A stretch of 64,000 nt of DNA. It comes from an uncultured Bacteroides sp. (GTDB taxonomy: Bacteria; Bacteroidota; Bacteroidia; Bacteroidales; Bacteroidaceae). Below are positions 1 to 64,000 of this stretch, piece by piece. The stretch's first letter is position 1. Each line of letters starts with the position of its first letter. Location of the stretch: contig USEY01000005.1 in assembly GCA_900553815.1 (NCBI GenBank), forward strand, positions 22,290-86,289, in the 5' to 3' direction. Made by a program: the position numbers and the translations under genes. The notes under the pieces are model-generated. The model was not told the DNA's origin and made no database searches. It worked only from the letters and a program-made list of their open reading frames with translations.

Positions 1-2
1 CC

Positions 3-1187
3 CGCGCAGCGATGGCGCAAGCGAAAGCCGTGCGCGACAGCCGGCGTCAGAGCGGGACGCTCAGTCTGCAGGAGGCCGAAATGCTCAGCCGTGAGAGCCA
101 GCATCAGCGGGCGGAATACCGGAGGCTGGAGCAGCGTTGGGCTGGAGTGATAGCCCGGTGTCGGCAGGCATTGGAAGCTTTTGACAGCCAACTGGCCGCA
201 TGGAAACAGGAGCGTCATCGCCGTTCGGCAGCACTTCAGAAAACGCTCTTTCGTCATTTCTGTATGCTGAACGCCCGAGGCGAGGAGAAAGACCTCTGCC
301 AGATTTTTTCGGAGGCCGGACGGTCTGTCCCGCCTGCCGGTGCGGGGGAATGTGCAGCGCCAAAGCTGTTGCAGTATGCCTACGAGCATGCGCTTCGCCC
401 TCTGTGTATGGCGGAATTCTGGTGGGGACATTCGCCCAAGAATGAACTTCGTCGTCATGGCTATTACTATCCGGCTTGTCGCAGCAAGTGTGAACCCATC
501 TTGAAACACATGTTGCAGGGACTTGACGTGGAGGCCAATCCGCTCCTTGACGCCGCACGTAGGCGGATGGAGCCGGAAGTGGTGTGGGAGGATGACTATC
601 TGGTTTTGGTTGACAAGCTTGCCGGTATGCTTTCAGTGCCGGGCAAGGAGGATGGTTTTTCAGTGTGGGAGTGGATGCGCCGCCGTTGTCCCCAGGCTGA
701 CGGCCCGCTTGTGGTCCACCGTCTGGACATGGCGACATCAGGCCTCTTGCTGTTGGCCAAGAACAAACAAGTCCATGCAGCCATGCAGGCTTTGTTTGAA
801 ACCCGTGCGGTGAGAAAATGCTATGTGGCGTTGCTGGACGGCCGGCCTCCGGCAGACAAAGGTTTTGTCCGTCTACCCTTGTGTCCCGACCCCGACGAAC
901 GTCCGTTACAGCAGGTAAACCAGGCTTATGGGAAGCCGTCAGTCACCCGCTATGAGGTACTTGGGCGTGAGGGGGAATATACCCGTGTGGCACTCTACCC
1001 ATTGACCGGGCGGACGCATCAGTTGCGCGTCCATGCCGCTCATCCTTTGGGCTTGGATGCTCCCATTGTCGGCGACACGCTCTATGGCCGTCCGTCAGAC
1101 CGCCTTTATCTGCATGCCGAACGCCTGGAATTTCGCCATCCGGTGACGGGACAGTGGATAAAAGTGGAACAGAAAGCCATGTTTTAA
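3..1187 (+). CDS. RluA-family RNA pseudouridine synthase (5'-truncated by window edge)
   Basis: Isomerises a uridine to pseudouridine in rRNA or tRNA. The reading frame is open through the left edge, so the N-terminus is missing. The visible part starts with an Arg/Glu-rich, probably helical segment of about 90 residues, followed by a linker with Cys and His residues. The catalytic domain lies in the last 200 residues. It holds HRLDMATSGLLLLAK, whose Asp is the RluA-family catalytic residue, and the later RTHQLRVH motif typical of RluA/RluC/RluD. The C-terminus is complete. The long N-terminal extension resembles the large Bacteroidetes RluA-like proteins. The target base cannot be told from the sequence. 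Family call sure, substrate unknown. Confidence 0.9.
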   Translation, partial: RAAMAQAKAVRDSRRQSGTLSLQEAEMLSRESQHQRAEYRRLEQRWAGVIARCRQALEAFDSQLAAWKQERHRRSAALQKTLFRHFCMLNARGEEKDLCQIFSEAGRSVPPAGAGECAAPKLLQYAYEHALRPLCMAEFWWGHSPKNELRRHGYYYPACRSKCEPILKHMLQGLDVEANPLLDAARRRMEPEVVWEDDYLVLVDKLAGMLSVPGKEDGFSVWEWMRRRCPQADGPLVVHRLDMATSGLLLLAKNKQVHAAMQALFETRAVRKCYVALLDGRPPADKGFVRLPLCPDPDERPLQQVNQAYGKPSVTRYEVLGREGEYTRVALYPLTGRTHQLRVHAAHPLGLDAPIVGDTLYGRPSDRLYLHAERLEFRHPVTGQWIKVEQKAMF

Positions 1188-1264
1188 CGTTCGTTCAGAT
1201 GAGGGTATCCGGAAAAGGCTTATATTCGTAGAGTAACATCTATGTTTAAACCAAAAGAAGAATT

Positions 1265-1921
1265 ATGAAGAGATTAGTTATGGCTGCTGTGACTGCGGGT
1301 TGCATGACATGGGCCGAGGCGCAAGACACGAATGTCATCCGTCTTCCCGAACCGGACAAGACACGTGGCACAGCTGTGATGCAGGCTTTGGCCGACCGGG
1401 TGTCTGTGCGTGAATGTTCATCGGAAGAATTGAGTTTGAATGATATGTCTGATGTGATTTGGGCTGCTAACGGCATAAACCGCCCTGAAGAGGGACGCCG
1501 CACGGCTCCTTCGGCCCTGAACAAGCAAGATATTGACATCTATGTGTTCACGGCAGAGGGCGTGTACCTCTATTTGCCGCAGGAGCATGCCTTGCAGCAA
1601 GTGGCTGAAGGCGACCATCGTGAAGCGTTGGCAGGTCCTCCGTCTCCGGCCCGAGCCCAAGACTTTGTCAAGGACTTTCCCGTCATACTCCTGTTTGTGT
1701 CTGACCTTTCCCGTTTCGGCATGGAAGGCGAACGGGTGAAACTGATGGCTGCGATGGATGCCGGCATCGTGTCGGAGAACGTAAGCCTGTTTTGTGCATC
1801 TGTCGGACTGTGCACCGTCCCGCGTGCTTCGATGGATGAGCCTGCCGTGCGCCGACTGTTGAAGCTGGGCGAGCAGCAGATACCTTTGTTGAACAATCCT
1901 GTGGGTTATCCCAAGAAATAA
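1265..1921 (+). CDS. SagB/nitroreductase-family protein with signal peptide
   Basis: A 218-residue nitroreductase-fold flavoprotein, with an NADH- or FMN-dependent redox role inferred from the family. Residues 1-19 look like a signal peptide (hydrophobic core, Ala-Glu-Ala before Gln). The repeated elements DRVSVRECSSEELS and DVIWAANGINRPEEG are the usual start of the SagB/ThcOx-like nitroreductase domain. The C-terminal third (SLFCASVGLCTVPRA) matches the region where the partner subunit covers the flavin. An A-rich stretch with AAGAAG lies just before the ATG. The next gene starts 13 nt after the stop, so the two are probably one operon. Export of a nitroreductase is uncommon but known in Bacteroides. 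The substrate is unknown. Confidence 0.8.
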   Translation: MKRLVMAAVTAGCMTWAEAQDTNVIRLPEPDKTRGTAVMQALADRVSVRECSSEELSLNDMSDVIWAANGINRPEEGRRTAPSALNKQDIDIYVFTAEGVYLYLPQEHALQQVAEGDHREALAGPPSPARAQDFVKDFPVILLFVSDLSRFGMEGERVKLMAAMDAGIVSENVSLFCASVGLCTVPRASMDEPAVRRLLKLGEQQIPLLNNPVGYPKK

Positions 1922-1934
1922 ACATGATTAGCTT

Positions 1935-2888
1935 ATGAACCGAATTACTTCTCTGTTTCAGATTAAATATCCCATCATCCAAGGTGGCATGGTGTGGTGT
2001 AGTGGCTGGCGGTTGGCATCGGCTGTCAGCAATGCCGGAGGATTGGGTTTGCTTGGAGCTGGTTCCATGCATCCCGACACGTTGCGTGAACATATCCGTA
2101 AATGTCAGGCAGCTACGGACAAGCCGTTTGGCGTCAATGTGCCGTTGATGTATCCGCAGATTGAGGAGATTATGCATTTGCTGGTCGAGGAAGGGGTGAA
2201 GGTGGTCTTCACTTCAGCCGGCAATCCCAAGCTGTGGACACCGTTTTTGAAAGAGCACGGTGTTACGGTGGCTCATGTGGTGTCGTCGTCCCGCTTTGCA
2301 CGCAAGTGTGAGGAAGCCGGAGTGGATGCAGTCGTAGCCGAGGGCTTCGAGGCCGGAGGACACAACGGACGTGAAGAGACGACCACTTTCTGCTTGATTC
2401 CGGCGGTACGTCGTGCGACAAGCCTGCCTTTGATTGCAGCAGGAGGCGTTGGGACAGGACGGGGATTGCTGGCTGCCATGGCTTTGGGCGCTGAAGGTGT
2501 TCAGGTGGGCACACGTTTCGCCTTGACGCAGGAAAGCTCTGCACATCCAGACTTTAAGGCGTATGGACTTACGTTGGAGGAGGGTGACACGAAGTTGTTG
2601 CTTAAAAAGCTATCTCCCACCAGACTGGTGAAGGGAGCGTTTTGCCAAGCGGTGGAGGAAGCGGAAAGCCGTGGGGCGTCTGTGGAAGAGCTGCGCGAAC
2701 TCTTGGGACGCGGCCGCGCCAAGAAGGGCATCTTCGAAGGTGACCTTGAGGACGGAGAATTGGAGTTGGGCCAAGTAGCTTCGCTTTTCCGACAATCGCA
2801 GACCGTGGCTGAGGTCATGCGCGAGATGGTGGAAGAGTATGATGCGGCTTTGGCAGCTCTGAAGTCGTCTTCTTTGTTGGACGAGTGA
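1935..2888 (+). CDS. FabK/nitronate monooxygenase-family flavoprotein
   Basis: A 317-residue TIM-barrel FMN enzyme of the 2-nitropropane dioxygenase/FabK family. Visible marks are YPIIQGGMVWCSGWRLASAVSNAGGLG at the N-terminus (the IIQGGM and GGLG elements), GFEAGGHNG around residues 138-146 (FMN phosphate/catalytic His region of nitronate monooxygenases), and AAGGVGTGRG and GAEGVQVGTRFALTQES near residues 168-200. It could act as an enoyl-ACP reductase (FabK) or as a nitronate oxidase. FabI is also encoded at 13.1 kb, so a second enoyl reductase would be redundant. It is probably cotranscribed with the upstream nitroreductase (13-nt gap). Confidence 0.85.
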   Translation: MNRITSLFQIKYPIIQGGMVWCSGWRLASAVSNAGGLGLLGAGSMHPDTLREHIRKCQAATDKPFGVNVPLMYPQIEEIMHLLVEEGVKVVFTSAGNPKLWTPFLKEHGVTVAHVVSSSRFARKCEEAGVDAVVAEGFEAGGHNGREETTTFCLIPAVRRATSLPLIAAGGVGTGRGLLAAMALGAEGVQVGTRFALTQESSAHPDFKAYGLTLEEGDTKLLLKKLSPTRLVKGAFCQAVEEAESRGASVEELRELLGRGRAKKGIFEGDLEDGELELGQVASLFRQSQTVAEVMREMVEEYDAALAALKSSSLLDE

Positions 2889-2903
2889 GAGGCGTCTTTC
2901 GGC

Positions 2904-3281
2904 TCAACCTCGGGTAAACAGGGCGTATCCCGCCCATACGGCCAGTAAGCCTATGAGCAGGCTGAGCGAAGCATAGAGCGTGAGAATGAAAAATTGCTCG
3001 CCTTTCAGTAGTTGGAAGTTCTCGTTCATGAAAGTAGAGAAAGTAGTGAATCCTCCACAGAGGCCTACTGTCAGGAAAAGCCGTATGTCAGGGTTCAGCA
3101 GGTGGCTGCGTTCGAAATAACCGTTGAGCATCCCGATAAGGAGGCAACCCAGCACATTGACGGCCCATGTCGCCAAAGGAAACGGATGATGCACGTAGGT
3201 TTGAACCAGACGGGAGAAGAGGAAGCGCAAGCCTCCGCCCAGGAAACTCCCCAAGCCAACAATCAAGAAAGAACGTATCAT
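2904..3281 (-). CDS. crcB: CrcB/FluC fluoride ion channel
   Basis: A 125-residue protein with four hydrophobic segments that exports fluoride as a dual-topology dimer (known for the family). Diagnostic pieces are GSFLGGGLRFLFSR near the N-terminus, WAVNVLGCLLIG with the conserved Asn, and GLCGGFTTFSTF with the TFSTF ion-path motif. I start at MIRSFLIVGLGS (ATG at 3279-3281), not at the upstream Met that would add 13 unconserved residues. A TACCTTTG -7 element lies at 3309-3316, leaving a leader of about 20-25 nt. That is too short for a fluoride riboswitch. It runs convergent to the FabK-like gene. Confidence 0.93.
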   Translation of the reverse strand: MIRSFLIVGLGSFLGGGLRFLFSRLVQTYVHHPFPLATWAVNVLGCLLIGMLNGYFERSHLLNPDIRLFLTVGLCGGFTTFSTFMNENFQLLKGEQFFILTLYASLSLLIGLLAVWAGYALFTRG

Positions 3282-3308
3282 AAAGAATAGATGAATGTTT
3301 ACAGGGTG

Positions 3309-3316
3309 CAAAGGTA
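3309..3316 (-). promoter_or_regulatory. -7 promoter element for crcB
   Basis: The minus strand reads TACCTTTG, a match to the Bacteroides -7 consensus TAnnTTTG, 28 nt before the crcB ATG. No clear -33 TTTG was found. Confidence 0.5.
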
Positions 3317-3365
3317 GCAATTACGGGATAAATTCAGCCTTTGTGCCCATTAAACCGATTAGACA

Positions 3366-3788
3366 ATGGTTTCTCGACGGCATATTCTTTTTTGTCTTTT
3401 CCTGTTAGTTATGTGTGGATTCGTCCACGCTCAAGTGAGATTTGCCCGTACGACCCTTGACTTGGGCACGATACCGGAAGACACTGTAAGGCTTCCCCGC
3501 TGTGAGTTCTCTTTTGTCAATGAGGGGGATACGGTCGTCGCATTGAGCCGTGTCAGTACTTCCTGCGGATGCTTGCGGGCCTCGTATGGGAAACGTCCCG
3601 TGCAACCCGGACAGACGGGGTATGTCATTGTCACCTTCGACCCGGCAGGACGTCCGGGGAAGTTTCTCCGTAAGGTGTCTGTCTATTTTGCCGGGCAGGT
3701 CCGGCCTTATGTGTTACAAATAAAGGGAACTGTCGCTCCGGCACGGCGGTCCGGACAGCAGTTCCCTTCCTATCCTTTCAGGCGTTGA
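3366..3788 (+). CDS. DUF1573 exported protein
   Basis: A 140-residue protein with an N-terminal signal peptide (about residues 1-22, ending VHAQ). It carries one DUF1573 immunoglobulin-like domain: VRFARTTLDLGTIPEDTVRLPRCEFSF, then NEGDTVVALSRVSTSCGCLRA with the characteristic SCGC, and the closing YVLQIKGTV strand. DUF1573 proteins are very common in Bacteroidetes and probably act at the cell envelope. No enzymatic activity is known to me. It is a stand-alone gene, and the next gene on the opposite strand ends 4 nt after its stop. Confidence 0.85.
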   Translation: MVSRRHILFCLFLLVMCGFVHAQVRFARTTLDLGTIPEDTVRLPRCEFSFVNEGDTVVALSRVSTSCGCLRASYGKRPVQPGQTGYVIVTFDPAGRPGKFLRKVSVYFAGQVRPYVLQIKGTVAPARRSGQQFPSYPFRR

Positions 3789-3792
3789 AACT

Positions 3793-4698
3793 TCACAATT
3801 CTCCGTTTTGGCGCAAGTAAGCCTCGATATTTGCCAGTGCTTTCCGGGACAGGCGTTCGATGCTTTGTGCTGACGAGCCTGCGACAACCGGCGTGTACAT
3901 CACTTGTGGATGACCGGCCAGTTCGTCTACGGCTGTTCCCATGCCTGTGCCGTCACAGAAGTAAAAACTGTGGTCGTTGGCAGTCAGCCAAGCCTTCAGC
4001 GCGGCTACATCAAATGTAGGTCCTATGGATGTGTTCAGCAGGATGCGCCCGTTGCCCATCAGACGAAACTCCTCCTCGCCCAGCAGGCGGGTGTTGCGGG
4101 GAAGGCAGGTGAACACGATGTCGGAGTGGCGAAGGAGGTCATGAAGCGGATGGTAGGCTATGCCAACTTCCTCGGCATCTGTCTTGCGTGTGCGGCTGTA
4201 GTAAGCCACGTCAGCTCCGAGGAAACGGAAGGCGTCGGCCAGCATGCGGCCCGTGCGGCCCAGGCCGATGACACCCACTTTCTGCCGTGTCAGTTCTTGC
4301 CGGACTGGCTTCCACTGGCATTCGCCGAAACCATGAAGGAAACGCACCAGCTCGCTGATGGCATACTCCACGACACCTTCGTCGCCGTAGTCGCGTACGC
4401 CTGTCACGGTGATGCCCAGCTTGCGGGCCTCGGTAAGGTCGACGTTGCAGGCTTGCTCGTAGAGCGTGCAACACATTCCGATATAGCGTATGTTCGGGCA
4501 GGCGTCGAGCACCGTCTTGCTTATTGTCGTCTTGAAGGATACCAGCACTGCGTCGGCATCGCCTATCCGACGGATTAGCTCATCCTCATCAGCTGCACGC
4601 TCGTCATGCAGTTCCACACATGCCGCATAGTCGGACAACTTCTTCAGAGCATCCTCATGGAGCAGCGTGTTTTCGATGGCTACAAGTTTCTTAAACAT
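3793..4698 (-). CDS. D-2-hydroxyacid-dehydrogenase-like protein with altered active site
   Basis: A 301-residue protein of the D-isomer-specific 2-hydroxyacid dehydrogenase superfamily. The NAD-binding Rossmann core is clear (KVGVIGLGRTGRM near residues 139-151, then a Tyr-Ser-Arg end of strand 2). The three catalytic positions of the family look changed. The usual N-x-x-R-G is NTSIGP, the D-V-F-E-x-E-P block is CDGTGMGTAVDE, and the T-P-H-x-A-G histidine is TPVVAG. It may therefore be a non-canonical dehydrogenase or a binding protein. It is monocistronic, with a TATCTTTG element upstream at 4730-4737. Fold call strong, activity unknown. Confidence 0.8.
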   Translation of the reverse strand: MFKKLVAIENTLLHEDALKKLSDYAACVELHDERAADEDELIRRIGDADAVLVSFKTTISKTVLDACPNIRYIGMCCTLYEQACNVDLTEARKLGITVTGVRDYGDEGVVEYAISELVRFLHGFGECQWKPVRQELTRQKVGVIGLGRTGRMLADAFRFLGADVAYYSRTRKTDAEEVGIAYHPLHDLLRHSDIVFTCLPRNTRLLGEEEFRLMGNGRILLNTSIGPTFDVAALKAWLTANDHSFYFCDGTGMGTAVDELAGHPQVMYTPVVAGSSAQSIERLSRKALANIEAYLRQNGEL

Positions 4699-4729
4699 GT
4701 CTTTGGGGTTTTTAGATTAAATCAGGGGG

Positions 4730-4737
4730 CAAAGATA
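4730..4737 (-). promoter_or_regulatory. -7 promoter element for the hydroxyacid-dehydrogenase-like gene
   Basis: The minus strand reads TATCTTTG, a full match to TAnnTTTG, 32 nt upstream of the ATG at 4698. Confidence 0.5.
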
Positions 4738-4799
4738 GGTGATAGGAACAAAATTAGTTATACTTTCGCCGAAAATTACGAACTAAAACAGTCAACCCT

Positions 4800-5270
4800 A
4801 TGGAGCAACAACCTCAACTCAACGAACACAACAAGCAGGAGTTTCCTCCTGCGCATACCGCCGAACATATCCTCAACCAGACCATGGTGCGCATGTTCGG
4901 TTGCGAACGTTCGCGACATACGCATATCGAACGCAAGAAAAGCAAGCTGGACTATCAGCTTCCCACGTGTCCCACGGCGGAGCAGGTGGCCGAAATCGAA
5001 CGCCGGGTCAACGAAGTCATCGCCCGCGACCTGCCCGTCACGATGGACTACATGACGCAGGAAGAGGCAGTCCGGCTGTTTGACCTCGGTAAGTTGCCCG
5101 AAGACGCAAGCCCCACGCTCCGCATCGTGCGTGTCGGCGACTATGATGCCTGTCCCTGCATTGGCACCCACGTGGCCCACACGGCCGAGATAGGGCACTT
5201 CCGCATCAGCAGCACACGCTATGCCGACGGCGTGTTTCGCATTGTCTTCCGTCTCGACTTGCCCGAATGA
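4800..5270 (+). CDS. AlaX-type alanyl-tRNA trans-editing protein
   Basis: A 156-residue free-standing editing domain homologous to the second half of AlaRS. It hydrolyses mischarged Ser- or Gly-tRNA(Ala) in trans (known for AlaX). The zinc ligands are visible: H-x-x-x-H in AHTAEHILNQ (residues about 19-23) and C-x-x-x-H in DACPCIGTHV (about 117-122). The conserved pattern THVAHTAEIGHFRI follows. Length fits the short AlaX-S class, without the N-terminal beta-barrel and without a C-terminal dimerisation domain. A strong Rho-independent terminator follows directly. Confidence 0.88.
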   Translation: MEQQPQLNEHNKQEFPPAHTAEHILNQTMVRMFGCERSRHTHIERKKSKLDYQLPTCPTAEQVAEIERRVNEVIARDLPVTMDYMTQEEAVRLFDLGKLPEDASPTLRIVRVGDYDACPCIGTHVAHTAEIGHFRISSTRYADGVFRIVFRLDLPE

Positions 5271-5277
5271 AAGGCAG

Positions 5278-5317
5278 GCGGCCCCGAGGAATCGCTTCCC
5301 CGGGGCCGCTCTTTTTT
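5278..5317 (+). terminator. Rho-independent terminator after the AlaX gene
   Basis: GCGGCCCCG at 5278-5286 pairs with CGGGGCCGC at 5301-5309. A run of six T follows a TC, and a second T-run lies further on. It separates two convergent genes. Confidence 0.9.
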
Positions 5318-5336
5318 AACTTTTTTATTGAACAAC

Positions 5337-7112
5337 TTAGGCAAATATTTCCGAACGTTCCAAGTAGGCGATGACTTCGCCGGCATTGACCGTCTGCCCT
5401 TGTTTGGCGCAGACTTCTACTACGCGGCCTGTGAATCCCGTGAGGATGTCCTCGTTTTCACCCCACGGAGTCGAAATCGAACAGAACACTTCGTCGTGCT
5501 GGTATTTGCGGCCTACGAACGGTTCCATCAGTTCGCCGTTGAAGTTTACTCCGTAGAGGATTTGGCCGCGGCGCGGTGCCACAATCGGGTCGGCCTTCGC
5601 ACGCTTCATCTTCTTGATGGTCTCTTCATCGAAGCCCTTCTTGGCCATGGCGGCGTCCTTGGCACGCTGCAAGTCGTCGAGGAAGCGTTTCTTAGCCACG
5701 CCTGACTTATAGTCGCGATACTGACGGTCGTGCATGGCCAGTTCGAACAGTTCTTCGTCGTCCTCGCCGTATTCCCAACCGTTTTCGTCCATCTCCTTGC
5801 GATACTTGTCCAGTTCGTCAGGATAATAGCTCTGCGGATCTTCTTCCGTAAACTCGTAGCCTTTCGATTTTGCCAGTTCGATGATTTCGGGAGCTAACTT
5901 GCCGGGCAGACGTCCACTCTTGCCCAGAATCATGTCCCACGTGTGGTTGTCAATCATCGTGAAACGTTCCTCGCCCTTGACGAGCTGCATGACGTTCATC
6001 AGCGCTACATTCTTCACATACTGGCTGAACGGTGTCACCAAGGGAGGATAGCCGAGCTTCGGCCATACGTAGGCCACTTCGTCGAAGAGCATGACAAGCA
6101 GGTCGTCGATGGAGAGCGGCTCTTTGCCTTGGCCCTTGAGTATCATATTGATGCCTGCATGGACACCCTTCAGGTCGGCCATCATCGAGCCCATCATGCC
6201 GCCCGGCAGGCCGCAGCCCAGCAACAGAGAAGACATGTATTTGTTCGTCGGGTCCATGAAGTAGCCCAAGAAGTCGTCGATGAACTCCTGTGTCAGGCTA
6301 CGCACTTTCATGTAGGCGTTCATGTTGATTTCAGGCACGTCGAAGCCTGCATTCTTCAGCATCGACTGCACGGAGATGATGTCCGGGTGGACCTTACCCC
6401 AGGCGAGGGGCTCCATAGCCGTGTCGATGATGTCCGCTCCGTTCTTGCAGACCTCGAGGATGGAGGCCATCGAGAGGCCCGGGCCGGAGTGGCCGTGATA
6501 CTGTATGATGACGTCGGGATGTTTCTCCTTGATGCGGCGCACCAGTTCGCCCAGCATGGCGGGCTGGCCGATGCCGGCCATGTCCTTCAGGCAGATTTCG
6601 GGAGCGCCGGCGGCGATGAGCTGGTCGGCGATGCCGCAATAGTAGTCGACTGTGTGCACGGGCGAAGTCGTGATGCAGAGCGTCGCCTGCGGGATCATGC
6701 CTGCCTCAAGTGCATACTTGATGGAGGGGATGATGTTGCGCACGTCGTTCAGTCCGCAGAAGATACGCGTGATGTCCACGCCTTGCGCCTTCTTCACCTT
6801 GTACATCAGGCGGCGTACATCGGCCGGGACGGGATACATGCGGAGGGCGTTCAGGCCTCTGTCGAGCATGTGTGTCTGGATGCCCACCTCGTTGAAAGGC
6901 TTGGTGAAGGCACGCACGGCCTTGTTCGGGTTTTCGCCATAGAGCAGGTTGACCTGTTCGAAGGCGCCGCCGTTGGTTTCCACACGGGCGAAGCAACCCA
7001 TGTCGATGATGTGCGGGGCTACTCGCTCCAGTTGGTCGATGCGAGGTTGGTACTTACCGGATGATTGGAACATGTCCCGGTAGACAAGACTGAATTTTAT
7101 CTGCTTTTTCAT
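5337..7112 (-). CDS. Biotin-dependent carboxyltransferase-like subunit (oxaloacetate decarboxylase alpha / pyruvate carboxylase B type)
   Basis: A 591-residue protein. The N-terminal 300 residues form the carboxyltransferase TIM barrel: YRDMFQSSGK corresponds to the metal-binding RDxxQS motif, CLKDMAG carries the lysine that is carbamylated in the family, and QYHGHSGPG holds the metal-binding histidines. The conserved PYC_OADA region follows. The last 80 residues fold like a biotinyl domain (ILYGVNFNGELMEPF, then FTGRVVEVCAKQGQTVNAGEVIA). The A-M-K-M biotinylation site is replaced by STPWGENED, so no target lysine is present there. It probably works with a separate biotin carrier, if it is active. 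Monocistronic, with TATATTTG at 7152-7159. Confidence 0.85.
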   Translation of the reverse strand: MKKQIKFSLVYRDMFQSSGKYQPRIDQLERVAPHIIDMGCFARVETNGGAFEQVNLLYGENPNKAVRAFTKPFNEVGIQTHMLDRGLNALRMYPVPADVRRLMYKVKKAQGVDITRIFCGLNDVRNIIPSIKYALEAGMIPQATLCITTSPVHTVDYYCGIADQLIAAGAPEICLKDMAGIGQPAMLGELVRRIKEKHPDVIIQYHGHSGPGLSMASILEVCKNGADIIDTAMEPLAWGKVHPDIISVQSMLKNAGFDVPEINMNAYMKVRSLTQEFIDDFLGYFMDPTNKYMSSLLLGCGLPGGMMGSMMADLKGVHAGINMILKGQGKEPLSIDDLLVMLFDEVAYVWPKLGYPPLVTPFSQYVKNVALMNVMQLVKGEERFTMIDNHTWDMILGKSGRLPGKLAPEIIELAKSKGYEFTEEDPQSYYPDELDKYRKEMDENGWEYGEDDEELFELAMHDRQYRDYKSGVAKKRFLDDLQRAKDAAMAKKGFDEETIKKMKRAKADPIVAPRRGQILYGVNFNGELMEPFVGRKYQHDEVFCSISTPWGENEDILTGFTGRVVEVCAKQGQTVNAGEVIAYLERSEIFA

Positions 7113-7151
7113 GGAGGTATAAGATTTTAATCGTTCTTACTTTTTGCTCGA

Positions 7152-7159
7152 CAAATATA
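7152..7159 (-). promoter_or_regulatory. -7 promoter element for the carboxyltransferase gene
   Basis: The minus strand reads TATATTTG, matching TAnnTTTG, 40 nt upstream of the ATG at 7112. Confidence 0.45.
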
Positions 7160-7253
7160 AGTAATCTATGGAATATACAAAGACTTTGGCCTACTTTTTT
7201 CTCGATGGACGGATATTTTTTGGAAAAACGTCATTTTCTCCCTCCGGGAAACG

Positions 7254-7290
7254 GAAGTGCCGCCCCCTCGCGGACGGGGGACGGCACTTC
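7254..7290 (-). terminator. Probable terminator of the HU-like gene
   Basis: Long GC-rich hairpin: GAAGTGCCG plus a C-run pairs with a G-run plus CGGCACTTC. It lies 30 nt after the HU-like stop codon on the minus strand. The T-run that follows is weak (CGTTTCC). Confidence 0.55.
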
Positions 7291-7319
7291 GCCCATACGC
7301 CTGAGGCCGGGGGCGGGGG

Positions 7320-7844
7320 TCAAAGTTCGCCATCGTCGTTGCCGTCGTCCGAGCCTCCGCCCGTGCCGGGCGTGCCGCTTCCCTGCGTGTTGTCTCCCGA
7401 GAGGCCTTTCACCTGCTTGTAGTTTTCCAGCGACGCATACTGCACGCCTTCGTCGTCGACGCCCGCATTTTCAAACGATATGTCGTTCAAGATGGAGGCA
7501 CGTAGGTCGCTGTCGAGGGTAAACACGATTTTCACGTTGCGGATCAACCCCGTGTGGAAGTCCATGATGTCGTCCACGCCCTCACTGCCAAACGACACAC
7601 GAAACGACCCCAGTCCGGGGATGCGCACACGCTTGCCTTGTATGCTCTGGTTGTAGATGAACTTGCCGATGAGTTTGGCCGCTGCGGCCAGTTCGATGTC
7701 GGCCACGGTGGTGTCTTCCGTCGCCATACGTGTCATGAATTTTTCCTTTACGGGACTTCCCGTCTTAGGCACTGCGTGCCACTGTCCCGGCTCATCGGGC
7801 TTTTGGGGGTTGCGCTTGCGCTGAATTTTGTAAGGTACTGCCAT
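7320..7844 (-). CDS. HU/IHF-family DNA-binding protein (Bacteroidetes HU-like, TIGR01201 type)
   Basis: A 174-residue nucleoid-type DNA-binding protein. I start at MAVPYKIQRK (ATG at 7842-7844) because Bacteroidetes members of this family begin MAVPYK; the longer frame adds nine unconserved residues. The N-terminal half contains the HU-like domain, with GKRVRIPGLGSFRVSFGSEG as the beta-arm entry. The C-terminal 30 residues are a low-complexity Gly/Ser/Asp tail ending in a run of acidic residues. In this genus such proteins are many and usually monocistronic. A four-copy palindrome array sits upstream at 7949-8035. Confidence 0.85.
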   Translation of the reverse strand: MAVPYKIQRKRNPQKPDEPGQWHAVPKTGSPVKEKFMTRMATEDTTVADIELAAAAKLIGKFIYNQSIQGKRVRIPGLGSFRVSFGSEGVDDIMDFHTGLIRNVKIVFTLDSDLRASILNDISFENAGVDDEGVQYASLENYKQVKGLSGDNTQGSGTPGTGGGSDDGNDDGEL

Positions 7845-7948
7845 AATCATCTGATTTAAAAGATTATACATTTGTTATTTCTCTCTGTTGCATTTCCTTT
7901 CCGGAGTGTCCGGCCTGCCCCGAAAGGGAGTATGTAAAGTGGGCAGTC

Positions 7949-8035
7949 GACACATTATAATGTGTCCGATGGAGAGATTATAATGTGTCCGATGGAGAGA
8001 TTATAATGTCTCATGCAGACACATTATAATGTGTC
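7949..8035. repeat. Palindrome array A: four 18-bp units every 23 bp
   Basis: Units start at 7949, 7972, 7995 and 8018, exactly 23 bp apart. Units 1 and 4 are the perfect 18-bp palindrome GACACATTATAATGTGTC. Units 2 and 3 keep the ATTATAATGT centre with one altered arm. The linkers are 5 bp. The array lies between the HU-like gene (whose start is 7844) and the GH43 stop at 8326, and takes up much of this 480-bp gap. The rest of the gap holds the GH43 terminator and no ORF I can support. Confidence 0.9.
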
Positions 8036-8223
8036 AGTCGGGTAGTTCCGCATGTATCCTATTTGTTGGATATATTTACCATACCACGAACTTACGTATC
8101 TCTCCATCCATGTCCAAATATAGGACTTATCGGGGAGATTCCAAACGTTTCATACATGTTCTTAAACATAAAACGGGAGGGAGGTGCGCCTTCGCGCGCA
8201 TACCACATTATATTATATGAAAT

Positions 8224-8251
8224 CCGCCCGGCACATTGCTGCGCCGGGCGG
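8224..8251 (-). terminator. Probable terminator of the GH28-DUF4861-GH43 operon
   Basis: CCGCCCGG at 8224-8231 pairs with CCGGGCGG at 8244-8251, about 75 nt after the GH43 stop on the minus strand. It is followed by ATTTCATATAAT rather than a clean T-run. Confidence 0.55.
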
Positions 8252-8325
8252 GAAAGGGGACGGACGCTGCGCTGCATCGCGCATGGCAGGCGTCCCAGAA
8301 GTGAAATATAGAGGAAAAAGTGTGC

Positions 8326-10005
8326 TTATCGTGTCACGCGATACCAGTCGACGTCGACCCATCCGCCGTCGTTCGTGACGATGTGCGGGCGGGTGCAGAA
8401 GATGCCGTGTTTTGCGCCTATCCACGTGCCTTCGCGCACTTGGAAGGGTTTGCCCAGCGGGCGGAACTTGCGCCCGTCGGTGCTATAAGAGAATTGGCAC
8501 ATCACGCGCTGGTCGTGTCCTCCCTCGCTCTTGCTGAGCTTCTCGCCCGAGTCGCGGATGTCGGCGCGGAGGTAGAAGGTGCTGTCCTTGAGGGTCGTTG
8601 TTTCGTTCACCGTTTCGGGTTTTCCCTTATCGGCCTGGCGGCACTCGACTTGGGAGAGCACGAGGCCCTGTTCGCTGTTTTCTACCGTGAGGGCGGCATA
8701 GTCACGGCCGAAGACGGTGAGGCCCGTGCGCTCGCCGCGGTATTTGGACGTGGGCCGGAAGGTCATCTTGACGGTGACGGTCTGTGCGGGAGCTGTGGTC
8801 TTCTGGAGGAGCATGTTGGGCACGTCAGCGAGGTTCTTGTAGGCGTCCGTGACGGGGTAGGAGTAGAGGCGCAGGAGGCTACGGTCGCCGGCGCAGTAGG
8901 CCCACTTCTCATTGTAGTTGGCCTGCCACTGCCATTGCAGTCCGAGGGTCATGCTGTCGAACTCGTCGCTTTCCTGCGGGGTGCAGATGGGATATTCTTT
9001 GCCGACGTTGGGCTTCTTGTATGTCAGGACGGGGTCACCACAGCCGTCACCGTCATCGTCGATGCCGATGACGGGCCAGTCATCGACCCAGCGCATGGGT
9101 TGCAGGTGGACGAGGCGTCCGTATGCGCCGACGTCCTGGAAGTGGAGAAACCAGTCTTCGCCCGTCGGGGTGTCGACCCATGCTCCTTGGTGAGGGCCGT
9201 TGACGGGACTCTTGCCCTGGGCGAGCACGATGCGGTTTTCATACGGACCGTAGACGTGCTTCGAGCGTTGGACGGTCTGGAAACCGGTCGGTACGCCTCC
9301 TGCGGGGTGGAAGATGTAGTAGTAGCCGCCCCGTTTGTAGAATTTCGGTCCTTCGCACGTACCTTGCCCTTCGTGGCCGTCGAAGACGATGCGCGAGGGA
9401 GTGATGGCGCGTGAGGCGTCGGCCGAGAGTTCGCAGACGGCGATGACGCTCTTGAGCTGGGCACGGCTGCCGGCGTAGGCGTGGGCCATGTAGACGCGGC
9501 CGTCGTCGTCCCAGAGAGGGGTGGTGTCGATGATGCCGATGCCGGGCTTGACGAGGACGGGTTCTGTCCAGGGGCCGCGGGGGTCTTGGGCTTTGACCAT
9601 GAAAGCTCCTTGGTCAGGGTCGCCCCAGAAGATGTAGAACCATCCGTCGTGATGGCGTATGCAGGGGGCCCAGATGCGCTTGCCGTGCTGGGGAGCTGTG
9701 TCGCTTGTCGGGGGAACGGCCCAAGGCACGGCGGAGCCGATGATGGTCCAGTTGACGAGGTCCTTCGAGTGGAGTATCTGGAGTCCGGGGACGCAGTTGA
9801 AGCTGGAAGAGGTGAGGTAGAAGTCGTCGCCGACGCGGCATGCGTCGGGGTCGGAGTAGTCAGCGTAGAGCACGGGGTTCTTGTACGTGCCGTCGCCTTG
9901 GTCGGCGACCCAGACTTGCGAGCGGTATGGCTCGGCTTGTTGTGCCGCGAGGGGCAGTGTGAAGGCCAGCATGAGGCTGGCGAGGAGTGATGTTTTTCGT
10001 TTCAT
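8326..10005 (-). CDS. Glycoside hydrolase family 43 with C-terminal beta-sandwich
   Basis: A 559-residue exported arabinofuranosidase/xylosidase-type enzyme. I start at MKRKTSLLASL, which begins a good signal peptide (cleavage near AAQQA), and drop 28 upstream residues that lack one. The five-bladed propeller shows the three GH43 acids: YSDPDACR (base), IIDTTPLWDDDGR (pKa modulator) and TCEGPKFYKRG (acid). Residues from about 370 on (ESDEFDSMTLGLQWQWQ) form a GH43_C2/DUF1349-like concanavalin-type domain. It is the last gene of a three-gene operon with DUF4861 and GH28, which points to removal of arabinan or xylose side chains from pectin. Exact linkage not determinable. Confidence 0.9.
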   Translation of the reverse strand: MKRKTSLLASLMLAFTLPLAAQQAEPYRSQVWVADQGDGTYKNPVLYADYSDPDACRVGDDFYLTSSSFNCVPGLQILHSKDLVNWTIIGSAVPWAVPPTSDTAPQHGKRIWAPCIRHHDGWFYIFWGDPDQGAFMVKAQDPRGPWTEPVLVKPGIGIIDTTPLWDDDGRVYMAHAYAGSRAQLKSVIAVCELSADASRAITPSRIVFDGHEGQGTCEGPKFYKRGGYYYIFHPAGGVPTGFQTVQRSKHVYGPYENRIVLAQGKSPVNGPHQGAWVDTPTGEDWFLHFQDVGAYGRLVHLQPMRWVDDWPVIGIDDDGDGCGDPVLTYKKPNVGKEYPICTPQESDEFDSMTLGLQWQWQANYNEKWAYCAGDRSLLRLYSYPVTDAYKNLADVPNMLLQKTTAPAQTVTVKMTFRPTSKYRGERTGLTVFGRDYAALTVENSEQGLVLSQVECRQADKGKPETVNETTTLKDSTFYLRADIRDSGEKLSKSEGGHDQRVMCQFSYSTDGRKFRPLGKPFQVREGTWIGAKHGIFCTRPHIVTNDGGWVDVDWYRVTR

Positions 10006-10019
10006 GTTTCTCTGGTGAT

Positions 10020-11255
10020 TTAATTTTTGATGGTTACTTTGCAGGGGTGTGCCTGGCGGCTTTGCCACTCCACGAGGTGGTCGAACCACGCACGGCTGTC
10101 CTTGAATCCTTCTTCTTCCTTGGCGGCGGCGAAGGTGAAGAAGTAGGTGAGCTGCCGGTCGCGGTTGGTGTGCATTTGTATAAGGTAGTTGATGTCGTCT
10201 TCCTTCGTGAGCGTGACAAATCGTCCGGGGACGTAGATGCCCAGGCCGACGGTTTCACGCGGGTGGTTCACGGTGTCGTTCTTGTAGGCGAGGTTGCTCC
10301 CCCAGGAGCCTGCCAGCCCGTCGGCGTCAAGGAAGCCCACGTTGTCACGCTCCAGCTTCTGTATGCCGGTGGCGAATGCCTTGTGTGTGGCATCTTCTTC
10401 CTTGAAGGAGATGTCGACGCGGACGTCGCGGTGTCCGGCGTAGAGGGTGTAGCGTTGGGTCATGTTGAGCGTCGCGCCGTCGTATTGCCAGTCACGGTCG
10501 AAGAACTCGATGACTGTGCGCACGGGGCCTGAGGCCAATACGCCTGCGCTGCGTGTGGCGACGGAGTCGATGGTCTGGAGTTTGCCGTCTATCCAGCCGC
10601 GGAAGGAACCCACACCGATGCTCGTTCCGGCCCAGAGGACATCGTCACCATAGCCTGCGGCGAGTTGTTCTTTCTTCGGATAGAAGTTGGTCTCGGCGAG
10701 TTCCAGCCGTTGGTATTTCTTGCCGTAGAGGTCGATGGATTGGCGGTTGTCCATGTAGGCACGGAAGGCGACGAGTTCAGACTCGAAAGCAGGCCCGTGG
10801 TGGTACATCGCGCTGTATGACTGCTTGACGGGGACACGGCCGTCGAAGGTGATGTACTGGATGTGCGGGCACTTCTGGCTCTTGTCGTTGAGGCGCATTT
10901 GGGCGTAGGTGCGTGCCGGATAAGTCTTGGCAGACGGTGTGGGGGAGAGGACGATGCGGAAGTCTTCCTTCGCTCCGGCGGGGATGTCGGCGACGAAAGC
11001 CAGTTCGTCGGCCTGTGTGTCGCGGTTGAGGTCGTCGAGCTGGGAAGGGATTTCCTCTGTGCCTCTGTACACCGTGGCCGAACGCACTTCGAAGCTGGGC
11101 TTCAGGTCGGCCAGACGGATGACGACAGGTTCGTCTGTTTTAGCTTTGTCCCAGGTGTTTTCGACCGTGATGCTGACGGTCTTCTCTGGGGTTTGTGCCG
11201 AGGCCGCCGTCGGGGCAGCGGCCAGGGCAAACAGAAGGATAGCGATGTGTTTCAT
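10020..11255 (-). CDS. DUF4861 family protein, pectin-operon associated
   Basis: A 411-residue protein with a signal peptide (residues 1-20, ending ASAQ). The DUF4861 domain covers most of the rest: TVSITVENTWDKAKTDEPVV at the start, then the conserved blocks YMDNRQSIDLYGKK, GVGSFRGWIDGK and FFDRDWQYDGATLNMTQRY. Members are usually found beside GH28 and GH105-type genes in pectin loci. A polysaccharide-related hydrolase role is likely but not proven as far as I know. It sits 14 nt before the GH43 start and 18 nt after the GH28 stop, so it is in the same transcript. Confidence 0.85.
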   Translation of the reverse strand: MKHIAILLFALAAAPTAASAQTPEKTVSITVENTWDKAKTDEPVVIRLADLKPSFEVRSATVYRGTEEIPSQLDDLNRDTQADELAFVADIPAGAKEDFRIVLSPTPSAKTYPARTYAQMRLNDKSQKCPHIQYITFDGRVPVKQSYSAMYHHGPAFESELVAFRAYMDNRQSIDLYGKKYQRLELAETNFYPKKEQLAAGYGDDVLWAGTSIGVGSFRGWIDGKLQTIDSVATRSAGVLASGPVRTVIEFFDRDWQYDGATLNMTQRYTLYAGHRDVRVDISFKEEDATHKAFATGIQKLERDNVGFLDADGLAGSWGSNLAYKNDTVNHPRETVGLGIYVPGRFVTLTKEDDINYLIQMHTNRDRQLTYFFTFAAAKEEEGFKDSRAWFDHLVEWQSRQAHPCKVTIKN

Positions 11256-11273
11256 TGTATATCTCGTATGTGT

Positions 11274-12881
11274 TTAGTGATTGTCGAAGTTGAGCGTCTT
11301 GCCTTCTTCACCCACCTCGTCGATGGCTTGCCCGTTGATTTTGATAGTCGAGACATTGCGCAGGCTTACTGTGGGCGAAGGAGTCTTGGTTGTGATGGTC
11401 AGCCGGTCGATATTGACCCCTTTGGCATGGCTGAGGACGGCTCCTTCGGTTGCGTCGGAGATGGTGATTCCGTTCAGGTTGATATTTTCGATGGGCATTT
11501 CCGGCAGTCCGTTGAAGAAGATGGCTCGTCCGGAGCCTTTGCAGGTGACGTCGTCGATGTAGATGTTGCGGAACACGGGTGTCTCTTCGCTCACGGGAGG
11601 CACGTCGTCCTTAGCCGAGGCTCCTCCGTAGAAGAGGTCGAAGAGTATGGGTTCTCCGGGGATGTTTATCATGTTCACCTTATTTATATGTATGTTTTCC
11701 ACGATGCCGCCACGTCCGCGTGTGCTCTTGAAGCGGAGTCCGACGTCCGTGCCGAGGAAGGTGCAGTTGTCCACGAAGATGTTCTTCACACCGCCGGACA
11801 TCTCGCTGCCGACGACGAATCCTCCGTGTCCGTGCAGGACGGTGTTGTTGCGCACGATGACGTTTTGCGTCGGTATGCCGCGTTTGCGTCCTTCTTCATT
11901 TTTGCCCGATTTGATGCAGATGGCGTCGTCTCCGGCGTCGAAGGTGGAGTTGAGCACGAGGACGTTGGTGCATGATTCGATGTCAAGGGCGTCGCCGTTT
12001 TGTGAATACCAGGGGTTGGAGACGCTGATATTATTGACCGTCAGGTGTTCGCACATCATCGGGTGCAGGCACCAACTGGGGGAGTTCTTGAATGTCACGC
12101 CTTCGAGAAGCACTGTCCGGCACTCGGAGAAGCTCAGGAGCACGGGACGGAGGAAGTCGCGTATGGATTCCCATCCCGGGTGGTTGTCGGCATTGACGAT
12201 TTCACTATCGGGCACATTGAAGTCTTTTGTCACGGTGGCCCCGTCGAGTGCGCCCTGGCTGGGATACCACACGTCGCCCTTCTCGTTGGTCACGCCTCCG
12301 GATGCCAGGAGCTTCTTCCATTGTCCTTCGGTGAGTTTGCTTTTCTTCACCGGACGCCATGTGTCACCGTTGCCGTCGATGGTGCCGTGGCCGGTGATGG
12401 CGATGTTTTCCGCATTCCGTGCGAAGATGGGTGACTGGCAGCGCATCGTGCTCAGTCCTTCAAAGGATGTGGAGATGATGGGATAGAGCGAATGGTCGGC
12501 AGAGAAAAGCACCAGTGCGTTGTATTCCAAGTGCAGGTTGACATTGCTTAGAAGTTCGATTGGACCGGTCAGCCAGAGTCCGGCGGGGACGATGACCTTG
12601 CCTCCGCCTTTTTCATGCACTTGCCGGATGGCTTTGTTGATAGCTTCGGTATTGAGGGTTATGCCGTCAGGTTTGGCTCCGAAGTCGACGATTGAAACTT
12701 CATAGGCGGGAAACGCCGGTTGTCTCACTTTGTCCATCTCAAACGGAAGGTTGGCATACGTGTCTTCGCTGATGATGGAAACGGTTGCAGATTCTTGGTT
12801 GGCAGTAGGTGTGGACTGGCATGACGTAAATAAGGCCAAGCCCATGGCCATAACAAAGGCTTTAGTCAGATGTGTGTTCAT
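11274..12881 (-). CDS. Glycoside hydrolase family 28 (polygalacturonase-type) lipoprotein
   Basis: A 535-residue right-handed beta-helix enzyme that cleaves galacturonan backbones. The N-terminus is a lipoprotein signal with lipobox ALFTSC, so Cys21 should be lipidated. GH28 catalytic motifs are all visible: NGDALDIES (first Asp), FDAGDDAICIKSG (the Asp pair), GHGGFVVGSEMSGG (His) and GLRFKSTRGRGG (the RFK in place of RIK). It is the first gene of the pectin operon. A TATCTTTG element lies 38 nt upstream. The locus has no SusC/SusD of its own. Confidence 0.93.
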   Translation of the reverse strand: MNTHLTKAFVMAMGLALFTSCQSTPTANQESATVSIISEDTYANLPFEMDKVRQPAFPAYEVSIVDFGAKPDGITLNTEAINKAIRQVHEKGGGKVIVPAGLWLTGPIELLSNVNLHLEYNALVLFSADHSLYPIISTSFEGLSTMRCQSPIFARNAENIAITGHGTIDGNGDTWRPVKKSKLTEGQWKKLLASGGVTNEKGDVWYPSQGALDGATVTKDFNVPDSEIVNADNHPGWESIRDFLRPVLLSFSECRTVLLEGVTFKNSPSWCLHPMMCEHLTVNNISVSNPWYSQNGDALDIESCTNVLVLNSTFDAGDDAICIKSGKNEEGRKRGIPTQNVIVRNNTVLHGHGGFVVGSEMSGGVKNIFVDNCTFLGTDVGLRFKSTRGRGGIVENIHINKVNMINIPGEPILFDLFYGGASAKDDVPPVSEETPVFRNIYIDDVTCKGSGRAIFFNGLPEMPIENINLNGITISDATEGAVLSHAKGVNIDRLTITTKTPSPTVSLRNVSTIKINGQAIDEVGEEGKTLNFDNH

Positions 12882-12918
12882 TTGATGTTGGTTATTAGTA
12901 GGATAAATATTGTCGGGA

Positions 12919-12926
12919 CAAAGATA
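12919..12926 (-). promoter_or_regulatory. -7 promoter element of the pectin operon
   Basis: The minus strand reads TATCTTTG, 38 nt upstream of the GH28 ATG. A TTTG lies at 12943-12946 with a rather short 16-bp spacer. Confidence 0.5.
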
Positions 12927-13022
12927 ACATATATTCGCTTTTCAAAAGAGGAATAGGCAACAAAATAGCATCAATTTTGCCTTTTCAGGCAAAGTTTTGC
13001 TGTTATTATTAAGATTTCGTCG

Positions 13023-13030
13023 TATCTTTG
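13023..13030 (+). promoter_or_regulatory. -7 promoter element of fabI
   Basis: TATCTTTG matches TAnnTTTG, 26 nt before the fabI ATG. A TTTG at 12996-12999 is a possible -33 element, although the 23-bp spacer is long. Confidence 0.6.
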
Positions 13031-13055
13031 CGCTGAATTAATCAAATATCGACTT

Positions 13056-13913
13056 ATGAGTTACAACTTATTGAAAGGAAAAAGAGGTATTATCTTTGGT
13101 GCTCTCAATGAGCAATCAATCGCTTGGAAAGTAGCAGAACGGGCTGTTGAAGAGGGTGCAACGATTACCTTATCGAATACACCCGTAGCTGTGCGTATGG
13201 GACAAGTTTCAGCTTTGTCTGAGAAGCTCCATTGTGAAGTTATTCCGGCAGATGCAACCAGTGTGGAAGATCTGGAAAATGTGTTTAAGCGTTCGGTAGA
13301 AATCTTGGGTGGTAAAATAGACTTTGTGCTCCACTCCATCGGTATGTCTCCCAACGTGCGCAAGAAACGCACTTATGATGATTTGGACTACAACATGCTT
13401 TCAACTACACTCGACATCTCGGCCATCTCTTTCCATAAGATGCTGCAAGTGGCCAAAAAGCAAGAGGCCATCGCGGATGAGGGTTCCGTCATTGCATTGA
13501 GCTATGTGGCTGCGCAACGCACATTCTATGGCTACAATGACATGGCTGACGCAAAGGCTTTGTTGGAGTCTATAGCTCGTAGTTTCGGATATATTTATGG
13601 TCGTGAAAGCCGTGTGCGCGTGAATACGATTTCCCAGTCACCGACCATGACTACGGCCGGTTCAGGTGTGAAGGGCATGGATAAGCTCTTTGACTTTGCA
13701 AACCGCATGTCGCCTCTGGGTAATGCTTCTGCTGCTGAATGTGCGGATTACTGCATCGTGATGTTCTCCGATCTGACCAAGAAGGTGACCATGCAAAACC
13801 TCTATCATGACGGAGGCTTCTCCAGTGTCGGCATGAGTTTGCGTGCTATGGCGACTTATGAGAAGGGACTCGATGAGTATAAAGATGAACACGGAAAGAT
13901 TATCTACGGATAA
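13056..13913 (+). CDS. fabI: Enoyl-[acyl-carrier-protein] reductase (NADH), FabI
   Basis: A 285-residue short-chain-dehydrogenase-fold enzyme that performs the last reduction step of fatty-acid elongation. Evidence is the N-terminal KRGIIFGALNEQSIAW (the divergent glycine-rich NAD site of FabI), the HSIGMSPN segment, and the FabI-specific Tyr-(6 residues)-Lys pair in YNDMADAK. The C-terminal YHDGGFSSVGMSL is also typical. Length is slightly above the 260-residue norm, as in other Bacteroidetes. Own promoter, and a hairpin with a T-run after the stop. Confidence 0.95.
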   Translation: MSYNLLKGKRGIIFGALNEQSIAWKVAERAVEEGATITLSNTPVAVRMGQVSALSEKLHCEVIPADATSVEDLENVFKRSVEILGGKIDFVLHSIGMSPNVRKKRTYDDLDYNMLSTTLDISAISFHKMLQVAKKQEAIADEGSVIALSYVAAQRTFYGYNDMADAKALLESIARSFGYIYGRESRVRVNTISQSPTMTTAGSGVKGMDKLFDFANRMSPLGNASAAECADYCIVMFSDLTKKVTMQNLYHDGGFSSVGMSLRAMATYEKGLDEYKDEHGKIIYG

Positions 13914-13929
13914 ATTCTCTGTATAACAA

Positions 13930-13976
13930 GAAGGAGCGTAGGCCGTATAGTTCTTGCGGGCTGCGTTCCTTTTTTC
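13930..13976 (+). terminator. Terminator after fabI
   Basis: AAGGAGCG near 13931 pairs with the TGCGTTCCTT segment near 13962-13971. A run of T follows. It overlaps the leader of the next gene, so it may attenuate rather than block. Confidence 0.6.
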
Positions 13977-13992
13977 TATTTCAAAACGCTGT

Positions 13993-14697
13993 ATGGAAAC
14001 TGCTCTCTATCTACTTCCTGTTACGTTGGGAGACACTCCCATTGATTCTGTCTTGCCTGCTTATAATTGTCGTATCATTCGTGAGATAAAGCATTTCATC
14101 GTCGAAGATGTCCGTTCTGCACGTCGTTTTCTCAAAAAGGTGGATTCTGCGATTGACATAGACACGTTGTCATTCTATCCGCTCAACAAGCATACATCTG
14201 CCGAGGCTATTTCCGGTTATCTTAAGCCGTTGGAAGGCGGCATGGCTATGGGGGTCATTTCTGAAGCTGGTTGTCCTGCAGTGGCTGATCCGGGAGCAGA
14301 TGTGGTGGCTATCGCACAACGGAAAGGATTGAAAGTCGTTCCTTTGGTCGGTCCTTCGTCTATCATTCTCTCTGTTATGGGGTCCGGCTTCAATGGGCAA
14401 AGTTTTGCTTTTCATGGCTATTTACCTATCGAGGCCGGGGAGCGTGCCAAAACATTAAAACTGTTGGAACAACGTGTTTATTCTGAGAATCAGACTCAGC
14501 TTTTTATCGAGACGCCTTATCGTAACCACAAAATGCTTGATGATATTCTGAAGACTTGTCGTCCGCAGACCAAACTATGCATCGCGGCCAACCTGACGTG
14601 TGAAGATGAATACATTAAAACACGTAGCATAAAGGACTGGAAAGGCAATATTCCGGAGCTCTCAAAAATCCCTTGCATATTTTTACTGTATAAATAA
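13993..14697 (+). CDS. SAM-dependent methyltransferase, tetrapyrrole-methylase/RsmI-like
   Basis: A 234-residue protein of the TP-methylase superfamily that includes RsmI (2'-O-methylation of C1402 in 16S rRNA). I start at METALYLLPVTLGDTPID (ATG at 13993), where the homologous domain begins. Visible motifs are the first beta strand YLLPVTLGDTPI (family P-T-P-I-G-N-L-x-D-I in altered form), GVISEAGCPAVADPGADVV (the conserved SAM-site loop) and VVPLVGPSSIILSVMGSGF. It is shorter than RsmI (about 285 residues) and resembles the Bacteroidetes RsmI paralogue. Substrate not certain. Confidence 0.82.
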   Translation: METALYLLPVTLGDTPIDSVLPAYNCRIIREIKHFIVEDVRSARRFLKKVDSAIDIDTLSFYPLNKHTSAEAISGYLKPLEGGMAMGVISEAGCPAVADPGADVVAIAQRKGLKVVPLVGPSSIILSVMGSGFNGQSFAFHGYLPIEAGERAKTLKLLEQRVYSENQTQLFIETPYRNHKMLDDILKTCRPQTKLCIAANLTCEDEYIKTRSIKDWKGNIPELSKIPCIFLLYK

Positions 14698-14707
14698 TAT
14701 TATTGTC

Positions 14708-15049
14708 ATGAGAGAACTAATTACTTATCTGATTTTAGCTCTTGTCGGATTTTACGTGTTTCCTATGTTTTGCAGCGCGGAGACCGTAGCTTGGTTGTTC
14801 CCGGCCATTGTAAATCCCATTATTTGCTTTGTTTGCTCTTATTCTTATGGAGTCGTGCGCCCTTATGGTTGGTGGTTTCCGCTTGCCATTACTGTTCTTT
14901 TTGTCCCGGCTTTATTTATCTATTACCAACCGTCAGACTGGTATTATGTTGTCGGTTATGCTGGTGTTTCTTTTATAGCATCAGCTATCGGATGGTATAT
15001 TGCTAAAAAAAGAGAGGAAGAAAGAAAAAAAAGGAGAGGACAGGCTTGA
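14708..15049 (+). CDS. Small multi-pass membrane protein, unknown function
   Basis: A 113-residue protein I do not recognise. Four hydrophobic segments are visible (about residues 4-22, 26-48, 55-73 and 79-99). The C-terminus is strongly basic (KKREEERKKRRGQA) and probably cytoplasmic. It starts 10 nt after the methyltransferase stop and is likely in the same transcript. Possibly an integral-membrane housekeeping protein restricted to Bacteroidetes. No function is proposed. Confidence 0.65.
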   Translation: MRELITYLILALVGFYVFPMFCSAETVAWLFPAIVNPIICFVCSYSYGVVRPYGWWFPLAITVLFVPALFIYYQPSDWYYVVGYAGVSFIASAIGWYIAKKREEERKKRRGQA

Positions 15050-15067
15050 TACTTTCAGGAATATGCG

Positions 15068-15075
15068 TATCTTTG
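15068..15075 (+). promoter_or_regulatory. -7 promoter element of tRNA-Ala
   Basis: TATCTTTG lies 18 nt before the mature tRNA 5' end. Confidence 0.6.
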
Positions 15076-15092
15076 CACCGCAAAATAAAGCT

Positions 15093-15166
15093 GGGGCGTT
15101 AGCTCATCTGGCTAGAGCGTAACACTGGCAGTGTTAAGGTGATCGGTTCGAGTCCGATACGCTCCA
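15093..15166 (+). tRNA. tRNA-Ala (anticodon GGC)
   Basis: Folds as a full cloverleaf. The acceptor GGGGCGT/ACGCTCC contains the G3:U70 wobble pair that identifies alanine tRNAs. The anticodon stem TAACA/TGTTA encloses loop CTGGCAG, giving anticodon GGC. The T-arm carries GGTTCGAGTCC. Discriminator is A and CCA is not encoded. A terminator follows. Confidence 0.95.
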
Positions 15167-15178
15167 CGGTATAATGAG

Positions 15179-15214
15179 AAGTAGGATACACAAGTGTGTA
15201 TCCTACTTTTTTTA
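15179..15214 (+). terminator. Terminator of tRNA-Ala
   Basis: AGTAGGATACAC pairs with GTGTATCCTACT through a short loop, followed by a run of seven T. Confidence 0.9.
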
Positions 15215-15250
15215 TTTGTACGCTTCAGTCTAACAGGGCACAATACCAAC

Positions 15251-15281
15251 AAATAAAGCCGCCTCAAAAAGAGACGGCTTT
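15251..15281 (-). terminator. Terminator of tRNA-Trp
   Basis: On the minus strand AAAGCCGTCTC pairs with GAGGCGGCTTT around a five-base loop and is followed by ATTT. Confidence 0.75.
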
Positions 15282-15291
15282 GTCAAATCTG

Positions 15292-15364
15292 CACGGGAAG
15301 AGAGGCTCGAACTCCCGACACTCGGTTTTGGAGACCGATGCTCTACCAACTGAGCTATTCCCGT
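15292..15364 (-). tRNA. tRNA-Trp (anticodon CCA)
   Basis: The minus strand gives acceptor ACGGGAA/TTCCCGT, D-arm GCTCAGTTGGTAGAGC, anticodon loop CTCCAAA with anticodon CCA, T-arm with GTTCGAGCC, and discriminator G, as expected for tryptophan. CCA is not encoded. Confidence 0.95.
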
Positions 15365-15375
15365 GTTTGCGGCTG

Positions 15376-15383
15376 CAAAGGTA
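15376..15383 (-). promoter_or_regulatory. -7 promoter element of tRNA-Trp
   Basis: The minus strand reads TACCTTTG, 11 nt before the tRNA 5' end, with a TTG about 18 bp upstream (15402-15404) as a possible -33 element. Confidence 0.6.
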
Positions 15384-15450
15384 ATGGAAAGTTTTGGTTT
15401 TGCAAGCTTTTCTGCCAAATTATTTTCAACAGACACCGGCTACTGAACCA

Positions 15451-16053
15451 TCATAGCATTTGTAAGTCTTGATACATAAGCCGGTAGGCATTTGCTTTTT
15501 TCTCCAGTGCCAACGGATAGGCACGCGATGAAGAAGGCATGCGATAAAGCCTCATAGGACGTTGACCATACAAGAACTCAACATAATCGCCTACTTTTGG
15601 AGGAGTCAGGGCGAACCTCTTACACAAAGTCTCGGTTGCCTTCTCACCGGTAGTAACGATGGCATGACATTGCGGAATCTTGTCGAGCAATGCTTGTATA
15701 TCGGTAGGCTCGACCACTTCCAGAAACTTATCGGAAGCATTGTCCTGCAAACGACGTACAGCCGTGGCAGTGTCGAACAGGGCAATGCCTTTCTCTTGAA
15801 GGAATTCAACCAGACACTCTTTACAGAAACGCTTTCCCGAACGGTCAACAAAATGCTCCTTGTCGTTGAAGAACAACAAACCAACGATGCGCCACATGTC
15901 GTTATTCCAATTAGGATAATAGAACTCCATGCTCCAACGCTTGCGCTGCGGCGGGAAGCTTCCCAACATCAACAGGCGGGCGTTGGATGGCAAAAATGGT
16001 TCCAACGGATGCTTTTCTACCTCTATCGGGGTGCTTTGTAAAGAGGACTCCAT
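15451..16053 (-). CDS. Uracil-DNA glycosylase superfamily protein (Mug/UDG-like)
   Basis: A 200-residue protein of the uracil-DNA-glycosylase fold, probably excising damaged or mispaired bases. Visible pieces are NARLLMLGSFPPQRKR near residues 24-38 (the G-S-x-P substrate loop) followed by FYYPNWNNDMWRIVG, typical of the Mug-like branch. Later come AIVTTGEKATETLCKRF (middle Rossmann-like strand) and RMPSSSRAYPLALEKK (the C-terminal S-x-S/P-x-R leucine-loop region). No Fe-S cysteines are obvious. It overlaps no neighbour, and the gene at 16066 ends 12 nt upstream, so the pair is likely cotranscribed. Confidence 0.82.
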   Translation of the reverse strand: MESSLQSTPIEVEKHPLEPFLPSNARLLMLGSFPPQRKRWSMEFYYPNWNNDMWRIVGLLFFNDKEHFVDRSGKRFCKECLVEFLQEKGIALFDTATAVRRLQDNASDKFLEVVEPTDIQALLDKIPQCHAIVTTGEKATETLCKRFALTPPKVGDYVEFLYGQRPMRLYRMPSSSRAYPLALEKKANAYRLMYQDLQML

Positions 16054-16065
16054 AGATAAATATCC

Positions 16066-16692
16066 TTATTTGCTTGCTTCGTCTTTGCGCTTAGGCTCTT
16101 TCTTGGCCAACATCACCACGTTGTAGACGTACTCCGTCATCCACTGTTCAGAATATCCCAAACGCTCCTTGTACTGGCGTACGGCAGCTGCCGTCTTATG
16201 AACATCGTCTTTCTTCCATACGGTACGGGTGCAGACTTCGTGTACCGTCTTTTCAGTCATGGCACGAAGAGCACCTTTAAAGATAGAAGGCATGCGGAAT
16301 TTCCACTGCATCAGATTACCCATCAGCATCATCAAGTCATTGGAGAAACCCTGATACATGAACAGGTAAGCCTGTACATCGTTCTGCGTACGACAATGTT
16401 TCTTTACCGATGAATCTATTTCTTTAAAGAAGTTTTCACTCAAACCGTAGTCCTGCATCAGCATTTTACGGGATGCGGTTTTCTCAGCCTGACCCAAGCG
16501 ACCACCCTGGGTAGGAATCTTAAACAGACGTTTGAAATTAGCCACATCGGGCACAAAGCGTATATTGGTGATACCCAGATTGGCGGCAATCACCGACTGA
16601 AAATAGACACGTGTCAGCGAAACGAAGTCTTCCACATTTTTGGACGATACGGTTTCCGTATTCTTTTTGAATAGTTTACCAAATATTCCCAT
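16066..16692 (-). CDS. Conserved Bacteroidetes protein of unknown function
   Basis: A 208-residue, basic, soluble-looking protein with no signal peptide. The N-terminus MGIFGKLFKKN is amphipathic. The body is predicted helical (for example AEKTASRKMLMQDYGLSENFFKEIDSSVKKH), and the C-terminus is Lys-rich (KKEPKRKDEASK). I do not recognise a named family. It is placed 12 nt upstream of the UDG-like gene with its own TACTTTTG promoter element at 16735-16742. No function is proposed. Confidence 0.65.
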   Translation of the reverse strand: MGIFGKLFKKNTETVSSKNVEDFVSLTRVYFQSVIAANLGITNIRFVPDVANFKRLFKIPTQGGRLGQAEKTASRKMLMQDYGLSENFFKEIDSSVKKHCRTQNDVQAYLFMYQGFSNDLMMLMGNLMQWKFRMPSIFKGALRAMTEKTVHEVCTRTVWKKDDVHKTAAAVRQYKERLGYSEQWMTEYVYNVVMLAKKEPKRKDEASK

Positions 16693-16734
16693 GATTGATA
16701 TTATTGTTTTCTATATTAACTTTCTAAGGCATTG

Positions 16735-16742
16735 CAAAAGTA
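16735..16742 (-). promoter_or_regulatory. -7 promoter element upstream of the unknown/UDG-like pair
   Basis: The minus strand reads TACTTTTG, matching TAnnTTTG, 43 nt before the ATG at 16692. Confidence 0.5.
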
Positions 16743-16821
16743 AACAAATTGTTGTTATGCACCAACTATGCTCGATTCATTCTTCTGCAATCAAAAAACG
16801 CCCGGGCTTAGGACTGGCCGT

Positions 16822-18231
16822 CTATTGTTTTCCGCCTTCTTCGGACCAACACTCCAAATCGGCTTCTATCTCCGGGAGCTGTTTCTTGCAAAAGACCGGG
16901 TCTTTAATGCCCCGGCGCTTCTGTGCCAGGTAATCATCGAGTAACCGAAAAGCGTATTTACCAAGCAAACTGATGGCAATAAGATTGAAAAGTGCCATCA
17001 GTCCCATGGTAATATCGGCCAATCCCCAAGCCACCTCCAAGGAAGCGACAGCACCAAACATGACCATACCTCCTACCAGCAACCGATAGACAACCAGCAC
17101 CCATTTGCTGCGACTGAAATAGCGGATATTGGCCTCACCGTAATAATAGTTGCCCAGAATACTGCTAAATGCAAAAAAGAAAAGGGCAACCGCAACAAAT
17201 ACATTTCCCCACTGGCCAATTTCGTGTGTCAGTGCCAGCTGGGTTAGCTGTACTCCATTGGTCTCTCCATTGATAGATACCCCGCTGAAGAGAATAATAA
17301 AAGCCGTGCAGGTGCAGATAAGCAAGGTATCGGTAAATACGCCTAAAGCCTGAATCAGTCCTTGCTTGACAGGATGAGTGACATGAGCCGTAGCTGCCAC
17401 ATTGGGAGCAGAACCCATACCGGCCTCGTTGCTGAACAATCCGCGTTTAATGCCTTGCATCAAAGCAGCACCCACACTGCCTCCCAAAGCCTGTTCCCAA
17501 CCAAATGCATGGGAAACAATAAGACGGATGACGGCCGGAACCTCCGTAATGTTCAATGCCACAATGAACAAGGCCAGCAATACGTAGCCCAGTGCCATGA
17601 CCGGTACAAGAATACTGCTGACACGTGCAATGCGCTGCACACCTCCAAAGATGATGAGAATGGTACTCACCGTAATGACCAGCCCCACCACAGTGTGTTC
17701 CCAACCAAAAGCATGCTCGAAAGCAGCACAGATGGTATTGCTCTGCACCGAATTGAAGGCAAAACCGAAGGTTATAGTAATGAGAACTGCAAACAGGGTA
17801 CCCATCCAAGGCTGCTTAAGTCCCTTGCGCATATAATAAGCCGGACCACCGACGTAGGAATCTTTACCATGAGTCTTGTACAACTGCGCCAAAGTAGACT
17901 CGACAAACGAACTTGCCGCACCCAGCAGAGCCATGAGCCACATCCAGAAAACGGCTCCCGGCCCGCCAACTGCAATAGCGGTGGCTACACCGGCCAGATT
18001 ACCTGTCCCCACGCGACTGGCTATAGATATGGCAAATGCCTGAAAAGAAGAAATATGCTTCTCGCCGTTTTCGGGCTTACCAGCCGACTCACCCAAAAGA
18101 CGAACCATCTCCCCGAACATGCGTATCTGTACAAATTTCGTCTTCAGGCTAAACCACAACGCGCAACATAGAAGAAGCGCCAAAAGAATATAAGTCCAAA
18201 GCAAATCGTTGATGAAGTTAATGACAGTCAT
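16822..18231 (-). CDS. Alanine/glycine:cation symporter (AGCS family)
   Basis: A 469-residue inner-membrane carrier that imports alanine or glycine with Na+ or H+. At least ten hydrophobic segments are visible. Family signatures are VGTGNLAGVATAIAVGGPGAVFWMW (the AGCS G-T-G-N-[IL]-x-G-V motif, residues about 75-97), SYVGGPAYYMRKG, and GIKRGLFSNEAGMGSAPNVAATA (the F-S-N-E-A-G signature). The start at ATG 18229-18231 precedes the first membrane helix directly. No clear operon partners. Confidence 0.93.
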   Translation of the reverse strand: MTVINFINDLLWTYILLALLLCCALWFSLKTKFVQIRMFGEMVRLLGESAGKPENGEKHISSFQAFAISIASRVGTGNLAGVATAIAVGGPGAVFWMWLMALLGAASSFVESTLAQLYKTHGKDSYVGGPAYYMRKGLKQPWMGTLFAVLITITFGFAFNSVQSNTICAAFEHAFGWEHTVVGLVITVSTILIIFGGVQRIARVSSILVPVMALGYVLLALFIVALNITEVPAVIRLIVSHAFGWEQALGGSVGAALMQGIKRGLFSNEAGMGSAPNVAATAHVTHPVKQGLIQALGVFTDTLLICTCTAFIILFSGVSINGETNGVQLTQLALTHEIGQWGNVFVAVALFFFAFSSILGNYYYGEANIRYFSRSKWVLVVYRLLVGGMVMFGAVASLEVAWGLADITMGLMALFNLIAISLLGKYAFRLLDDYLAQKRRGIKDPVFCKKQLPEIEADLECWSEEGGKQ

Positions 18232-18280
18232 GATGCTAAATGAAAAGGAGATTGAAGTGAAAAATATCTATGTTTCGCTG

Positions 18281-18922
18281 TTACTTGAGTTTGAAATGAA
18301 ACTTATGGTCTTCAAACACAGCCTCAACAATGCCATAACGAATGAACTTGGCCAACAAATGCTGTGCTGCCGGTCGAGACAGATGCGCCAACCGGCAATA
18401 GCGGTTAAGCGACAGACGGTCATTGTCTTGCAACAACTGGAGCAACAACCGTTCGCGTTCGGTAAACTCTATCAACTCACCTTCTTCACGCCCACTTTGC
18501 TGCCAGACCCGCAAGTGTACAGGAGTTGCCAATATGTTTTCATCTTTTATACGCAGATAAGCCAACCATTTGCCATCGTTGTCCTGAGCATATACAGGTT
18601 TTTCCGGGCTTTCCTCTATTTGGACAAGAAGCACTGTCTTGTTCTCTACCAGGTAGTTTTGCATGCTGCACTTCACCTGTGGCTTGCAATACATTTCAGC
18701 AGCCGCTTCAATCATATATTGCTCTTCGGCCGACTGCACACCTGCTATTTTCCCATTATCCTTTACTCCAATCAACAACCGCCCTCCTTGCGTATTGGCA
18801 AAGGCTGATAAGGTTTTAGCAATCTTGCGCGCGTCTGAAATTTCAAATTTAAAATCTTGTTGCCAATGTTCGCCTTCGGCTATCAAAGCGTGTATGTAGT
18901 CTGTTTTTATCTGCACTTTCAT
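18281..18922 (-). CDS. AlbA/Schlafen-type putative regulator with winged-helix C-terminus
   Basis: A 213-residue protein with an AlbA_2 domain: EGEHWQQDFKFEISDARKIAKTLSAFANTQGGRLLIGVKDNG (residues about 16-57) is the hallmark F-E-x-x-x-x, A-F-A-N-T-x-G-G, G-V-x-D-x-G pattern. The C-terminal 60 residues (ERERLLLQLLQDNDRLSLNRYCRLAHLSRPAAQHLLAKF) look like a winged helix. I start at MKVQIKTDYIH (ATG 18920-18922); the longer frame is antisense to the histone gene. The start lies only 4 nt after a TACTTTTG promoter element, so the mRNA may be leaderless. Confidence 0.8.
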   Translation of the reverse strand: MKVQIKTDYIHALIAEGEHWQQDFKFEISDARKIAKTLSAFANTQGGRLLIGVKDNGKIAGVQSAEEQYMIEAAAEMYCKPQVKCSMQNYLVENKTVLLVQIEESPEKPVYAQDNDGKWLAYLRIKDENILATPVHLRVWQQSGREEGELIEFTERERLLLQLLQDNDRLSLNRYCRLAHLSRPAAQHLLAKFIRYGIVEAVFEDHKFHFKLK

Positions 18923-18926
18923 GCCA

Positions 18927-18934
18927 CAAAAGTA
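18927..18934 (-). promoter_or_regulatory. -7 promoter element abutting the AlbA-type gene start
   Basis: The minus strand reads TACTTTTG, then TGGC, then the ATG. Transcription from it would begin at or next to the start codon. Confidence 0.5.
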
Positions 18935-19028
18935 GACAAAAAACCTTAAATGCCACTTTTTTATATCAAATTCTCTTTTTTTACTCAAAAAAAATCTCAT
19001 TTCCCTGCGTATATTCCAAGAAAGAATG

Positions 19029-19036
19029 TATTTTTG
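19029..19036 (+). promoter_or_regulatory. -7 promoter element of the histone-like gene
   Basis: TATTTTTG matches TAnnTTTG, 35 nt before the ATG at 19071. Confidence 0.55.
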
Positions 19037-19070
19037 CCAGACATTATTAACAAAGAAAAATAAAAGGGTT

Positions 19071-19244
19071 ATGAAAGAATTAATTGAAAAAGTTGCAGAA
19101 CTGTATGCAGCGTTCGAAAAAGATGCAAAAGCACAGGTAGAAAATGGAAACAAAGCCGCTGGCACTCGTGCACGTAAAGCTTCTTTGGAGATTGAAAAGG
19201 CAATGAAGGCTTTCCGCAAGGCATCTTTAGAAGCTGCCAAATAA
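19071..19244 (+). CDS. Histone H1-like small basic protein (Bacteroidetes Hc1-type)
   Basis: A 57-residue, Lys/Ala/Glu-rich helical protein. It begins MKELIEKVAELYAAFEKDAK, continues with GNKAAGTRARKASLEIEKAM and ends with an FRKASLEAAK repeat. It matches the small histone-H1-like (Hc1) protein found in nearly every Bacteroidetes genome, presumably DNA-binding through the basic C-terminal half. The upstream Met at 19026 lies within the promoter element, so the ATG at 19071 is chosen. A strong terminator follows. Confidence 0.88.
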   Translation: MKELIEKVAELYAAFEKDAKAQVENGNKAAGTRARKASLEIEKAMKAFRKASLEAAK

Positions 19245-19267
19245 TATTGCAGGCCGAAGTAAAAAAG

Positions 19268-19314
19268 GAAGAGCCACTCCTTGAAACGTCAAGGATGTGG
19301 CTCTTCTTTTATGT
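19268..19314 (+). terminator. Terminator after the histone-like gene
   Basis: GAAGAGCCAC and CCTTGA pair with TCAAGG and GTGGCTCTTC, followed by a T-run. Confidence 0.92.
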
Positions 19315-19456
19315 AATATTCTCAGAAAATATAAGAGGGAAATAAGAAAGATGTCCCTCATCTTTCTATTCCACCACAACCATCTTATTTCCAATATTTT
19401 ATCAACGTTACCACTTAAAAGCAAATTTTCAGCTTGGTACTGCTGGCTGCTTTCAC

Positions 19457-19464
19457 TATCTTTG
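19457..19464 (+). promoter_or_regulatory. Promoter of the radical-SAM repair operon
   Basis: TATCTTTG with a TTG at 19434-19436, a 20-bp spacer. This is one of the best matches to the Bacteroides promoter in the window. Confidence 0.65.
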
Positions 19465-19536
19465 CGCTGCAAGAAACTGCCTCACACTCTCTTTTTTCTA
19501 AACAAGAGCGATGCAGAAACAAATTGAAATATCAGC

Positions 19537-20805
19537 ATGAAAGAAGAAGTACTCAGGAAACTGAAGATACTGGCCGAATCGGCCAAATACGACGTATCGT
19601 GCTCAAGTAGTGGAACAGTGCGGGCCAACAAGCCCGGCATGCTGGGCAACACGGTGGGCGGCATGGGCATTTGCCACAGCTTTGCCGAAGACGGACGTTG
19701 CATCTCCTTGCTAAAGGTCATGCTGACCAACTATTGCATTTACGATTGCGCCTACTGCATCAACCGCCGAACAAACGATTTGCCACGGGCCACATTGTCG
19801 GTCAGTGAACTGGTAGAACTGACCATGGAATTTTACAGGCGAAACTACATAGAGGGATTGTTTCTGAGCAGTGGCGTAGTACGAAACCCCGATTACACCA
19901 TGGAGCGGCTAGTCCGCGTGGCCAAAGACTTAAGGCTAGTACACCGTTTCAACGGCTACATTCACCTGAAAAGTATTCCCGGAGCCAGCCAGGAACTGGT
20001 GCACGAGGCCGGACTGTATGCCGACAGGCTAAGCGTCAACATAGAGATACCCAAAGAAGAGAACCTGAAACTGCTGGCACCGGAGAAAGACCATGCCAGC
20101 GTACTGGCTCCCATGCGCTACATCCAGCAGGGAGTGGCACAAAACCGGGAAGAGAAACGTCACTTCAGGCACACGCCCCGGTTTGTACCAGCCGGGCAGA
20201 GCACACAACTCATTGTGGGAGCCACGCCAGAGACAGACAAAGACATACTGACCCTGACCTCCTCCCTTTACAGCAGACCGTCCATGCGACGCGTCTACTA
20301 CTCAGGCTACATCTCGGTCAACACCTACGACAAGCGTCTGCCGGCCCTGAAGCAACCACCGCTTGTACGCGAAAACCGGCTCTACCAGGCCGACTGGCTG
20401 CTACGATTCTACCAATTCAAGGTAGAAGAGATTGTAGACGATGCCTATCCCCTACTCGATTTGGAACTGGACCCCAAGCTGGCATGGGCATTGCGACATC
20501 CCGAATATTTCCCGGTCGACATAAATCGGGCCGACTATGAAATGCTGCTGCGCATACCGGGTGTGGGAGTCAAGTCGGCACGTCTCATTGTGGCTTCACG
20601 CCGTTTCTCCCGCTTGGGATTTGATGAACTCAAAAAGATGGGAGTAGTGATGAAGAAAGCCCAATACTTCATCACCTGCCACGAATTGCCCGGTAAAACC
20701 ATTCATGAACTTACACCGCAGGGCGTGAGAAAGCTGCTGGTGAGCAAGACTCCGAAAAAGAAAGCAGACGAACGCCAGCTGTTACTCGATTTCAAGGAGG
20801 AATAA
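19537..20805 (+). CDS. Putative DNA modification/repair radical SAM protein (rSAM_link_UDG, TIGR03916)
   Basis: A 422-residue radical S-adenosylmethionine enzyme. The Fe-S cluster cysteines are in NYCIYDCAYCINRR (C-x3-C-x2-C, residues about 67-74). The N-terminal SAKYDVSCSSSG and GGMGICHSFAEDGRCISLLK are family hallmarks. The C-terminal part holds a helix-hairpin-helix DNA-binding segment, INRADYEMLLRIPGVGVKSARLIV (residues about 329-352). The family is named for its genomic link with UDG-domain proteins. The partner gene starts 3 nt after the stop with its SD inside this gene. Reaction unknown to me. Confidence 0.88.
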   Translation: MKEEVLRKLKILAESAKYDVSCSSSGTVRANKPGMLGNTVGGMGICHSFAEDGRCISLLKVMLTNYCIYDCAYCINRRTNDLPRATLSVSELVELTMEFYRRNYIEGLFLSSGVVRNPDYTMERLVRVAKDLRLVHRFNGYIHLKSIPGASQELVHEAGLYADRLSVNIEIPKEENLKLLAPEKDHASVLAPMRYIQQGVAQNREEKRHFRHTPRFVPAGQSTQLIVGATPETDKDILTLTSSLYSRPSMRRVYYSGYISVNTYDKRLPALKQPPLVRENRLYQADWLLRFYQFKVEEIVDDAYPLLDLELDPKLAWALRHPEYFPVDINRADYEMLLRIPGVGVKSARLIVASRRFSRLGFDELKKMGVVMKKAQYFITCHELPGKTIHELTPQGVRKLLVSKTPKKKADERQLLLDFKEE

Positions 20806-20808
20806 CGC

Positions 20809-21615
20809 ATGTACAAGACAACGGGAATGACAGTTTTTATATTCGACTACACCTTCGAGGGATTGCTCTCCTGCGTATTCGAAGCCTACGTGCGACGCGT
20901 ATTCCCTTCAGTCCTGCTGGCCGAGGGGTGCCCGTTGCCTCTGTTTCACGATGAAGTGTATAAAGTGGAAACCGACCCCGCAAAGGCCGAACGTGTGTGG
21001 AACGGCCTGGCCAAGAAACTGTCGCCTCACGCCATGACCTGCCTGGCCCAATGTTGGCTGGCCGAAGAAGAAGAAACACCGATGCTGTTGTTCAGATATA
21101 TATGCAAAGCTGTAGACGCCCCACGCTCCATCGAAACCAACTTTGCCGACCCTGACGTGCTCGACTTTGCCCGCATGTGGAAACGTGTGGATTGGGAACG
21201 TGTACGACTGATGCAGTTTGTCCGTTTCCAAAAGGCTGCCGACGGCACTTTCTTCGCTCCCGTCGAACCTGTGAAGAATGCCCTTCCGCTAATCACTGAC
21301 CACTTCCGCGACCGCTTTGCCGACCAGCGTTGGCTCATCTTCGACATGGGGCGCCGCTACGGGTTCTATTACGACCTGCACCAAGTCAGCTATGTCACCT
21401 TCGATGAAGACTCGACCTCTTCCCATTTCATCACCGGTATGCTCGACGAAAAGCTTGCCCACGAAGACGAGGTCCTTATCCAGCAACTGTGGAAGACCTA
21501 CTTCAAGGCCATCTGTATCAAGGAACGACTCAATCCACGCAAGCACCGGCAAGACATGCCTGTGCGCTACTGGAAATACCTGACGGAGAAGCAACAAAAA
21601 ACACGGCAGAGGTAA
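20809..21615 (+). CDS. TIGR03915-family putative DNA repair protein, partner of the radical SAM enzyme
   Basis: A 268-residue protein. The core motif FIFDYTFEGLLSCVFEAY at the N-terminus and PRKHRQDMPVRYWKYLTE at the C-terminus identify the DUF4130/TIGR03915 family (probable DNA metabolism protein). In many bacteria this domain is fused to a uracil-DNA glycosylase; here it stands alone. I keep the Met at 20809 because AAGGAGG lies 8 nt before it, although homologues usually begin at the later MTVFIFDYTF. Tightly coupled to the upstream radical SAM gene. Confidence 0.85.
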   Translation: MYKTTGMTVFIFDYTFEGLLSCVFEAYVRRVFPSVLLAEGCPLPLFHDEVYKVETDPAKAERVWNGLAKKLSPHAMTCLAQCWLAEEEETPMLLFRYICKAVDAPRSIETNFADPDVLDFARMWKRVDWERVRLMQFVRFQKAADGTFFAPVEPVKNALPLITDHFRDRFADQRWLIFDMGRRYGFYYDLHQVSYVTFDEDSTSSHFITGMLDEKLAHEDEVLIQQLWKTYFKAICIKERLNPRKHRQDMPVRYWKYLTEKQQKTRQR

Positions 21616-21630
21616 GTCCCTGCTGCCGTG
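21592..21630 (-). terminator. Shared terminator between convergent genes
   Basis: CACGGCAG at 21602-21609 pairs with CTGCCGTG at 21623-21630. On the minus strand the hairpin is followed by a long T-run (A-run at 21595-21601 on the plus strand). It ends the lytic transglycosylase transcript and may also serve the plus strand. Confidence 0.75.
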
Positions 21631-21665
21631 CATCATTGCATATTAAGGTAAAAAGCAAATTGTTC

Positions 21666-22646
21666 TCAATTGATTACCCAATTCTTATTGTGAGGCTTAA
21701 TCTGCTTGGGGTCGTAGTTCATGCCCACCTGCGTTGGTATGCGAAGTACATAGGTACGGCCGCTCTTGTTCTGCAAGTGGTGTTGCCTCAACCAGGGATT
21801 GGCATCCTTGAGCTGTGCAAAAGTGATGCCTTGCTCGCGTGCGAAAGAAGCCAGCGTGTCAATACCCTTCGTCACCGTGACTTCGGTATAAGGGATGGAA
21901 GGATAGAGCTGTTCGCGCTTCAGCAGAAAGCCGTAGCGTTGCGGATTGCTGAACACCGCCTTGGCAGCCAGCAGCCGGAACATGTAGCGCGAGGTTTCTT
22001 CCACCAGCCAAAGGTCCGCAGCCTGGTCTACCTGCTGTTTCCGCATTTCGCTCGATATGCGTCCCTGCCCCGCATTGTAGGAAGCGGCCACGCAGAGCCA
22101 GTTTCCATACTTGGCATAAGCCTGCTTCAGATACTTGCAGGCAGCACGGGTTTCTTTCTCTACATGATAGCGCTCGTCGATGTTGGCATTGACTTCCAGT
22201 CCGAACTCACGCCCGGTAGACTGCATAAACTGCCACATACCGGCAGCTCCGGCTGGCGATTTGGCTAAGGGATTAAGGCCACTTTCGATAATAGCCAGGT
22301 ATTTAAAGTCATCGGGAATGCCATTTTCCTTCAAGATAGGCTCTATCACAGGGAAATATCGATTGGCCCGCTTAATGCTGAGCATGGTACTGGAGTGCAT
22401 GTAGCAAAATGACATCAGTTCACGATCCATGCGCTCGCGATGGTCATAGCGCTTCAAATCAACGACTTGCCCGGCAAACTCTATCTGGCTGGGCACTGAC
22501 GGGGGGGCCACCAGGCTGGGCACTTCGCTCTTCACCGAGTCGCGCTCAGGGTCAAAATGTTGATTACCCACCAGAAAAGGCAGGCTCACTCCTACTGACA
22601 AGGCTATGGCGCCCGTAAGGAGTAAATGTATGGAATGTCTCTTCAT
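21666..22646 (-). CDS. MltD-like membrane-bound lytic transglycosylase (SLT domain)
   Basis: A 326-residue periplasmic peptidoglycan lytic transglycosylase. Residues 8-28 form an N-terminal signal or anchor. The SLT catalytic domain spans about residues 95-215, with the catalytic Glu in KYLAIIESGLNPLAKSPAGAAGMWQFM and the conserved VAASYNAGQGRI. The C-terminal YTEVTVTKGIDTLASFAREQGITFAQLKDANPWL resembles one LysM repeat. The order signal-SLT-LysM is that of MltD, but with a single LysM. Monocistronic. Confidence 0.9.
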   Translation of the reverse strand: MKRHSIHLLLTGAIALSVGVSLPFLVGNQHFDPERDSVKSEVPSLVAPPSVPSQIEFAGQVVDLKRYDHRERMDRELMSFCYMHSSTMLSIKRANRYFPVIEPILKENGIPDDFKYLAIIESGLNPLAKSPAGAAGMWQFMQSTGREFGLEVNANIDERYHVEKETRAACKYLKQAYAKYGNWLCVAASYNAGQGRISSEMRKQQVDQAADLWLVEETSRYMFRLLAAKAVFSNPQRYGFLLKREQLYPSIPYTEVTVTKGIDTLASFAREQGITFAQLKDANPWLRQHHLQNKSGRTYVLRIPTQVGMNYDPKQIKPHNKNWVIN

Positions 22647-22725
22647 AATTTTCCTTGTTTATATTCGTTTGTCTATGTATGTTTATCTCTCATTCTCAAT
22701 ATGTTTTCTTACAGGTACAGGCCTG

Positions 22726-23487
22726 TTACTTCACCCTCATCCGCTCCCATATCCAACGGGGAATCAATTTCCACCCCGCTACCAGCAGACGGTATCGGAA
22801 GTCGATGACAGCAACCCGCTTCTTCTTTTCTATGGCATGCACTATGTGGCGGGCTACCACCTGAGGCTTCATCAGCATGGGATACTTATAGTTGCCATTC
22901 AGCAAGTCAGTATCCACAAAACCCGGACGAATATCGGTAAAGCGGATGTCTACTCCCTCCATGTGTGCCAACTGTGCCAAAGCCTCTATGTAAGTATTCT
23001 GAAAACGCTTGGTGGCCGAATAAGCCGGTGCCGCCCCCAGCCCCTTGGTACCGGCAATGGAACTGATGACGGCAATATGACCGCCGCCCTGCTGCCTGAA
23101 GTAGCGATAGGCAGCCGTTACCATTCGTGTAAAGCCCTCGGCATTCGTGCGGAGCGTATCCAGTTCCACCGAAGGGTCGAGCGATGGATTCTGATGCCCG
23201 ATGCCGGCACTCAGCAGGAAGACATCCATCCCGCCCATGCGGTCGGCCAATGTCTGTAGAAGGGCCGGAGCTTCCGGGCAGGTGACGTCCATTGCCTGAA
23301 TCTCCGTCTGCTCGGGAGCCTCGGCCTTCAAAGCCTGTAAAGCCTCCAGCCGACGCCCTGCCACGCCTATGAGCCAGCCCTTGTTTCGGAGCTGAACGGC
23401 CACTTCGCGCCCGATGCCCGAAGTAGCACCTACGATGATGACACGGCGCGATTGCCGCAAATGCTGTTTCTGTATGTGGTCTAACAC
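22726..23487 (-). CDS. Short-chain dehydrogenase/reductase
   Basis: A 253-residue SDR oxidoreductase (NAD(P)H-dependent, substrate unknown). Visible are the cofactor motif VGATSGIGREVAVQL, the LSAGIGHQNP segment, the catalytic Ser in VISSIAGTKG and YSATK (Tyr and Lys). No ATG precedes the domain. I choose the GTG at 23485-23487 because AAAAGGA lies 8-13 nt before it and because the further GTG at 23526 overlaps the TACTTTTG promoter element. Start therefore moderately certain. Confidence 0.85.
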   Translation of the reverse strand: MLDHIQKQHLRQSRRVIIVGATSGIGREVAVQLRNKGWLIGVAGRRLEALQALKAEAPEQTEIQAMDVTCPEAPALLQTLADRMGGMDVFLLSAGIGHQNPSLDPSVELDTLRTNAEGFTRMVTAAYRYFRQQGGGHIAVISSIAGTKGLGAAPAYSATKRFQNTYIEALAQLAHMEGVDIRFTDIRPGFVDTDLLNGNYKYPMLMKPQVVARHIVHAIEKKKRVAVIDFRYRLLVAGWKLIPRWIWERMRVK

Positions 23488-23525
23488 TTTCTTGTATCCT
23501 TTTATGATTGTCTGACGTCTGCGCA

Positions 23526-23533
23526 CAAAAGTA
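23526..23533 (-). promoter_or_regulatory. -7 promoter element of the SDR gene
   Basis: The minus strand reads TACTTTTG. Its position decides the SDR start by excluding the upstream GTG. Confidence 0.5.
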
Positions 23534-23698
23534 ACGTTTTTCTGTTACTAAACAGAGAAAAGGCTGATTTATTTATAGCGAGACTGCCAAATGCTCCTTC
23601 CCAACCAAGTGCGGCACATTCAGCTGCCGGGAAAGGCATATACGTTCCCAATAGAATTGAGACTGCAGTAGCACTATACTGATGCCTATTGTGCGAAC

Positions 23699-23819
23699 GC
23701 GCAACAGACAAATGCACGGGCGCGCAACAGACAAATGCACGGACGCGCAACAGACAAATGCACGGGCGCGCAACAGACAAATGCACGGGCGCGCAACAGG
23801 TAAATGCGCGAACGCGCAT
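23699..23819. repeat. Repeat array B: five 23-bp direct repeats
   Basis: Units GCGCAACAGACAAATGCACG plus three variable bases start at 23699, 23722, 23745, 23768 and 23791, exactly 23 bp apart. Partial units lie on both sides (GTGCGAAC before, GCGCAT after). Neighbouring units meet in short inverted repeats such as TGCGCG-AA-CGCGCA. The array sits in the 640-bp gap between the divergent SDR and MaoC genes. The rest of the gap holds promoters and no gene I can support. Confidence 0.93.
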
Positions 23820-23986
23820 CGATAATCCGCATACCCGCAAGGCCGCCAACCACAGCCATACGAGTGCAAATAAATACCAGACTCCAAGAAACAGTCCGCA
23901 TAGGATGAAACAAGCCAAACGAACAAAAAAGGTAAATAAACGTTGAAGAAGCCTACCAATAAATGTTGTAATGAAAAGTTTTTCCC

Positions 23987-23994
23987 TATCTTTG
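23987..23994 (+). promoter_or_regulatory. Promoter of the MaoC gene
   Basis: TATCTTTG with a TTG at 23966-23968 (18-bp spacer). It predicts an unusually long leader of about 120 nt before the ATG at 24126. Confidence 0.6.
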
Positions 23995-24125
23995 CCTATC
24001 CGAGGAAACCAAGGCCTTACTTTCCCAACAAATGCAAGGCAAATGTCGCTCCCCCCAAACAACAAAAACAGGCATTAAGCCCAAAACGCAAAGAAACAAA
24101 CAACTTTATTTATATACAGTATTCT

Positions 24126-24590
24126 ATGGAAAAAGTAATTATCAACTCGTACGAAGATTTTGAGAAGCTGGTTGGCCAGCAGATAGGAGTATCGGATTAT
24201 GTAGAACTGCCGCAAGAGCGCATCAACCTCTTTGCCGATGCCACGCTGGACCACCAGTGGATTCACGTAGACCCCGAACGCGCCAAAGTAGAGAGCCCCT
24301 TCCACAGCACCATTGCCCACGGCTATCTCACCCTGTCCATGTTGCCTTACTTCTGGGGACAGATTATCGAAGTAAACAACCTGAAGATGATGATAAACTA
24401 TGGCATGGACAAGATGAAGTTCGGACAGGCAGTTCTGTGCGGCCAACGCATCCGCCTGGTGGCATATCTCCAATCGCTGGTCAACCTGCGTGGCGTGGCC
24501 AAAGCCGAAATCAAGTTTGCCATTGAGATAGAAGGCGCCAAGAAGAATGCCCTCGAAGGAGTGGCCACCTTCCTGTATTACTTCAACTAA
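24126..24590 (+). CDS. MaoC-like (R)-hydratase family protein
   Basis: A 154-residue hot-dog-fold protein of the MaoC/(R)-specific enoyl-CoA hydratase family. The hydratase-2 motif is visible as LFADATLDHQWIHVDPERA followed by STIAHGYLTLSMLP (catalytic Asp and His). I start at MEKVIINSYEDF; the longer frame adds 61 unconserved, Lys/Pro-rich residues and crosses the promoter region. It should hydrate an enoyl-CoA; the pathway is not shown by neighbours. A small zinc-ribbon gene follows 22 nt later. Confidence 0.9.
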   Translation: MEKVIINSYEDFEKLVGQQIGVSDYVELPQERINLFADATLDHQWIHVDPERAKVESPFHSTIAHGYLTLSMLPYFWGQIIEVNNLKMMINYGMDKMKFGQAVLCGQRIRLVAYLQSLVNLRGVAKAEIKFAIEIEGAKKNALEGVATFLYYFN

Positions 24591-24612
24591 TCAGTACAGC
24601 CCAAGACGACTT

Positions 24613-24825
24613 ATGCAAAAGTTACTTTGCCCACAATGCCAGGTAGGCATCTTCTATGTACTCAACGCACAAGGAGACCGCTGTCCGGTCTACGTAACAA
24701 AGAACGGAGAAATTGTGCCTAAGAACCCAGGCAGTTCGCTCGAAGGATTCAACCTGGACGAGGTCTACTGCATGGGCTGTTCTTGGCATGGAAGCCCCAA
24801 GCGGTTACAAAACTACAGGCCCTGA
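24613..24825 (+). CDS. Small zinc-ribbon protein, unknown function
   Basis: A 70-residue cytoplasmic protein. Two Cys pairs suit a zinc ribbon: CPQC near residues 5-8 and CMGC near residues 54-57, with an intervening basic beta-rich segment (GDRCPVYVTKNGEIVPK). I start at MQKLLCPQCQ. It shares a transcript with the MaoC gene and precedes a strong terminator. Function unknown. Confidence 0.75.
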   Translation: MQKLLCPQCQVGIFYVLNAQGDRCPVYVTKNGEIVPKNPGSSLEGFNLDEVYCMGCSWHGSPKRLQNYRP

Positions 24826-24855
24826 CAAAATAACCGTTGCGGGGTACATATACAA

Positions 24856-24902
24856 GACGAGGATACACGCTCATGACGGTGCGTGTATCCTCGTCTGCTT
24901 TT
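24856..24902 (+). terminator. Terminator of the MaoC operon
   Basis: GACGAGGATACACGC pairs perfectly with GCGTGTATCCTCGTC around a ten-base loop, then TGCTTTT. Confidence 0.93.
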
Positions 24903-24936
24903 CAGACTACCCCAGTCTGCCCCCTTCCTACAGCCT

Positions 24937-25389
24937 TCAGTCGCAATCGGCCATCAGTGCCGGAGTGTCGCCTGACTGGCGGCAAGCCACGGGAACGTTT
25001 TCCTCATTCAGTTCATACGTAGTCTGCTTCACATCCTTGCTATAGCTGTGCGTCGACTCGTTCCAGCGGGCATAGCTCATGACTATTTCACCTACCTCAT
25101 AGCGATAAGTCATCTGGAAATAAGGTTTCCATTCGTCCACTGCGCCATCCCACTTGACAGCCGTTTTGCTGACAAGGCGGTCCTGGTTGTCGTAAGCGAA
25201 CTCATAGCGCAGATAGTTGTGCAAGTAGCTGCCCTCTTGCTTATAGATGGTGCGCGAAACGACGAGGTTGTTCTTCACTTCTTCGTTGGTGATAAAGTTA
25301 TCCTGTGCCTTTGCTTCGATGGTGCCACATAAGCTAACCAATGCCAATACCGAGAATGCCAATGCTCTGAATAAATTTGTTGCTTTCAT
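24937..25389 (-). CDS. DUF3836 exported protein
   Basis: A 150-residue secreted protein with a clear signal peptide (hydrophobic residues 8-25, ending AKAQD). The remainder is a short beta-rich DUF3836 domain built around YDNQDRLVSKTAVKWDGAVDEWKPYFQMTYRY, a motif seen in many small Bacteroides secreted proteins. Function unknown. Monocistronic; the 424-bp gap upstream carries an inverted-repeat cluster. Confidence 0.82.
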   Translation of the reverse strand: MKATNLFRALAFSVLALVSLCGTIEAKAQDNFITNEEVKNNLVVSRTIYKQEGSYLHNYLRYEFAYDNQDRLVSKTAVKWDGAVDEWKPYFQMTYRYEVGEIVMSYARWNESTHSYSKDVKQTTYELNEENVPVACRQSGDTPALMADCD

Positions 25390-25576
25390 AATCTATACGT
25401 TTTTAAGTTATTGTTTATACATCTGTTGTTACTTCTTCGGACGCCGTCCAATCGGCAGGAAAACAGACTCATTGGAGCTCCTTTCCGTCTTGACCTTGCA
25501 TCCGCCTATTATAAACCAAAAGGCGTGCCAAACAAATAAACGACTGATTATCAACAGAAATCAAGAAACATAGCCT

Positions 25577-25726
25577 GTCCGTTATCGGACAAATGTCCGC
25601 TTTTGGCGGACACCAGACACAGGTTTCGGCCCGACAACGCACACATTGGCGGTACAAAGCGGTACAAACAGGCACCAAACAATACAGGCTGCCTGTATAT
25701 ACCATACAAGCAGCCTGTACACAGCA
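25577..25726. repeat. Palindrome cluster C
   Basis: Several short inverted repeats in the 424-bp gap between DUF3836 and the ABC-F gene: GTCCG-TTAT-CGGAC (25577-25590), GTCCGC-N5-GCGGAC (25595-25611), then two adjacent 22-bp units that start TACA at 25683 and 25705 and contain GGCTGCCTGTA and AGCAGCCTGTA. The last pair keeps the 22-bp period seen in other arrays; the first part does not. No gene is supported in this gap. Confidence 0.6.
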
Positions 25727-25813
25727 TATTCCATTGGACGGAACTATCTGAAATGAGACGGCAGTCTGTTCATCTGCACAACTGCCTCCATCCGCATTCC
25801 CTTGAAGCAGACA

Positions 25814-27445
<1,632 letters not shown>

Positions 27446-27470
27446 CTATTTAAAAAGACTTTTCGGGCGG

Positions 27471-27478
27471 CAAAGATA
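27471..27478 (-). promoter_or_regulatory. -7 promoter element of the ABC-F gene
   Basis: The minus strand reads TATCTTTG, 41 nt before the ATG. Its upstream side overlaps the first copy of a 41-bp repeat. Confidence 0.55.
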
Positions 27479-27479
27479 C

Positions 27480-27520
27480 GGCAAATATATCATAATTCGC
27501 TGCCAATCTGACATAAAAGT
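27480..27520 (+). repeat. 41-bp direct repeat, copy 1 (ABC-F promoter side)
   Basis: Matches 27894-27934 at 39 of 41 positions. Contains TGCCA-ATC-TGACA, two palindromic TGNCA pentamers spaced by 3 bp. Confidence 0.85.
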
Positions 27521-27663
27521 GTGTTTCACGGAATCCGACATCACCACATCAGCTCCCAAAGTTCCGAACAGACTACCGAAACCCACACTCCTTGAAGTAT
27601 AGCTTCTGCCTACGCTTGTTCCTCTTCCCCACCCCCTCTCAGAAGGTGCTACAGGCCGCTTTT

Positions 27664-27773
27664 GATAGTAGTACACTCCTCTCATGATAGCAGTTAACTC
27701 CCAACGCGATAGCAGTACACTCCTTACACGATAGCAGTACACTCCCAACACGATAGCAGTTAACTACTATCAC
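27664..27773. repeat. Palindrome array D: five 22-bp units
   Basis: Units starting GATAG at 27664, 27686, 27708, 27730 and 27752, exactly 22 bp apart. The core alternates between AGTTAACT and AGTACACT. The last unit, with GATAG-CAGTTAACTA-CTATC, is an almost perfect 20-bp palindrome. It lies in the 606-bp gap between the divergent ABC-F and grpE genes. Confidence 0.92.
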
Positions 27774-27893
27774 GCACCCCCTCAGCGCCCCTCAGAAGGC
27801 CTGCTTATTCAACCTCTGCCTCAAACGCCTTATCAAGGCGATTTGCCCAGAATGACAATACCCCCAAAAAGGATGGCCTAACCACCAGAATAT

Positions 27894-27934
27894 GGCAAAT
27901 ATATCATAAATCACTGCCAATCTGACATAAAAGT
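27894..27934 (+). repeat. 41-bp direct repeat, copy 2 (grpE promoter side)
   Basis: Second copy of the 27480-27520 element. The TGCCA-ATC-TGACA motif ends 9 bp before the grpE -7 element. Confidence 0.85.
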
Positions 27935-27936
27935 AC

Positions 27937-27944
27937 TACTTTTG
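27937..27944 (+). promoter_or_regulatory. -7 promoter element of grpE-dnaJ
   Basis: TACTTTTG matches TAnnTTTG, 92 nt before the grpE ATG. The upstream 41-bp repeat covers the -33 region. Confidence 0.6.
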
Positions 27945-28036
27945 CAGCCTCAAAAACAAAGACTGACACTTTGGCAAAGTTTTTGTAATACGCAGCTATA
28001 CAACCTTGACAAGAATAATAAAAAGATATTAATGAT

Positions 28037-28624
28037 ATGGAGCCAAAAAAGAATAACGAAGAGGAATTGCTGAAAGCAGCCCAGAACGAAGCTGAAGCAA
28101 CAGCCGGGCAAGAGCAAGAGAACCAAGAAACTAAGCAGGAAGAAGCCCCTGCCAACGAAGCCGAAAAGCAGGAACAGGAGCTTGAAAAGGCACACGCTGC
28201 CTTGGAAGAACAAAAGGATAAATACCTGCGCCTCTCGGCCGAGTTTGACAACTACCGTAAACGCACCATGAAGGAAAAGGCTGAACTCATCCTGAATGGC
28301 GGCGAAAAGACCATAACCAGCATCCTGCCTATCGTGGACGACTTTGAACGTGCGCTGAAGAACATGGAAACAGCTACCGACGTGGCTGCCATACGCGAAG
28401 GCGTGGAGCTGATATACAACAAGTTCATGTCTGTACTGGGACAGAACGGCGTCAAAGTGATAGAGACCAAGGAACAGGCACTCAACACCGACTTCCACGA
28501 AGCCATTGCCGTCATCCCCGCCCCGCAGGAAGAGCTGAAAGGAAAAATTCTGGACTGCGTACAGACCGGATATACCCTGAACGACAAAGTAATACGTCAC
28601 GCCAAAGTAGTTGTAGGCGAATAA
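28037..28624 (+). CDS. grpE: GrpE nucleotide exchange factor
   Basis: A 195-residue cochaperone that releases ADP from DnaK. Residues 1-60 are a charged, Glu/Gln/Ala-rich coiled coil. The core is typical: [21 protein letters not shown], then [15 protein letters not shown], and the C-terminal beta wing with [12 protein letters not shown] and [18 protein letters not shown]. dnaJ starts 16 nt after the stop. No dnaK is in the window. Two TGNCA motifs in the promoter may give heat-shock control. Confidence 0.97.
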
Positions 28625-28640
28625 GAAACACTGTACAGGC

Positions 28641-29810
28641 ATGGAAAAAAGAGATTATTACGAAGTATTAGGCGTAGACAAAAGCGCATCGGCCGACGAA
28701 ATCAAGAAGGCCTATCGAAAGAAAGCCATCCAATATCACCCCGACAAGAACCCGGGTGACAAAGAGGCTGAAGAGAAGTTCAAAGAAGCTGCCGAAGCAT
28801 ACGAAGTGTTGAGCAACCCCGACAAGCGTGCCCGCTACGACCAGTTTGGCCACGCAGGCGTAAGCGGTGCTGCCGGCAACGGAGGTCCGTTTGGCGGATT
28901 CAGCGGGGGCATGTCCATGGACGACATCTTCTCCATGTTTGGCGACATCTTTGGCGGACATAGCGGCGGAGGCTTTGGCGGCTTCGGTGGTTTTGGCGGT
29001 GGCGGTTCGCAACAACGCCATTTCCGTGGTTCCGACCTGCGGGTAAAGGTGAAACTGAACCTGAAAGAAATCTCCACCGGAGTAGAAAAGAAATTCAAAC
29101 TGAAGAAGTACGTGACGTGTAGCCACTGCCACGGATCGGGTGCCGAAGGCAACAGCGGCACGGAAACCTGTCCAACCTGTAAGGGAAGCGGTACGGTAAT
29201 CCGCAACCAGCAGACCATCTTGGGCACCATGCAGACACGTACCACCTGCCCTACCTGCGGCGGTGAAGGACACATCATCAAGAACAAGTGTAAGGAGTGT
29301 GGCGGCGAAGGCATTGTCTATGGCGAGGAAGTAGTAACCGTCAAGATTCCTGCCGGAGTGGCCGAGGGCATGCAGCTCTCCATGAGCGGCAAAGGAAATG
29401 CCGGCAAACACAACGGTGTGCCCGGCGACCTGCTGATTCTGGTTGAGGAAGAACCCAACAAGGAACTGATTCGCGACGAGAACGACCTCATCTACAACCT
29501 GCTGCTCAGCTTCCCGACAGCAGCATTGGGCGGTGCCGTAGAAATTCCGACCATAGATGGAAAAGTAAAAGTGAAGATAGAACCCGGTACACAACCCGGC
29601 AAGGTTCTGCGCCTCAGAGGCAAAGGATTGCCCAACGTCAACGGCTATGGCACGGGCGACTTGCTGGTCAACGTCAGCATCTACGTGCCCGAGACCTTGA
29701 GCAAGGACGAGAAGAAAGCGTTGGAGGAAATGGAAAACTCCGACAACTTCCGCCCCAATACTTCCATCAAGGAAAAGATATTCAAAAAATTCAGAAGTCT
29801 GTTCGACTGA
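28641..29810 (+). CDS. dnaJ: Chaperone protein DnaJ
   Basis: A 389-residue Hsp40. All class I domains are present: J-domain with YHPDKNPG (HPD motif, about residues 33-35), a Gly/Phe-rich linker (about residues 75-120, runs of GGFGG), the zinc domain with four C-x-x-C-x-G-x-G repeats ([32 protein letters not shown], residues about 155-230), and the C-terminal substrate-binding part. Cotranscribed with grpE. A strong terminator follows. Confidence 0.98.
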
Positions 29811-29833
29811 CTTTGAATCACTATCCTATAGCA

Positions 29834-29878
29834 ATCCCCGGCTTGTACGAGCATGCACAAGCCGGGGATTTGTTTTTT
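29834..29878 (+). terminator. Terminator of grpE-dnaJ
   Basis: ATCCCCGGCTTGT pairs with ACAAGCCGGGGAT around a ten-base spacer, then TTGTTTTTT. Confidence 0.93.
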
Positions 29879-29927
29879 CAAGTATCACTGATTATTGAAT
29901 GCTATTTCAATGATTCATCCGCAGGCT

Positions 29928-31448
29928 TCAGTCTATTAACGGATTAACCAGTATTTCGTCCATGAATACTTCACTGTCAATAGCAAAAGCCACCTTCAGA
30001 TAACGTGCCTTACAGCATAACTCTCCCAGTCTCACCACGTCAATCCACGCATCATGCCTTGCATTGGGGAAAGTTGGCGCATCCGTTATGCCCAGCAGAC
30101 TATAGTCTGTCCCATCCTGCGAGGCAAAAAGATAAACCTTCAAGGGCAATGCTATGCCACGAGACTGATAGTTCAGCATGCGTAACACCACTTCATTGAC
30201 CATTGACGCCTGCTTCATGTCCAGCACAATCTCATGATAGCCTTTACCAAGCTTGAGCCAACAGCTGTCTTGCGTACTCTCGCTTGCCATCTTTCCATCG
30301 GCCAGCCGCTTCAAATCGGCACTTCCCATCACCCAATCGGGTGTGGCTGTATTGACCAATCGCCCTGTCAGCGCTGCTTCCTGCAACTTCCAGCACCGGT
30401 CACCACGTTTCCATGCACTATAGTCGTCATAAACCCGTCCTGACCATAAAGGCTGTCCCAATTGATAAACTGAAGACGGATTCTCTACGATACCACAAAG
30501 CATAAACGACACAATACGGTCGACACCGGCTGCCGAGGCAGCCACCTGCTGTGCCAGCAAACGCGGATAAGCCGCAGGTATCAAGGCAGAAGTACGATCG
30601 TTGGTGTTTCCCTCCCACGTAAAGGTCTCGCAATTAGCCCAGAACTCTATCGGCAGGCGGTTGTGTATCTCACGCAGGCGCTTCCAGTTCTCGCGCAGCT
30701 TGACCAACGGAAATTCCTCGCGAACACAGCCCACTTCATCCTGATAGGCTATAATGTCCACCTTCAGTTGCGACAGGCGCTTTTCAAAATCGGGGTTGTC
30801 AAAGTCGGCACAAAACAAGCCATAGGGCGAAATCATAATCTTCTTGCCCGGCGTCAGAGAGCGTGCACGGCTTGTCAGTGCATTCACCGCCTCCACCGCA
30901 TGTTCGGAAAGTACAGGCCCCAAACAATCTTCAACCGGTAAATACCAACCATAGAGAGCCTTATGTCTGCCATATAGAGAGGCCAGTTCTTCCATCATGT
31001 CGAGCTGCCGCTGCTTGATGGCTGGGTCGCGCAGATTGTCGTCCTGGTTCTTAGCCCATCCTGTACTCATGAAAACTTTCATATCCAGTTGTGCAGCCAT
31101 GTCCATAATGGCATCAACCGGACTTTCCTTGCCTTCGGCATAGACATGAGGCATCAGTTTGGACGGATAATAAGCCTCACCTTCGTTGGCAACCGCCATA
31201 AACACCAGGTATTCAACTCCCATATCCGCCAATTCCTTCACCTTCTGCCGCCACAAGTCCGGGTCGGTATTGTCAAGATACTGTGGATTGGTATATTTGT
31301 TGCGCACATCCTGATAAGCCAGATTTATCCAGGTACCAGTTATAGGTTTAACTGGATAAACATCAGCATTCTGCCCTCTCACCCCACCTACGAGCCAGGC
31401 AAACAAGCAGCATAAAGCTATCTTCCACTTAACAAATTCACTTCTCAT
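29928..31448 (-). CDS. DUF4434 putative glycoside hydrolase with C-terminal discoidin-like domain
   Basis: A 506-residue exported protein; signal peptide residues 1-25 (cleaved near VRGQ). Residues about 35-330 are a DUF4434 TIM-barrel. It carries GWYLPVED (Glu at about residue 173) and FWANCETF (Glu at about 274). The same two Glu motifs, GWYxxxE and NxExF, are present in the other two DUF4434 proteins of this locus and probably are the acid/base and nucleophile (inference). Residues about 360-506 (LADGKMASESTQDSCWLKLGKG) look like an F5/8 discoidin domain that binds sugars. It is the last gene of the minus-strand PUL. Confidence 0.8.
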   Translation of the reverse strand: MRSEFVKWKIALCCLFAWLVGGVRGQNADVYPVKPITGTWINLAYQDVRNKYTNPQYLDNTDPDLWRQKVKELADMGVEYLVFMAVANEGEAYYPSKLMPHVYAEGKESPVDAIMDMAAQLDMKVFMSTGWAKNQDDNLRDPAIKQRQLDMMEELASLYGRHKALYGWYLPVEDCLGPVLSEHAVEAVNALTSRARSLTPGKKIMISPYGLFCADFDNPDFEKRLSQLKVDIIAYQDEVGCVREEFPLVKLRENWKRLREIHNRLPIEFWANCETFTWEGNTNDRTSALIPAAYPRLLAQQVAASAAGVDRIVSFMLCGIVENPSSVYQLGQPLWSGRVYDDYSAWKRGDRCWKLQEAALTGRLVNTATPDWVMGSADLKRLADGKMASESTQDSCWLKLGKGYHEIVLDMKQASMVNEVVLRMLNYQSRGIALPLKVYLFASQDGTDYSLLGITDAPTFPNARHDAWIDVVRLGELCCKARYLKVAFAIDSEVFMDEILVNPLID

Positions 31449-31472
31449 AAACCTGAAATTAAACGTCTGATA

Positions 31473-32873
31473 TCAAGTCCGCCAAAACCACTTGATACGG
31501 GTAAAAAAGATAGTAACCAGCAGCGACAGGGAAGTAAGCAGCAGCCCTTGCATAAATCCCAACCAGGGATTGGAATGCAAATAAGACAACAAAGGAAACA
31601 GCCCGGTCATCTGCAATACAGGTATCACCAGCAAATCGCCGGCCACATAAGCAATCATCGGATTCTGACCTGACATGACAAGCCACGAGGTAGACTTCCG
31701 ACAATGAAAATAATCGCACAGGATGTGAAATGCTATCAAAGCCATGCAGGCCAGACCTGAAGTAACAAAGAAGTAGCTGAAAGTGGCCACATCCTTCTTT
31801 ATACCACCTTGAAACGGCTCCAGACACAAGCCCACCAACAACACGAACGCACCCATATTGAACAGCTCTTTCCACAACGAAGCACTGCCCGCCGATTTGC
31901 GCAACAGCCACCAACCGGCCAAAAGCAACAGGATGTTCACAACCAGATTGACATGAAGCCACCGGTTATACAGTCCTACCAGATTGCACACAATGATTGC
32001 TACCGACAAAAACAGAGCAACATAGGCTTTGCGGTCATTCTTATCCTCTCCTTCTTCGTGCCCTCGCCTGTTCATCCATTCCAGTAGGAAGTCACCGGCC
32101 AAACTGCCCGGCAGCACAATGAACAAGTACTTCAAGTAATCGAAACGATACATCCAGGGAACAGGAGTAAAGCCAAACAGAGTACTTGTCCAGGAACCTT
32201 CCACCTCACTACTCAGTATAATACCGGCCAGCACCAACAGTACTGCAATGCGTGCCCACTTGTTATCCATCGTAAACAAATAAATGATGGAGCCGAAAAT
32301 GGCCATATTGGCCAGTAACAGAATAATGATGTTACTGGTATACAAGCTAAACTCACGCCCATCTGCATAGTTCACCGTAAGCAGCATGACTACTGCCACC
32401 GCATAGGCTCCCAGCTTAACTGCCGTATGTCCCCATGCCGGCAAGGGAAAAGGTAAACGCATGAACATGGGAAACAAAACAGCAAAACAGGCTATGGCCA
32501 GCAGCCAGGCACGCATGTCCTGCGGGCTACTCAGCATATAAGGGTAGAAATGCTGAATGAAGATGGCAAAAAACGTAAGTTGCACGCCACGCTTCAACGC
32601 ATCATAAACCAGCCTCAACTCACTCTCTCCCTTTTCTTTCCGTTTACGAATGGAGAACGGGAATGCCGCCCCCATAGCAAACAGAAAAAAAGGAAAGACC
32701 AAATCCACCCACGTCAGCCCCGGCAATTCGGGATTGAAGGCATGTGTGGGTGGCGGTGTCTGGGCATGGTACATCCATGCGGGCAGAATACTGCCCGCAA
32801 CGGTGGCCGAAAGCACCATCGTCAGAATAGCATATCCACGAAGGGCATCCAACGAGTAGGCACGTCCTTTCAT
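31473..32873 (-). CDS. HGSNAT-like/DUF5009 transmembrane acyltransferase-type protein
   Basis: A 466-residue inner-membrane protein with about 11 hydrophobic segments. The start motif MKGRAYSLDALRGYAILTMVLS and the TWVDLVFPFFLFAMGAAFPFSI segment match the COG4299/HGSNAT (heparan-alpha-glucosaminide N-acetyltransferase) family, which moves acetyl groups across the membrane onto amino sugars. The ATG overlaps the upstream stop by four bases (ATGA), which also decides this start over the longer frame. Acetyl transfer in this locus would act on an amino sugar, fitting the neighbouring epimerase (inference). Confidence 0.82.
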   Translation of the reverse strand: MKGRAYSLDALRGYAILTMVLSATVAGSILPAWMYHAQTPPPTHAFNPELPGLTWVDLVFPFFLFAMGAAFPFSIRKRKEKGESELRLVYDALKRGVQLTFFAIFIQHFYPYMLSSPQDMRAWLLAIACFAVLFPMFMRLPFPLPAWGHTAVKLGAYAVAVVMLLTVNYADGREFSLYTSNIIILLLANMAIFGSIIYLFTMDNKWARIAVLLVLAGIILSSEVEGSWTSTLFGFTPVPWMYRFDYLKYLFIVLPGSLAGDFLLEWMNRRGHEEGEDKNDRKAYVALFLSVAIIVCNLVGLYNRWLHVNLVVNILLLLAGWWLLRKSAGSASLWKELFNMGAFVLLVGLCLEPFQGGIKKDVATFSYFFVTSGLACMALIAFHILCDYFHCRKSTSWLVMSGQNPMIAYVAGDLLVIPVLQMTGLFPLLSYLHSNPWLGFMQGLLLTSLSLLVTIFFTRIKWFWRT

Positions 32874-34216
32874 CGGCAAGCTCCTCCTTCTCTCATGCCT
32901 TCTTCCACCTCTTTCCAAAGATTCTTACTGATGATATGTACGATGTCAAACACCATCAGACCATCTGAAAGCTTCAGGTTCATGGCTATTGTCTTCGACA
33001 GTTTGGCCGGATTGTCATAGAACTGGTCAACCAGGATTCCACCCATGAACTTATTATCTTTCAATATAGTGCGCAGGTGCTGGCACGAACCTTCCACACA
33101 ATACCATGTACCCGACTGTGCCTGGCTGTCTGTTTCGTTCCAAACGCTATGACCATTCTTCTGATATTCTTCTATCGTAATGTCCGTGTAGTAATTGCCG
33201 GTAGCATACAGGTCAATCAGTTCGGCATAGCCATAGTTTTTATACTCAGGAGTAGCCCAATCAAAATCCTTGCTGGGGTCGTAGTTTTTGCTGGCAAAGT
33301 TTACGCCCACCTCATAGTAAGAAGGATACCAGGCACCTGTATATGTACCAAACGAAATGTCGGGATTCACAGACTTTACTTCCTTACGGGCCAAAGCCAT
33401 AAAATCGGTAATTGTCTTTGTACGCCACTCAAACCACTTCAAAGCCAGCTTGCCACGTTTGGGCACAAACTTTCCGTCTGCTGTCTTTTCCCAAGTCAGG
33501 ATGTCCTGCGGAAAGTTCTCTACCTTAGCGCCAATATACTCTTCAAACTTGCTGCGCGAAAGCGGTGAGAAGTCGGCACTGATGCCATCATAGCGTACAC
33601 GGTCGAGCATCAGTCCGTCCAAATCGGGATATTTTCCAACCAACTCTTTCAGCACATTAAGAATATGCGTACGATATTCCTCGTTGAGCGGATTAATCAT
33701 GGCCCCATACTTATGTTTTTCCTCCATGATAGAGATAATCCCTTTTTCAGGATTGTAAACCATGGACGCCCATTCCGGATGGCCGCTGTAGACCATACCA
33801 CGGTCAAAATAATTGTGACCGGCACAGAATACATTCAACGAAGCATGTACCTGTAATCCAAGCTTATGTCCCTGCTGAATGAAATAGCCCAGATAATCAA
33901 AGTCGCCACGCTTAGCACCATTCCACTCTTCCATACGTGGTGCATACTTGCTGTCATAGAGTACTTCACCGGTAATGGGACGTACGTCGACAATTGCATG
34001 TGTGAACCCGAGTGACTTTATCTTTTGCAAATAATAGTCAATGGAGTCTTTCTGATTGAAACGGCCAAAGTTGGCTTCGGCATCAAACCACATCAGTGCC
34101 GGCTTGACTGGCGTTTCTGACACTTCGGCCTTTTTCTTGGTTCCACCGCAAGAAGTCAACACAAGCATGCCCGAGGCAAGCAGTAAAAGAGACTTTTTCA
34201 AACTTAGTTTTTTCAT
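32870..34216 (-). CDS. GHL10-type putative glycoside hydrolase lipoprotein (first copy)
   Basis: A 448-residue lipoprotein (lipobox VLTSC, start at MKKLSLKKS). The body is the GH10-like GHL10/DUF187-related TIM barrel. Conserved blocks with the paralogue at 38727-40133 are IVDVRPITGEVLYDS, LQVHASLNVF, GLMLDRVRYDG (the D-R-x-R-Y motif that probably holds a catalytic Asp), FGTYTGAWYPSYYEVGVNFAS and MVFDIVHI. It probably cleaves a glycan at the cell surface, but the substrate of this family is unknown to me. Translationally coupled to the downstream acyltransferase gene. Confidence 0.82.
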   Translation of the reverse strand: MKKLSLKKSLLLLASGMLVLTSCGGTKKKAEVSETPVKPALMWFDAEANFGRFNQKDSIDYYLQKIKSLGFTHAIVDVRPITGEVLYDSKYAPRMEEWNGAKRGDFDYLGYFIQQGHKLGLQVHASLNVFCAGHNYFDRGMVYSGHPEWASMVYNPEKGIISIMEEKHKYGAMINPLNEEYRTHILNVLKELVGKYPDLDGLMLDRVRYDGISADFSPLSRSKFEEYIGAKVENFPQDILTWEKTADGKFVPKRGKLALKWFEWRTKTITDFMALARKEVKSVNPDISFGTYTGAWYPSYYEVGVNFASKNYDPSKDFDWATPEYKNYGYAELIDLYATGNYYTDITIEEYQKNGHSVWNETDSQAQSGTWYCVEGSCQHLRTILKDNKFMGGILVDQFYDNPAKLSKTIAMNLKLSDGLMVFDIVHIISKNLWKEVEEGMREGGACR

Positions 34217-34251
34217 TGGTATATACATGTTTTATTGATTAATACTTGTTT

Positions 34252-35667
34252 CTATTTTATGACTGCCCGAAAAGGAGCGGCCGGAAGTCCGGCGTTGTTT
34301 TGCAAAGTTCCGACCTTGTAGTTGCGAAAACAATAGCGCACTTCTACCGGACTCGGAACAGAATCGTTCCATACCTTTACCTTCGAACTTCCACCGATAA
34401 TCTCTGCCTTGGCAGGATGTATATTACCTGCCTCGTCAACAAGCTCAAAGCCTTCTACCAACTGATTCTCGGGTCCAAGGCCATCTTCACCAAACTCAAA
34501 GTCTACCTCAACCTGCCGGCCATTCATCTGACATTGCCGATAGATGGGACCTGAATAGGTAAAACCCTCCAAACCATAAGTACGTGCCAAAGCCCAATAA
34601 GCCAGACGCTCACCTACCTTAATCTTATAAGGCGGATGGATAAACTTCTCGCTGCCGGCATCAGTGGTAATCACCATGCCTGTGCCGGGCACTTCGTGCA
34701 TCAGTTCAAGCTGACATTGTCTGAAGAGAGCCCAATCGAACTTATCACTGCCTTCCGATTGCCAGGGAGCAATCTGGACATAATAGAACGGAAGTTCGGG
34801 TGACTGGAAAAAAACGCGCCACTCGGCTACCATGGCAGGAAAAAGTTTCTTATAGAGAGCTGGCGCCGGGCTGTTGGCCTCCCCCTGATACCAGATGACT
34901 CCCTTCACGGGAAAACCTTTCCACGGGTTGACCATGGCATTCCATAGCAGAGTCGGTGTGCCGGCCGGCCAACCGAATTCTGTAGCCTGCACATCGGGCA
35001 GCTCTACCTCAGCAAACTGCTCCAACGTCTCACGGCTCATCCAGGCTTCAATTTTCGAAGCACTCCAGGCACAATGTATCAATCCTACAGGTACATCAAG
35101 CGTACGTTGAAGTAAATCGCCGAAGAAATATGCAGTAGCACTGAAGTTTGCTACTTCCTTAGGCGAAAGTTCCGTCCAATATCCGTCAATACCCTCAGTC
35201 TTCGGAGTAGTGCTCCAGGCATTCTTCACAGTGTAGAGCCTCAGAGGACGTTTGGCATTAGCCGACACAATATAGGGCTGAGAGCCATAGACAGGCTGAC
35301 CACGGAAACCTTTGACAGGCATCTCCATATTGGACTGACCGGAGCAGAACCAAACTTCACCTATCAGAATATTCTTTAATACCAACTTGTCACCATCGTT
35401 AAAGGTAATGGTATAAGGGCCACCATAGGCAGGAGTCTCCAGCGTCAGTGTCCACTGTTGCCCTTCCTGACGGTCGGCATAGACTTTCTTGCCGTTCCAC
35501 GAAGCTACGGCATACACTTTCTTACCTGTTGTTGACTGACCTGTGAAAACAACTTTTGATTGCTGCTGCAGCACCATACCGTCACCCCAAATGGAGGGGA
35601 GTGTTACTTTGGCATAGAGAGCTGACCACAGAAGCAGCAAGCTAAACAAACTAACTAATCTTTTCAT
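34252..35667 (-). CDS. Sialate O-acetylesterase-type carbohydrate esterase
   Basis: A 471-residue exported SGNH-hydrolase-like esterase with signal peptide residues 1-19. Motifs of the SASA family are VWFCSGQSNMEMPVKG (nucleophile Ser in G-Q-S-N-M), GVIWYQGEANSP (the G-E-x-N block), and the C-terminal EKFIHPPYKIKVGERLA (Asp/His pair). It should remove O-acetyl groups from a sugar such as sialic acid, as the first clearing step before glycan cleavage. Its start is 320 bp downstream of the fusion gene, and that gap carries palindrome array E. Confidence 0.9.
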   Translation of the reverse strand: MKRLVSLFSLLLLWSALYAKVTLPSIWGDGMVLQQQSKVVFTGQSTTGKKVYAVASWNGKKVYADRQEGQQWTLTLETPAYGGPYTITFNDGDKLVLKNILIGEVWFCSGQSNMEMPVKGFRGQPVYGSQPYIVSANAKRPLRLYTVKNAWSTTPKTEGIDGYWTELSPKEVANFSATAYFFGDLLQRTLDVPVGLIHCAWSASKIEAWMSRETLEQFAEVELPDVQATEFGWPAGTPTLLWNAMVNPWKGFPVKGVIWYQGEANSPAPALYKKLFPAMVAEWRVFFQSPELPFYYVQIAPWQSEGSDKFDWALFRQCQLELMHEVPGTGMVITTDAGSEKFIHPPYKIKVGERLAYWALARTYGLEGFTYSGPIYRQCQMNGRQVEVDFEFGEDGLGPENQLVEGFELVDEAGNIHPAKAEIIGGSSKVKVWNDSVPSPVEVRYCFRNYKVGTLQNNAGLPAAPFRAVIK

Positions 35668-35734
35668 ATCTTCCTTTCCTTTTTACATACTCATTTACAC
35701 GGTTCTTTCATCTTAAGAGTAAAGTTTCAGATTG

Positions 35735-35861
35735 GTTTCATTGGATGAAACCGGTAGTTTCAACGGATGAAACCATTAGTTTCAACGGACGAAACCAGTA
35801 GTTTCAACGGATGAAACCGTTAGTTTCAGCAGATGAAACCATCAGTTTCAACGAATGAAAC
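35735..35861. repeat. Palindrome array E: six 17-bp units every 22 bp
   Basis: GTTTCA-N5-TGAAAC units start at 35735, 35757, 35779, 35801, 35823 and 35845, exactly 22 bp apart (one arm altered in units 3 and 6). The 5-bp centres and the 5-bp linkers vary, and the 6-bp arms are kept. It fills part of the 319-bp gap between the fusion gene and the esterase. No promoter consensus or ORF is seen in the rest of the gap. Confidence 0.95.
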
Positions 35862-35986
35862 TAAATTGCCCTGACTGAGTTTTCTGATAAACATTCCTGC
35901 CTGTTTGTGAGAACAAACTGCTGACAAATGCCGGATACCACAATTTAAACGAAAGGGCCGTATACTCATATAGAAATCTTTTCCTC

Positions 35987-38620
35987 TTATTTCAATAACT
36001 GACTAAATACATTTCCAAAGCGGTCAGTTACCTTTATCTCTACTTTTGAAGTCTTACTGCGGGGAGTAGCTCTGAACAAATGACTGGTCTGCACCGGTGA
36101 AATCCAGTCATACTGCACTCTTTCCTTATCTGAGCAAATGGCCTCAGCATCGGGGTCATAACCGGTAAAACGGGTCATCTCGCCCATCCGTTTCCCATCT
36201 TCATACCATTCCACCTTCCATTTCTCATCCCAGTTCCATACATTGGCTATGATATCTTTGGGATACTCCCTGCTGGCACCCACAGGATAAGCCCGGAACT
36301 GATAATCCTTGGACTGGCCTGCACTCTTATAATACCACTTCACGTCCGTACCATCCACTTCATAAACGCCATATCCGGCCGGTGTGCCGTCCATACAAAT
36401 GTCCGCCTTCCACCAGATGCCACACACGGCAGCCGTGTTGTGTTCCATCAGTGAATCATTAAAGCAAACGTTCAGATTGAAATGCGTATGTCCCGAAATG
36501 ATATGTGCATCATATCCTTCCAACATCCGGTATAGACCGGAAGCATTGCTGGTTTCATCCTGCAATAAAGCATTCCACTGTAGTTTCGGAGTCAGACTGG
36601 TTGGGATATGTACCACAACGAACACTGGACTTCCCTTTGCTACAAAACGTAAATCCTGCTCCAGCCAGGCAAACGTGCGTTCATCGATATAACCTATGTA
36701 CTGATAATCGCGATTGACATAGAAACAGTTGTCAAGCACAATGTAGTGTGCCTTGCCTCTGTTGAAAGAGTAATAGATGGGACCAAAATAGTCTTCGAAA
36801 GTACGGTAAGAATACTCAAAAGTGCGACCACCGTAAGTCATGTCATGGTTGCCAATAGCCCGATAAACCGGAATGTTCAAAGTCGATGACGCTTGTATGT
36901 ATGAAGGAAACAGTTGCGGTGAATCACCTACAATATCACCACAATCAATACCGAATACATCAGACTGACCGTCCGAAGTACGCAGCAATTCCTGTACATC
37001 CTGCAAATAGGCACGATAGCCTGCTATATCCTTCTCCGAAGTGGCCTGCACATCGGCCTGCACCAAGAATGTGTGACGGTTGTCGTCCTTCGGATTTTTC
37101 AGCAATTCAAAATCATAGTCTTTTTCCTTTAACGAATCCAGTGGCAAATAAAACTGAGGTATTGTCTGCTCACTCACAGGAACCAGATAACCTGCTGGCG
37201 AACTGATGTACACAAAACGCGCTCCGCGGTTACGTTTCAACTCATACCGACCCTGTCCGTCAGTAGACACGCAGTCGAAACCATCAGTCACCACTACCCC
37301 AGCAATACCTTTTCCTTGACAAGTAACCCGTCCGCAGATTCGCTGTCCGAACAAATAGTCGGGCACGGTAACTTGTGTCTTCACCGACTCCGCTCCACAC
37401 ACGTTGTAAGCAGCTACTTCGTACGTGCCTGCCTCCCTGACAGTAAACGTTCCGAATGGCTCAGTCTCCTCCTTTTTGCGCTGGACATCACCTACCAATT
37501 GGCCTTCTTTATATATATGGTAGCCTACAGCCTGCGGCTTGCTCTCGTCCTTCCACGACAAAAATACGCCCTGCTTTTCATTCTGCATCCAAGCCAACTG
37601 TGACACCGGCAAAGGTGTGACTAGAGATGGCAAGCAGCCCTTCTGAACATAATAAGTATAAGCTTCATGGAAAGCCGGATGGCGCAACCAAGGACTGTAA
37701 TAGTGAGAATAGGCAAAACAAATGAACCCTGAAACGTATGGAGAGAGCAAATCCATCTGACGCTGAATCCTGTCTAAAGTCGCTGTTGTCCAAAAACGTT
37801 GGTCGAACATCTCTACATTGGCCACAAAACGAATGTGTGGAGTAGTCGGAATTACATCAGCCAAAGCAGAAAACCAGTCAGCCACTTCATCCAAGTTAAG
37901 GAAACCGGAACCGATACAATCTTGCGGTGCAAAAATATCACCATCCTGAAAATGTGCATTAGTCAATACATACTTCCACATTTCAGCACACTGAGCCGCA
38001 GTACCATTCTGACTGTTCATGAAAGGCGATAACAAGAATGGCATACCTTTGGTCTGCTGATGTAGATAATCCAGATTCATATTCAAAGCCTTGACAAGAA
38101 ACTCCCGATGCATCGGTGTCTTGCAATATGAATTATCTACTTCCCAAACCCAATACCAGCCATACATGGTATCTTTGTAGCGCGACTTATAGCGCCCTAT
38201 CAACTCCTCAGCCACTTGATTTCCAAACTCCATCTGTTGCATAAGCCATTGCGGAGTAAAATCAGCTTTCCACCAGGCCTCATTGAAATTCAGTCCTACA
38301 AATACTTTAAATCCTGCCCGGCGAGCATTGCGCAGACAGTTTTCAAGCAAATCGCTCTTATTGCCCGACACACCAGGCAGAGCCGAAGGATAAACTGCCG
38401 TAGTATTTCCCTCCTGGTCTGTATGAACGGTGTGCATGAAGATAACATATTCCATACCTGCCGCCTTGAGCGACTTGAACTCCTGCTTCCACCGGCTATC
38501 GTCCCACTGTTCTACCAGATATGGTTGGATGAAGGTAGCCTTAATCAACCGTTCGGAAGCCCTTGCACTGAAGGAAACCAACAAACAAAAAAAGAATAAA
38601 GAAAGTATTGAATTCTTCAT
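35987..38620 (-). CDS. DUF4434 hydrolase fused to a calcineurin-like phosphoesterase
   Basis: An 877-residue exported fusion. Start at MKNSILSLFFF (signal peptide residues 1-22); the longer frame adds 35 residues. Domains in order: DUF4434 TIM barrel (about 25-310) with GWYWVWE (Glu about 160) and ANVEMF (Glu about 270); a Fn3-like module (about 335-420); an Ig-like carbohydrate/phosphoesterase N-domain (about 425-485); a calcineurin-like metallophosphoesterase (about 518-735) with ADVQA, GDIVGD, GNHD and GHTH; and a C-terminal beta domain. It should combine glycan cleavage with phosphate or phosphodiester removal. The fusion is not one I have seen described. Confidence 0.87.
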   Translation of the reverse strand: MKNSILSLFFFCLLVSFSARASERLIKATFIQPYLVEQWDDSRWKQEFKSLKAAGMEYVIFMHTVHTDQEGNTTAVYPSALPGVSGNKSDLLENCLRNARRAGFKVFVGLNFNEAWWKADFTPQWLMQQMEFGNQVAEELIGRYKSRYKDTMYGWYWVWEVDNSYCKTPMHREFLVKALNMNLDYLHQQTKGMPFLLSPFMNSQNGTAAQCAEMWKYVLTNAHFQDGDIFAPQDCIGSGFLNLDEVADWFSALADVIPTTPHIRFVANVEMFDQRFWTTATLDRIQRQMDLLSPYVSGFICFAYSHYYSPWLRHPAFHEAYTYYVQKGCLPSLVTPLPVSQLAWMQNEKQGVFLSWKDESKPQAVGYHIYKEGQLVGDVQRKKEETEPFGTFTVREAGTYEVAAYNVCGAESVKTQVTVPDYLFGQRICGRVTCQGKGIAGVVVTDGFDCVSTDGQGRYELKRNRGARFVYISSPAGYLVPVSEQTIPQFYLPLDSLKEKDYDFELLKNPKDDNRHTFLVQADVQATSEKDIAGYRAYLQDVQELLRTSDGQSDVFGIDCGDIVGDSPQLFPSYIQASSTLNIPVYRAIGNHDMTYGGRTFEYSYRTFEDYFGPIYYSFNRGKAHYIVLDNCFYVNRDYQYIGYIDERTFAWLEQDLRFVAKGSPVFVVVHIPTSLTPKLQWNALLQDETSNASGLYRMLEGYDAHIISGHTHFNLNVCFNDSLMEHNTAAVCGIWWKADICMDGTPAGYGVYEVDGTDVKWYYKSAGQSKDYQFRAYPVGASREYPKDIIANVWNWDEKWKVEWYEDGKRMGEMTRFTGYDPDAEAICSDKERVQYDWISPVQTSHLFRATPRSKTSKVEIKVTDRFGNVFSQLLK

Positions 38621-38639
38621 AATATCATTATATATAAAA

Positions 38640-38686
38640 GAAGCTGTCCTTTCAACTAAAGGAAATGCAAGAGACAGCTTCTTTTT
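38640..38686 (-). terminator. Intra-operon hairpin upstream of the fusion gene
   Basis: On the minus strand GAAGCTGTC pairs with GACAGCTTC and is followed by TTTTATATATAA, about 20 nt before the fusion-gene ATG. It probably lowers transcription into the distal enzymes. Confidence 0.75.
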
Positions 38687-38726
38687 GATTAAGTAGGGGG
38701 ATGTGTTAAGTTTTAAATTAATCAAT

Positions 38727-40133
38727 CTATTGCTGTACGGAACTCAGGTAATCGTCAAATCCCTTCTTGAAATCATTCCAATAGTCGTACATCTTAACAT
38801 GTACCATATCAAAGACAAAATAGCCATCAGCCACATTGATGCAGGCATCTATGGTCTGAGGTATTTTGGCTCCTTGTCCGCCATCTGTCCAACCTGTGCT
38901 ATTACCTATATCCGGACCACCGGCAAACTTGACATCGCCCATCAGAAGTTTTTTAGCATTCTTACAGAAGCCTTGCATGTTCCATTCTCCGCTACCATAT
39001 ATCTCATCGGCCGAAGCATAGGCTCCAAGCAACAGAAAGTCGAGCATATCGGCATAGCCATAGTCTTTGTACCTAGCTGTTGCCCAATTAGGATACTCGG
39101 CAGAAGTGTCATACTTAGGACTGGCCCAGTTGACACCTACTTCATAGTAAGTCGAATACCAGGCACCGACATATACTCCGAAGCGCAAGTCTGGATTAAC
39201 AGATTTCACCTTATCGCGCGCCTTGGCTATGAAGTCATGAATGACTTTTGCGCGAAATTCCAACCACTGCTTCATGTACTTGGGTTGCGGAGAAGGTAGC
39301 GGATAATAGCTACTTCCGGGCTTAATGATGTCATCGGGGAAATTTTCGACCGTCTCACCAATATATTCTTCAAACTTCTGCTTGGAAATAGTAGAAAAAT
39401 CAGAAGCAAAGTCATTGTAACGGCAACGGTCCAGGAATATGCCATCTATATCATATTTGGCCAAGTCGCCTAACAGTTGAAGAATGAACTGCTGAACTTC
39501 GTCATTCGCCGGATTCAGGAATTTTGTGCCATATACATTATTGGGGTCGTTTGCAGCCGTCATATCCATGGCATTGGTAAGACCTCCCTCCAGATTAAGC
39601 GTAGTGGCCCATTCTTTTTTAGAAGCGTCTCTGAAAAGCAGCCCTTGTTCGCCCAAGCCATAAGGATAAAGGTTACCACCTACAAAAGTATTGATAGAAG
39701 CATTGACTTTCAGTCCCAATTTATGACCAGCATCAATAAAGGCTTGCAAATAGTCCCAAGTCTCCGTACGTTCATAATAAACATAACCATTGTCACTCCA
39801 ATAGTCCAACTTCTTCACTTGCTCTACAGCCGAGGTCTGAAACAATACATCGCCCATAGTAGGACGCACATCCACCACAATGTCAGTGAAACCGGCTTCT
39901 TTAGCTTTCGCCAAGTCACGTTCTATATTTTCTTTACTGTTAGCATAATCGGGGAAATTGGCAGCAGCATCAATCCAAATAAAACGAGGTTTAACTTCAA
40001 CCGGTTGCTCCGGTTCATCCGTATCTCCCTCCCAAGGCCAATCAGGTATACCGTCATTACTGTCTTTGCAAGCTCCCAACAAGAACATACAACACAAAGC
40101 CGCAATGGCAGTAGAATATCTAAAAAACTTCAT
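38727..40133 (-). CDS. GHL10-type putative glycoside hydrolase lipoprotein (second copy)
   Basis: A 468-residue lipoprotein (lipobox LLGAC). Paralogue of the 32870-34216 protein, sharing VVDVRPTMGDVLF, LKVNASINTF, GIFLDRCRYND, FGVYVGAWYSTYYEVGVNWAS and FVFDMVHV. Residues 20-50 are an acidic, Pro/Glu-rich linker typical of surface lipoproteins. It follows the DUF5018 gene with a hairpin in between and precedes another hairpin, so its transcription is set apart from SusCD. Presumably a surface endo-acting enzyme; substrate unknown. Confidence 0.83.
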   Translation of the reverse strand: MKFFRYSTAIAALCCMFLLGACKDSNDGIPDWPWEGDTDEPEQPVEVKPRFIWIDAAANFPDYANSKENIERDLAKAKEAGFTDIVVDVRPTMGDVLFQTSAVEQVKKLDYWSDNGYVYYERTETWDYLQAFIDAGHKLGLKVNASINTFVGGNLYPYGLGEQGLLFRDASKKEWATTLNLEGGLTNAMDMTAANDPNNVYGTKFLNPANDEVQQFILQLLGDLAKYDIDGIFLDRCRYNDFASDFSTISKQKFEEYIGETVENFPDDIIKPGSSYYPLPSPQPKYMKQWLEFRAKVIHDFIAKARDKVKSVNPDLRFGVYVGAWYSTYYEVGVNWASPKYDTSAEYPNWATARYKDYGYADMLDFLLLGAYASADEIYGSGEWNMQGFCKNAKKLLMGDVKFAGGPDIGNSTGWTDGGQGAKIPQTIDACINVADGYFVFDMVHVKMYDYWNDFKKGFDDYLSSVQQ

Positions 40134-40170
40134 CGCAAATAATTATTTTCCAAATAGTTCGCCATTCATT

Positions 40171-40206
40171 AAAAATCCAGGAGACCCAGCTTCCCGAGCC
40201 TCCTGG
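40171..40206 (-). terminator. Intra-operon hairpin after the SusCD-DUF5018 group
   Basis: On the minus strand CCAGGAG pairs with CTCCTGG and is followed by ATTTTTAAT. It lies between the DUF5018 stop and the second GHL10 start, a usual place for an attenuator after SusC/SusD. Confidence 0.8.
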
Positions 40207-40225
40207 AAACTCTTAATTTACCAAA

Positions 40226-41914
40226 TTATTTCTGGATACAATCAGCAGCAAAGCCACCGATAGTAGCACTGTTATTGTCATAGTAGTAAACGTAAATCTT
40301 GAAACCGTTAGTTGACGGAGCAATCAGTACGTCACCCGAAGCGGTCTTCGCTTCACCTTGCTGATACCATTTCAAAGCATCAGCCTTGAATGCCAATGCA
40401 GGTGAAGTAAAGACATCGTTGCCCAAAGCACTCTTGCTTGTAACATCATACAGGAACAATTGAGGACCGACACCCCACATCGGGAAGTGTGAAACAAGCA
40501 ACATGGCCAGATAGTTGGCATTGTTGAACTTCTTAGTATCAAGACAGTTCTGGTTCTGTGCCCAGCTATTACCACTGCTGTTAGCCAATTGAGCTGCAAT
40601 CTGGTTGTTACCATTCAAATAAGTCAGGATATTCTTGTCATAGTATGACAGGAAGTAACCTTCCGTTACATTGGTAGAGGCCGGAACTACAGAAGTTGAG
40701 TTAACCGGTGCTGAACCCCAAGCCAAACCAGTGGAAGAGATATCAACCACTTCAGGAGTCTTAATTTCCCCATTGGTTACTACGATACGAGTAAAGACAC
40801 TTGAAGTAGTAACACCGTCAATACCATCGTTGGTTAAGATAATCACAGCATCTTTTGTCACATCACCTATTACCTTCATCTTAGCACCTGTAGGCAGACC
40901 TGCATTATTAGTGAACGTATAGAAAGGCTGAGGAGCATCTTTCACAGAAGAAGTAACAAAAATATTGCATTGACCACCTGCATCAACCTTATTACAGATA
41001 AGCAGATGTCCACCCTCATCACTAGTGACGCAACCTGCTTGTGCAGAGCCTAAATTTATAGTACCACCCTTACTTCCTGTTTCTTGGTTAAAATAGAGAG
41101 GAGTCGTTCCATCACCCATACAAACAACCAGCTGTCCACCTACAACACCCAATGTAGGAGCATTGGTCGTATTCCAAGGAATAGAAGCGCCAGCAGTTGC
41201 ATCCAAGCTGAACAATTCTTCAAGCGGTGCATTGAAGCCGTAAGGTATCTTCTCTGGAATAGTCTTCTTGACTACATATTCCTGCTTGTCGACGCCGTTA
41301 TGAGCTACTACAGTAAAAGTAACTTCATCATTGTAGTTTTGAGCTTCTACACGAGGATCAGGCGTAATAGTAGCATGAGGTGACAAAGTAATGTCGGCCA
41401 AGCAAGAACTTAAGTCATCGGCGCTAATCAAAGAAATGACATTTGTACTCTTGTCGATAACACCAGAAACAGCAGGTTCAAGCAATGAGAAAGAAAGCAA
41501 CTCACATTTACTTGATTTTGTCCGCTCACCTGTAATACAGATTTCACGTTTCTCACCCTGTGCATTGGTATATACAAAATAGTTGTCTTGAGTCAAGTCC
41601 AATACTGTCAAACAGGGTTCGATAGTACAATTGGGAGCCAACTCAGCCTGTACTCTGACGGCAGTCATATACGGTGTAGTCTCATCCTCACTATCTTCTG
41701 GATAGAACCATGGAATAGGAATTACATACTTGTCAGCCGTAGCATCTGTTATTGTATATTTAACAATTTCCTTGTCAGCAAAAGGACCAGAGGTAAAGAT
41801 GGCTGTCAGACTCGTAATACCTTGACGATCTGCTGTAGGGAGCACATATTCAGGCTCCTGGCAGGCTGTCATTATAGACAACAAGCCTAAAAATAATAAA
41901 TATATCTTCTTCAT
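40226..41914 (-). CDS. DUF5018 surface lipoprotein (probable surface glycan-binding protein)
   Basis: A 562-residue lipoprotein with lipobox IMTAC. I start at MKKIYLLFLGLLS (ATG at 41912-41914); a second Met two residues upstream is equally possible. The N-terminal 230 residues are a DUF5018-type pair of beta-sandwich modules (KSSKCELLSFSLLEPAVSGVID). The rest looks like a beta-propeller-type ligand domain. In Bacteroides PULs the gene just after susD usually encodes the surface glycan-binding protein, and this fits that position. Confidence 0.8.
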   Translation of the reverse strand: MKKIYLLFLGLLSIMTACQEPEYVLPTADRQGITSLTAIFTSGPFADKEIVKYTITDATADKYVIPIPWFYPEDSEDETTPYMTAVRVQAELAPNCTIEPCLTVLDLTQDNYFVYTNAQGEKREICITGERTKSSKCELLSFSLLEPAVSGVIDKSTNVISLISADDLSSCLADITLSPHATITPDPRVEAQNYNDEVTFTVVAHNGVDKQEYVVKKTIPEKIPYGFNAPLEELFSLDATAGASIPWNTTNAPTLGVVGGQLVVCMGDGTTPLYFNQETGSKGGTINLGSAQAGCVTSDEGGHLLICNKVDAGGQCNIFVTSSVKDAPQPFYTFTNNAGLPTGAKMKVIGDVTKDAVIILTNDGIDGVTTSSVFTRIVVTNGEIKTPEVVDISSTGLAWGSAPVNSTSVVPASTNVTEGYFLSYYDKNILTYLNGNNQIAAQLANSSGNSWAQNQNCLDTKKFNNANYLAMLLVSHFPMWGVGPQLFLYDVTSKSALGNDVFTSPALAFKADALKWYQQGEAKTASGDVLIAPSTNGFKIYVYYYDNNSATIGGFAADCIQK

Positions 41915-41985
41915 AATCATTGTTTTTTTTAGATTTGATGAATATCCATTACCATCTAAAGTGATATGTATATCCATTCTGCTTG

Positions 41986-43653
41986 TTATTTCCACTCTGG
42001 ATATTGGGTAACAGCACTATTGTTATCCAACTCTGATTGTGGCAACGGGCAACGATACATCTTTTCCGGGAAATTACGGTCTTTATCGTCACAAGATACA
42101 TAAGTGTACTTCAGGTCACCGCTAGGTTGTTTCTCAATCTTCAAACCATGAACCTGATAACCATTCAAACCTCCTTCTTCGTATGATTTTGCTGCCACAT
42201 TCCAACGACGCAAATCCCAATACCATTGTCCTTCATAAGCCAATTCCACCTTACGTTCCTGAACAATAGCTTTCCAAAGGTTATCGCCACTCTTGTCTGA
42301 ATAAGAAAGACCTACACGAGCACGCAAAGCTTTGATTGCTTCATTGGCACCAGCATTATCGTTTGTTTGATAGCAGGCCTCAGCATAATTCAACAAAACT
42401 TCAGCAAAGCGGATAACAGTCCAAGGTTGCGTACTAACGGCAAGCTCAGAAAGATTATGATTTTCATCAACCAACTTACGCAAATAATACCCCGTAGTAC
42501 TTCTGCCTTCGGGAGTTTTATCTTTATTCCACTGGCACCAACCGTCTACGCCGTCAACAAAAGTCTCGATAGTACGACCTTTCCACTGAGCACCATTATA
42601 AAGAATGGTAGCTTGGAAACGGGGTTCCAGTTTGTCGTAAGGAGGAGTATCTGTAACACCTTCAGTGCTATGCCAAGTTGACCAATCGGGGAAACCACCT
42701 TCAGCCAGTTCATAGGATTCCACCATTTCCTGAGTTGGAGTACCATATCCACCACTATTTACACCAATCAGTTTATAGTCACCACCCGGAGTATAGTAAG
42801 TATCAAAATCATGGCCTATTGTCCGGTCAAAACAATACTGCAAAATAGCTTCTTTATTACCATCCTTTATTGTTTTAGAATATGAATCTGCATAATTGCT
42901 CTCCAAAGTATACCCCAGTTTCTGAACCTCAGCAGCTGCCAATTTTACTTTATCATAACGCTTAGCATAAAGCATTGCACGAGTCAGGAAAGCATAAGCG
43001 GCACCTTTATCTATACGTCCATTGGCATTTGCCTGATCGGGCAAATGAGTGGCGGCATAATTCAAATCTTCTTCTACGAAATCCCAACCTGCCTCTTCTG
43101 TACTCAACGCTTTATCACGAGTTATCTGGGTCAGATCTTCGTTATAGATAATCACTTCCTTGTAACGCTTAAGCAAATCAAAATACAAGAAGGCACGGAT
43201 GAAACGCATTTCTGCTTCCAAACGTTCAGAATCCGCATCACTCAATGTACCAAACTTGTGCAGGTTATAAAGGTTTTCATTCGTACGACGCACATACTCA
43301 TACATAGTTGCCCAGTTGCCAAGATATGTACTAACATAAGAAGGCTGTAAAGTCGTACCACCGTAAGCTATTTCACTAGGAATAAAACAAAGGGCATTAT
43401 AATTGTAAGAACCATACTTCAACTGGTCAGTCAAAGCCTCGGTCATACCGGCAGCACACTGTCCCAAAGTAAAGTTACTTAAATTATAAAAATACTTATA
43501 TAAATCATTGACTGCATATTCCGCATTCGTAGTGGTACTCCACATGACCTTATCCGAAATACTATTAGTCGGAGTCATATCCAAGAAATCATTGCAAGAG
43601 CTCAATCCGAATGAAGCCCCCAATATACATAAACCGATTATTCTTGTTTTCAT
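41986..43653 (-). CDS. SusD/RagB-family surface glycan-binding lipoprotein
   Basis: A 555-residue SusD-like outer-membrane lipoprotein (lipobox LSSC). N-terminal NDFLDMTPTNSISDKVMW and repeated helical TPR-like pairs are typical. The C-terminal RKVELAYEGQWYWDLRRWNVA is the SusD C-terminal signature. It docks on the SusC partner and binds the substrate at the surface. It lies 14 nt after the susC stop. Confidence 0.95.
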   Translation of the reverse strand: MKTRIIGLCILGASFGLSSCNDFLDMTPTNSISDKVMWSTTTNAEYAVNDLYKYFYNLSNFTLGQCAAGMTEALTDQLKYGSYNYNALCFIPSEIAYGGTTLQPSYVSTYLGNWATMYEYVRRTNENLYNLHKFGTLSDADSERLEAEMRFIRAFLYFDLLKRYKEVIIYNEDLTQITRDKALSTEEAGWDFVEEDLNYAATHLPDQANANGRIDKGAAYAFLTRAMLYAKRYDKVKLAAAEVQKLGYTLESNYADSYSKTIKDGNKEAILQYCFDRTIGHDFDTYYTPGGDYKLIGVNSGGYGTPTQEMVESYELAEGGFPDWSTWHSTEGVTDTPPYDKLEPRFQATILYNGAQWKGRTIETFVDGVDGWCQWNKDKTPEGRSTTGYYLRKLVDENHNLSELAVSTQPWTVIRFAEVLLNYAEACYQTNDNAGANEAIKALRARVGLSYSDKSGDNLWKAIVQERKVELAYEGQWYWDLRRWNVAAKSYEEGGLNGYQVHGLKIEKQPSGDLKYTYVSCDDKDRNFPEKMYRCPLPQSELDNNSAVTQYPEWK

Positions 43654-43667
43654 AGACTATACGTTTT

Positions 43668-46600
43668 TTAGAATGTTAATGAAATACCACCCATTATAGT
43701 TCTCTGCTGCGGATAGTAACCGTTGTTCACGCCCGGTGATTCAGGGTCAATACCTTCGGGCAGACCACTAATGGTGAATAAGTTAGAGCCTTCTACAAAG
43801 ATGCGGAGATTCTGAATATTAATTTTCTGCATCCATTGACGCGGGAATGTATAACCCAACTGAGCTGATTTCAGACGAATATATTTACCATCGCGCAACC
43901 AGAAAGTAGAAGCCAAACCATTATCTCCACCGTGTCCAGGGCTACCAAGAGTTATACGTGGGAAAGTTCCATCAGGATTATCAATACTATAAGCATTTTC
44001 TACCAGATACAAAGGAGAATTAGCACCTTCTTTGAAGGTTTGTGTCCAGATTGTGTTATCATCATAACCATTGTAATATGTTCCGGTCAGAGACACATCA
44101 AACAAGGCACCACCTGTAAACTGTGCATTGAAGTCAAAGCCATTCCATGAACAGTTCAGATTCAAGCCATAAGTCAATTCAGGACGATTACTGCGACCTA
44201 CACGAGCTTTATCATCTTCTGTGATTTTTCCATCGCCATTCAGGTCTTTATACTTGATATCACCTACGTTAGGACGTGTACCATACCATGCGGAATTGGT
44301 AATCTCTTCTTCCGAACGGAACAGACCTTCAGCCACCCATGCCATTGTAGCACCATAAGGAGTGCCTGTCACTTTACGCCATTCCATGATATTAGGACTA
44401 TCGGGATATTGCAACCAACGAGTTTTAGCGTATGTAATATTGGCACTTACGCCATAGGTAAAGGGTTTGCCTCCCAACTGGAATGAATTGCGATGAGAAA
44501 CCAGAATATCTACACCTTTGCTATCAATCTTATTGTAGTTAGCATAAGTCTGATAGTAACCACCCATAGAAGGAGGATAATCACCACCCATAGCAGTCAG
44601 GATGTCATAAGTATAGTTATAGAAAGCATCAAATTCCATTCCCAACATACCATTCCACATCGTGAAATCAAAACCTGCATTCCAAGACAATGTCTTCTCC
44701 CAAGTCAAATCGGGATTGGCTATAACATTGGTATAATAAGCAGGTGACAAAACACCGTTGATAAGTACATTGGTTCCAGCAACATACTGGCTCAAGAAAG
44801 AATAAGGAGTTACAGAGTCGTTACCCAGCAAACCGACAGAAGCACGAATCTTCAAGTCGTCCAGGAAATTGAGATTATCCATAAAACTTTCTTCAGACAA
44901 ACGCCAACCTAAAGAAGCCGACGGGAAGAAACCCCACTGCTGACCTGCCATTCCATAGAACTTATAAGAACCATCGTAACGACCGGTAAACTCTGCCAAA
45001 TATTTATTGCTATAATCGTATTTCAAACGGAAAACATATCCTGCAGAACGTGATGCATCGCTTGAACCTGCCACGGGATCTTTAGTTGCAACGCCATAAT
45101 CCAACTCTGGAAGTTGAGAAAACGGCAAATTCTGAGCATAAGCAGAAAGGTTATTCGATTTATAATCGCGGCCTTCTACCAAGAACATAGCATCTACATT
45201 GTGTTTGCCAAATGAACGAAGATAATTGATGCTGGCCTGACCAACCAACTGTTCATAAGTAGACTGACCTTCACCTATATTGATACCCTGGTCTGTTCCA
45301 CGAGGATCGGACTTTATACTCCAACCACTTGCATTATCGTATACCATCGTAGAATAAGGAGTATTCAAATTCTTATTATGTGAAGTTCCGTAGTTATAAG
45401 AACCACTAATCTTCAGCGACAAGCCCTTTACCCAAGGAACATCATAGCTCAATGAAAAGTTTGTCTGCAAGTCAAGGCTACGAGTATTTTTGTATCCTGA
45501 CTCATAAATAGCAGCTAACGGGCTATTGGGCAATGAAGTATTGTTCTGCAAAGAAGCTGTGTACATTCCATTATATTGAACCGGCAAGTAAGGGTGCATC
45601 TGAATGGTCTGACGTGCAACAGACAACCAGCCTTGTTCACCCAAATAAGAATCACTATCTGTTCCACCTGAAGCATAACCCGGTGTATGACGACGGCCAA
45701 CATTACCAGCTACACCCAATGTAAAGTGGAAGTTTTTGGCAAAGTCAGACTCAATGTTAGTACGTACATTGTAACGACGATAATTGAAGTTATCAATATT
45801 ACCATCTTGTCCCAAGTAACCCAAAGAAGTGAAATAACGCATCTTTTCATTACCACCTTGTACCGTTACACTGTGTTTCTGGGTGAAACCTGTACCAAAT
45901 ACTTTATCAATATAATCTACGTTGTCCCAACCATCGGTAGGATCACCATTGGTCATGGCTTCCACATTTTCTTTTGTAAAATGAGGCACGTACTGGCTAC
46001 GGTCGGTAATAGCGCCACTGGCCAACTGGTCCATCATCTCTGCCATATTATAATAGTATGCAAACTGAGGACCATTCATGAATTTGGGGAAATTGGCATT
46101 CATAGAAGCACCAAAAGATGCATCATAAGTCACTTTAGTCTTACCGGCTTCACCCTTTTTGGTAGTTACGATGATAACACCACCGGCACCCTTCAGACCA
46201 TATACAGCAGCCGAAGCACCATCCTTCAAAACAGATACGCTTTCAATGTCGTTCGGGTCAAGGTCATTGATATTGTCTACCGGGAAACCATCGACAATGT
46301 AAGCTACATTATAGATAGAACCACGAATCTTCAAAGAAGCCTGGTCCAAGCCCGGTTCTCCTGACTCTTGCACAGAAGAAATACCAGGCAACCGACCTCC
46401 CAACAACTGAGACACATTTGTAGAAGGTGCCTTCAACAATTCTTCACCCTTCATGGCTGAAACGGCACTAGTCAACGAACTTTTTTTCTGCGTTCCGTAA
46501 CCAACGACAACCACTTCATCGAGCAACTCGGTATCATCTTTCATCTGCACATTAATGACCGTACGGCCAGCCACTTTATACTCTTGCGTCTTCATGCCGA

Positions 46601-46862
46601 CAAAAGAAAAGACAACAACATCGCTGCTTTTTACATTCAACGAATACTTTCCTTCAACATCCGTAATCGTACCGTTACTGGTACCTTTCACCAACACACT
46701 CACACCTGGCAAGCCTTCTCCGGTACCATCAGATACCACTCCCTTCAAAGTTATATCCTGTGCCTGAAGGCCCAAAGGATATAATAAGAGCATCAATAAT
46801 GAGAACGAAAGCATTCTCATCCACCGAAAACTTCTTGTAGGATCTTTAATAAAGTCTCTCAT
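43668..46862 (-). CDS. SusC/RagA-family TonB-dependent transporter
   Basis: A 1064-residue outer-membrane transporter. Signal peptide residues about 17-35; then a CarboxypepD_reg-like domain (ITLKGVVSDGTGEGLPGVSVLVKG), a TonB box region (ELLDEVVVVGYGTQKKSSLT), the plug with the SusC signature segments, and a C-terminal beta-barrel ending in Phe (SLTF). It imports the oligosaccharide made by the surface enzymes. It starts 36 nt after the epimerase stop and is probably in the same transcript. Confidence 0.97.
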   Translation of the reverse strand: MRDFIKDPTRSFRWMRMLSFSLLMLLLYPLGLQAQDITLKGVVSDGTGEGLPGVSVLVKGTSNGTITDVEGKYSLNVKSSDVVVFSFVGMKTQEYKVAGRTVINVQMKDDTELLDEVVVVGYGTQKKSSLTSAVSAMKGEELLKAPSTNVSQLLGGRLPGISSVQESGEPGLDQASLKIRGSIYNVAYIVDGFPVDNINDLDPNDIESVSVLKDGASAAVYGLKGAGGVIIVTTKKGEAGKTKVTYDASFGASMNANFPKFMNGPQFAYYYNMAEMMDQLASGAITDRSQYVPHFTKENVEAMTNGDPTDGWDNVDYIDKVFGTGFTQKHSVTVQGGNEKMRYFTSLGYLGQDGNIDNFNYRRYNVRTNIESDFAKNFHFTLGVAGNVGRRHTPGYASGGTDSDSYLGEQGWLSVARQTIQMHPYLPVQYNGMYTASLQNNTSLPNSPLAAIYESGYKNTRSLDLQTNFSLSYDVPWVKGLSLKISGSYNYGTSHNKNLNTPYSTMVYDNASGWSIKSDPRGTDQGINIGEGQSTYEQLVGQASINYLRSFGKHNVDAMFLVEGRDYKSNNLSAYAQNLPFSQLPELDYGVATKDPVAGSSDASRSAGYVFRLKYDYSNKYLAEFTGRYDGSYKFYGMAGQQWGFFPSASLGWRLSEESFMDNLNFLDDLKIRASVGLLGNDSVTPYSFLSQYVAGTNVLINGVLSPAYYTNVIANPDLTWEKTLSWNAGFDFTMWNGMLGMEFDAFYNYTYDILTAMGGDYPPSMGGYYQTYANYNKIDSKGVDILVSHRNSFQLGGKPFTYGVSANITYAKTRWLQYPDSPNIMEWRKVTGTPYGATMAWVAEGLFRSEEEITNSAWYGTRPNVGDIKYKDLNGDGKITEDDKARVGRSNRPELTYGLNLNCSWNGFDFNAQFTGGALFDVSLTGTYYNGYDDNTIWTQTFKEGANSPLYLVENAYSIDNPDGTFPRITLGSPGHGGDNGLASTFWLRDGKYIRLKSAQLGYTFPRQWMQKINIQNLRIFVEGSNLFTISGLPEGIDPESPGVNNGYYPQQRTIMGGISLTF

Positions 46863-46897
46863 AAGTTCGATTTTTTAAATTAATAATATTTATTTGG

Positions 46898-48073
46898 CTA
46901 ACACTTTTCACTTAATTCATTCAACACCTTCCAACACTGATACAGTCCGCGAGGAACATGGAAGCAGCCTTTCCACTTGCCACCCTTCAAAGGTAACAGC
47001 ACCTCACCGCGACGGTTCAGATAGCCATACCATTCGGGATATTCCTGGTCTTTGAAGTGAGACCATACATAATCGTGTACCTTCTCAAACCATTCCAGAC
47101 ATTGCCGGTCGCCCGTCAGACGATAGCCCTTCAGCAACGAAATCAAGGTTTCGATATGAACCCACCAAAGTTTCTGGTCCCATTCCAGCTGCTGGGGAGG
47201 ATTGCCCAGACGGTCCATGAAGTAGTAGATGCCACCGTACTGCTTGTCCCAACCATAGTTGAGCATGGTCAGTGTAATGTTCTTGGCTTTCTCTATCAGG
47301 TCCGGACGATTAAGGCGCTTACCCAAGTCCATAATGAACCACATGGCCTCGATGGCATGACCAGGAGTAACCTGGCGACCTTCGAAGGAGTCGGACAATG
47401 AACCGTCTGCCAGCACATTCTCTACAATAATACCACCTAACTCAGGACGATAGAATACATCCATCACTTCGTGGATGCAGGTATCCATGGTCTTCACCAG
47501 GAAATCTTCGTCGAGCAAGTGCTCTATTTCCAATGCCAGGTTGCAAAGAATCATAGGAAGGGCAAAGCCTTTCAAGTCGCGTGTGCCGGGATGGAGTTTG
47601 TTCCATTTGCCTTTCGGATTGTTCACCTTCGACAGTACGATGTCGAAAGTCTTCTTGGCAATATCAGCATATTCCTGATTGCCCGTGGCCAGACTCAACT
47701 GTCCGAAAGCCATCGTAGCAAACGTGTAAGAGAAGATGTTGTAAGGTTCTACCAACGGGTGTCCTTCGCGGTCGAGCGAGAAATACCAGTTGTAGTTGCC
47801 ATCATGACCGTACTTTTTCAGGAACTCACCGCCTTGAATGGCACAGTCGAGCCACTCCTGGCGTTTCTCTACCTTGTTGTAGAGCATGGCAAACATCCAG
47901 ACTTCGCGGCCTTGCAACCAGATAAACTTATCTGTATCGAACACTTCGCCATTGCGTTTCAGGCAAGTGAAATAGCCACCAAACTCCTTATCCTGGGAAT
48001 GCTGCAACCAGAAAGGAAGCACATTCTCCATAAGCTCTGCTTTGTACTGTTCAGCTAATTTCTTGAAATCCAT
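46898..48073 (-). CDS. N-acylglucosamine 2-epimerase (AGE/RnBP family)
   Basis: A 391-residue cytoplasmic (alpha/alpha)6-barrel epimerase. I start at MDFKKLAEQYK, as in Bacteroides GlcNAc 2-epimerases. Family blocks are KEFGGYFTCLKRNGEVFDTDKFIWLQGREVWMFA, VEPYNIFSYTFATMAFGQLS, TPGHAIEAMWF (catalytic-site His region) and HVPRGLYQCWKVLN. It converts GlcNAc to ManNAc (family knowledge), a step in sialic-acid or amino-sugar use; a cellobiose-epimerase role is possible but less likely. It lies 24 nt after the transporter stop. Confidence 0.88.
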   Translation of the reverse strand: MDFKKLAEQYKAELMENVLPFWLQHSQDKEFGGYFTCLKRNGEVFDTDKFIWLQGREVWMFAMLYNKVEKRQEWLDCAIQGGEFLKKYGHDGNYNWYFSLDREGHPLVEPYNIFSYTFATMAFGQLSLATGNQEYADIAKKTFDIVLSKVNNPKGKWNKLHPGTRDLKGFALPMILCNLALEIEHLLDEDFLVKTMDTCIHEVMDVFYRPELGGIIVENVLADGSLSDSFEGRQVTPGHAIEAMWFIMDLGKRLNRPDLIEKAKNITLTMLNYGWDKQYGGIYYFMDRLGNPPQQLEWDQKLWWVHIETLISLLKGYRLTGDRQCLEWFEKVHDYVWSHFKDQEYPEWYGYLNRRGEVLLPLKGGKWKGCFHVPRGLYQCWKVLNELSEKC

Positions 48074-48096
48074 AATTATATATTTTATTAGGTCGA

Positions 48097-49497
48097 TTAT
48101 TTTTTCATCCAATAACGTTCTATTTCTTCAAGCGACTTGCCGGTAGTCTCGGGTATCAGTTTCCATACAATCAGCATGTAAGGCACACACATGAGGGCAA
48201 ACAGCAAGAATGTTCCGGCGGGGGTAAGATTTTGGAGCATCCAAGGAGTGAGCTGTCCTACCAGATAAGTGCCAACCCAAAGGGCGAAGCCGGCAATGGA
48301 CATGGCCATACCGCGAATGCGAGTGGGATACATCTCGGACAACAGGACAAAGATGACCGCCGAAATGGATATGGCACAACAGAATACATAAAACAAGAAG
48401 AAGAACAGCAGGAAGCTGTTGGGCAAACCCAGCGAAGCCGAGAAGCGGAAATAGAAACCTATCAGCAACAACGAAAGCACCATGCCCGATACACCATAGT
48501 AAACAAGCTTCTTGCGTCCTACCTTATCAATGATGAAGACGGCAATCACCGTCGTCACGGCATTGACCAAGCCCACCAACACCTGGCTGAACAAGGCATC
48601 GCCACCCGAAAGGCCGGCTTCTTCAAAGATAGAAGGGCCATAGTAGAGCACGGCATTCACACCCATAAACTGCCCCAAAATGGCTATGGCAGCACCAATC
48701 AGCACAGCCTTGAAAATGCCTGGCTGCAGAAGGAATTTCCAATCGGATTTAGTCTCAGACTGAACCACCGACTTCGTTTCATCCAACTGTCCCTGAGCAT
48801 CTTGAGCGGAAAGATAAATCCGCTGAAAGACTCCGAGGGCACGTTCGTCGTACTTTCTGAGAACAAGCCAACGTGGACTTTCGGGAATAAAAAGTACCAC
48901 CACGAAGAACAGCAGGGAAGGAATACCAGACAATCCCAACATGCCTCGCCATACTTCAGACACGAAAATGGTGTGCATCCAGCCGTCACCCAATGCTGCA
49001 CCGCTTTGAGAGTAATGAAGAAGCTGGTAGTTGGCCAAATAAGCGCCCAAGAAACCCAGCGTCACTGCTAACTGGTAGAGGGAGACTAAACGACCGCGAT
49101 AGCGGGCAATAGAAACTTCGGATATATAAAGCGGTGAAACAATGGAAACTACACCAATACCCACGCCACCTAGGATGCGGGCAATGACAAGCTGGTCGAA
49201 GCTACCCGTGAAAGCGCAGCCAATGCCCGACACGGAAAAGAACAGAGCCGCAATCAGCATTGTCACCTTGCGCCCGTAACGGTCGCTCAACTTACCAGCA
49301 AACAACACACCAATAATAGAGCCTACCAAGGCACAACCGACAAACCAGCCGGTCTGTATCTGGTCGAGACTAAACTGTGCAGTCACCTGAGAGATAGTGC
49401 CCGAAATAACAGCTGCGTCATATCCGAACAAGAAACCACCCAAGGCAGCCACGACAGAAAGGAATATCAAATAAGAGAAATTTATGTCTGACTTCAT
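48097..49497 (-). CDS. MFS sugar porter
   Basis: A 466-residue inner-membrane sugar transporter with 12 hydrophobic segments. Sugar-porter marks are GGFLFGYDAAVISG, GKLSDRYGRKVTML, RYRGRLVSLYQL, PESPRWLVLRK (loop 6-7) and the C-terminal PETTGKSLEEIERYW. I start at MKSDINFSYLIF, which precedes the first helix; the longer frame would run into palindrome array F. It should bring the sugar freed in the periplasm into the cytoplasm, next to the epimerase. Confidence 0.92.
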   Translation of the reverse strand: MKSDINFSYLIFLSVVAALGGFLFGYDAAVISGTISQVTAQFSLDQIQTGWFVGCALVGSIIGVLFAGKLSDRYGRKVTMLIAALFFSVSGIGCAFTGSFDQLVIARILGGVGIGVVSIVSPLYISEVSIARYRGRLVSLYQLAVTLGFLGAYLANYQLLHYSQSGAALGDGWMHTIFVSEVWRGMLGLSGIPSLLFFVVVLFIPESPRWLVLRKYDERALGVFQRIYLSAQDAQGQLDETKSVVQSETKSDWKFLLQPGIFKAVLIGAAIAILGQFMGVNAVLYYGPSIFEEAGLSGGDALFSQVLVGLVNAVTTVIAVFIIDKVGRKKLVYYGVSGMVLSLLLIGFYFRFSASLGLPNSFLLFFFLFYVFCCAISISAVIFVLLSEMYPTRIRGMAMSIAGFALWVGTYLVGQLTPWMLQNLTPAGTFLLFALMCVPYMLIVWKLIPETTGKSLEEIERYWMKK

Positions 49498-49561
49498 ACC
49501 TATTAAATTTATACTGCCAACCATCGGCACATCTTGCACAAACAGTAGGAGTTTCATTTCA

Positions 49562-49671
49562 GTTTCATGGATTGAAACCATTAGTTTCATACGCTGAAAC
49601 TGTTGGTTTCATTGCTTGAAACTATCGGTTTCAGACTATGAAACCAACAGTTCCAACGACTGAGACCAACC
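49562..49671. repeat. Palindrome array F: five units every 22 bp
   Basis: GTTTCA-N5-TGAAAC units start at 49562, 49584, 49606, 49628 and 49650 (the last one altered, GTTCCA...TGAGAC), exactly 22 bp apart. Arms are the same as in arrays E and G, and centres differ. It sits in the 246-bp gap between the DUF4434 Tat protein and the MFS gene, just upstream of the MFS start. Confidence 0.95.
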
Positions 49672-49743
49672 GGAAACTGGCAAGATAAAGATGAGCGATG
49701 GCTTATTGAAAGAAAATACCTATTAACCTGTTTATATCTTATA

Positions 49744-50838
49744 TTATTTGATTTCGAAATATTCCTTATACCTGTCGTATAGATGCCCTGCCTGCAAATA
49801 AGCAGACTGCGGACTCATGAAATGAGAGAATTCAAACGTAATGGCCTTGTCATAGCCTGCACGTTTGGCCGCTTCGAGTTTCATGCGAAGTTTGTCAAAC
49901 TTGATAGGAAGAAAACGAATGGGCATATCGCGGTCGAAAGACTCGGCATTGGTCCAACACTGCATTCCATATTTGTCAGCCAGTTTTTTGTTCACTTCAA
50001 AGAAGGCGTCCAGCTCATCATAGTCAATGTGGCCGTCTTGGAAAGCACAAGCATCCACCACGTCGTGTATGCCGTCGAATATCTCGTTCCATTCTTTCTC
50101 ATGTTGCTCCACCGACACGGCATCTTCCTTCGTCAACTTGTTAGTCCCCATAATGGCCTTCTTGCCATCAATCCAAGGAGAGATGAAAGTAGGCAGACCG
50201 CCCGATACATCCTTACACTGCTTACCCATGGCATGAAAAGCTCCTATGGCACCCTTGGTAGCACGACTGATTTCACCACTGATATACCAACCGCCAAAAC
50301 TCTTGAAGCGACTGCCATAGTTTTCCCACACCTCGTCAATCACATACTTGTTGTCTTCTATCTCCCAACTCAAGTCGCCGGTATCCCAATAGCGTCCCGA
50401 ATCGTAAAGACCAAAATAGAACTTCATGCCATACTTTTCGGCCAACTTCAGAAACATCTCCAGCAAATCGACCGAAGGCATATAGCAACCTTTACCCAGC
50501 AGATACCTGGAAGGATAAGTGATAAACTTCCGATAACCCGAACGAATCATGATGACCGTATCAATACCAATTGCTTTCATATATTGGAAATCACGGTCCC
50601 ACTCTTTCAGCCCCCAATTCTGATGAGGAATATCATGCGATATTTCATCAAGGAAAGTTCCTGTAATCTTCAACCCGTTCGACTTGGGAACTATCAACCG
50701 AGTCTCATCACTGGCTGGCGTAGCAACCTGATTTTCCACCCCATCAGACGAGGCTTGTAGCAAAGAAGGTGCCGCCAACAACGAAGCACTCGCCAATACA
50801 GATTTCTTTAAGAAATCTCTCCGACTGTTTGTTTTCAT
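49744..50838 (-). CDS. DUF4434 putative glycoside hydrolase with Tat-type signal
   Basis: A 364-residue exported protein. The N-terminus has the twin-arginine motif SRRDFLKK followed by a hydrophobic stretch, so it should leave by the Tat route, unlike the other two DUF4434 proteins. The TIM barrel carries GWYISGE (Glu about 189) and TNAESF (Glu about 299), the same pair of motifs as its paralogues. It is the first gene of the PUL transcript. I start at MKTNSRR; an upstream Met three residues earlier is possible. Substrate unknown. Confidence 0.82.
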   Translation of the reverse strand: MKTNSRRDFLKKSVLASASLLAAPSLLQASSDGVENQVATPASDETRLIVPKSNGLKITGTFLDEISHDIPHQNWGLKEWDRDFQYMKAIGIDTVIMIRSGYRKFITYPSRYLLGKGCYMPSVDLLEMFLKLAEKYGMKFYFGLYDSGRYWDTGDLSWEIEDNKYVIDEVWENYGSRFKSFGGWYISGEISRATKGAIGAFHAMGKQCKDVSGGLPTFISPWIDGKKAIMGTNKLTKEDAVSVEQHEKEWNEIFDGIHDVVDACAFQDGHIDYDELDAFFEVNKKLADKYGMQCWTNAESFDRDMPIRFLPIKFDKLRMKLEAAKRAGYDKAITFEFSHFMSPQSAYLQAGHLYDRYKEYFEIK

Positions 50839-50880
50839 ATTCTTCATGTCTTTCTTAGTATCTTTACTATATCTTCGGCA

Positions 50881-50888
50881 CAAATATA
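50881..50888 (-). promoter_or_regulatory. -7 promoter element of the PUL
   Basis: The minus strand reads TATATTTG, 43 nt before the first PUL gene. Confidence 0.5.
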
Positions 50889-50901
50889 GTCATATTTACT
50901 A

Positions 50902-50964
50902 AATAAACCATACATTAATAAATTATTTTATTATATACCACACCGTATACGCACACGGTTTATT
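50902..50964. promoter_or_regulatory. Inverted-repeat operator candidate in the divergent PUL/ROK region
   Basis: AATAAACC at 50902-50909 and GGTTTATT at 50957-50964 form a perfect 8-bp inverted repeat. A second one, ACCGT...ACGGT, spans 50942-50959. They lie between the PUL promoter and the ROK promoters, in a very AT-rich 269-bp gap with no gene. Confidence 0.4.
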
Positions 50965-51004
50965 ATATAAGTTAATAAAATGATGAATAAATAAATGAAT
51001 TCAC

Positions 51005-51012
51005 TATTTTTG
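51005..51012 (+). promoter_or_regulatory. Alternative -7 element upstream of the ROK gene
   Basis: TATTTTTG, about 96 nt before the ROK start. Confidence 0.35.
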
Positions 51013-51073
51013 CACGCAATATATTTAATATAGAAAGCGAATTAAATCTTATCCTATTACCAAAAATTTTTAA

Positions 51074-51081
51074 TATCTTTG
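51074..51081 (+). promoter_or_regulatory. -7 promoter element of the ROK gene
   Basis: TATCTTTG, a full match to TAnnTTTG, 27 nt before the ROK ATG. Confidence 0.55.
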
Positions 51082-51107
51082 TAAGAACAGCTAAAAAAGA
51101 AAACAAT

Positions 51108-52316
51108 ATGGCCCAAGCACTACTAAAAGAGATTGAAATCGGAAGCAAGAATGCATTGCTGAAGAAGAGAATCATTACACATTATATATATAGTGGTAAT
51201 TCCACCTTAACAGACCTCTCGAAGGAATTGGATTTAAGCGTACCTACCGTTACTAAATTTGTCAGCGAAATGTGCGAGGAAGGATATATAAACGAATACG
51301 GCAAATTGGAAACAACAGGTGGACGACATCCCATACTTTATGGTTTAAACCCAGAATCCGGCTATTTCATTGGGGTAGACATAAAGAAATTCGCCGTCAA
51401 CATCGGTCTTATCAACTTCAAAGGAGACATGGTAGACCTCAAAATGGACATCCCTTATAAATTGGAGAATACGCCGGAAGCACTGGAAGAACTATGCAAA
51501 ATCATCAGCAATTTCATAAAGAAAACAAAAATCAAAACCGACAAGATTCTGAATATAAACATCAATATCTCGGGAAGAGTAAACCCCGAACTTGGTTACA
51601 GCTTCAGCCACTTCAACTTTTCCGAACGTCCGCTGGCAGAAATACTAACTGAAAAAATTGGTTATCAAATCAGTATTGACAATGACACCAGAGCCATGAC
51701 CTATGGCGAGTTTCTGAGAGGCTGCGTCAAAGGAGAAAAAGACATCATATTCGTAAACATCAGTTGGGGATTGGGAATAGGCATCATCATCGATGGTAAG
51801 GTATACACAGGGAAATCCGGATTCTCAGGAGAATTCGGACACGTCAATGTATTCGACAATGAAATCCTCTGCCACTGCGGCAAGAAAGGATGCCTAGAAA
51901 CAGAAGCATCAGGCTCAGCACTACACCGCATTCTATTAGAAAGAATAAAGAATGGAGCCAGTTCTATCTTGTCCAACCGAATCAATACCTGCGAAACTCC
52001 CCTGACACTCGACGAAATCATTGCGGCAGTTAACAAAGAAGACCTTCTTTGTATAGAAATAGTGGAGGAGATAGGACAAAAACTGGGTAAGCATATAGCC
52101 GGATTGATTAACATATTCAACCCTGAACTGGTAATCATAGGAGGCACTCTATCACAAACTGAAGACTATATTACCCAACCAATCAAGAGTGCCATCAGAA
52201 AGTATTCATTAAACTTGGTCAACAAAGATTCTGTAATTACCACTTCAAAACTAAAAGGTGAAGCTGGAGTAATAGGAGCATGTATGCTGGCGCGCAGCCG
52301 TATGTTCGAATGCTAA
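51108..52316 (+). CDS. ROK-family transcriptional regulator
   Basis: A 402-residue ROK protein. Residues about 20-70 are a winged helix (STLTDLSKELDLSVPTVTKFVSEMCEEGYINE). The sugar-kinase-like part follows, with IDNDTRAMTYGEF (catalytic-site Asp region), GGRHPILYGL and the zinc signature CHCGKKGCLE. It probably represses the divergent PUL and responds to a sugar or amino sugar, as RokA/NagC do (inference). It stands head-to-head with the PUL. Its stop overlaps the wbuC stop by four bases on the other strand. Confidence 0.9.
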   Translation: MAQALLKEIEIGSKNALLKKRIITHYIYSGNSTLTDLSKELDLSVPTVTKFVSEMCEEGYINEYGKLETTGGRHPILYGLNPESGYFIGVDIKKFAVNIGLINFKGDMVDLKMDIPYKLENTPEALEELCKIISNFIKKTKIKTDKILNININISGRVNPELGYSFSHFNFSERPLAEILTEKIGYQISIDNDTRAMTYGEFLRGCVKGEKDIIFVNISWGLGIGIIIDGKVYTGKSGFSGEFGHVNVFDNEILCHCGKKGCLETEASGSALHRILLERIKNGASSILSNRINTCETPLTLDEIIAAVNKEDLLCIEIVEEIGQKLGKHIAGLINIFNPELVIIGGTLSQTEDYITQPIKSAIRKYSLNLVNKDSVITTSKLKGEAGVIGACMLARSRMFEC

Positions 52317-52771
52317 AGCGCCAGCAATTTATCCATAAAGGCCTTTACCTGTTCACTATCCGCCGAAGCTGGTGCCCAAGAGGCGACATCTTCTACCGGA
52401 AGTGGCTGGTAAGGACCTTTTTTCACTTCAAAGATTACCGTACCACTCTCTAAAGAGATAATGCTATGCCACATACCGACAGGAATCTCCAAGCCATACA
52501 TCCCCGCCTTTGGATCCAGAATTGTTTTTTCAATCACCTCTCCTTCATCATTAAAAAAGAAAGCCAATAACTTTCCACGCAACACCAAGTAGGTTTCCTC
52601 TTTATCAGAATGACGATGAGGAGGCAAATAAGTAGCTGGCTCCAAAGCGTTCAGCATGCGATGTACTGGAGCATCCATCGATGTATGAAAATTATAGTTC
52701 ATACGCAAGCGGGGACTCTGCAAAGCCTCCTGCGTTACTTGATTCAATAAGTCTTCTGATATCAGTTTCAT
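52313..52771 (-). CDS. WbuC-family cupin
   Basis: A 152-residue cupin protein of the WbuC family, found at the ends of capsule and O-antigen loci. Visible cupin residues are PPHRHSDKEETYLVLRGK (the first cupin motif with metal-binding His/Glu) and IPVGMWHSIISLESGTVIFEV (second motif). Function unproven. It overlaps the upstream NusG-like gene by four bases (ATGA), so the two are translationally coupled. Confidence 0.88.
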   Translation of the reverse strand: MKLISEDLLNQVTQEALQSPRLRMNYNFHTSMDAPVHRMLNALEPATYLPPHRHSDKEETYLVLRGKLLAFFFNDEGEVIEKTILDPKAGMYGLEIPVGMWHSIISLESGTVIFEVKKGPYQPLPVEDVASWAPASADSEQVKAFMDKLLAL

Positions 52772-53097
52772 AAATTCAGCAATTGAAGGAATTTAGCAGT
52801 AAGCTCTGCCTTTAATGCAACAATAGAAACAGGTCTGCCTTCATCATTAAGCAAGAGAGTTCCCCTAAGCTCCGAAAGTGCGGCAAACAGCTTATCCTTA
52901 TCGCCTGAAACAAAGATACAACCATGAAACAACGGAACAAACACCCTTTTATGATTCCCTTCCCATTGAATAAAAGTGGGTTCTGATGGACAATAAACCA
53001 TAAAACCCAATGCATCCAATTTCTGGGCAGTATTATATTCCGAATGAATATCGGTTATTAGGACGTACCAATTATCCGGTTTGACCTCAGCAATCAT
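52768..53097 (-). CDS. Short NusG/UpxY-like transcription factor, NGN domain only
   Basis: A 109-residue protein with the NusG N-terminal domain: NWYVLITDIHSEYNTAQKL, GFMVYCPSEP and GNHKRVFVPLFHGCIFVSGD match the NGN fold of UpxY antiterminators. UpxY proteins are usually about 170 residues with a KOW domain, and no KOW domain is visible here. I start at MIAEVKPDN, since the ATG overlaps the wzz stop (ATGA) and the longer frame lacks conservation. It may control elongation of its own operon. Gene coupled on both sides. Confidence 0.8.
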   Translation of the reverse strand: MIAEVKPDNWYVLITDIHSEYNTAQKLDALGFMVYCPSEPTFIQWEGNHKRVFVPLFHGCIFVSGDKDKLFAALSELRGTLLLNDEGRPVSIVALKAELTAKFLQLLNL

Positions 53098-54206
53098 AAT
53101 GCCTCCTTTTTTCTCCAATTCCTTATGAAATCCCGAACAAACAATATCCAACCAACACTACCTACACCTGCCAAGAACACAAAACCAATCAGAATCATTA
53201 CTTTACTTGGTTTAGACGCCTTTAGAGGAACCGTTGCCGGTTGGACTACTGTATAAACAGGAGTTATTTCTTGTACACGTGCCTTCGCCATCTGCAATTG
53301 TTGTGATACTTGTGAATATACACCATACGCCAAAGACATTTCATTCTGCAAACGTTCCTGCTCAGCGCGATAACTCAACAATACGATATTCTTATTGGCA
53401 TCAACAAAAGCTGCATATTCCTTCTGAGCTTTTGCATAATTGCTTTTCGCCTCTGAATACAGTTTTTCGGTAAATGCCAAATCGTGGCGGGCCTTATTCG
53501 TTCGATAATCTGTAATATATTTCTGCAAACGTGCCATAACCGTATCCGTCATTGTTGCAGAAATCAATGGATCCTGCATTGTCACCGACAACGTTGTAAC
53601 TCCAGTCTTTTTATCAACGGAGACCGCGATACGATTACTCAACGCCAAAGCTATATCCGACTCATCTTTGGTAAGCATAAAAGGGTCAAGTTTTCCGCTA
53701 CCATTTTCTTCAGGCTCTTCTTTAAACAAAGAAATCATCCAACCTAAGACTTTAAAAGGAGCCGAAGTTATAGCGCTCCACCATGGAGCTCGCTGGTAAT
53801 CGTACATATAACCATATAAAGTAGTATCAATCTCAGCATCCATATCTTTCACAGGCACATCGAATAACTCCGTAAGAAAGGGAGTAGAAGAAACAATATC
53901 CGGATAAAGATCAGGATAGAGTGCGTCTTCACCAGCACCACCTCCAACATTGATTCCAGCCATTGCAGCCAAGGCTCCCATTGTTCCTGAAGCTGATTTG
54001 CCCGACATTTCCGGAGCCAAAGTGACACTTGTTGTATACTCTTTAGGAATACTAAAGCCAACCACCAAAGCCGCAATGATGGCAATACCACATGCCTTGA
54101 AAACCAACTTGCGTTCCGCCCAAACCTTTTGAGCAAGCTCAATCAAATCGATTTCCTGTTCTTCTGTCTGAGCAGCAACTTCTTTCTGTATCTTATCTTC
54201 AGCCAT
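53094..54206 (-). CDS. Wzz-family polysaccharide chain-length/co-polymerase protein
   Basis: A 370-residue inner-membrane protein. Two membrane segments frame the periplasmic part: about residues 36-54 and about 335-355. The C-terminal PVYTVVQPATVPLKASKPSKVMILIGF is the GNVR/Pro-rich Wzz motif. The middle is a coiled coil (about 235-300). It regulates chain length of an exported polysaccharide. It begins 7 nt after the Wza-type stop and overlaps the NusG-like start. Confidence 0.9.
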   Translation of the reverse strand: MAEDKIQKEVAAQTEEQEIDLIELAQKVWAERKLVFKACGIAIIAALVVGFSIPKEYTTSVTLAPEMSGKSASGTMGALAAMAGINVGGGAGEDALYPDLYPDIVSSTPFLTELFDVPVKDMDAEIDTTLYGYMYDYQRAPWWSAITSAPFKVLGWMISLFKEEPEENGSGKLDPFMLTKDESDIALALSNRIAVSVDKKTGVTTLSVTMQDPLISATMTDTVMARLQKYITDYRTNKARHDLAFTEKLYSEAKSNYAKAQKEYAAFVDANKNIVLLSYRAEQERLQNEMSLAYGVYSQVSQQLQMAKARVQEITPVYTVVQPATVPLKASKPSKVMILIGFVFLAGVGSVGWILFVRDFIRNWRKKEAL

Positions 54207-54213
54207 AATTTCT

Positions 54214-56640
54214 TTATTTAAAAAGGTTTACCATAGACGCCACAACCGCTGCCAAAGAAGCTGTTGTGGTTCCTAAACCTAAAATCTCAGCAGTACTCAT
54301 TCGCTTCTTTTCTTCTTTGCTTGGCACAATAATTTCACAACCTGGTTCAATAGCTTTTCTATTATTTGATTTCAAGCGAGAGACGGTACCATTCATGTAA
54401 ACAACATAAGCTTTTCTTTTCTTTGCCATATTACCATAACCGCCCGCTTGATTAATATAATATTTTAAGTTAGCCCCTTGCTTATAAGAAACAGTATTGG
54501 GATACATAACAGCCCCACTAATCTTAACAGTATTAATATATTCAGGAACATATAACATATCCCCTTCTTTCATTACAACATCATAATCACTACCTGGATT
54601 AGCCAAAGCCAAATCCAAACGAATACCAACTGTATAAACATCTGAAATATTTAATTTTTCTATTGAAATAGAATCTTTTCCTTCTGAACTTCTTGCCATT
54701 CTAATGGCATCAGCTTGACGGCGCCGCTCTTCTTCCGTCATTCGACGAAGCAAACGTGCCCCTTTCACATATGCATCTGGAGTTACGCCACCAGCACGAG
54801 ATATTACATCGGAAATTCGTTCATTCTTCTTTAACAAAGCATAAGTTCCATCGAAAAGAACTTCACCTGAAATAACAACATTCTGCTGACGTTTATATGC
54901 CGGACTTTTACGAATATAAACTTCATCGTATGGTTGCAAATTAAAACCCTCACCACCTACAACAAGACCATCCTTAATATCAAAGGTATATACTTTACTT
55001 AACTCACTAGAAAATTCTGTACTTCTCGGATTTTTTATGCGTCGTGTAATACTTACCATTGTAGTAGCAGCAGCTTCGCGCAATCCCCCTGCTTGTACAA
55101 CCAAATCTTCAATAGTCATATTATCAGAGTATCTGAATATTCCAGGACTAGCAACCTCACCATGAATAGAAACAGTCTCTTCTTGTTTCAAATCAGAAAT
55201 ACTGGATATGTATAATATATCATTTCTTTGGAGTGGAACATCTGCAAATGTGCCATTCAGTAATCCTTGCAAATCAATAGCAATTACTTCATGTGATAAA
55301 TCTTCGCGTTCACGATCAAGCAATGCTCTGTTCAAGAAGGCATCACCGCGCAAGCCTTCAGCCTTTTTAATAAGTTCCTTAACGGTAGAAACTTCATTAT
55401 TTAACTGATAAAGTCCCGGACGATATATAGCACCACGAACTTCCACTTTATTTTCAAAACGGTCAAGCACAGCATCAGTTGTTATCATATCGCCATCTTC
55501 CAAACGGAAAACAGAATAATCCATCTCATCCACATTGAACACCTGATGTTCACGACCAGTTTTACGAATCAGGCGTACAGCCTTTTTATAAGCATCACCA
55601 GTAAAACCACCTGCATATTCCAATATGGTAGCCACCGTTTCTGTTGGCTTCATTTCATAAAACATAGGACGTTTTACCTTACCTTCGATTTGAACCAAGG
55701 CATCATAAGGCTTCACCATGATAAAGTCGCCTTCCTGTAAACGAATGTCATCTGTCATCTTACCACTCATGATAAGCTGATAAACATCCAAGTCTGCAAT
55801 TGTCTTGCCAGCGCGAACGACACGAATACTACGCAAACTTCCGATATTATTTACGCCACCAGCACGATATAAAGCATGGAATACTGTAGAAAAAGCCGAC
55901 AAACGATAAGTGCCCGGCACTGCCACTTCGCCCATTATATTTATTTGTATGGTTCGGATGTCACCCAAAGTCAGTTTTATTTGAGAAGTAGGCTGTTCGC
56001 CACTAATACCGGCATATATTTTTGCAAATTCGCCCTGCAAGTAGGAATTAGCTTCCTTGATGGTCATACCATTCAAATGAACGGGACCTATACCACTCAC
56101 CTGAATATTACCTTCAGGAGATATCTGCTGACGAATTGTATTTTCAGAAGCACCCCAAATATCAATTATAACTTCATCCCCCGGACCCAAACGATAGTTT
56201 TCTGGAGTTGCTAAATTAACACTTGGCTCAAAAGAAAGATTCTGTCTTCTAAAAAGATCATGCCCAAATATTTTATTTGAAGCAACATAATCCCGATCTT
56301 CGGTATCCTTTTCTACATCTATTACGGTTTTCTGATCTTGTATTTCTGCCGCCTCATACGATTGTTGTATTTCTATTCCAGATCTTTTACGCAGTTGTGT
56401 AGGCACATTTTCTGTTCCTTCCGTTACACTATTACTTTTTTCATACTGCTTCTTAATCCGAAGAGCTTGTTCTTGAGTCACTCCCCGACGAAGCAACTCC
56501 GTCGTCATTTCTTTTTGTGACTTGCCCGCAGCTTGAGCATTCTTAACGTATTCAATCACCTGGGCATCGGACATTCCTTGAGCAAAAAGAGTTGCAACTC
56601 CAAAGAAAGCCACCCAAAACAGCGCTAAAAGTTTTTTCAT
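54214..56640 (-). CDS. Wza-type polysaccharide export outer-membrane protein with SLBB repeats
   Basis: An 808-residue exported protein with signal peptide residues 1-20. The poly_export motif LGPGDEVIIDIWGASENTIRQQISPEGNIQV (about residues 150-180) is followed by several SLBB domains (for example GEVAVPGTYRLSAFSTV, GRVKRPMF-type and GEVASPGIFRYSDNMT segments). A C-terminal hydrophobic stretch is visible. It forms the outer-membrane channel for capsule or EPS. First gene of the operon, with a TAACTTTG element 43 nt upstream. No glycosyltransferase genes are near. Confidence 0.92.
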   Translation of the reverse strand: MKKLLALFWVAFFGVATLFAQGMSDAQVIEYVKNAQAAGKSQKEMTTELLRRGVTQEQALRIKKQYEKSNSVTEGTENVPTQLRKRSGIEIQQSYEAAEIQDQKTVIDVEKDTEDRDYVASNKIFGHDLFRRQNLSFEPSVNLATPENYRLGPGDEVIIDIWGASENTIRQQISPEGNIQVSGIGPVHLNGMTIKEANSYLQGEFAKIYAGISGEQPTSQIKLTLGDIRTIQINIMGEVAVPGTYRLSAFSTVFHALYRAGGVNNIGSLRSIRVVRAGKTIADLDVYQLIMSGKMTDDIRLQEGDFIMVKPYDALVQIEGKVKRPMFYEMKPTETVATILEYAGGFTGDAYKKAVRLIRKTGREHQVFNVDEMDYSVFRLEDGDMITTDAVLDRFENKVEVRGAIYRPGLYQLNNEVSTVKELIKKAEGLRGDAFLNRALLDREREDLSHEVIAIDLQGLLNGTFADVPLQRNDILYISSISDLKQEETVSIHGEVASPGIFRYSDNMTIEDLVVQAGGLREAAATTMVSITRRIKNPRSTEFSSELSKVYTFDIKDGLVVGGEGFNLQPYDEVYIRKSPAYKRQQNVVISGEVLFDGTYALLKKNERISDVISRAGGVTPDAYVKGARLLRRMTEEERRRQADAIRMARSSEGKDSISIEKLNISDVYTVGIRLDLALANPGSDYDVVMKEGDMLYVPEYINTVKISGAVMYPNTVSYKQGANLKYYINQAGGYGNMAKKRKAYVVYMNGTVSRLKSNNRKAIEPGCEIIVPSKEEKKRMSTAEILGLGTTTASLAAVVASMVNLFK

Positions 56641-56682
56641 AATTTTTAAAACATTGAGCCTTATACAAATTCAAATCGGGTA

Positions 56683-56690
56683 CAAAGTTA
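56683..56690 (-). promoter_or_regulatory. -7 promoter element of the wza operon
   Basis: The minus strand reads TAACTTTG, matching TAnnTTTG, 43 nt before the ATG at 56640. Confidence 0.55.
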
Positions 56691-56794
56691 ATACATTATT
56701 TTTAAACTGCAGCAACAATGAATAAGTTTCAAGAATCATAACCATTAAAAATCTACACAATTCACGGAGCAAAGCCGTCACTCCGGATACAAGC

Positions 56795-56896
56795 AGTTAA
56801 CTGTTTCATTAGTTCCAGTGGACTGAAACTTTTGTTTCTGTACGCTGAAACCTTATGTTCCAACCTGCCGAAACTTTTGTTTCAGTCCACTGAAAC
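56795..56896. repeat. Palindrome array G: four GTTTC/GAAAC units at 22-23 bp, with AGTTAACT in phase
   Basis: Units start at 56812, 56834, 56857 and 56879 (spacings 22, 23, 22). The best is GTTTCAGTCCACTGAAAC at 56879-56896, with 8-bp arms. An AGTTAACT word at 56795, as in arrays D and H, lies exactly 22 bp before the AGTGGACT core of unit 1. The 546-bp gap holds the wza promoter, this array and the tRNA-Thr promoter, and no gene I can support. Confidence 0.9.
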
Positions 56897-57158
56897 TACC
56901 TTTTCAGTCTACATCCAAGCGGGTTCCCAACCACAGCGAAATAGCATCCAACCAACTCTGAAGCTTATTCCATTCAAATCCCACAAAGTCAATAGCCAGA
57001 CACAGCCCGCTTGGTTTTGACTTTTACATTCGGAAAGAGAATCCATTACAAAAATCTTATCCATACAGATGAAAGGCCCAAAACAAACGCCTTTCACCAT
57101 TTTTTCTGCTGTATTCAAAAAAAACTCATTTTTTATTTTATCAAACCAAATAAAGCAC

Positions 57159-57166
57159 TACCTTTG
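57159..57166 (+). promoter_or_regulatory. -7 promoter element of tRNA-Thr
   Basis: TACCTTTG, 20 nt before the tRNA 5' end. Confidence 0.6.
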
Positions 57167-57186
57167 CAACCGCAAAACAAAAAAAT

Positions 57187-57259
<73 letters not shown>

Positions 57260-57270
57260 CATTCAAGATT

Positions 57271-57312
57271 AAGGTGTAATCATACAAAGTGGTGATTACA
57301 CCTTTCTTTTTA
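57271..57312 (+). terminator. Terminator of tRNA-Thr
   Basis: AAGGTGTAATCA pairs with TGATTACACCTT around a 9-nt loop, followed by TCTTTTT. Confidence 0.85.
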
Positions 57313-57406
57313 TCAAAACATGCGTTCTGCCTGCAGTTCAAGCTGTTCCTACTCAAACAGCAAGGCTGCATCAATCTGTTAACACTAATTCATACCATCT
57401 TCACCT

Positions 57407-58444
57407 ATGGAACGAAACAAGAAAAAGACATTGGCTATCATCAGTTTGGCATTACTATTAACTGCTGTTCTCTGCGCTTCGTGGATATACTATTATATAT
57501 TCTGTCCACAATTTCACCCCAATCAAACAAGCTATGTATATATCGACCGGGATGATACCATAGATTCCGTGTATGTCAAAACAAGCAAGGCAGGACATTG
57601 CCATCGCATGGCCGGCTTCCGCCTGCTTGTCCAAATGCGCAAGTACGACCAACACATACATACCGGCCGTTACAAAATCAATCCTGCCGACAACGCCTAC
57701 CATGTATTTACACGTCTGTATCGTGGGCATCAGGAGCCTATGAATCTTACCATCAATTCCGTACGTACGCTCGACCGCCTGGCCCGCAACGTAGGCAAAC
57801 AACTAATGATTGACTCTACGGAGATTGCTGAAAAAATGAACGACTCTCTTTTCATCCACCAATATGGCTATAATCAAGAAACACTCCCCAGCCTCTTTAT
57901 ACCCGACACTTATCAGGTATATTGGGATATGGATGTAGACGAATTCTTCCAGCGCATGCAAAAAGAACATGCCCGTTTCTGGAATAAGGAAAGAAAACAA
58001 AAAGCTTCGGACATGCAACTCACGCCCGAAGAAGTATGTACACTGGCTTCCATTGTCGAAGAAGAGACCAACAACAAAGCTGAAAAGCCTATTATCGCCG
58101 GCTTATACTTGAACAGATTAAAGAGAAACATGCTGTTGCAGGCTGACCCAACCGTCAAATTCGCTTTGCAAAACTTCAGTTTGCGCCGCATCACCAATGC
58201 CGACTTAGAGATAGATTCTCCCTACAATACATATCGCAACTTAGGGCTGCCTCCTGGTCCAATACGAATAGCGACCCCCAATGGCATAGATGCCGTACTC
58301 AACCACACCAAGCACAACTATATCTACATGTGCGCCAAAGAAGACTTTTCGGGGACTCACAATTTCGCCACAAACCTGACCGAGCACATGAACAATGCCA
58401 GAAAATACTGGAATGCATTAAACAGAAGAAAGATTTTCAAGTAA
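57407..58444 (+). CDS. mltG: Endolytic transglycosylase MltG
   Basis: A 345-residue inner-membrane protein that cuts nascent peptidoglycan. One N-terminal membrane helix (about residues 9-30). The YceG domain follows, with ASIVEEETNNKAEKP (catalytic Glu in the E-E-T-N motif, about residue 216) and AGLYLNRLKRNMLLQADPTVKFAL, then YNTYRNLGLPPGPIRIATPNGIDAVLN, the family C-terminal hallmark. Near its usual length of about 340. Confidence 0.95.
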   Translation: MERNKKKTLAIISLALLLTAVLCASWIYYYIFCPQFHPNQTSYVYIDRDDTIDSVYVKTSKAGHCHRMAGFRLLVQMRKYDQHIHTGRYKINPADNAYHVFTRLYRGHQEPMNLTINSVRTLDRLARNVGKQLMIDSTEIAEKMNDSLFIHQYGYNQETLPSLFIPDTYQVYWDMDVDEFFQRMQKEHARFWNKERKQKASDMQLTPEEVCTLASIVEEETNNKAEKPIIAGLYLNRLKRNMLLQADPTVKFALQNFSLRRITNADLEIDSPYNTYRNLGLPPGPIRIATPNGIDAVLNHTKHNYIYMCAKEDFSGTHNFATNLTEHMNNARKYWNALNRRKIFK

Positions 58445-58472
58445 TCCTAATGGTAAACTAAAAGCAAAAAGC

Positions 58473-58480
58473 TATATTTG
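58473..58480 (+). promoter_or_regulatory. -7 promoter element of the ior operon
   Basis: TATATTTG, 42 nt before the iorA ATG. Confidence 0.5.
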
Positions 58481-58521
58481 CCACTATCAATGTATTTTTA
58501 TACTTTAATCTTCTAATATAT

Positions 58522-60114
58522 ATGAGCAAACAACTCTTACTTGGCGATGAAGCTATAGCGCAAGCCGCATTAGACGCAGGCTTGTCGGGAGTGTACGCGT
58601 ATCCGGGTACACCATCTACAGAGATTACAGAATATATCCAAATGGCACCCATCACGGCTCAGGAGAATATACACTGCCGCTGGAGTGCCAATGAAAAGAC
58701 TGCCATGGAATCTGCCCTTGGCATGTCATTTGCAGGCAAGCGTTCGTTGGTTTGCATGAAACACGTAGGAATGAATGTGGCAGCCGACTGTTTTATAAAC
58801 GCTGCCATTACCGGAGTAAAGGGCGGCATGATTGTAGTAGCCGCTGATGACCCCAGCATGCACTCGTCTCAAAACGAACAAGACAGCCGTTTCTACGGTG
58901 ATTTCTCTTTAATACCTATTTTTGAGCCCAGCAATCAACAGGAAGCTTATGACATGGTCTACCATGGCTTTGACTTTTCTGAAAAGACAGGCGAACCTCT
59001 ATTATTAAGAATGGTCACCCGCCTAGCCCACTCACGTTCAGGCGTGGAAAGAAAAGAGCAAATGCCACAAAACAAACTGGAATGCAGCGACGACCCTCGA
59101 CAGTTTATACTGTTGCCGGGTAATGCCCGCAAGCGCTATAAAGTTCTGTTAGAGAAACAAGCTGAATTCATCAAATTGTCGGAAGAATCTCCCTATAACC
59201 AATATATAGATGGTCCTAACAAGAAATTGGGTATCATAGCTTGTGGCATCGGATATAATTATCTGATGGAAAACTACCCTGAAGGCTGCGAATATCCGGT
59301 TTTGAAAATCAGCCAATATCCGCTTCCCAAGAAGCAACTGATGCAACTTATTGAGGCGTGTGACGAAATCTTAGTAATTGAAGACGGACAACCTTTTGTG
59401 GAGAAACAAATCAAAGGTTATCTGGGAATAGGAGTCAAAGTTAAAGGCCGCTTGGACGGTACCCTGCCTCACGATGGTGAATTGACACCCGACAGCGTGG
59501 CACATGCCGTAGGCAAAGACAGAAAAGCAGAATTCAGCATCCCATCGCTGGTAGAAGTACGTCCACCTGCACTGTGTGAAGGTTGTGGTCATAGAGACAT
59601 GTACACCGTACTGACTCAGGTTTTGAAAGAAGAATATCCTACTCACAAGGTATTCAGTGATATAGGCTGTTATACATTAGGTGCCAACGCACCCTTCCAT
59701 GCCATCAACTCATGTGTTGACATGGGCGCCTCCATCACCATGGCCAAAGGTGCTGCCGATGCCGGACTTCATCCGTCCGTTGCCGTCATAGGCGATTCTA
59801 CGTTCACCCACTCTGGAATGACCGGACTCCTTGACTGTGTCAATGAAAACACGAATGTCACCATCGTTATCTCTGATAACGAAACTACTGCCATGACTGG
59901 AGGACAAGATTCTGCAGGAACAGGCCGATTGGAGTCTATCTGTCAAGGCATTGGAGTTGCACCCGAACATATTCGCGTCGTAGTTCCCCTAAAAAAGAAT
60001 TACGAAGAAATGAAACAAGTCATCCGCGAAGAAATAGAATACAAAGGTGTATCTGTCATTATACCTCGCAGAGAATGTATTCAAACATTAGCCCGCAAAA
60101 AACGTAATAAGTAA
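58522..60114 (+). CDS. iorA: Indolepyruvate oxidoreductase alpha subunit IorA, without ferredoxin domain
   Basis: A 530-residue thiamine-diphosphate enzyme that oxidatively decarboxylates aryl pyruvates from aromatic amino acids. The N-terminal pyruvate:ferredoxin-type domain includes GVYAYPGTPSTEITEY and ALGMSFAGKRSLVCMKHVGMNVAADCF. The TPP domain has PALCEGCGHRDMYTVL and DIGCYTLGANAPFHA, with GDSTFTHSGM. IorA normally runs to about 600 residues with a C-terminal 2[4Fe-4S] domain. Here it stops at RECIQTLARKKRNK, so the electron path must differ. iorB starts 4 nt later. Confidence 0.92.
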   Translation: MSKQLLLGDEAIAQAALDAGLSGVYAYPGTPSTEITEYIQMAPITAQENIHCRWSANEKTAMESALGMSFAGKRSLVCMKHVGMNVAADCFINAAITGVKGGMIVVAADDPSMHSSQNEQDSRFYGDFSLIPIFEPSNQQEAYDMVYHGFDFSEKTGEPLLLRMVTRLAHSRSGVERKEQMPQNKLECSDDPRQFILLPGNARKRYKVLLEKQAEFIKLSEESPYNQYIDGPNKKLGIIACGIGYNYLMENYPEGCEYPVLKISQYPLPKKQLMQLIEACDEILVIEDGQPFVEKQIKGYLGIGVKVKGRLDGTLPHDGELTPDSVAHAVGKDRKAEFSIPSLVEVRPPALCEGCGHRDMYTVLTQVLKEEYPTHKVFSDIGCYTLGANAPFHAINSCVDMGASITMAKGAADAGLHPSVAVIGDSTFTHSGMTGLLDCVNENTNVTIVISDNETTAMTGGQDSAGTGRLESICQGIGVAPEHIRVVVPLKKNYEEMKQVIREEIEYKGVSVIIPRRECIQTLARKKRNK

Positions 60115-60118
60115 AACC

Positions 60119-60700
60119 ATGAAAAAAGACATTATACTTTCCGGTGTGGGAGGACAAGGTATCCTCTCCATCGCCACCGTTATAGGCAAAGCAGCCATCC
60201 AAGAAGGGTTATACATGAAACAAGCTGAAGTACACGGCATGAGCCAACGTGGAGGTGATGTTCAATCGAATCTTCGCATCAGCGACCAACCTATAGCCTC
60301 AGACCTGATTCCGACCGGGAAATGTGACCTTATCATCTCATTGGAACCCATGGAATCATTACGGTATTTACCCTATCTCAGCCATGATGGTTGGCTTGTC
60401 ACCAACGAAGCTCCATTTATCAACATACCCAACTATCCGTCAATGGAAGCGCTAAAAAGCGAATTAGACAAGCTTCCCCATAAAATTGTGCTAAATGTCA
60501 ATGAGGTAGCCAAAGAAATCGGCTCACCACGCGTGGCCAATATAGTACTCTTAGGAGCTACAATTCCATTCTTAGGCATAAGCTATCAAACAATTCAGGA
60601 CAGCGTACGCGCCATTTTCCAACGAAAAGGCGAAGCCATTGTCGACATCAACTTGAAAGCGCTGCAAGCCGGAAAGGAAATTGCTGAAAAGTTAATGTAA
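60119..60700 (+). CDS. iorB: Indolepyruvate oxidoreductase beta subunit IorB
   Basis: A 193-residue subunit with the gamma-domain fold: IILSGVGGQGILSIATVIGKAAI (glycine-rich start), YMKQAEVHGMSQRGGDVQSNLRI and NIVLLGATIPFLGIS. It completes the heterodimer with the upstream IorA. It is followed 22 nt later by a phenylacetate-CoA ligase gene, which fits oxidation of aromatic amino acids to aryl-CoA thioesters. Confidence 0.94.
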   Translation: MKKDIILSGVGGQGILSIATVIGKAAIQEGLYMKQAEVHGMSQRGGDVQSNLRISDQPIASDLIPTGKCDLIISLEPMESLRYLPYLSHDGWLVTNEAPFINIPNYPSMEALKSELDKLPHKIVLNVNEVAKEIGSPRVANIVLLGATIPFLGISYQTIQDSVRAIFQRKGEAIVDINLKALQAGKEIAEKLM

Positions 60701-60722
60701 CTAACCTATAACAGATAGAACC

Positions 60723-62030
60723 ATGAATAACAAATACTGGGAAGAAAACATTGAAACCATGCCAACCGAGCAGCTGCGAGCATTGCAGCTGCAACGGTTG
60801 AAAAAAACAATCCAAATAGCTTCGCATTCCCCTTACTACAAGAAAGTGTTCAGCGAGCATGGAATAACATCTGACAGCATACAGAAACTGGAAGACATCC
60901 GGAAAATTCCATTCACCACCAAGGCCGACATGCGAGCCAACTATCCATTTGGTTTAGTCTCTGGCAACATGTACGAAGACGGAGTGCGCATCCACTCCTC
61001 AAGTGGAACAACTGGAACACCAACCGTAATTGTCCACTCTCAACATGATTTGGACTCATGGGCCAATTTGGTTGCCCGCTGCCTGTACATGGTAGGTATA
61101 CGCAAAACTGATGTTTTTCAAAACAGCTCAGGCTATGGCATGTTCACTGGTGGTTTAGGCTTCCAATATGGAGCTGAACGATTAGGTGCACTGACCGTTC
61201 CTGCGGCAGCTGGCAATAGCAAGCGCCAAATAAAATTCATAATGGACTTCAAGACCACAGCCCTGCATGCCATCCCCAGTTATGCCATACGTTTGGCCGA
61301 AGTCTTTCAAGAAGAAGGCATAGACCCTGCAACTACCAGTCTTAAAACATTGGTTATCGGTGCAGAACCGCACACTGACGAACAAAGAAAGAAAATAGAA
61401 CGCCTACTGGGAGTCAAAGCCTACAACAGTTTTGGCATGACGGAAATGAACGGTCCCGGAGTAGCTTTCGAATGTAGGGAACAGAATGGCATGCACTTCT
61501 GGGAAGATTGTTATCTGGTTGAAATCATTAACCCTGAAACCGGTGAACCTGTGCCTGACGGAGAAATAGGAGAACTGGTAATCACTACATTAGACCGAGA
61601 AATGATGCCACTGATACGATACCGCACGCGCGATCTCACTAGAATCTTACCAGGTAAATGTCCATGCGGCCGCACACACTTACGTATTGACAGAATCAAA
61701 GGACGAAGCGATGATATGTTTATCATCAAAGGTGTCAACATCTTCCCGATGCAAATTGAAAAAATATTGGTACAGTTCCCTCAATTAGGCAGTAATTACC
61801 TCATCACACTCGACACCATCAATAACCAAGATGAAATGATTGTAGAAGTAGAGTTAAGTGACCTGTCTACAGACAACTACATTGAACTGGAAAAAATACG
61901 TAAAGAAATTACCCGTCAACTAAAAGACGAAATATTGGTAACTCCCAAAGTAAAACTCGTGAAGAAAGGCTCTCTACCACAGAGTGAAGGGAAAGCCGTA
62001 AGAGTCATTGATTTACGCAAAAACAGATAA
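60723..62030 (+). CDS. paaK: Phenylacetate-CoA ligase
   Basis: A 435-residue AMP-forming ligase that activates phenylacetate or related aryl acids. Motifs are HSSSGTTGTPTVIVHSQHDLDSW (P-loop), NSFGMTEMNGPG, and LDREMMPLIRYRTRDLTRI with CPCGRTHLRIDRIKGRSDDMFIIKGVNIFPMQIE (the PaaK C-terminal signature). Operon with iorAB. It could work in either direction, making aryl-CoA or ATP. Confidence 0.92.
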   Translation: MNNKYWEENIETMPTEQLRALQLQRLKKTIQIASHSPYYKKVFSEHGITSDSIQKLEDIRKIPFTTKADMRANYPFGLVSGNMYEDGVRIHSSSGTTGTPTVIVHSQHDLDSWANLVARCLYMVGIRKTDVFQNSSGYGMFTGGLGFQYGAERLGALTVPAAAGNSKRQIKFIMDFKTTALHAIPSYAIRLAEVFQEEGIDPATTSLKTLVIGAEPHTDEQRKKIERLLGVKAYNSFGMTEMNGPGVAFECREQNGMHFWEDCYLVEIINPETGEPVPDGEIGELVITTLDREMMPLIRYRTRDLTRILPGKCPCGRTHLRIDRIKGRSDDMFIIKGVNIFPMQIEKILVQFPQLGSNYLITLDTINNQDEMIVEVELSDLSTDNYIELEKIRKEITRQLKDEILVTPKVKLVKKGSLPQSEGKAVRVIDLRKNR

Positions 62031-62075
62031 AGACACTACTATTCAAAAACTGAATTATTATTACTCTATTTTTAT

Positions 62076-62117
62076 AGCAGGGAAGGCATTTTCCATAAAT
62101 GTCTTCTCTGCTTTTTA
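62076..62117 (+). terminator. Terminator of the ior-paaK operon
   Basis: AGCAG-GAAG-CATTT pairs with AAATG-CTTC-CTGCT, followed by a T-run. Confidence 0.85.
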
Positions 62118-62458
62118 TTTACTCCATAAATACTTAAGAGAGAAGGACAGGCAATACCAAGGTCCACAAATAATCGATTCTGAATTCAAGCCATTAAATC
62201 TACTACTCAATCCATAATATCACTAAAATTCGTACTCTCTAACTTACCAAACCAGCAAGAGAACAATTATCCGACTTTAAATTGGCTATAATTCGCTTTC
62301 ATTCAAACATTTATATTCAATTTGTTATATAAAAGGAAGTATAGTCTCATCAATAACCCAAAAGAAATCCCAACTGACTTACTAACCAAAAACAAATTCA
62401 ATCAAATTAGCTTAATGGTTTTTTCACCCCTTTTCTTGCTTCTTTCATATAAAGTCAT

Positions 62459-62466
62459 TATCTTTG
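62459..62466 (+). promoter_or_regulatory. Promoter of the small RNA
   Basis: TATCTTTG with a TTG 20 bp upstream. No translatable frame of note lies between it and the terminator at 62659. Confidence 0.6.
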
Positions 62467-62470
62467 TTTT

Positions 62471-62702
62471 AGAAAAAAATAGCCGCATTGATTGGATCGG
62501 GAAACTCATCAATTATAATGAAATACCGAGACAAGCTTCACTTCTCAATGGCGGGCCACGCCCTTCGGGGTAACCTTGAGTCGGTGGATTACAAAGAGGA
62601 GGAGCTCTCAAAACCTGTCAATCGGAGTTTCATCACATCATCGGTGCGGCTTCCTATAAAAGGGACAATCTCATTTTAAATTGAGGTTGTCCCTTTCTTT
62701 TT
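62471..62702 (+). ncRNA. Probable Bacteroidales-1 type small RNA
   Basis: A region of about 230 nt bounded by a good Bacteroides promoter (62459-62466) and a strong terminator (AAAGGGACAA at 62659-62668 pairing with TTGTCCCTTT, then a T-run). Inside are GC-rich, structured segments (GCGGGCCACGCCCTTCGGGG) unlike the AT-rich surroundings. The Bacteroidales-1 RNA motif is described as promoter-terminator bounded and often located downstream of the L20 gene, and rplT is the next gene. The assignment is from context; I did not check the secondary structure. Confidence 0.55.
62659..62702 (+). terminator. Terminator of the small RNA
   Basis: AAAGGGACAA and TTGTCCCTTT with a short loop, then CTTTTT. 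Confidence 0.9.
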
Positions 62703-62836
62703 AAAATAAAAATAGCTCTCAAAAGAGAGTATTTAAAGGCTCAGCAGGAATATAATGGGAGATTTATAAGAGTAACAAAAAATCCAAGTAGTCTAGAAAA
62801 CTGATGAGCATAACCTAATCTCAATCACTTGATAAC

Positions 62837-62910
62837 AATGGACTACTAACATGAAAGCAGTTAACTGCTAAGACGAAAGTAGTGGACTACTAACAAACAG
62901 GGAGTCCACT
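62837..62910. repeat. Palindrome array H: four 8-bp words every 22 bp
   Basis: AATGGACT, AGTTAACT, AGTGGACT and AGTCCACT start at 62837, 62859, 62881 and 62903, exactly 22 bp apart. The words are the same as in arrays D and G. Confidence 0.85.
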
Positions 62911-62925
62911 ACCATCATTTACACT

Positions 62926-62998
62926 TACGGCTGCATCGGCTTACGAATACGGCAGCGTTAACCAACGAATACGGCTGTGTAAGCCTACGCAGCCGTAT
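62926..62998. repeat. Palindrome array I: TACGGC(T/A)G units every 22 bp
   Basis: Units start at 62926, 62948 and 62970, each 22 bp. The last continues into a 9-bp inverted repeat, ATACGGCTG (62969-62977) and CAGCCGTAT (62990-62998). It follows array H after 16 bp and uses a different word. The 945-bp gap from 62703 to 63647 otherwise holds array J and no gene I can support. Confidence 0.85.
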
Positions 62999-63440
62999 CT
63001 GTTTCCGTAAAGTCCCTGTTTAGCTCGCCAATGTTCATGGTTAGGATTCTAAAATCCCTGTTTGTAGTGCTGAAAAAGGAAAAGAAAACGCATGAATAAA
63101 AGCCAACTACACCAACCATCGTACGAAATATTCTATTTACCATTTGAAATTTCACACCTTCACAATAAAATACAATATACTGTCATACAGATAAATACGG
63201 TGAAAGATGCACTCAAATCAATATTCAGGCTATACATACACAAATACTATCTCAGCAAGGAGAAACTGAACTTAGCAAAAAATTGAATATTGCATCTCAA
63301 TAATATGTTTCACTGTATTTAGCTGAACCACAACAAGATGCAATCATTTAAACATCATGTAGACAAAGAATATACGACACAGTACACCTCGGCAAAAATG
63401 GAACTGTAACAGAGCAAATATTTAATTACATAGCTCCTTA

Positions 63441-63518
63441 TTTCACCATAAATCACTTATTTCCAGCGTCTAATGGTGAAACTTCACCAAAACATCTATT
63501 CCATCTTTTAGTGAAACC
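63441..63518. repeat. Inverted-repeat cluster J (TTTCACC/GGTGAAA)
   Basis: TTTCACCAT (63441-63449) and ATGGTGAAA (63473-63481) form a 9-bp inverted repeat. GGTGAA-AC-TTCACC (63475-63488) is a palindrome, and a GTGAAACC lies at 63511-63518. The 22-bp period is not clear here, so it may be only a relative of the other arrays. Confidence 0.6.
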
Positions 63519-63581
63519 TTCTTACTTTCATCTCTCCTCCCAAAAGCTCTCCTTCCTCCACCCAAAAAAGCTTCTAGATTT

Positions 63582-63623
63582 AATAAAAATGGGCATTCCC
63601 TTTATGTCAGAGAACACCCATTC
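63582..63623 (-). terminator. Terminator of rplT
   Basis: On the minus strand ATGGGTGTTC pairs with GAATGCCCAT (one mismatch), followed by TTTTTATT. Confidence 0.75.
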
Positions 63624-63647
63624 ATCAATAAATATCAGCTATTATAT

Positions 63648-63998
63648 TTATGCTGCTTTAGCTTTAGCAACAATCGCCTTGAATGCTTCGGGGTGATTCA
63701 TTGCTAAATCGGCCAATACCTTACGATTGATTTCAATGCCAGCTTTGTGCAAAGCACCCATCAATTTCGAATAAGACAAACCTTCCATACGAGCTGCAGC
63801 ATTGATACGCTGAATCCACAATGCACGGAAGTTTCTCTTTTTGGCCTTACGGTCACGGAACGCATAAGTCAGACCTTTCTCCCAAGTATTCTTAGCAACG
63901 GTCCATACGTTCTTTCTTGCACCAAAGTAACCTCTGGTTAACTTCAAAATTTTCTTTCTTCTTGCTCTAGAAGCAACATGATTTACTGATCTTGGCAT
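63648..63998 (-). CDS. rplT: 50S ribosomal protein L20
   Basis: A 116-residue ribosomal protein that binds 23S rRNA early in assembly. It begins [20 protein letters not shown], continues with [42 protein letters not shown] (the L20 signature) and ends in an Ala/Lys-rich tail. Full length and complete. The start codon lies 2 nt from the window end, so upstream partners (usually infC, rpmI) are out of view. The stop is followed by a hairpin terminator. Confidence 0.98.
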
Positions 63999-64000
63999 AG

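Follow-up and report, generated by a model that had tools for sequence, protein, structure and literature searches.

Why do the gaps between genes in a Bacteroides chromosome carry short palindromes at a fixed step of 22 or 23 bp, when the repeated word changes from gap to gap? This question is raised by a 64,000-nucleotide stretch of DNA from an uncultured Bacteroides sp. (contig USEY01000005.1), referred to here as the window. The array observation is real. A self-match scan of the window (lags 6–60, 44-base windows, at least 62% match) returned regions at lags 22, 23, 44, 45 and 46 only, with lag-22 regions at 27.65–27.79, 35.72–35.87, 49.56–49.67, 56.79–56.92 and 62.82–63.01 kb and lag-23 regions at 7.92–8.05 and 23.67–23.83 kb, in line with the fixed period claimed in an earlier note on this DNA. 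In the intergenic set (28 stretches, 9,725 bp, from gene calls by a purpose-written script), five regions at lag 22 and two at lag 23 were found, as against none at either lag in 200 dinucleotide shuffles of these gaps, so that the expected enrichment over shuffled DNA was borne out. Under a stricter threshold (at least 68%), all six merged window regions were intergenic; the 56.8-kb array, lying between 56,640, where a gene ends, and tRNA-Thr at 57,187, falls below this threshold. Altogether, the window holds nine arrays in eight intergenic gaps, counting a two-unit array at 25.7 kb recognized by eye and two arrays with different words read in the 62.8–63.0 kb gap. The earlier note, which counted at least nine gaps, had thus been too high as to gaps; the words it listed are present, while the span it gave, to 63,518, is too long, as the last array ends at about 63.0 kb and none was found in the window beyond that point.

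The arrays differ in word, unit number and regularity. The first (7949..8035) consists of four units of 23-bp period with a palindromic consensus (p = 0.005); its end units, GACACATTATAATGTGTC, combine an 18-bp palindrome with a 5-bp linker, and it lies upstream of an HU-like (HU-HIG) gene (7320–7871, minus strand). The second 23-bp array (23698..23818) contains about five weakly palindromic units, CGCGCA ... TGCGCG (p = 0.072). At 25682..25720, sub-threshold in the scan, the 17-bp palindrome ATACAGGCTGCCTGTAT is followed 22 bp on by a diverged second copy. The 22-bp arrays further include five units of the word GATAGYAGTNNACT at 27664..27774 (p = 0.017), with inverted ends (GATAGTAGT ... ACTACTATC), and two arrays of GTTTCA-N5-TGAAAC, with 12 half-sites and 5-bp linkers at 35735..35861 and with 10 half-sites at 49562..49666. 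Nine half-sites GTTTC/GAAAC, spaced 12+10 besides 11+11 bp (sum 22), lie at 56812..56906 between an export gene (minus strand) and tRNA-Thr (plus strand). The shared gap contains AGTNNACT (GCAGTTAACTGC / GTAGTGGACTAC) at 62840..62912 (p = 0.065) and TACGGCTG ... CAGCCGTA at 62926..62998 (p = 0.032), the latter downstream of a 6S-type RNA. When unit consensuses were compared with shuffles in seven window regions, a set that leaves out the 56.8-kb and 25.7-kb units, four were palindromic at p < 0.05; those at 23.7 kb and 49.6 kb (p = 0.41) and one at 62.8 kb were not. As a check, hand-entered array units were palindromic at p < 0.05 in four of five cases, the exception being the GACACCCGGGTGTC unit.

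The geometry of these sites is more regular than their words. Palindrome centres in the window are most often 11 bp (14 pairs), 22 bp (11), 33 bp (8) or 44 bp (7) apart, and all remaining spacings between 8 and 80 bp occur at most five times (multiples of 11) or twice (others). Centres at multiples of 11 bp mean that half-sites change strand with roughly each turn of the helix and recur after 22 bp, or after 23 bp at some loci. The best explanation, to which we give about an even chance, is that the arrays are dispersed, selected sites where dimers of one or more sequence-specific DNA-binding proteins stack side by side. One dimer would occupy each 16–18-bp palindrome, with its half-sites, about one helical turn (11 bp) apart, both on one face of the DNA; the next dimer, 22 or 23 bp and about two turns on, would touch the first on nearly the same face. 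Linker length would then be constrained and linker sequence free, and the roughly four to seven dimers of an array would make up a short nucleoprotein filament lying between transcription units, a possible boundary, roadblock or chromosome bridging point. Now and then such an array would be copied or inserted at a new place, whole 22-bp units would be gained or lost, and array words would differ among lineages, and among families in one genome, through different proteins or diverged specificities. We infer the protein, its dimeric state, its stacking and its boundary role from the arrangement of the sites.

The pitch was also sought in other genomes. The window is Bacteroides-like, and its YceG shares 69% identity with those of B. 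propionicigenes and B. fluxus; G001, the genome closest to the window in shared words, was rejected as representing its genus, the best G001 matches to two window proteins being only 57% and 42% identical. In 820 kb of G009, a complete chromosome, 43 lag-22 regions were detected; intergenic regions numbered 42 at lag 22, no other lag between 12 and 40 having more than five, and 48 of the 50 regions at lags 21–23 were intergenic. Centre spacings over the same 820 kb peaked at 22 bp (64), 11 bp (49), 44 bp (44) and 33 bp (35), and the other half-steps in the 15–30 bp range occurred 0–10 times, as compared with two at 22 bp and 0–6 elsewhere in this range in a single composition shuffle. Splits of 12+10 or 10+12 bp occur in both the window and G009 and leave the 22-bp distance between same-strand half-sites unchanged. 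Furthermore, the tandem GTTTCA-N5-TGAAAC word was found in 30 of 399 family genomes, in searches whose design partly builds in the conservation of the arms. No region at lags 20–24 was found in 200 kb of E. coli, and 80 Bacteroidota loci around one gene gave no lag-22 peak (eight regions at lag 22, eight at 21, nine at 24), with one of the eight lag-22 regions significantly palindromic by consensus. The expectation that related genomes hold numerous arrays of a single favoured period is borne out in some of them. Like the missing peak in the 80 loci, it counts against stacked dimers that the pitch is not absolute, since in G135 23-bp units with 6-bp loops are amplified beside 22-bp units within the same arrays. 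In addition, a single genome may hold several unrelated words, sometimes within one array and in a common register, so that the idea of one kind of protein is not supported; several proteins, or one of loose specificity, would be needed, and this counts against stacked dimers. The common register of two unrelated words inside single G009 arrays speaks for them.

The relation between sites and linkers could be examined most closely in B. cellulosilyticus (G036), in a sample of 18 arrays and 86 sites (14 arrays with five sites, four with four). Herein, 56 of the 86 17-mer palindromes recur identically in another array and eight within their own, and ordered runs common to different arrays number 14, as compared with 2.3 in site shuffles (maximum 8 in 300 shuffles). 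Every one of the 68 linkers is 5 bp long, although 4–6 bp was permitted, and the linkers that join identical site pairs show 3.4 differences in 5 positions, as against 3.1 for unrelated ones (n = 8 pairs, one species). Across ten arrays, 38 linkers comprise 27 words (31.2 expected) and 45 loops comprise 18 (35.6 expected). Linkers in this species are thus free in sequence and fixed in length, the palindromic sites are kept, and the arrays share a vocabulary and its order. The earlier description of conserved arms with variable centres and linkers accordingly stands for the linkers; the centres belong to a small vocabulary. Slippage does not predict random-sequence linkers that are always 5 bp long, or sites that recur mostly across arrays, and a fixed pitch despite random linkers is what side-by-side protein binding predicts. 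Even spacing over randomized linkers suggests that the sites serve to align a protein in a row on the DNA. The earlier interpretation as a whole is partly supported.

A neutral origin as minisatellites, in which slippage builds the tandem units and quasi-palindrome correction maintains the palindromes, is already disfavoured and we consider it highly improbable. It would fit the near-identical adjacent units of the 7.9-, 23.7- and 35.7-kb arrays and of G135, and a unit number that is off by exactly one in all three ortholog pairs with an array on both sides; the G320 ortholog of 35735..35861, for instance, has exactly one unit more. These whole-unit changes between close relatives agree with the variable copy number predicted earlier. 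Between L196 and L221, array change outpaced that of the flanks (91–94% identical), which counts against the stacked-dimer reading; L207 was rejected as the ortholog of L221, its flanks being unrelated. However, slippage would copy linkers along with sites and make neighbours alike, which is not the case in B. cellulosilyticus, where neither closest likeness among neighbours nor a single divergence rate was found, even if some window arrays have alike neighbours. Nor does slippage account for one preferred period, as in the predominance of lag 22 in G009 and its absence, with all lags from 20 to 24, from the E. coli sample.

Presence and absence of whole arrays bear on another reading, a doubtful though not negligible one, that they are small non-autonomous MITE- or REP-like elements of no use to the cell, their sites being conserved as the substrate of a copying enzyme that needs tandem palindromes. 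G320 lacks the array segments of 27.7 kb and 49.6 kb at its corresponding gaps, and in the window both segments are flanked by direct repeats: 45 bp (93% identical; 27476..27520 and 27890..27934, plus strand) and 11 bp (ATACCTATTAA, read from the sequence at 49496..49506 and 49716..49726, plus strand), a difference in length that would be unusual for target duplications of one element. Many G009 arrays are embedded in longer repeats dispersed over intergenic DNA, and for one such repeat, of about 540–650 bp, the 820 kb contain 13 long copies in addition to the query, at 79–85% identity; homology is nevertheless limited to the array itself in several others, and two have none. Shared flanks of a MITE were ruled out for the 27.7-kb array, as the 27.5–27.9-kb segment gave a lone 22-base match, in one of 301 family genomes. 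The ordered site runs common to different G036 arrays, the approximately 52 nt of array start shared by the non-orthologous L211 and L219, and the description of the P. gingivalis element BrickBuilt as a MITE (PMC4596501) all favour this reading. A Y1 transposase gene (PF01797) occurs in six of 14 genomes, including the array-bearing G135, G037 and G032, and three of the eight loci surrounding these genes, each of about 3.3 kb, contain a lag-22 region, which never lies closer than 1 kb to the gene match. In the remaining eight genomes, among them the array-rich G009, G036 and G034, the search found none.

A role in RNA, as bidirectional terminators or stabilizers of message 3' ends, is improbable. 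Several arrays lie 8–80 bp past script-called stop codons, some between convergent genes, and their stems of 6–8 bp with loops of 4–6 nt would fold. On the other hand, divergent genes flank 10 of the 48 intergenic regions in G009 and two of the six in the window. The GC-rich hairpin and T-run of an intrinsic terminator were not seen at the arrays in 16 loci read by eye, and at L237 and L240 a separate hairpin with a T-run precedes the array. Wobble-compatible changes show no sense-strand excess in 25 arrays of co-directional genes (GTTCCA 17, TGGAAC 9), the asymmetry running opposite to the RNA expectation, and RNA hairpins need no exact spacing with free linkers. An Rfam search of the window returned only a 6S-type RNA and three tRNAs, with no known RNA family at the arrays.

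These readings differ in their consequences. If the arrays are protein platforms, the Bacteroidales, dominant gut bacteria, would have their own chromosome-organizing or insulating system without a named protein. If they are selfish, a copying system would preserve site words and spacing while linkers drift, for which we know of no precedent. Under both readings, length differences of a single unit are possible strain markers.

Plasmid iterons are tandem protein-binding direct repeats spaced about two helical turns apart at one replication origin; the arrays share this pitch, but are palindromes in many chromosomal gaps. The chromosomal parS consensus, TGTTTCACGTGAAACA, has the half-site GTTTCA in common with the arrays; however, its half-sites are 8 bp apart instead of 11, and parS sites are single. 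ParB/parS was rejected as the system at work, as parS-like sites (one mismatch) do not track array presence: they occur in B. fragilis, in which no GTTTCA pair pattern was found, and array-rich G036 has none. CRISPR loci combine near-identical repeats of 24–48 bp with long unique spacers, whereas the arrays have 17–18-bp sites and 5-bp linkers. REP, BIME and REPIN sequences are outlined in PMC3733652 and PMC6006769 as high-copy, dispersed extragenic palindromes, often clustered and alternating in orientation; REPs measure 20–40 bp, most are tagged GTAG or CGTC, each family has a Y1 transposase, and one RAYT subclass is abundant in Bacteroidetes. The arrays resemble them in being extragenic and, on the G009 figures, high in copy. 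In contrast, no constant GTAG or CGTC tag was read beside array hairpins in the window, G009 and other printed arrays, and membership was rejected because the Y1 transposase gene is missing from several array-rich genomes, though present in others. Literature searches led to papers on BrickBuilt and REP sequences; in titles and the opening parts of abstracts, no description of Bacteroides palindrome arrays of this pitch was found, nor a report of the general class.

BrickBuilt is the nearest described relative. PMC4596501 presents it as an intergenic tandem 23-nt unit of P. gingivalis, with 19 elements in one strain, a unit number that varies between strains, one word in one species, and a leader and tail with terminal inverted repeats. 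The relation suggested in the earlier note is plausible: of the four resolved forms of the published unit, three are palindromic beyond chance and one is not. Both belong to Bacteroidales and consist of tandem palindromic 22–23-bp units in intergenic DNA whose number varies between relatives, and some G009 arrays likewise lie within longer dispersed repeats. The arrays differ in having many words, mostly 22 bp, several without shared flanks; among the matches listed, window gaps share array words only, with no such leader or tail. Tentatively, and with well below even confidence, BrickBuilt may be one relative within an undescribed class of Bacteroidales elements, platforms between genes, each with some five dimer sites set a constant two helical turns apart, on which filament-forming proteins would organize or partition the chromosome, and whose small vocabulary of 17-bp palindromic words would be reordered and reoriented genome-wide and partly common between species.

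Scanning lags of 6–60 bp across the window gave self-matches at offsets of 22, 23, 44, 45 and 46 bp only, and all six merged regions of a stricter scan were intergenic. The autocorrelation check proposed in the earlier note came out clearly in favor of a real period, with seven regions at lag 22/23 in 28 intergenic stretches and none in 200 shuffles that kept dinucleotides. With the 25.68-kb array of two units included and the last gap counted as holding two, nine arrays are present, but they occupy eight gaps rather than the nine or more that had been claimed. The palindromic word varies from locus to locus. In the 35.7- and 49.6-kb arrays, units follow the order GTTTCA-N5-TGAAAC-N5, with both kinds of gap measuring 5 bp, and half-sites therefore change strand every 11 bp. 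Palindrome centers in the window lie 11 bp (14 pairs), 22 bp (11), 33 bp (8) and 44 bp (7) apart; the 56.8-kb array also divides 22 as 12+10, and the 7.9-kb array follows 18+5=23.

The window is Bacteroides-like: a Bacteroidales 6S-type RNA is present, and the YceG encoded here shows 69% identity to those of B. propionicigenes and B. fluxus. Genome G001, nearest by shared words, was ruled out as a member of the same genus by the identity of the two proteins tested (57% and 42%), despite which it shares 24% of the window's sampled 31-letter words. G+C content is 0.55–0.59 at positions 1–12000 and 0.40–0.45 at 36000–64000.

The same period dominates 820 kb of the array-rich genome G009, where lag 22 accounted for 43 regions and lags 20, 21, 23 and 24 for 1, 4, 3 and 3. 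Palindrome-center distances there peaked at 22 (64), 11 (49), 44 (44) and 33 bp (35), the remaining half-steps between 15 and 30 bp giving 0–10, and consensus units were palindromic (p<0.05) in 33 of 43 lag-22 regions, 0 of 3 at lag 23 and 8 of 29 at lags 12–21 and 24–40. Its words include CAAACACTTGTGTTTG, CTAAGTATAATACTTAG and GTACGGACGCGTCCGTAC; in several arrays, two words share one 22-bp register. Besides multiples of 22, the commonest lag in this sequence was 7 (27 regions), reflecting heptad tandem repeats, some based on CAATTGA/AATTGTC.

Allowing up to two mismatches, the GTTTCA pair pattern occurred in 30 of 399 genomes and 5 of 30 genera of the family of B. propionicigenes, taken to be Bacteroidaceae; the family was recognized through its member G267, whose coordinates match those of the B. 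propionicigenes genome (G032). Among 295 genomes sampled from the order the pattern was found in two, both of the B. propionicigenes genus; the 291 belonging to other families all lacked it. With up to three mismatches, it matched 78 places in B. cellulosilyticus, 53 in B. xylanisolvens, 52 in B. faecalis, 19 in B. propionicigenes, 6 in another Bacteroides, 2 in B. fluxus and none in B. fragilis and three other genomes. A reversed control pattern gave zero in all but six of the 399 genomes (2, 2, 7, 10, 11 and, in G009, 48), and in G009 it matches a different array word, CAAAGT-N5-ACTTTG.

Word-independent samples, in which palindromicity was assessed by eye only, yielded two lag-22 regions in 200 kb of B. 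fragilis; four at lag 22, three at 23, one at 21 and one at 24 in 200 kb of B. xylanisolvens; three at 22, three at 21 and one at 24 in 100 kb of G243; and four at 22 and one at 21 in 40 kb of G046. No regions at lags 20–24 were found in G025 and G026 (40 kb each) or in 200 kb of E. coli. Eighty loci around one gene (1.35 Mb) gave eight, eight and nine regions at lags 22, 21 and 24, with a palindromic consensus in one of the eight lag-22 regions, and two further locus sets (603 and 240 kb) lacked the spacing peak, which counts against 22-bp arrays as a general feature. How prominent the arrays are depends on the genome, from strong in some to weak or absent elsewhere.

The 45 loops of ten B. 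cellulosilyticus arrays comprised 18 words against 35.6 expected (minimum 30 in 2000 column shuffles), and the 38 linkers comprised 27 against 31.2 (minimum 26). Across all 18 arrays listed for this species (86 sites), an identical 17-mer recurred in another array for 56 sites and in the same array for 8, and three words were each present in 10–11 arrays. Ordered runs of at least three sites were held in common 14 times (shuffle mean 2.3, maximum 8; 300 shuffles). For the 8 identical site pairs, the joining linkers differed at 3.4 of their 5 positions, compared with 3.1 for unrelated linkers, and linker length was 5 bp in 68 of 68 cases, where 4–6 bp was permitted and bigger changes would have broken a chain. 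On these results, the arrays are partly copies of one another in which sites were kept, linkers randomized and spacing held. In this species, the earlier view that arms are conserved while centers and linkers vary survives for linkers and not for centers. Arm conservation is partly ascertained by the search pattern, and loop vocabulary and linker length less so.

Linkers free in sequence but fixed in length, sites that share a face of the helix, and the presence of two words in one register point to stacked dimers of a putative DNA-binding protein, which would sit side by side along that face. The main rival is a common selfish copying system.

Two B. cellulosilyticus words, GTTTCAAGGCATGAAAC and GTTTCACACCGAGAAAC, also occur in B. 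faecalis. At L239:2805-2906 in B. cellulosilyticus, direct 11-bp repeats (GGTAAGTGAGT-like) have lag 22 with no evident palindrome. L211 and L219, unrelated loci from two genomes of the Bacteroides genus, have about 52 nt of array start in common near 1490–1560, including some bases beyond the first palindrome.

Copy number varies among relatives, as had been anticipated: in three of five orthologous gaps compared, both genomes carry an array, each time differing by exactly one 22-bp unit (window and its relative G320 at 35.7 kb; L001 and L215, 98.5% identical; L196 and L221, flanks 91–94% identical). The first difference falls within an 18-kb block (31465–49507) that looks recently exchanged, because it is 95.6% identical to G320 against 73–92% on either side; its right border adjoins the 49.6-kb array. 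Array-bearing segments at 49.6 and 27.7 kb are missing from the G320 gaps; in the window, 11-bp direct repeats border the first segment and 45-bp direct repeats, 93% alike, the second. In G135, 23-bp units with a 6-bp loop have been amplified beside 22-bp units.

Based on genes called by our own script, 48 of 50 lag-21–23 regions in G009 fall between genes, 26 of them in co-directional, 12 in convergent and 10 in divergent gaps, the background gaps of at least 100 bp numbering 164, 48 and 62. Many B. cellulosilyticus arrays lie within about 10–80 bp of stop codons, and in two cases a separate hairpin with a T-run precedes the array; a strand test gave no support for an RNA function. Many G009 arrays lie inside longer dispersed intergenic repeats. 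One such repeat, of roughly 540–650 bp (G009:C1 near 715085-715651, within L135), has 14 copies in 820 kb, query included, with a palindromic array mid-element and TTTGTCAAAA / TTTTGACAAA near its ends.

Among known systems, REP/RAYT membership fails because array-rich G009, B. cellulosilyticus (G036) and G034 lack the Y1 transposase (PF01797). A link between this enzyme and arrays is possible in some genomes, given its presence in 6 of 14 genomes and a lag-22 region in three of eight loci around its genes. These regions (L288:265-353, L292:164-281 and L293:179-353, from G008, G320 and G046) lie about 1.1–1.3 kb from the transposase genes. As for the suggested relation to the 22–23-nt MITE-like units of P. 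gingivalis, three of four resolved forms of the published BrickBuilt unit are palindromic and one is not; this minisatellite/MITE (PMC4596501) is the nearest described case to the arrays.
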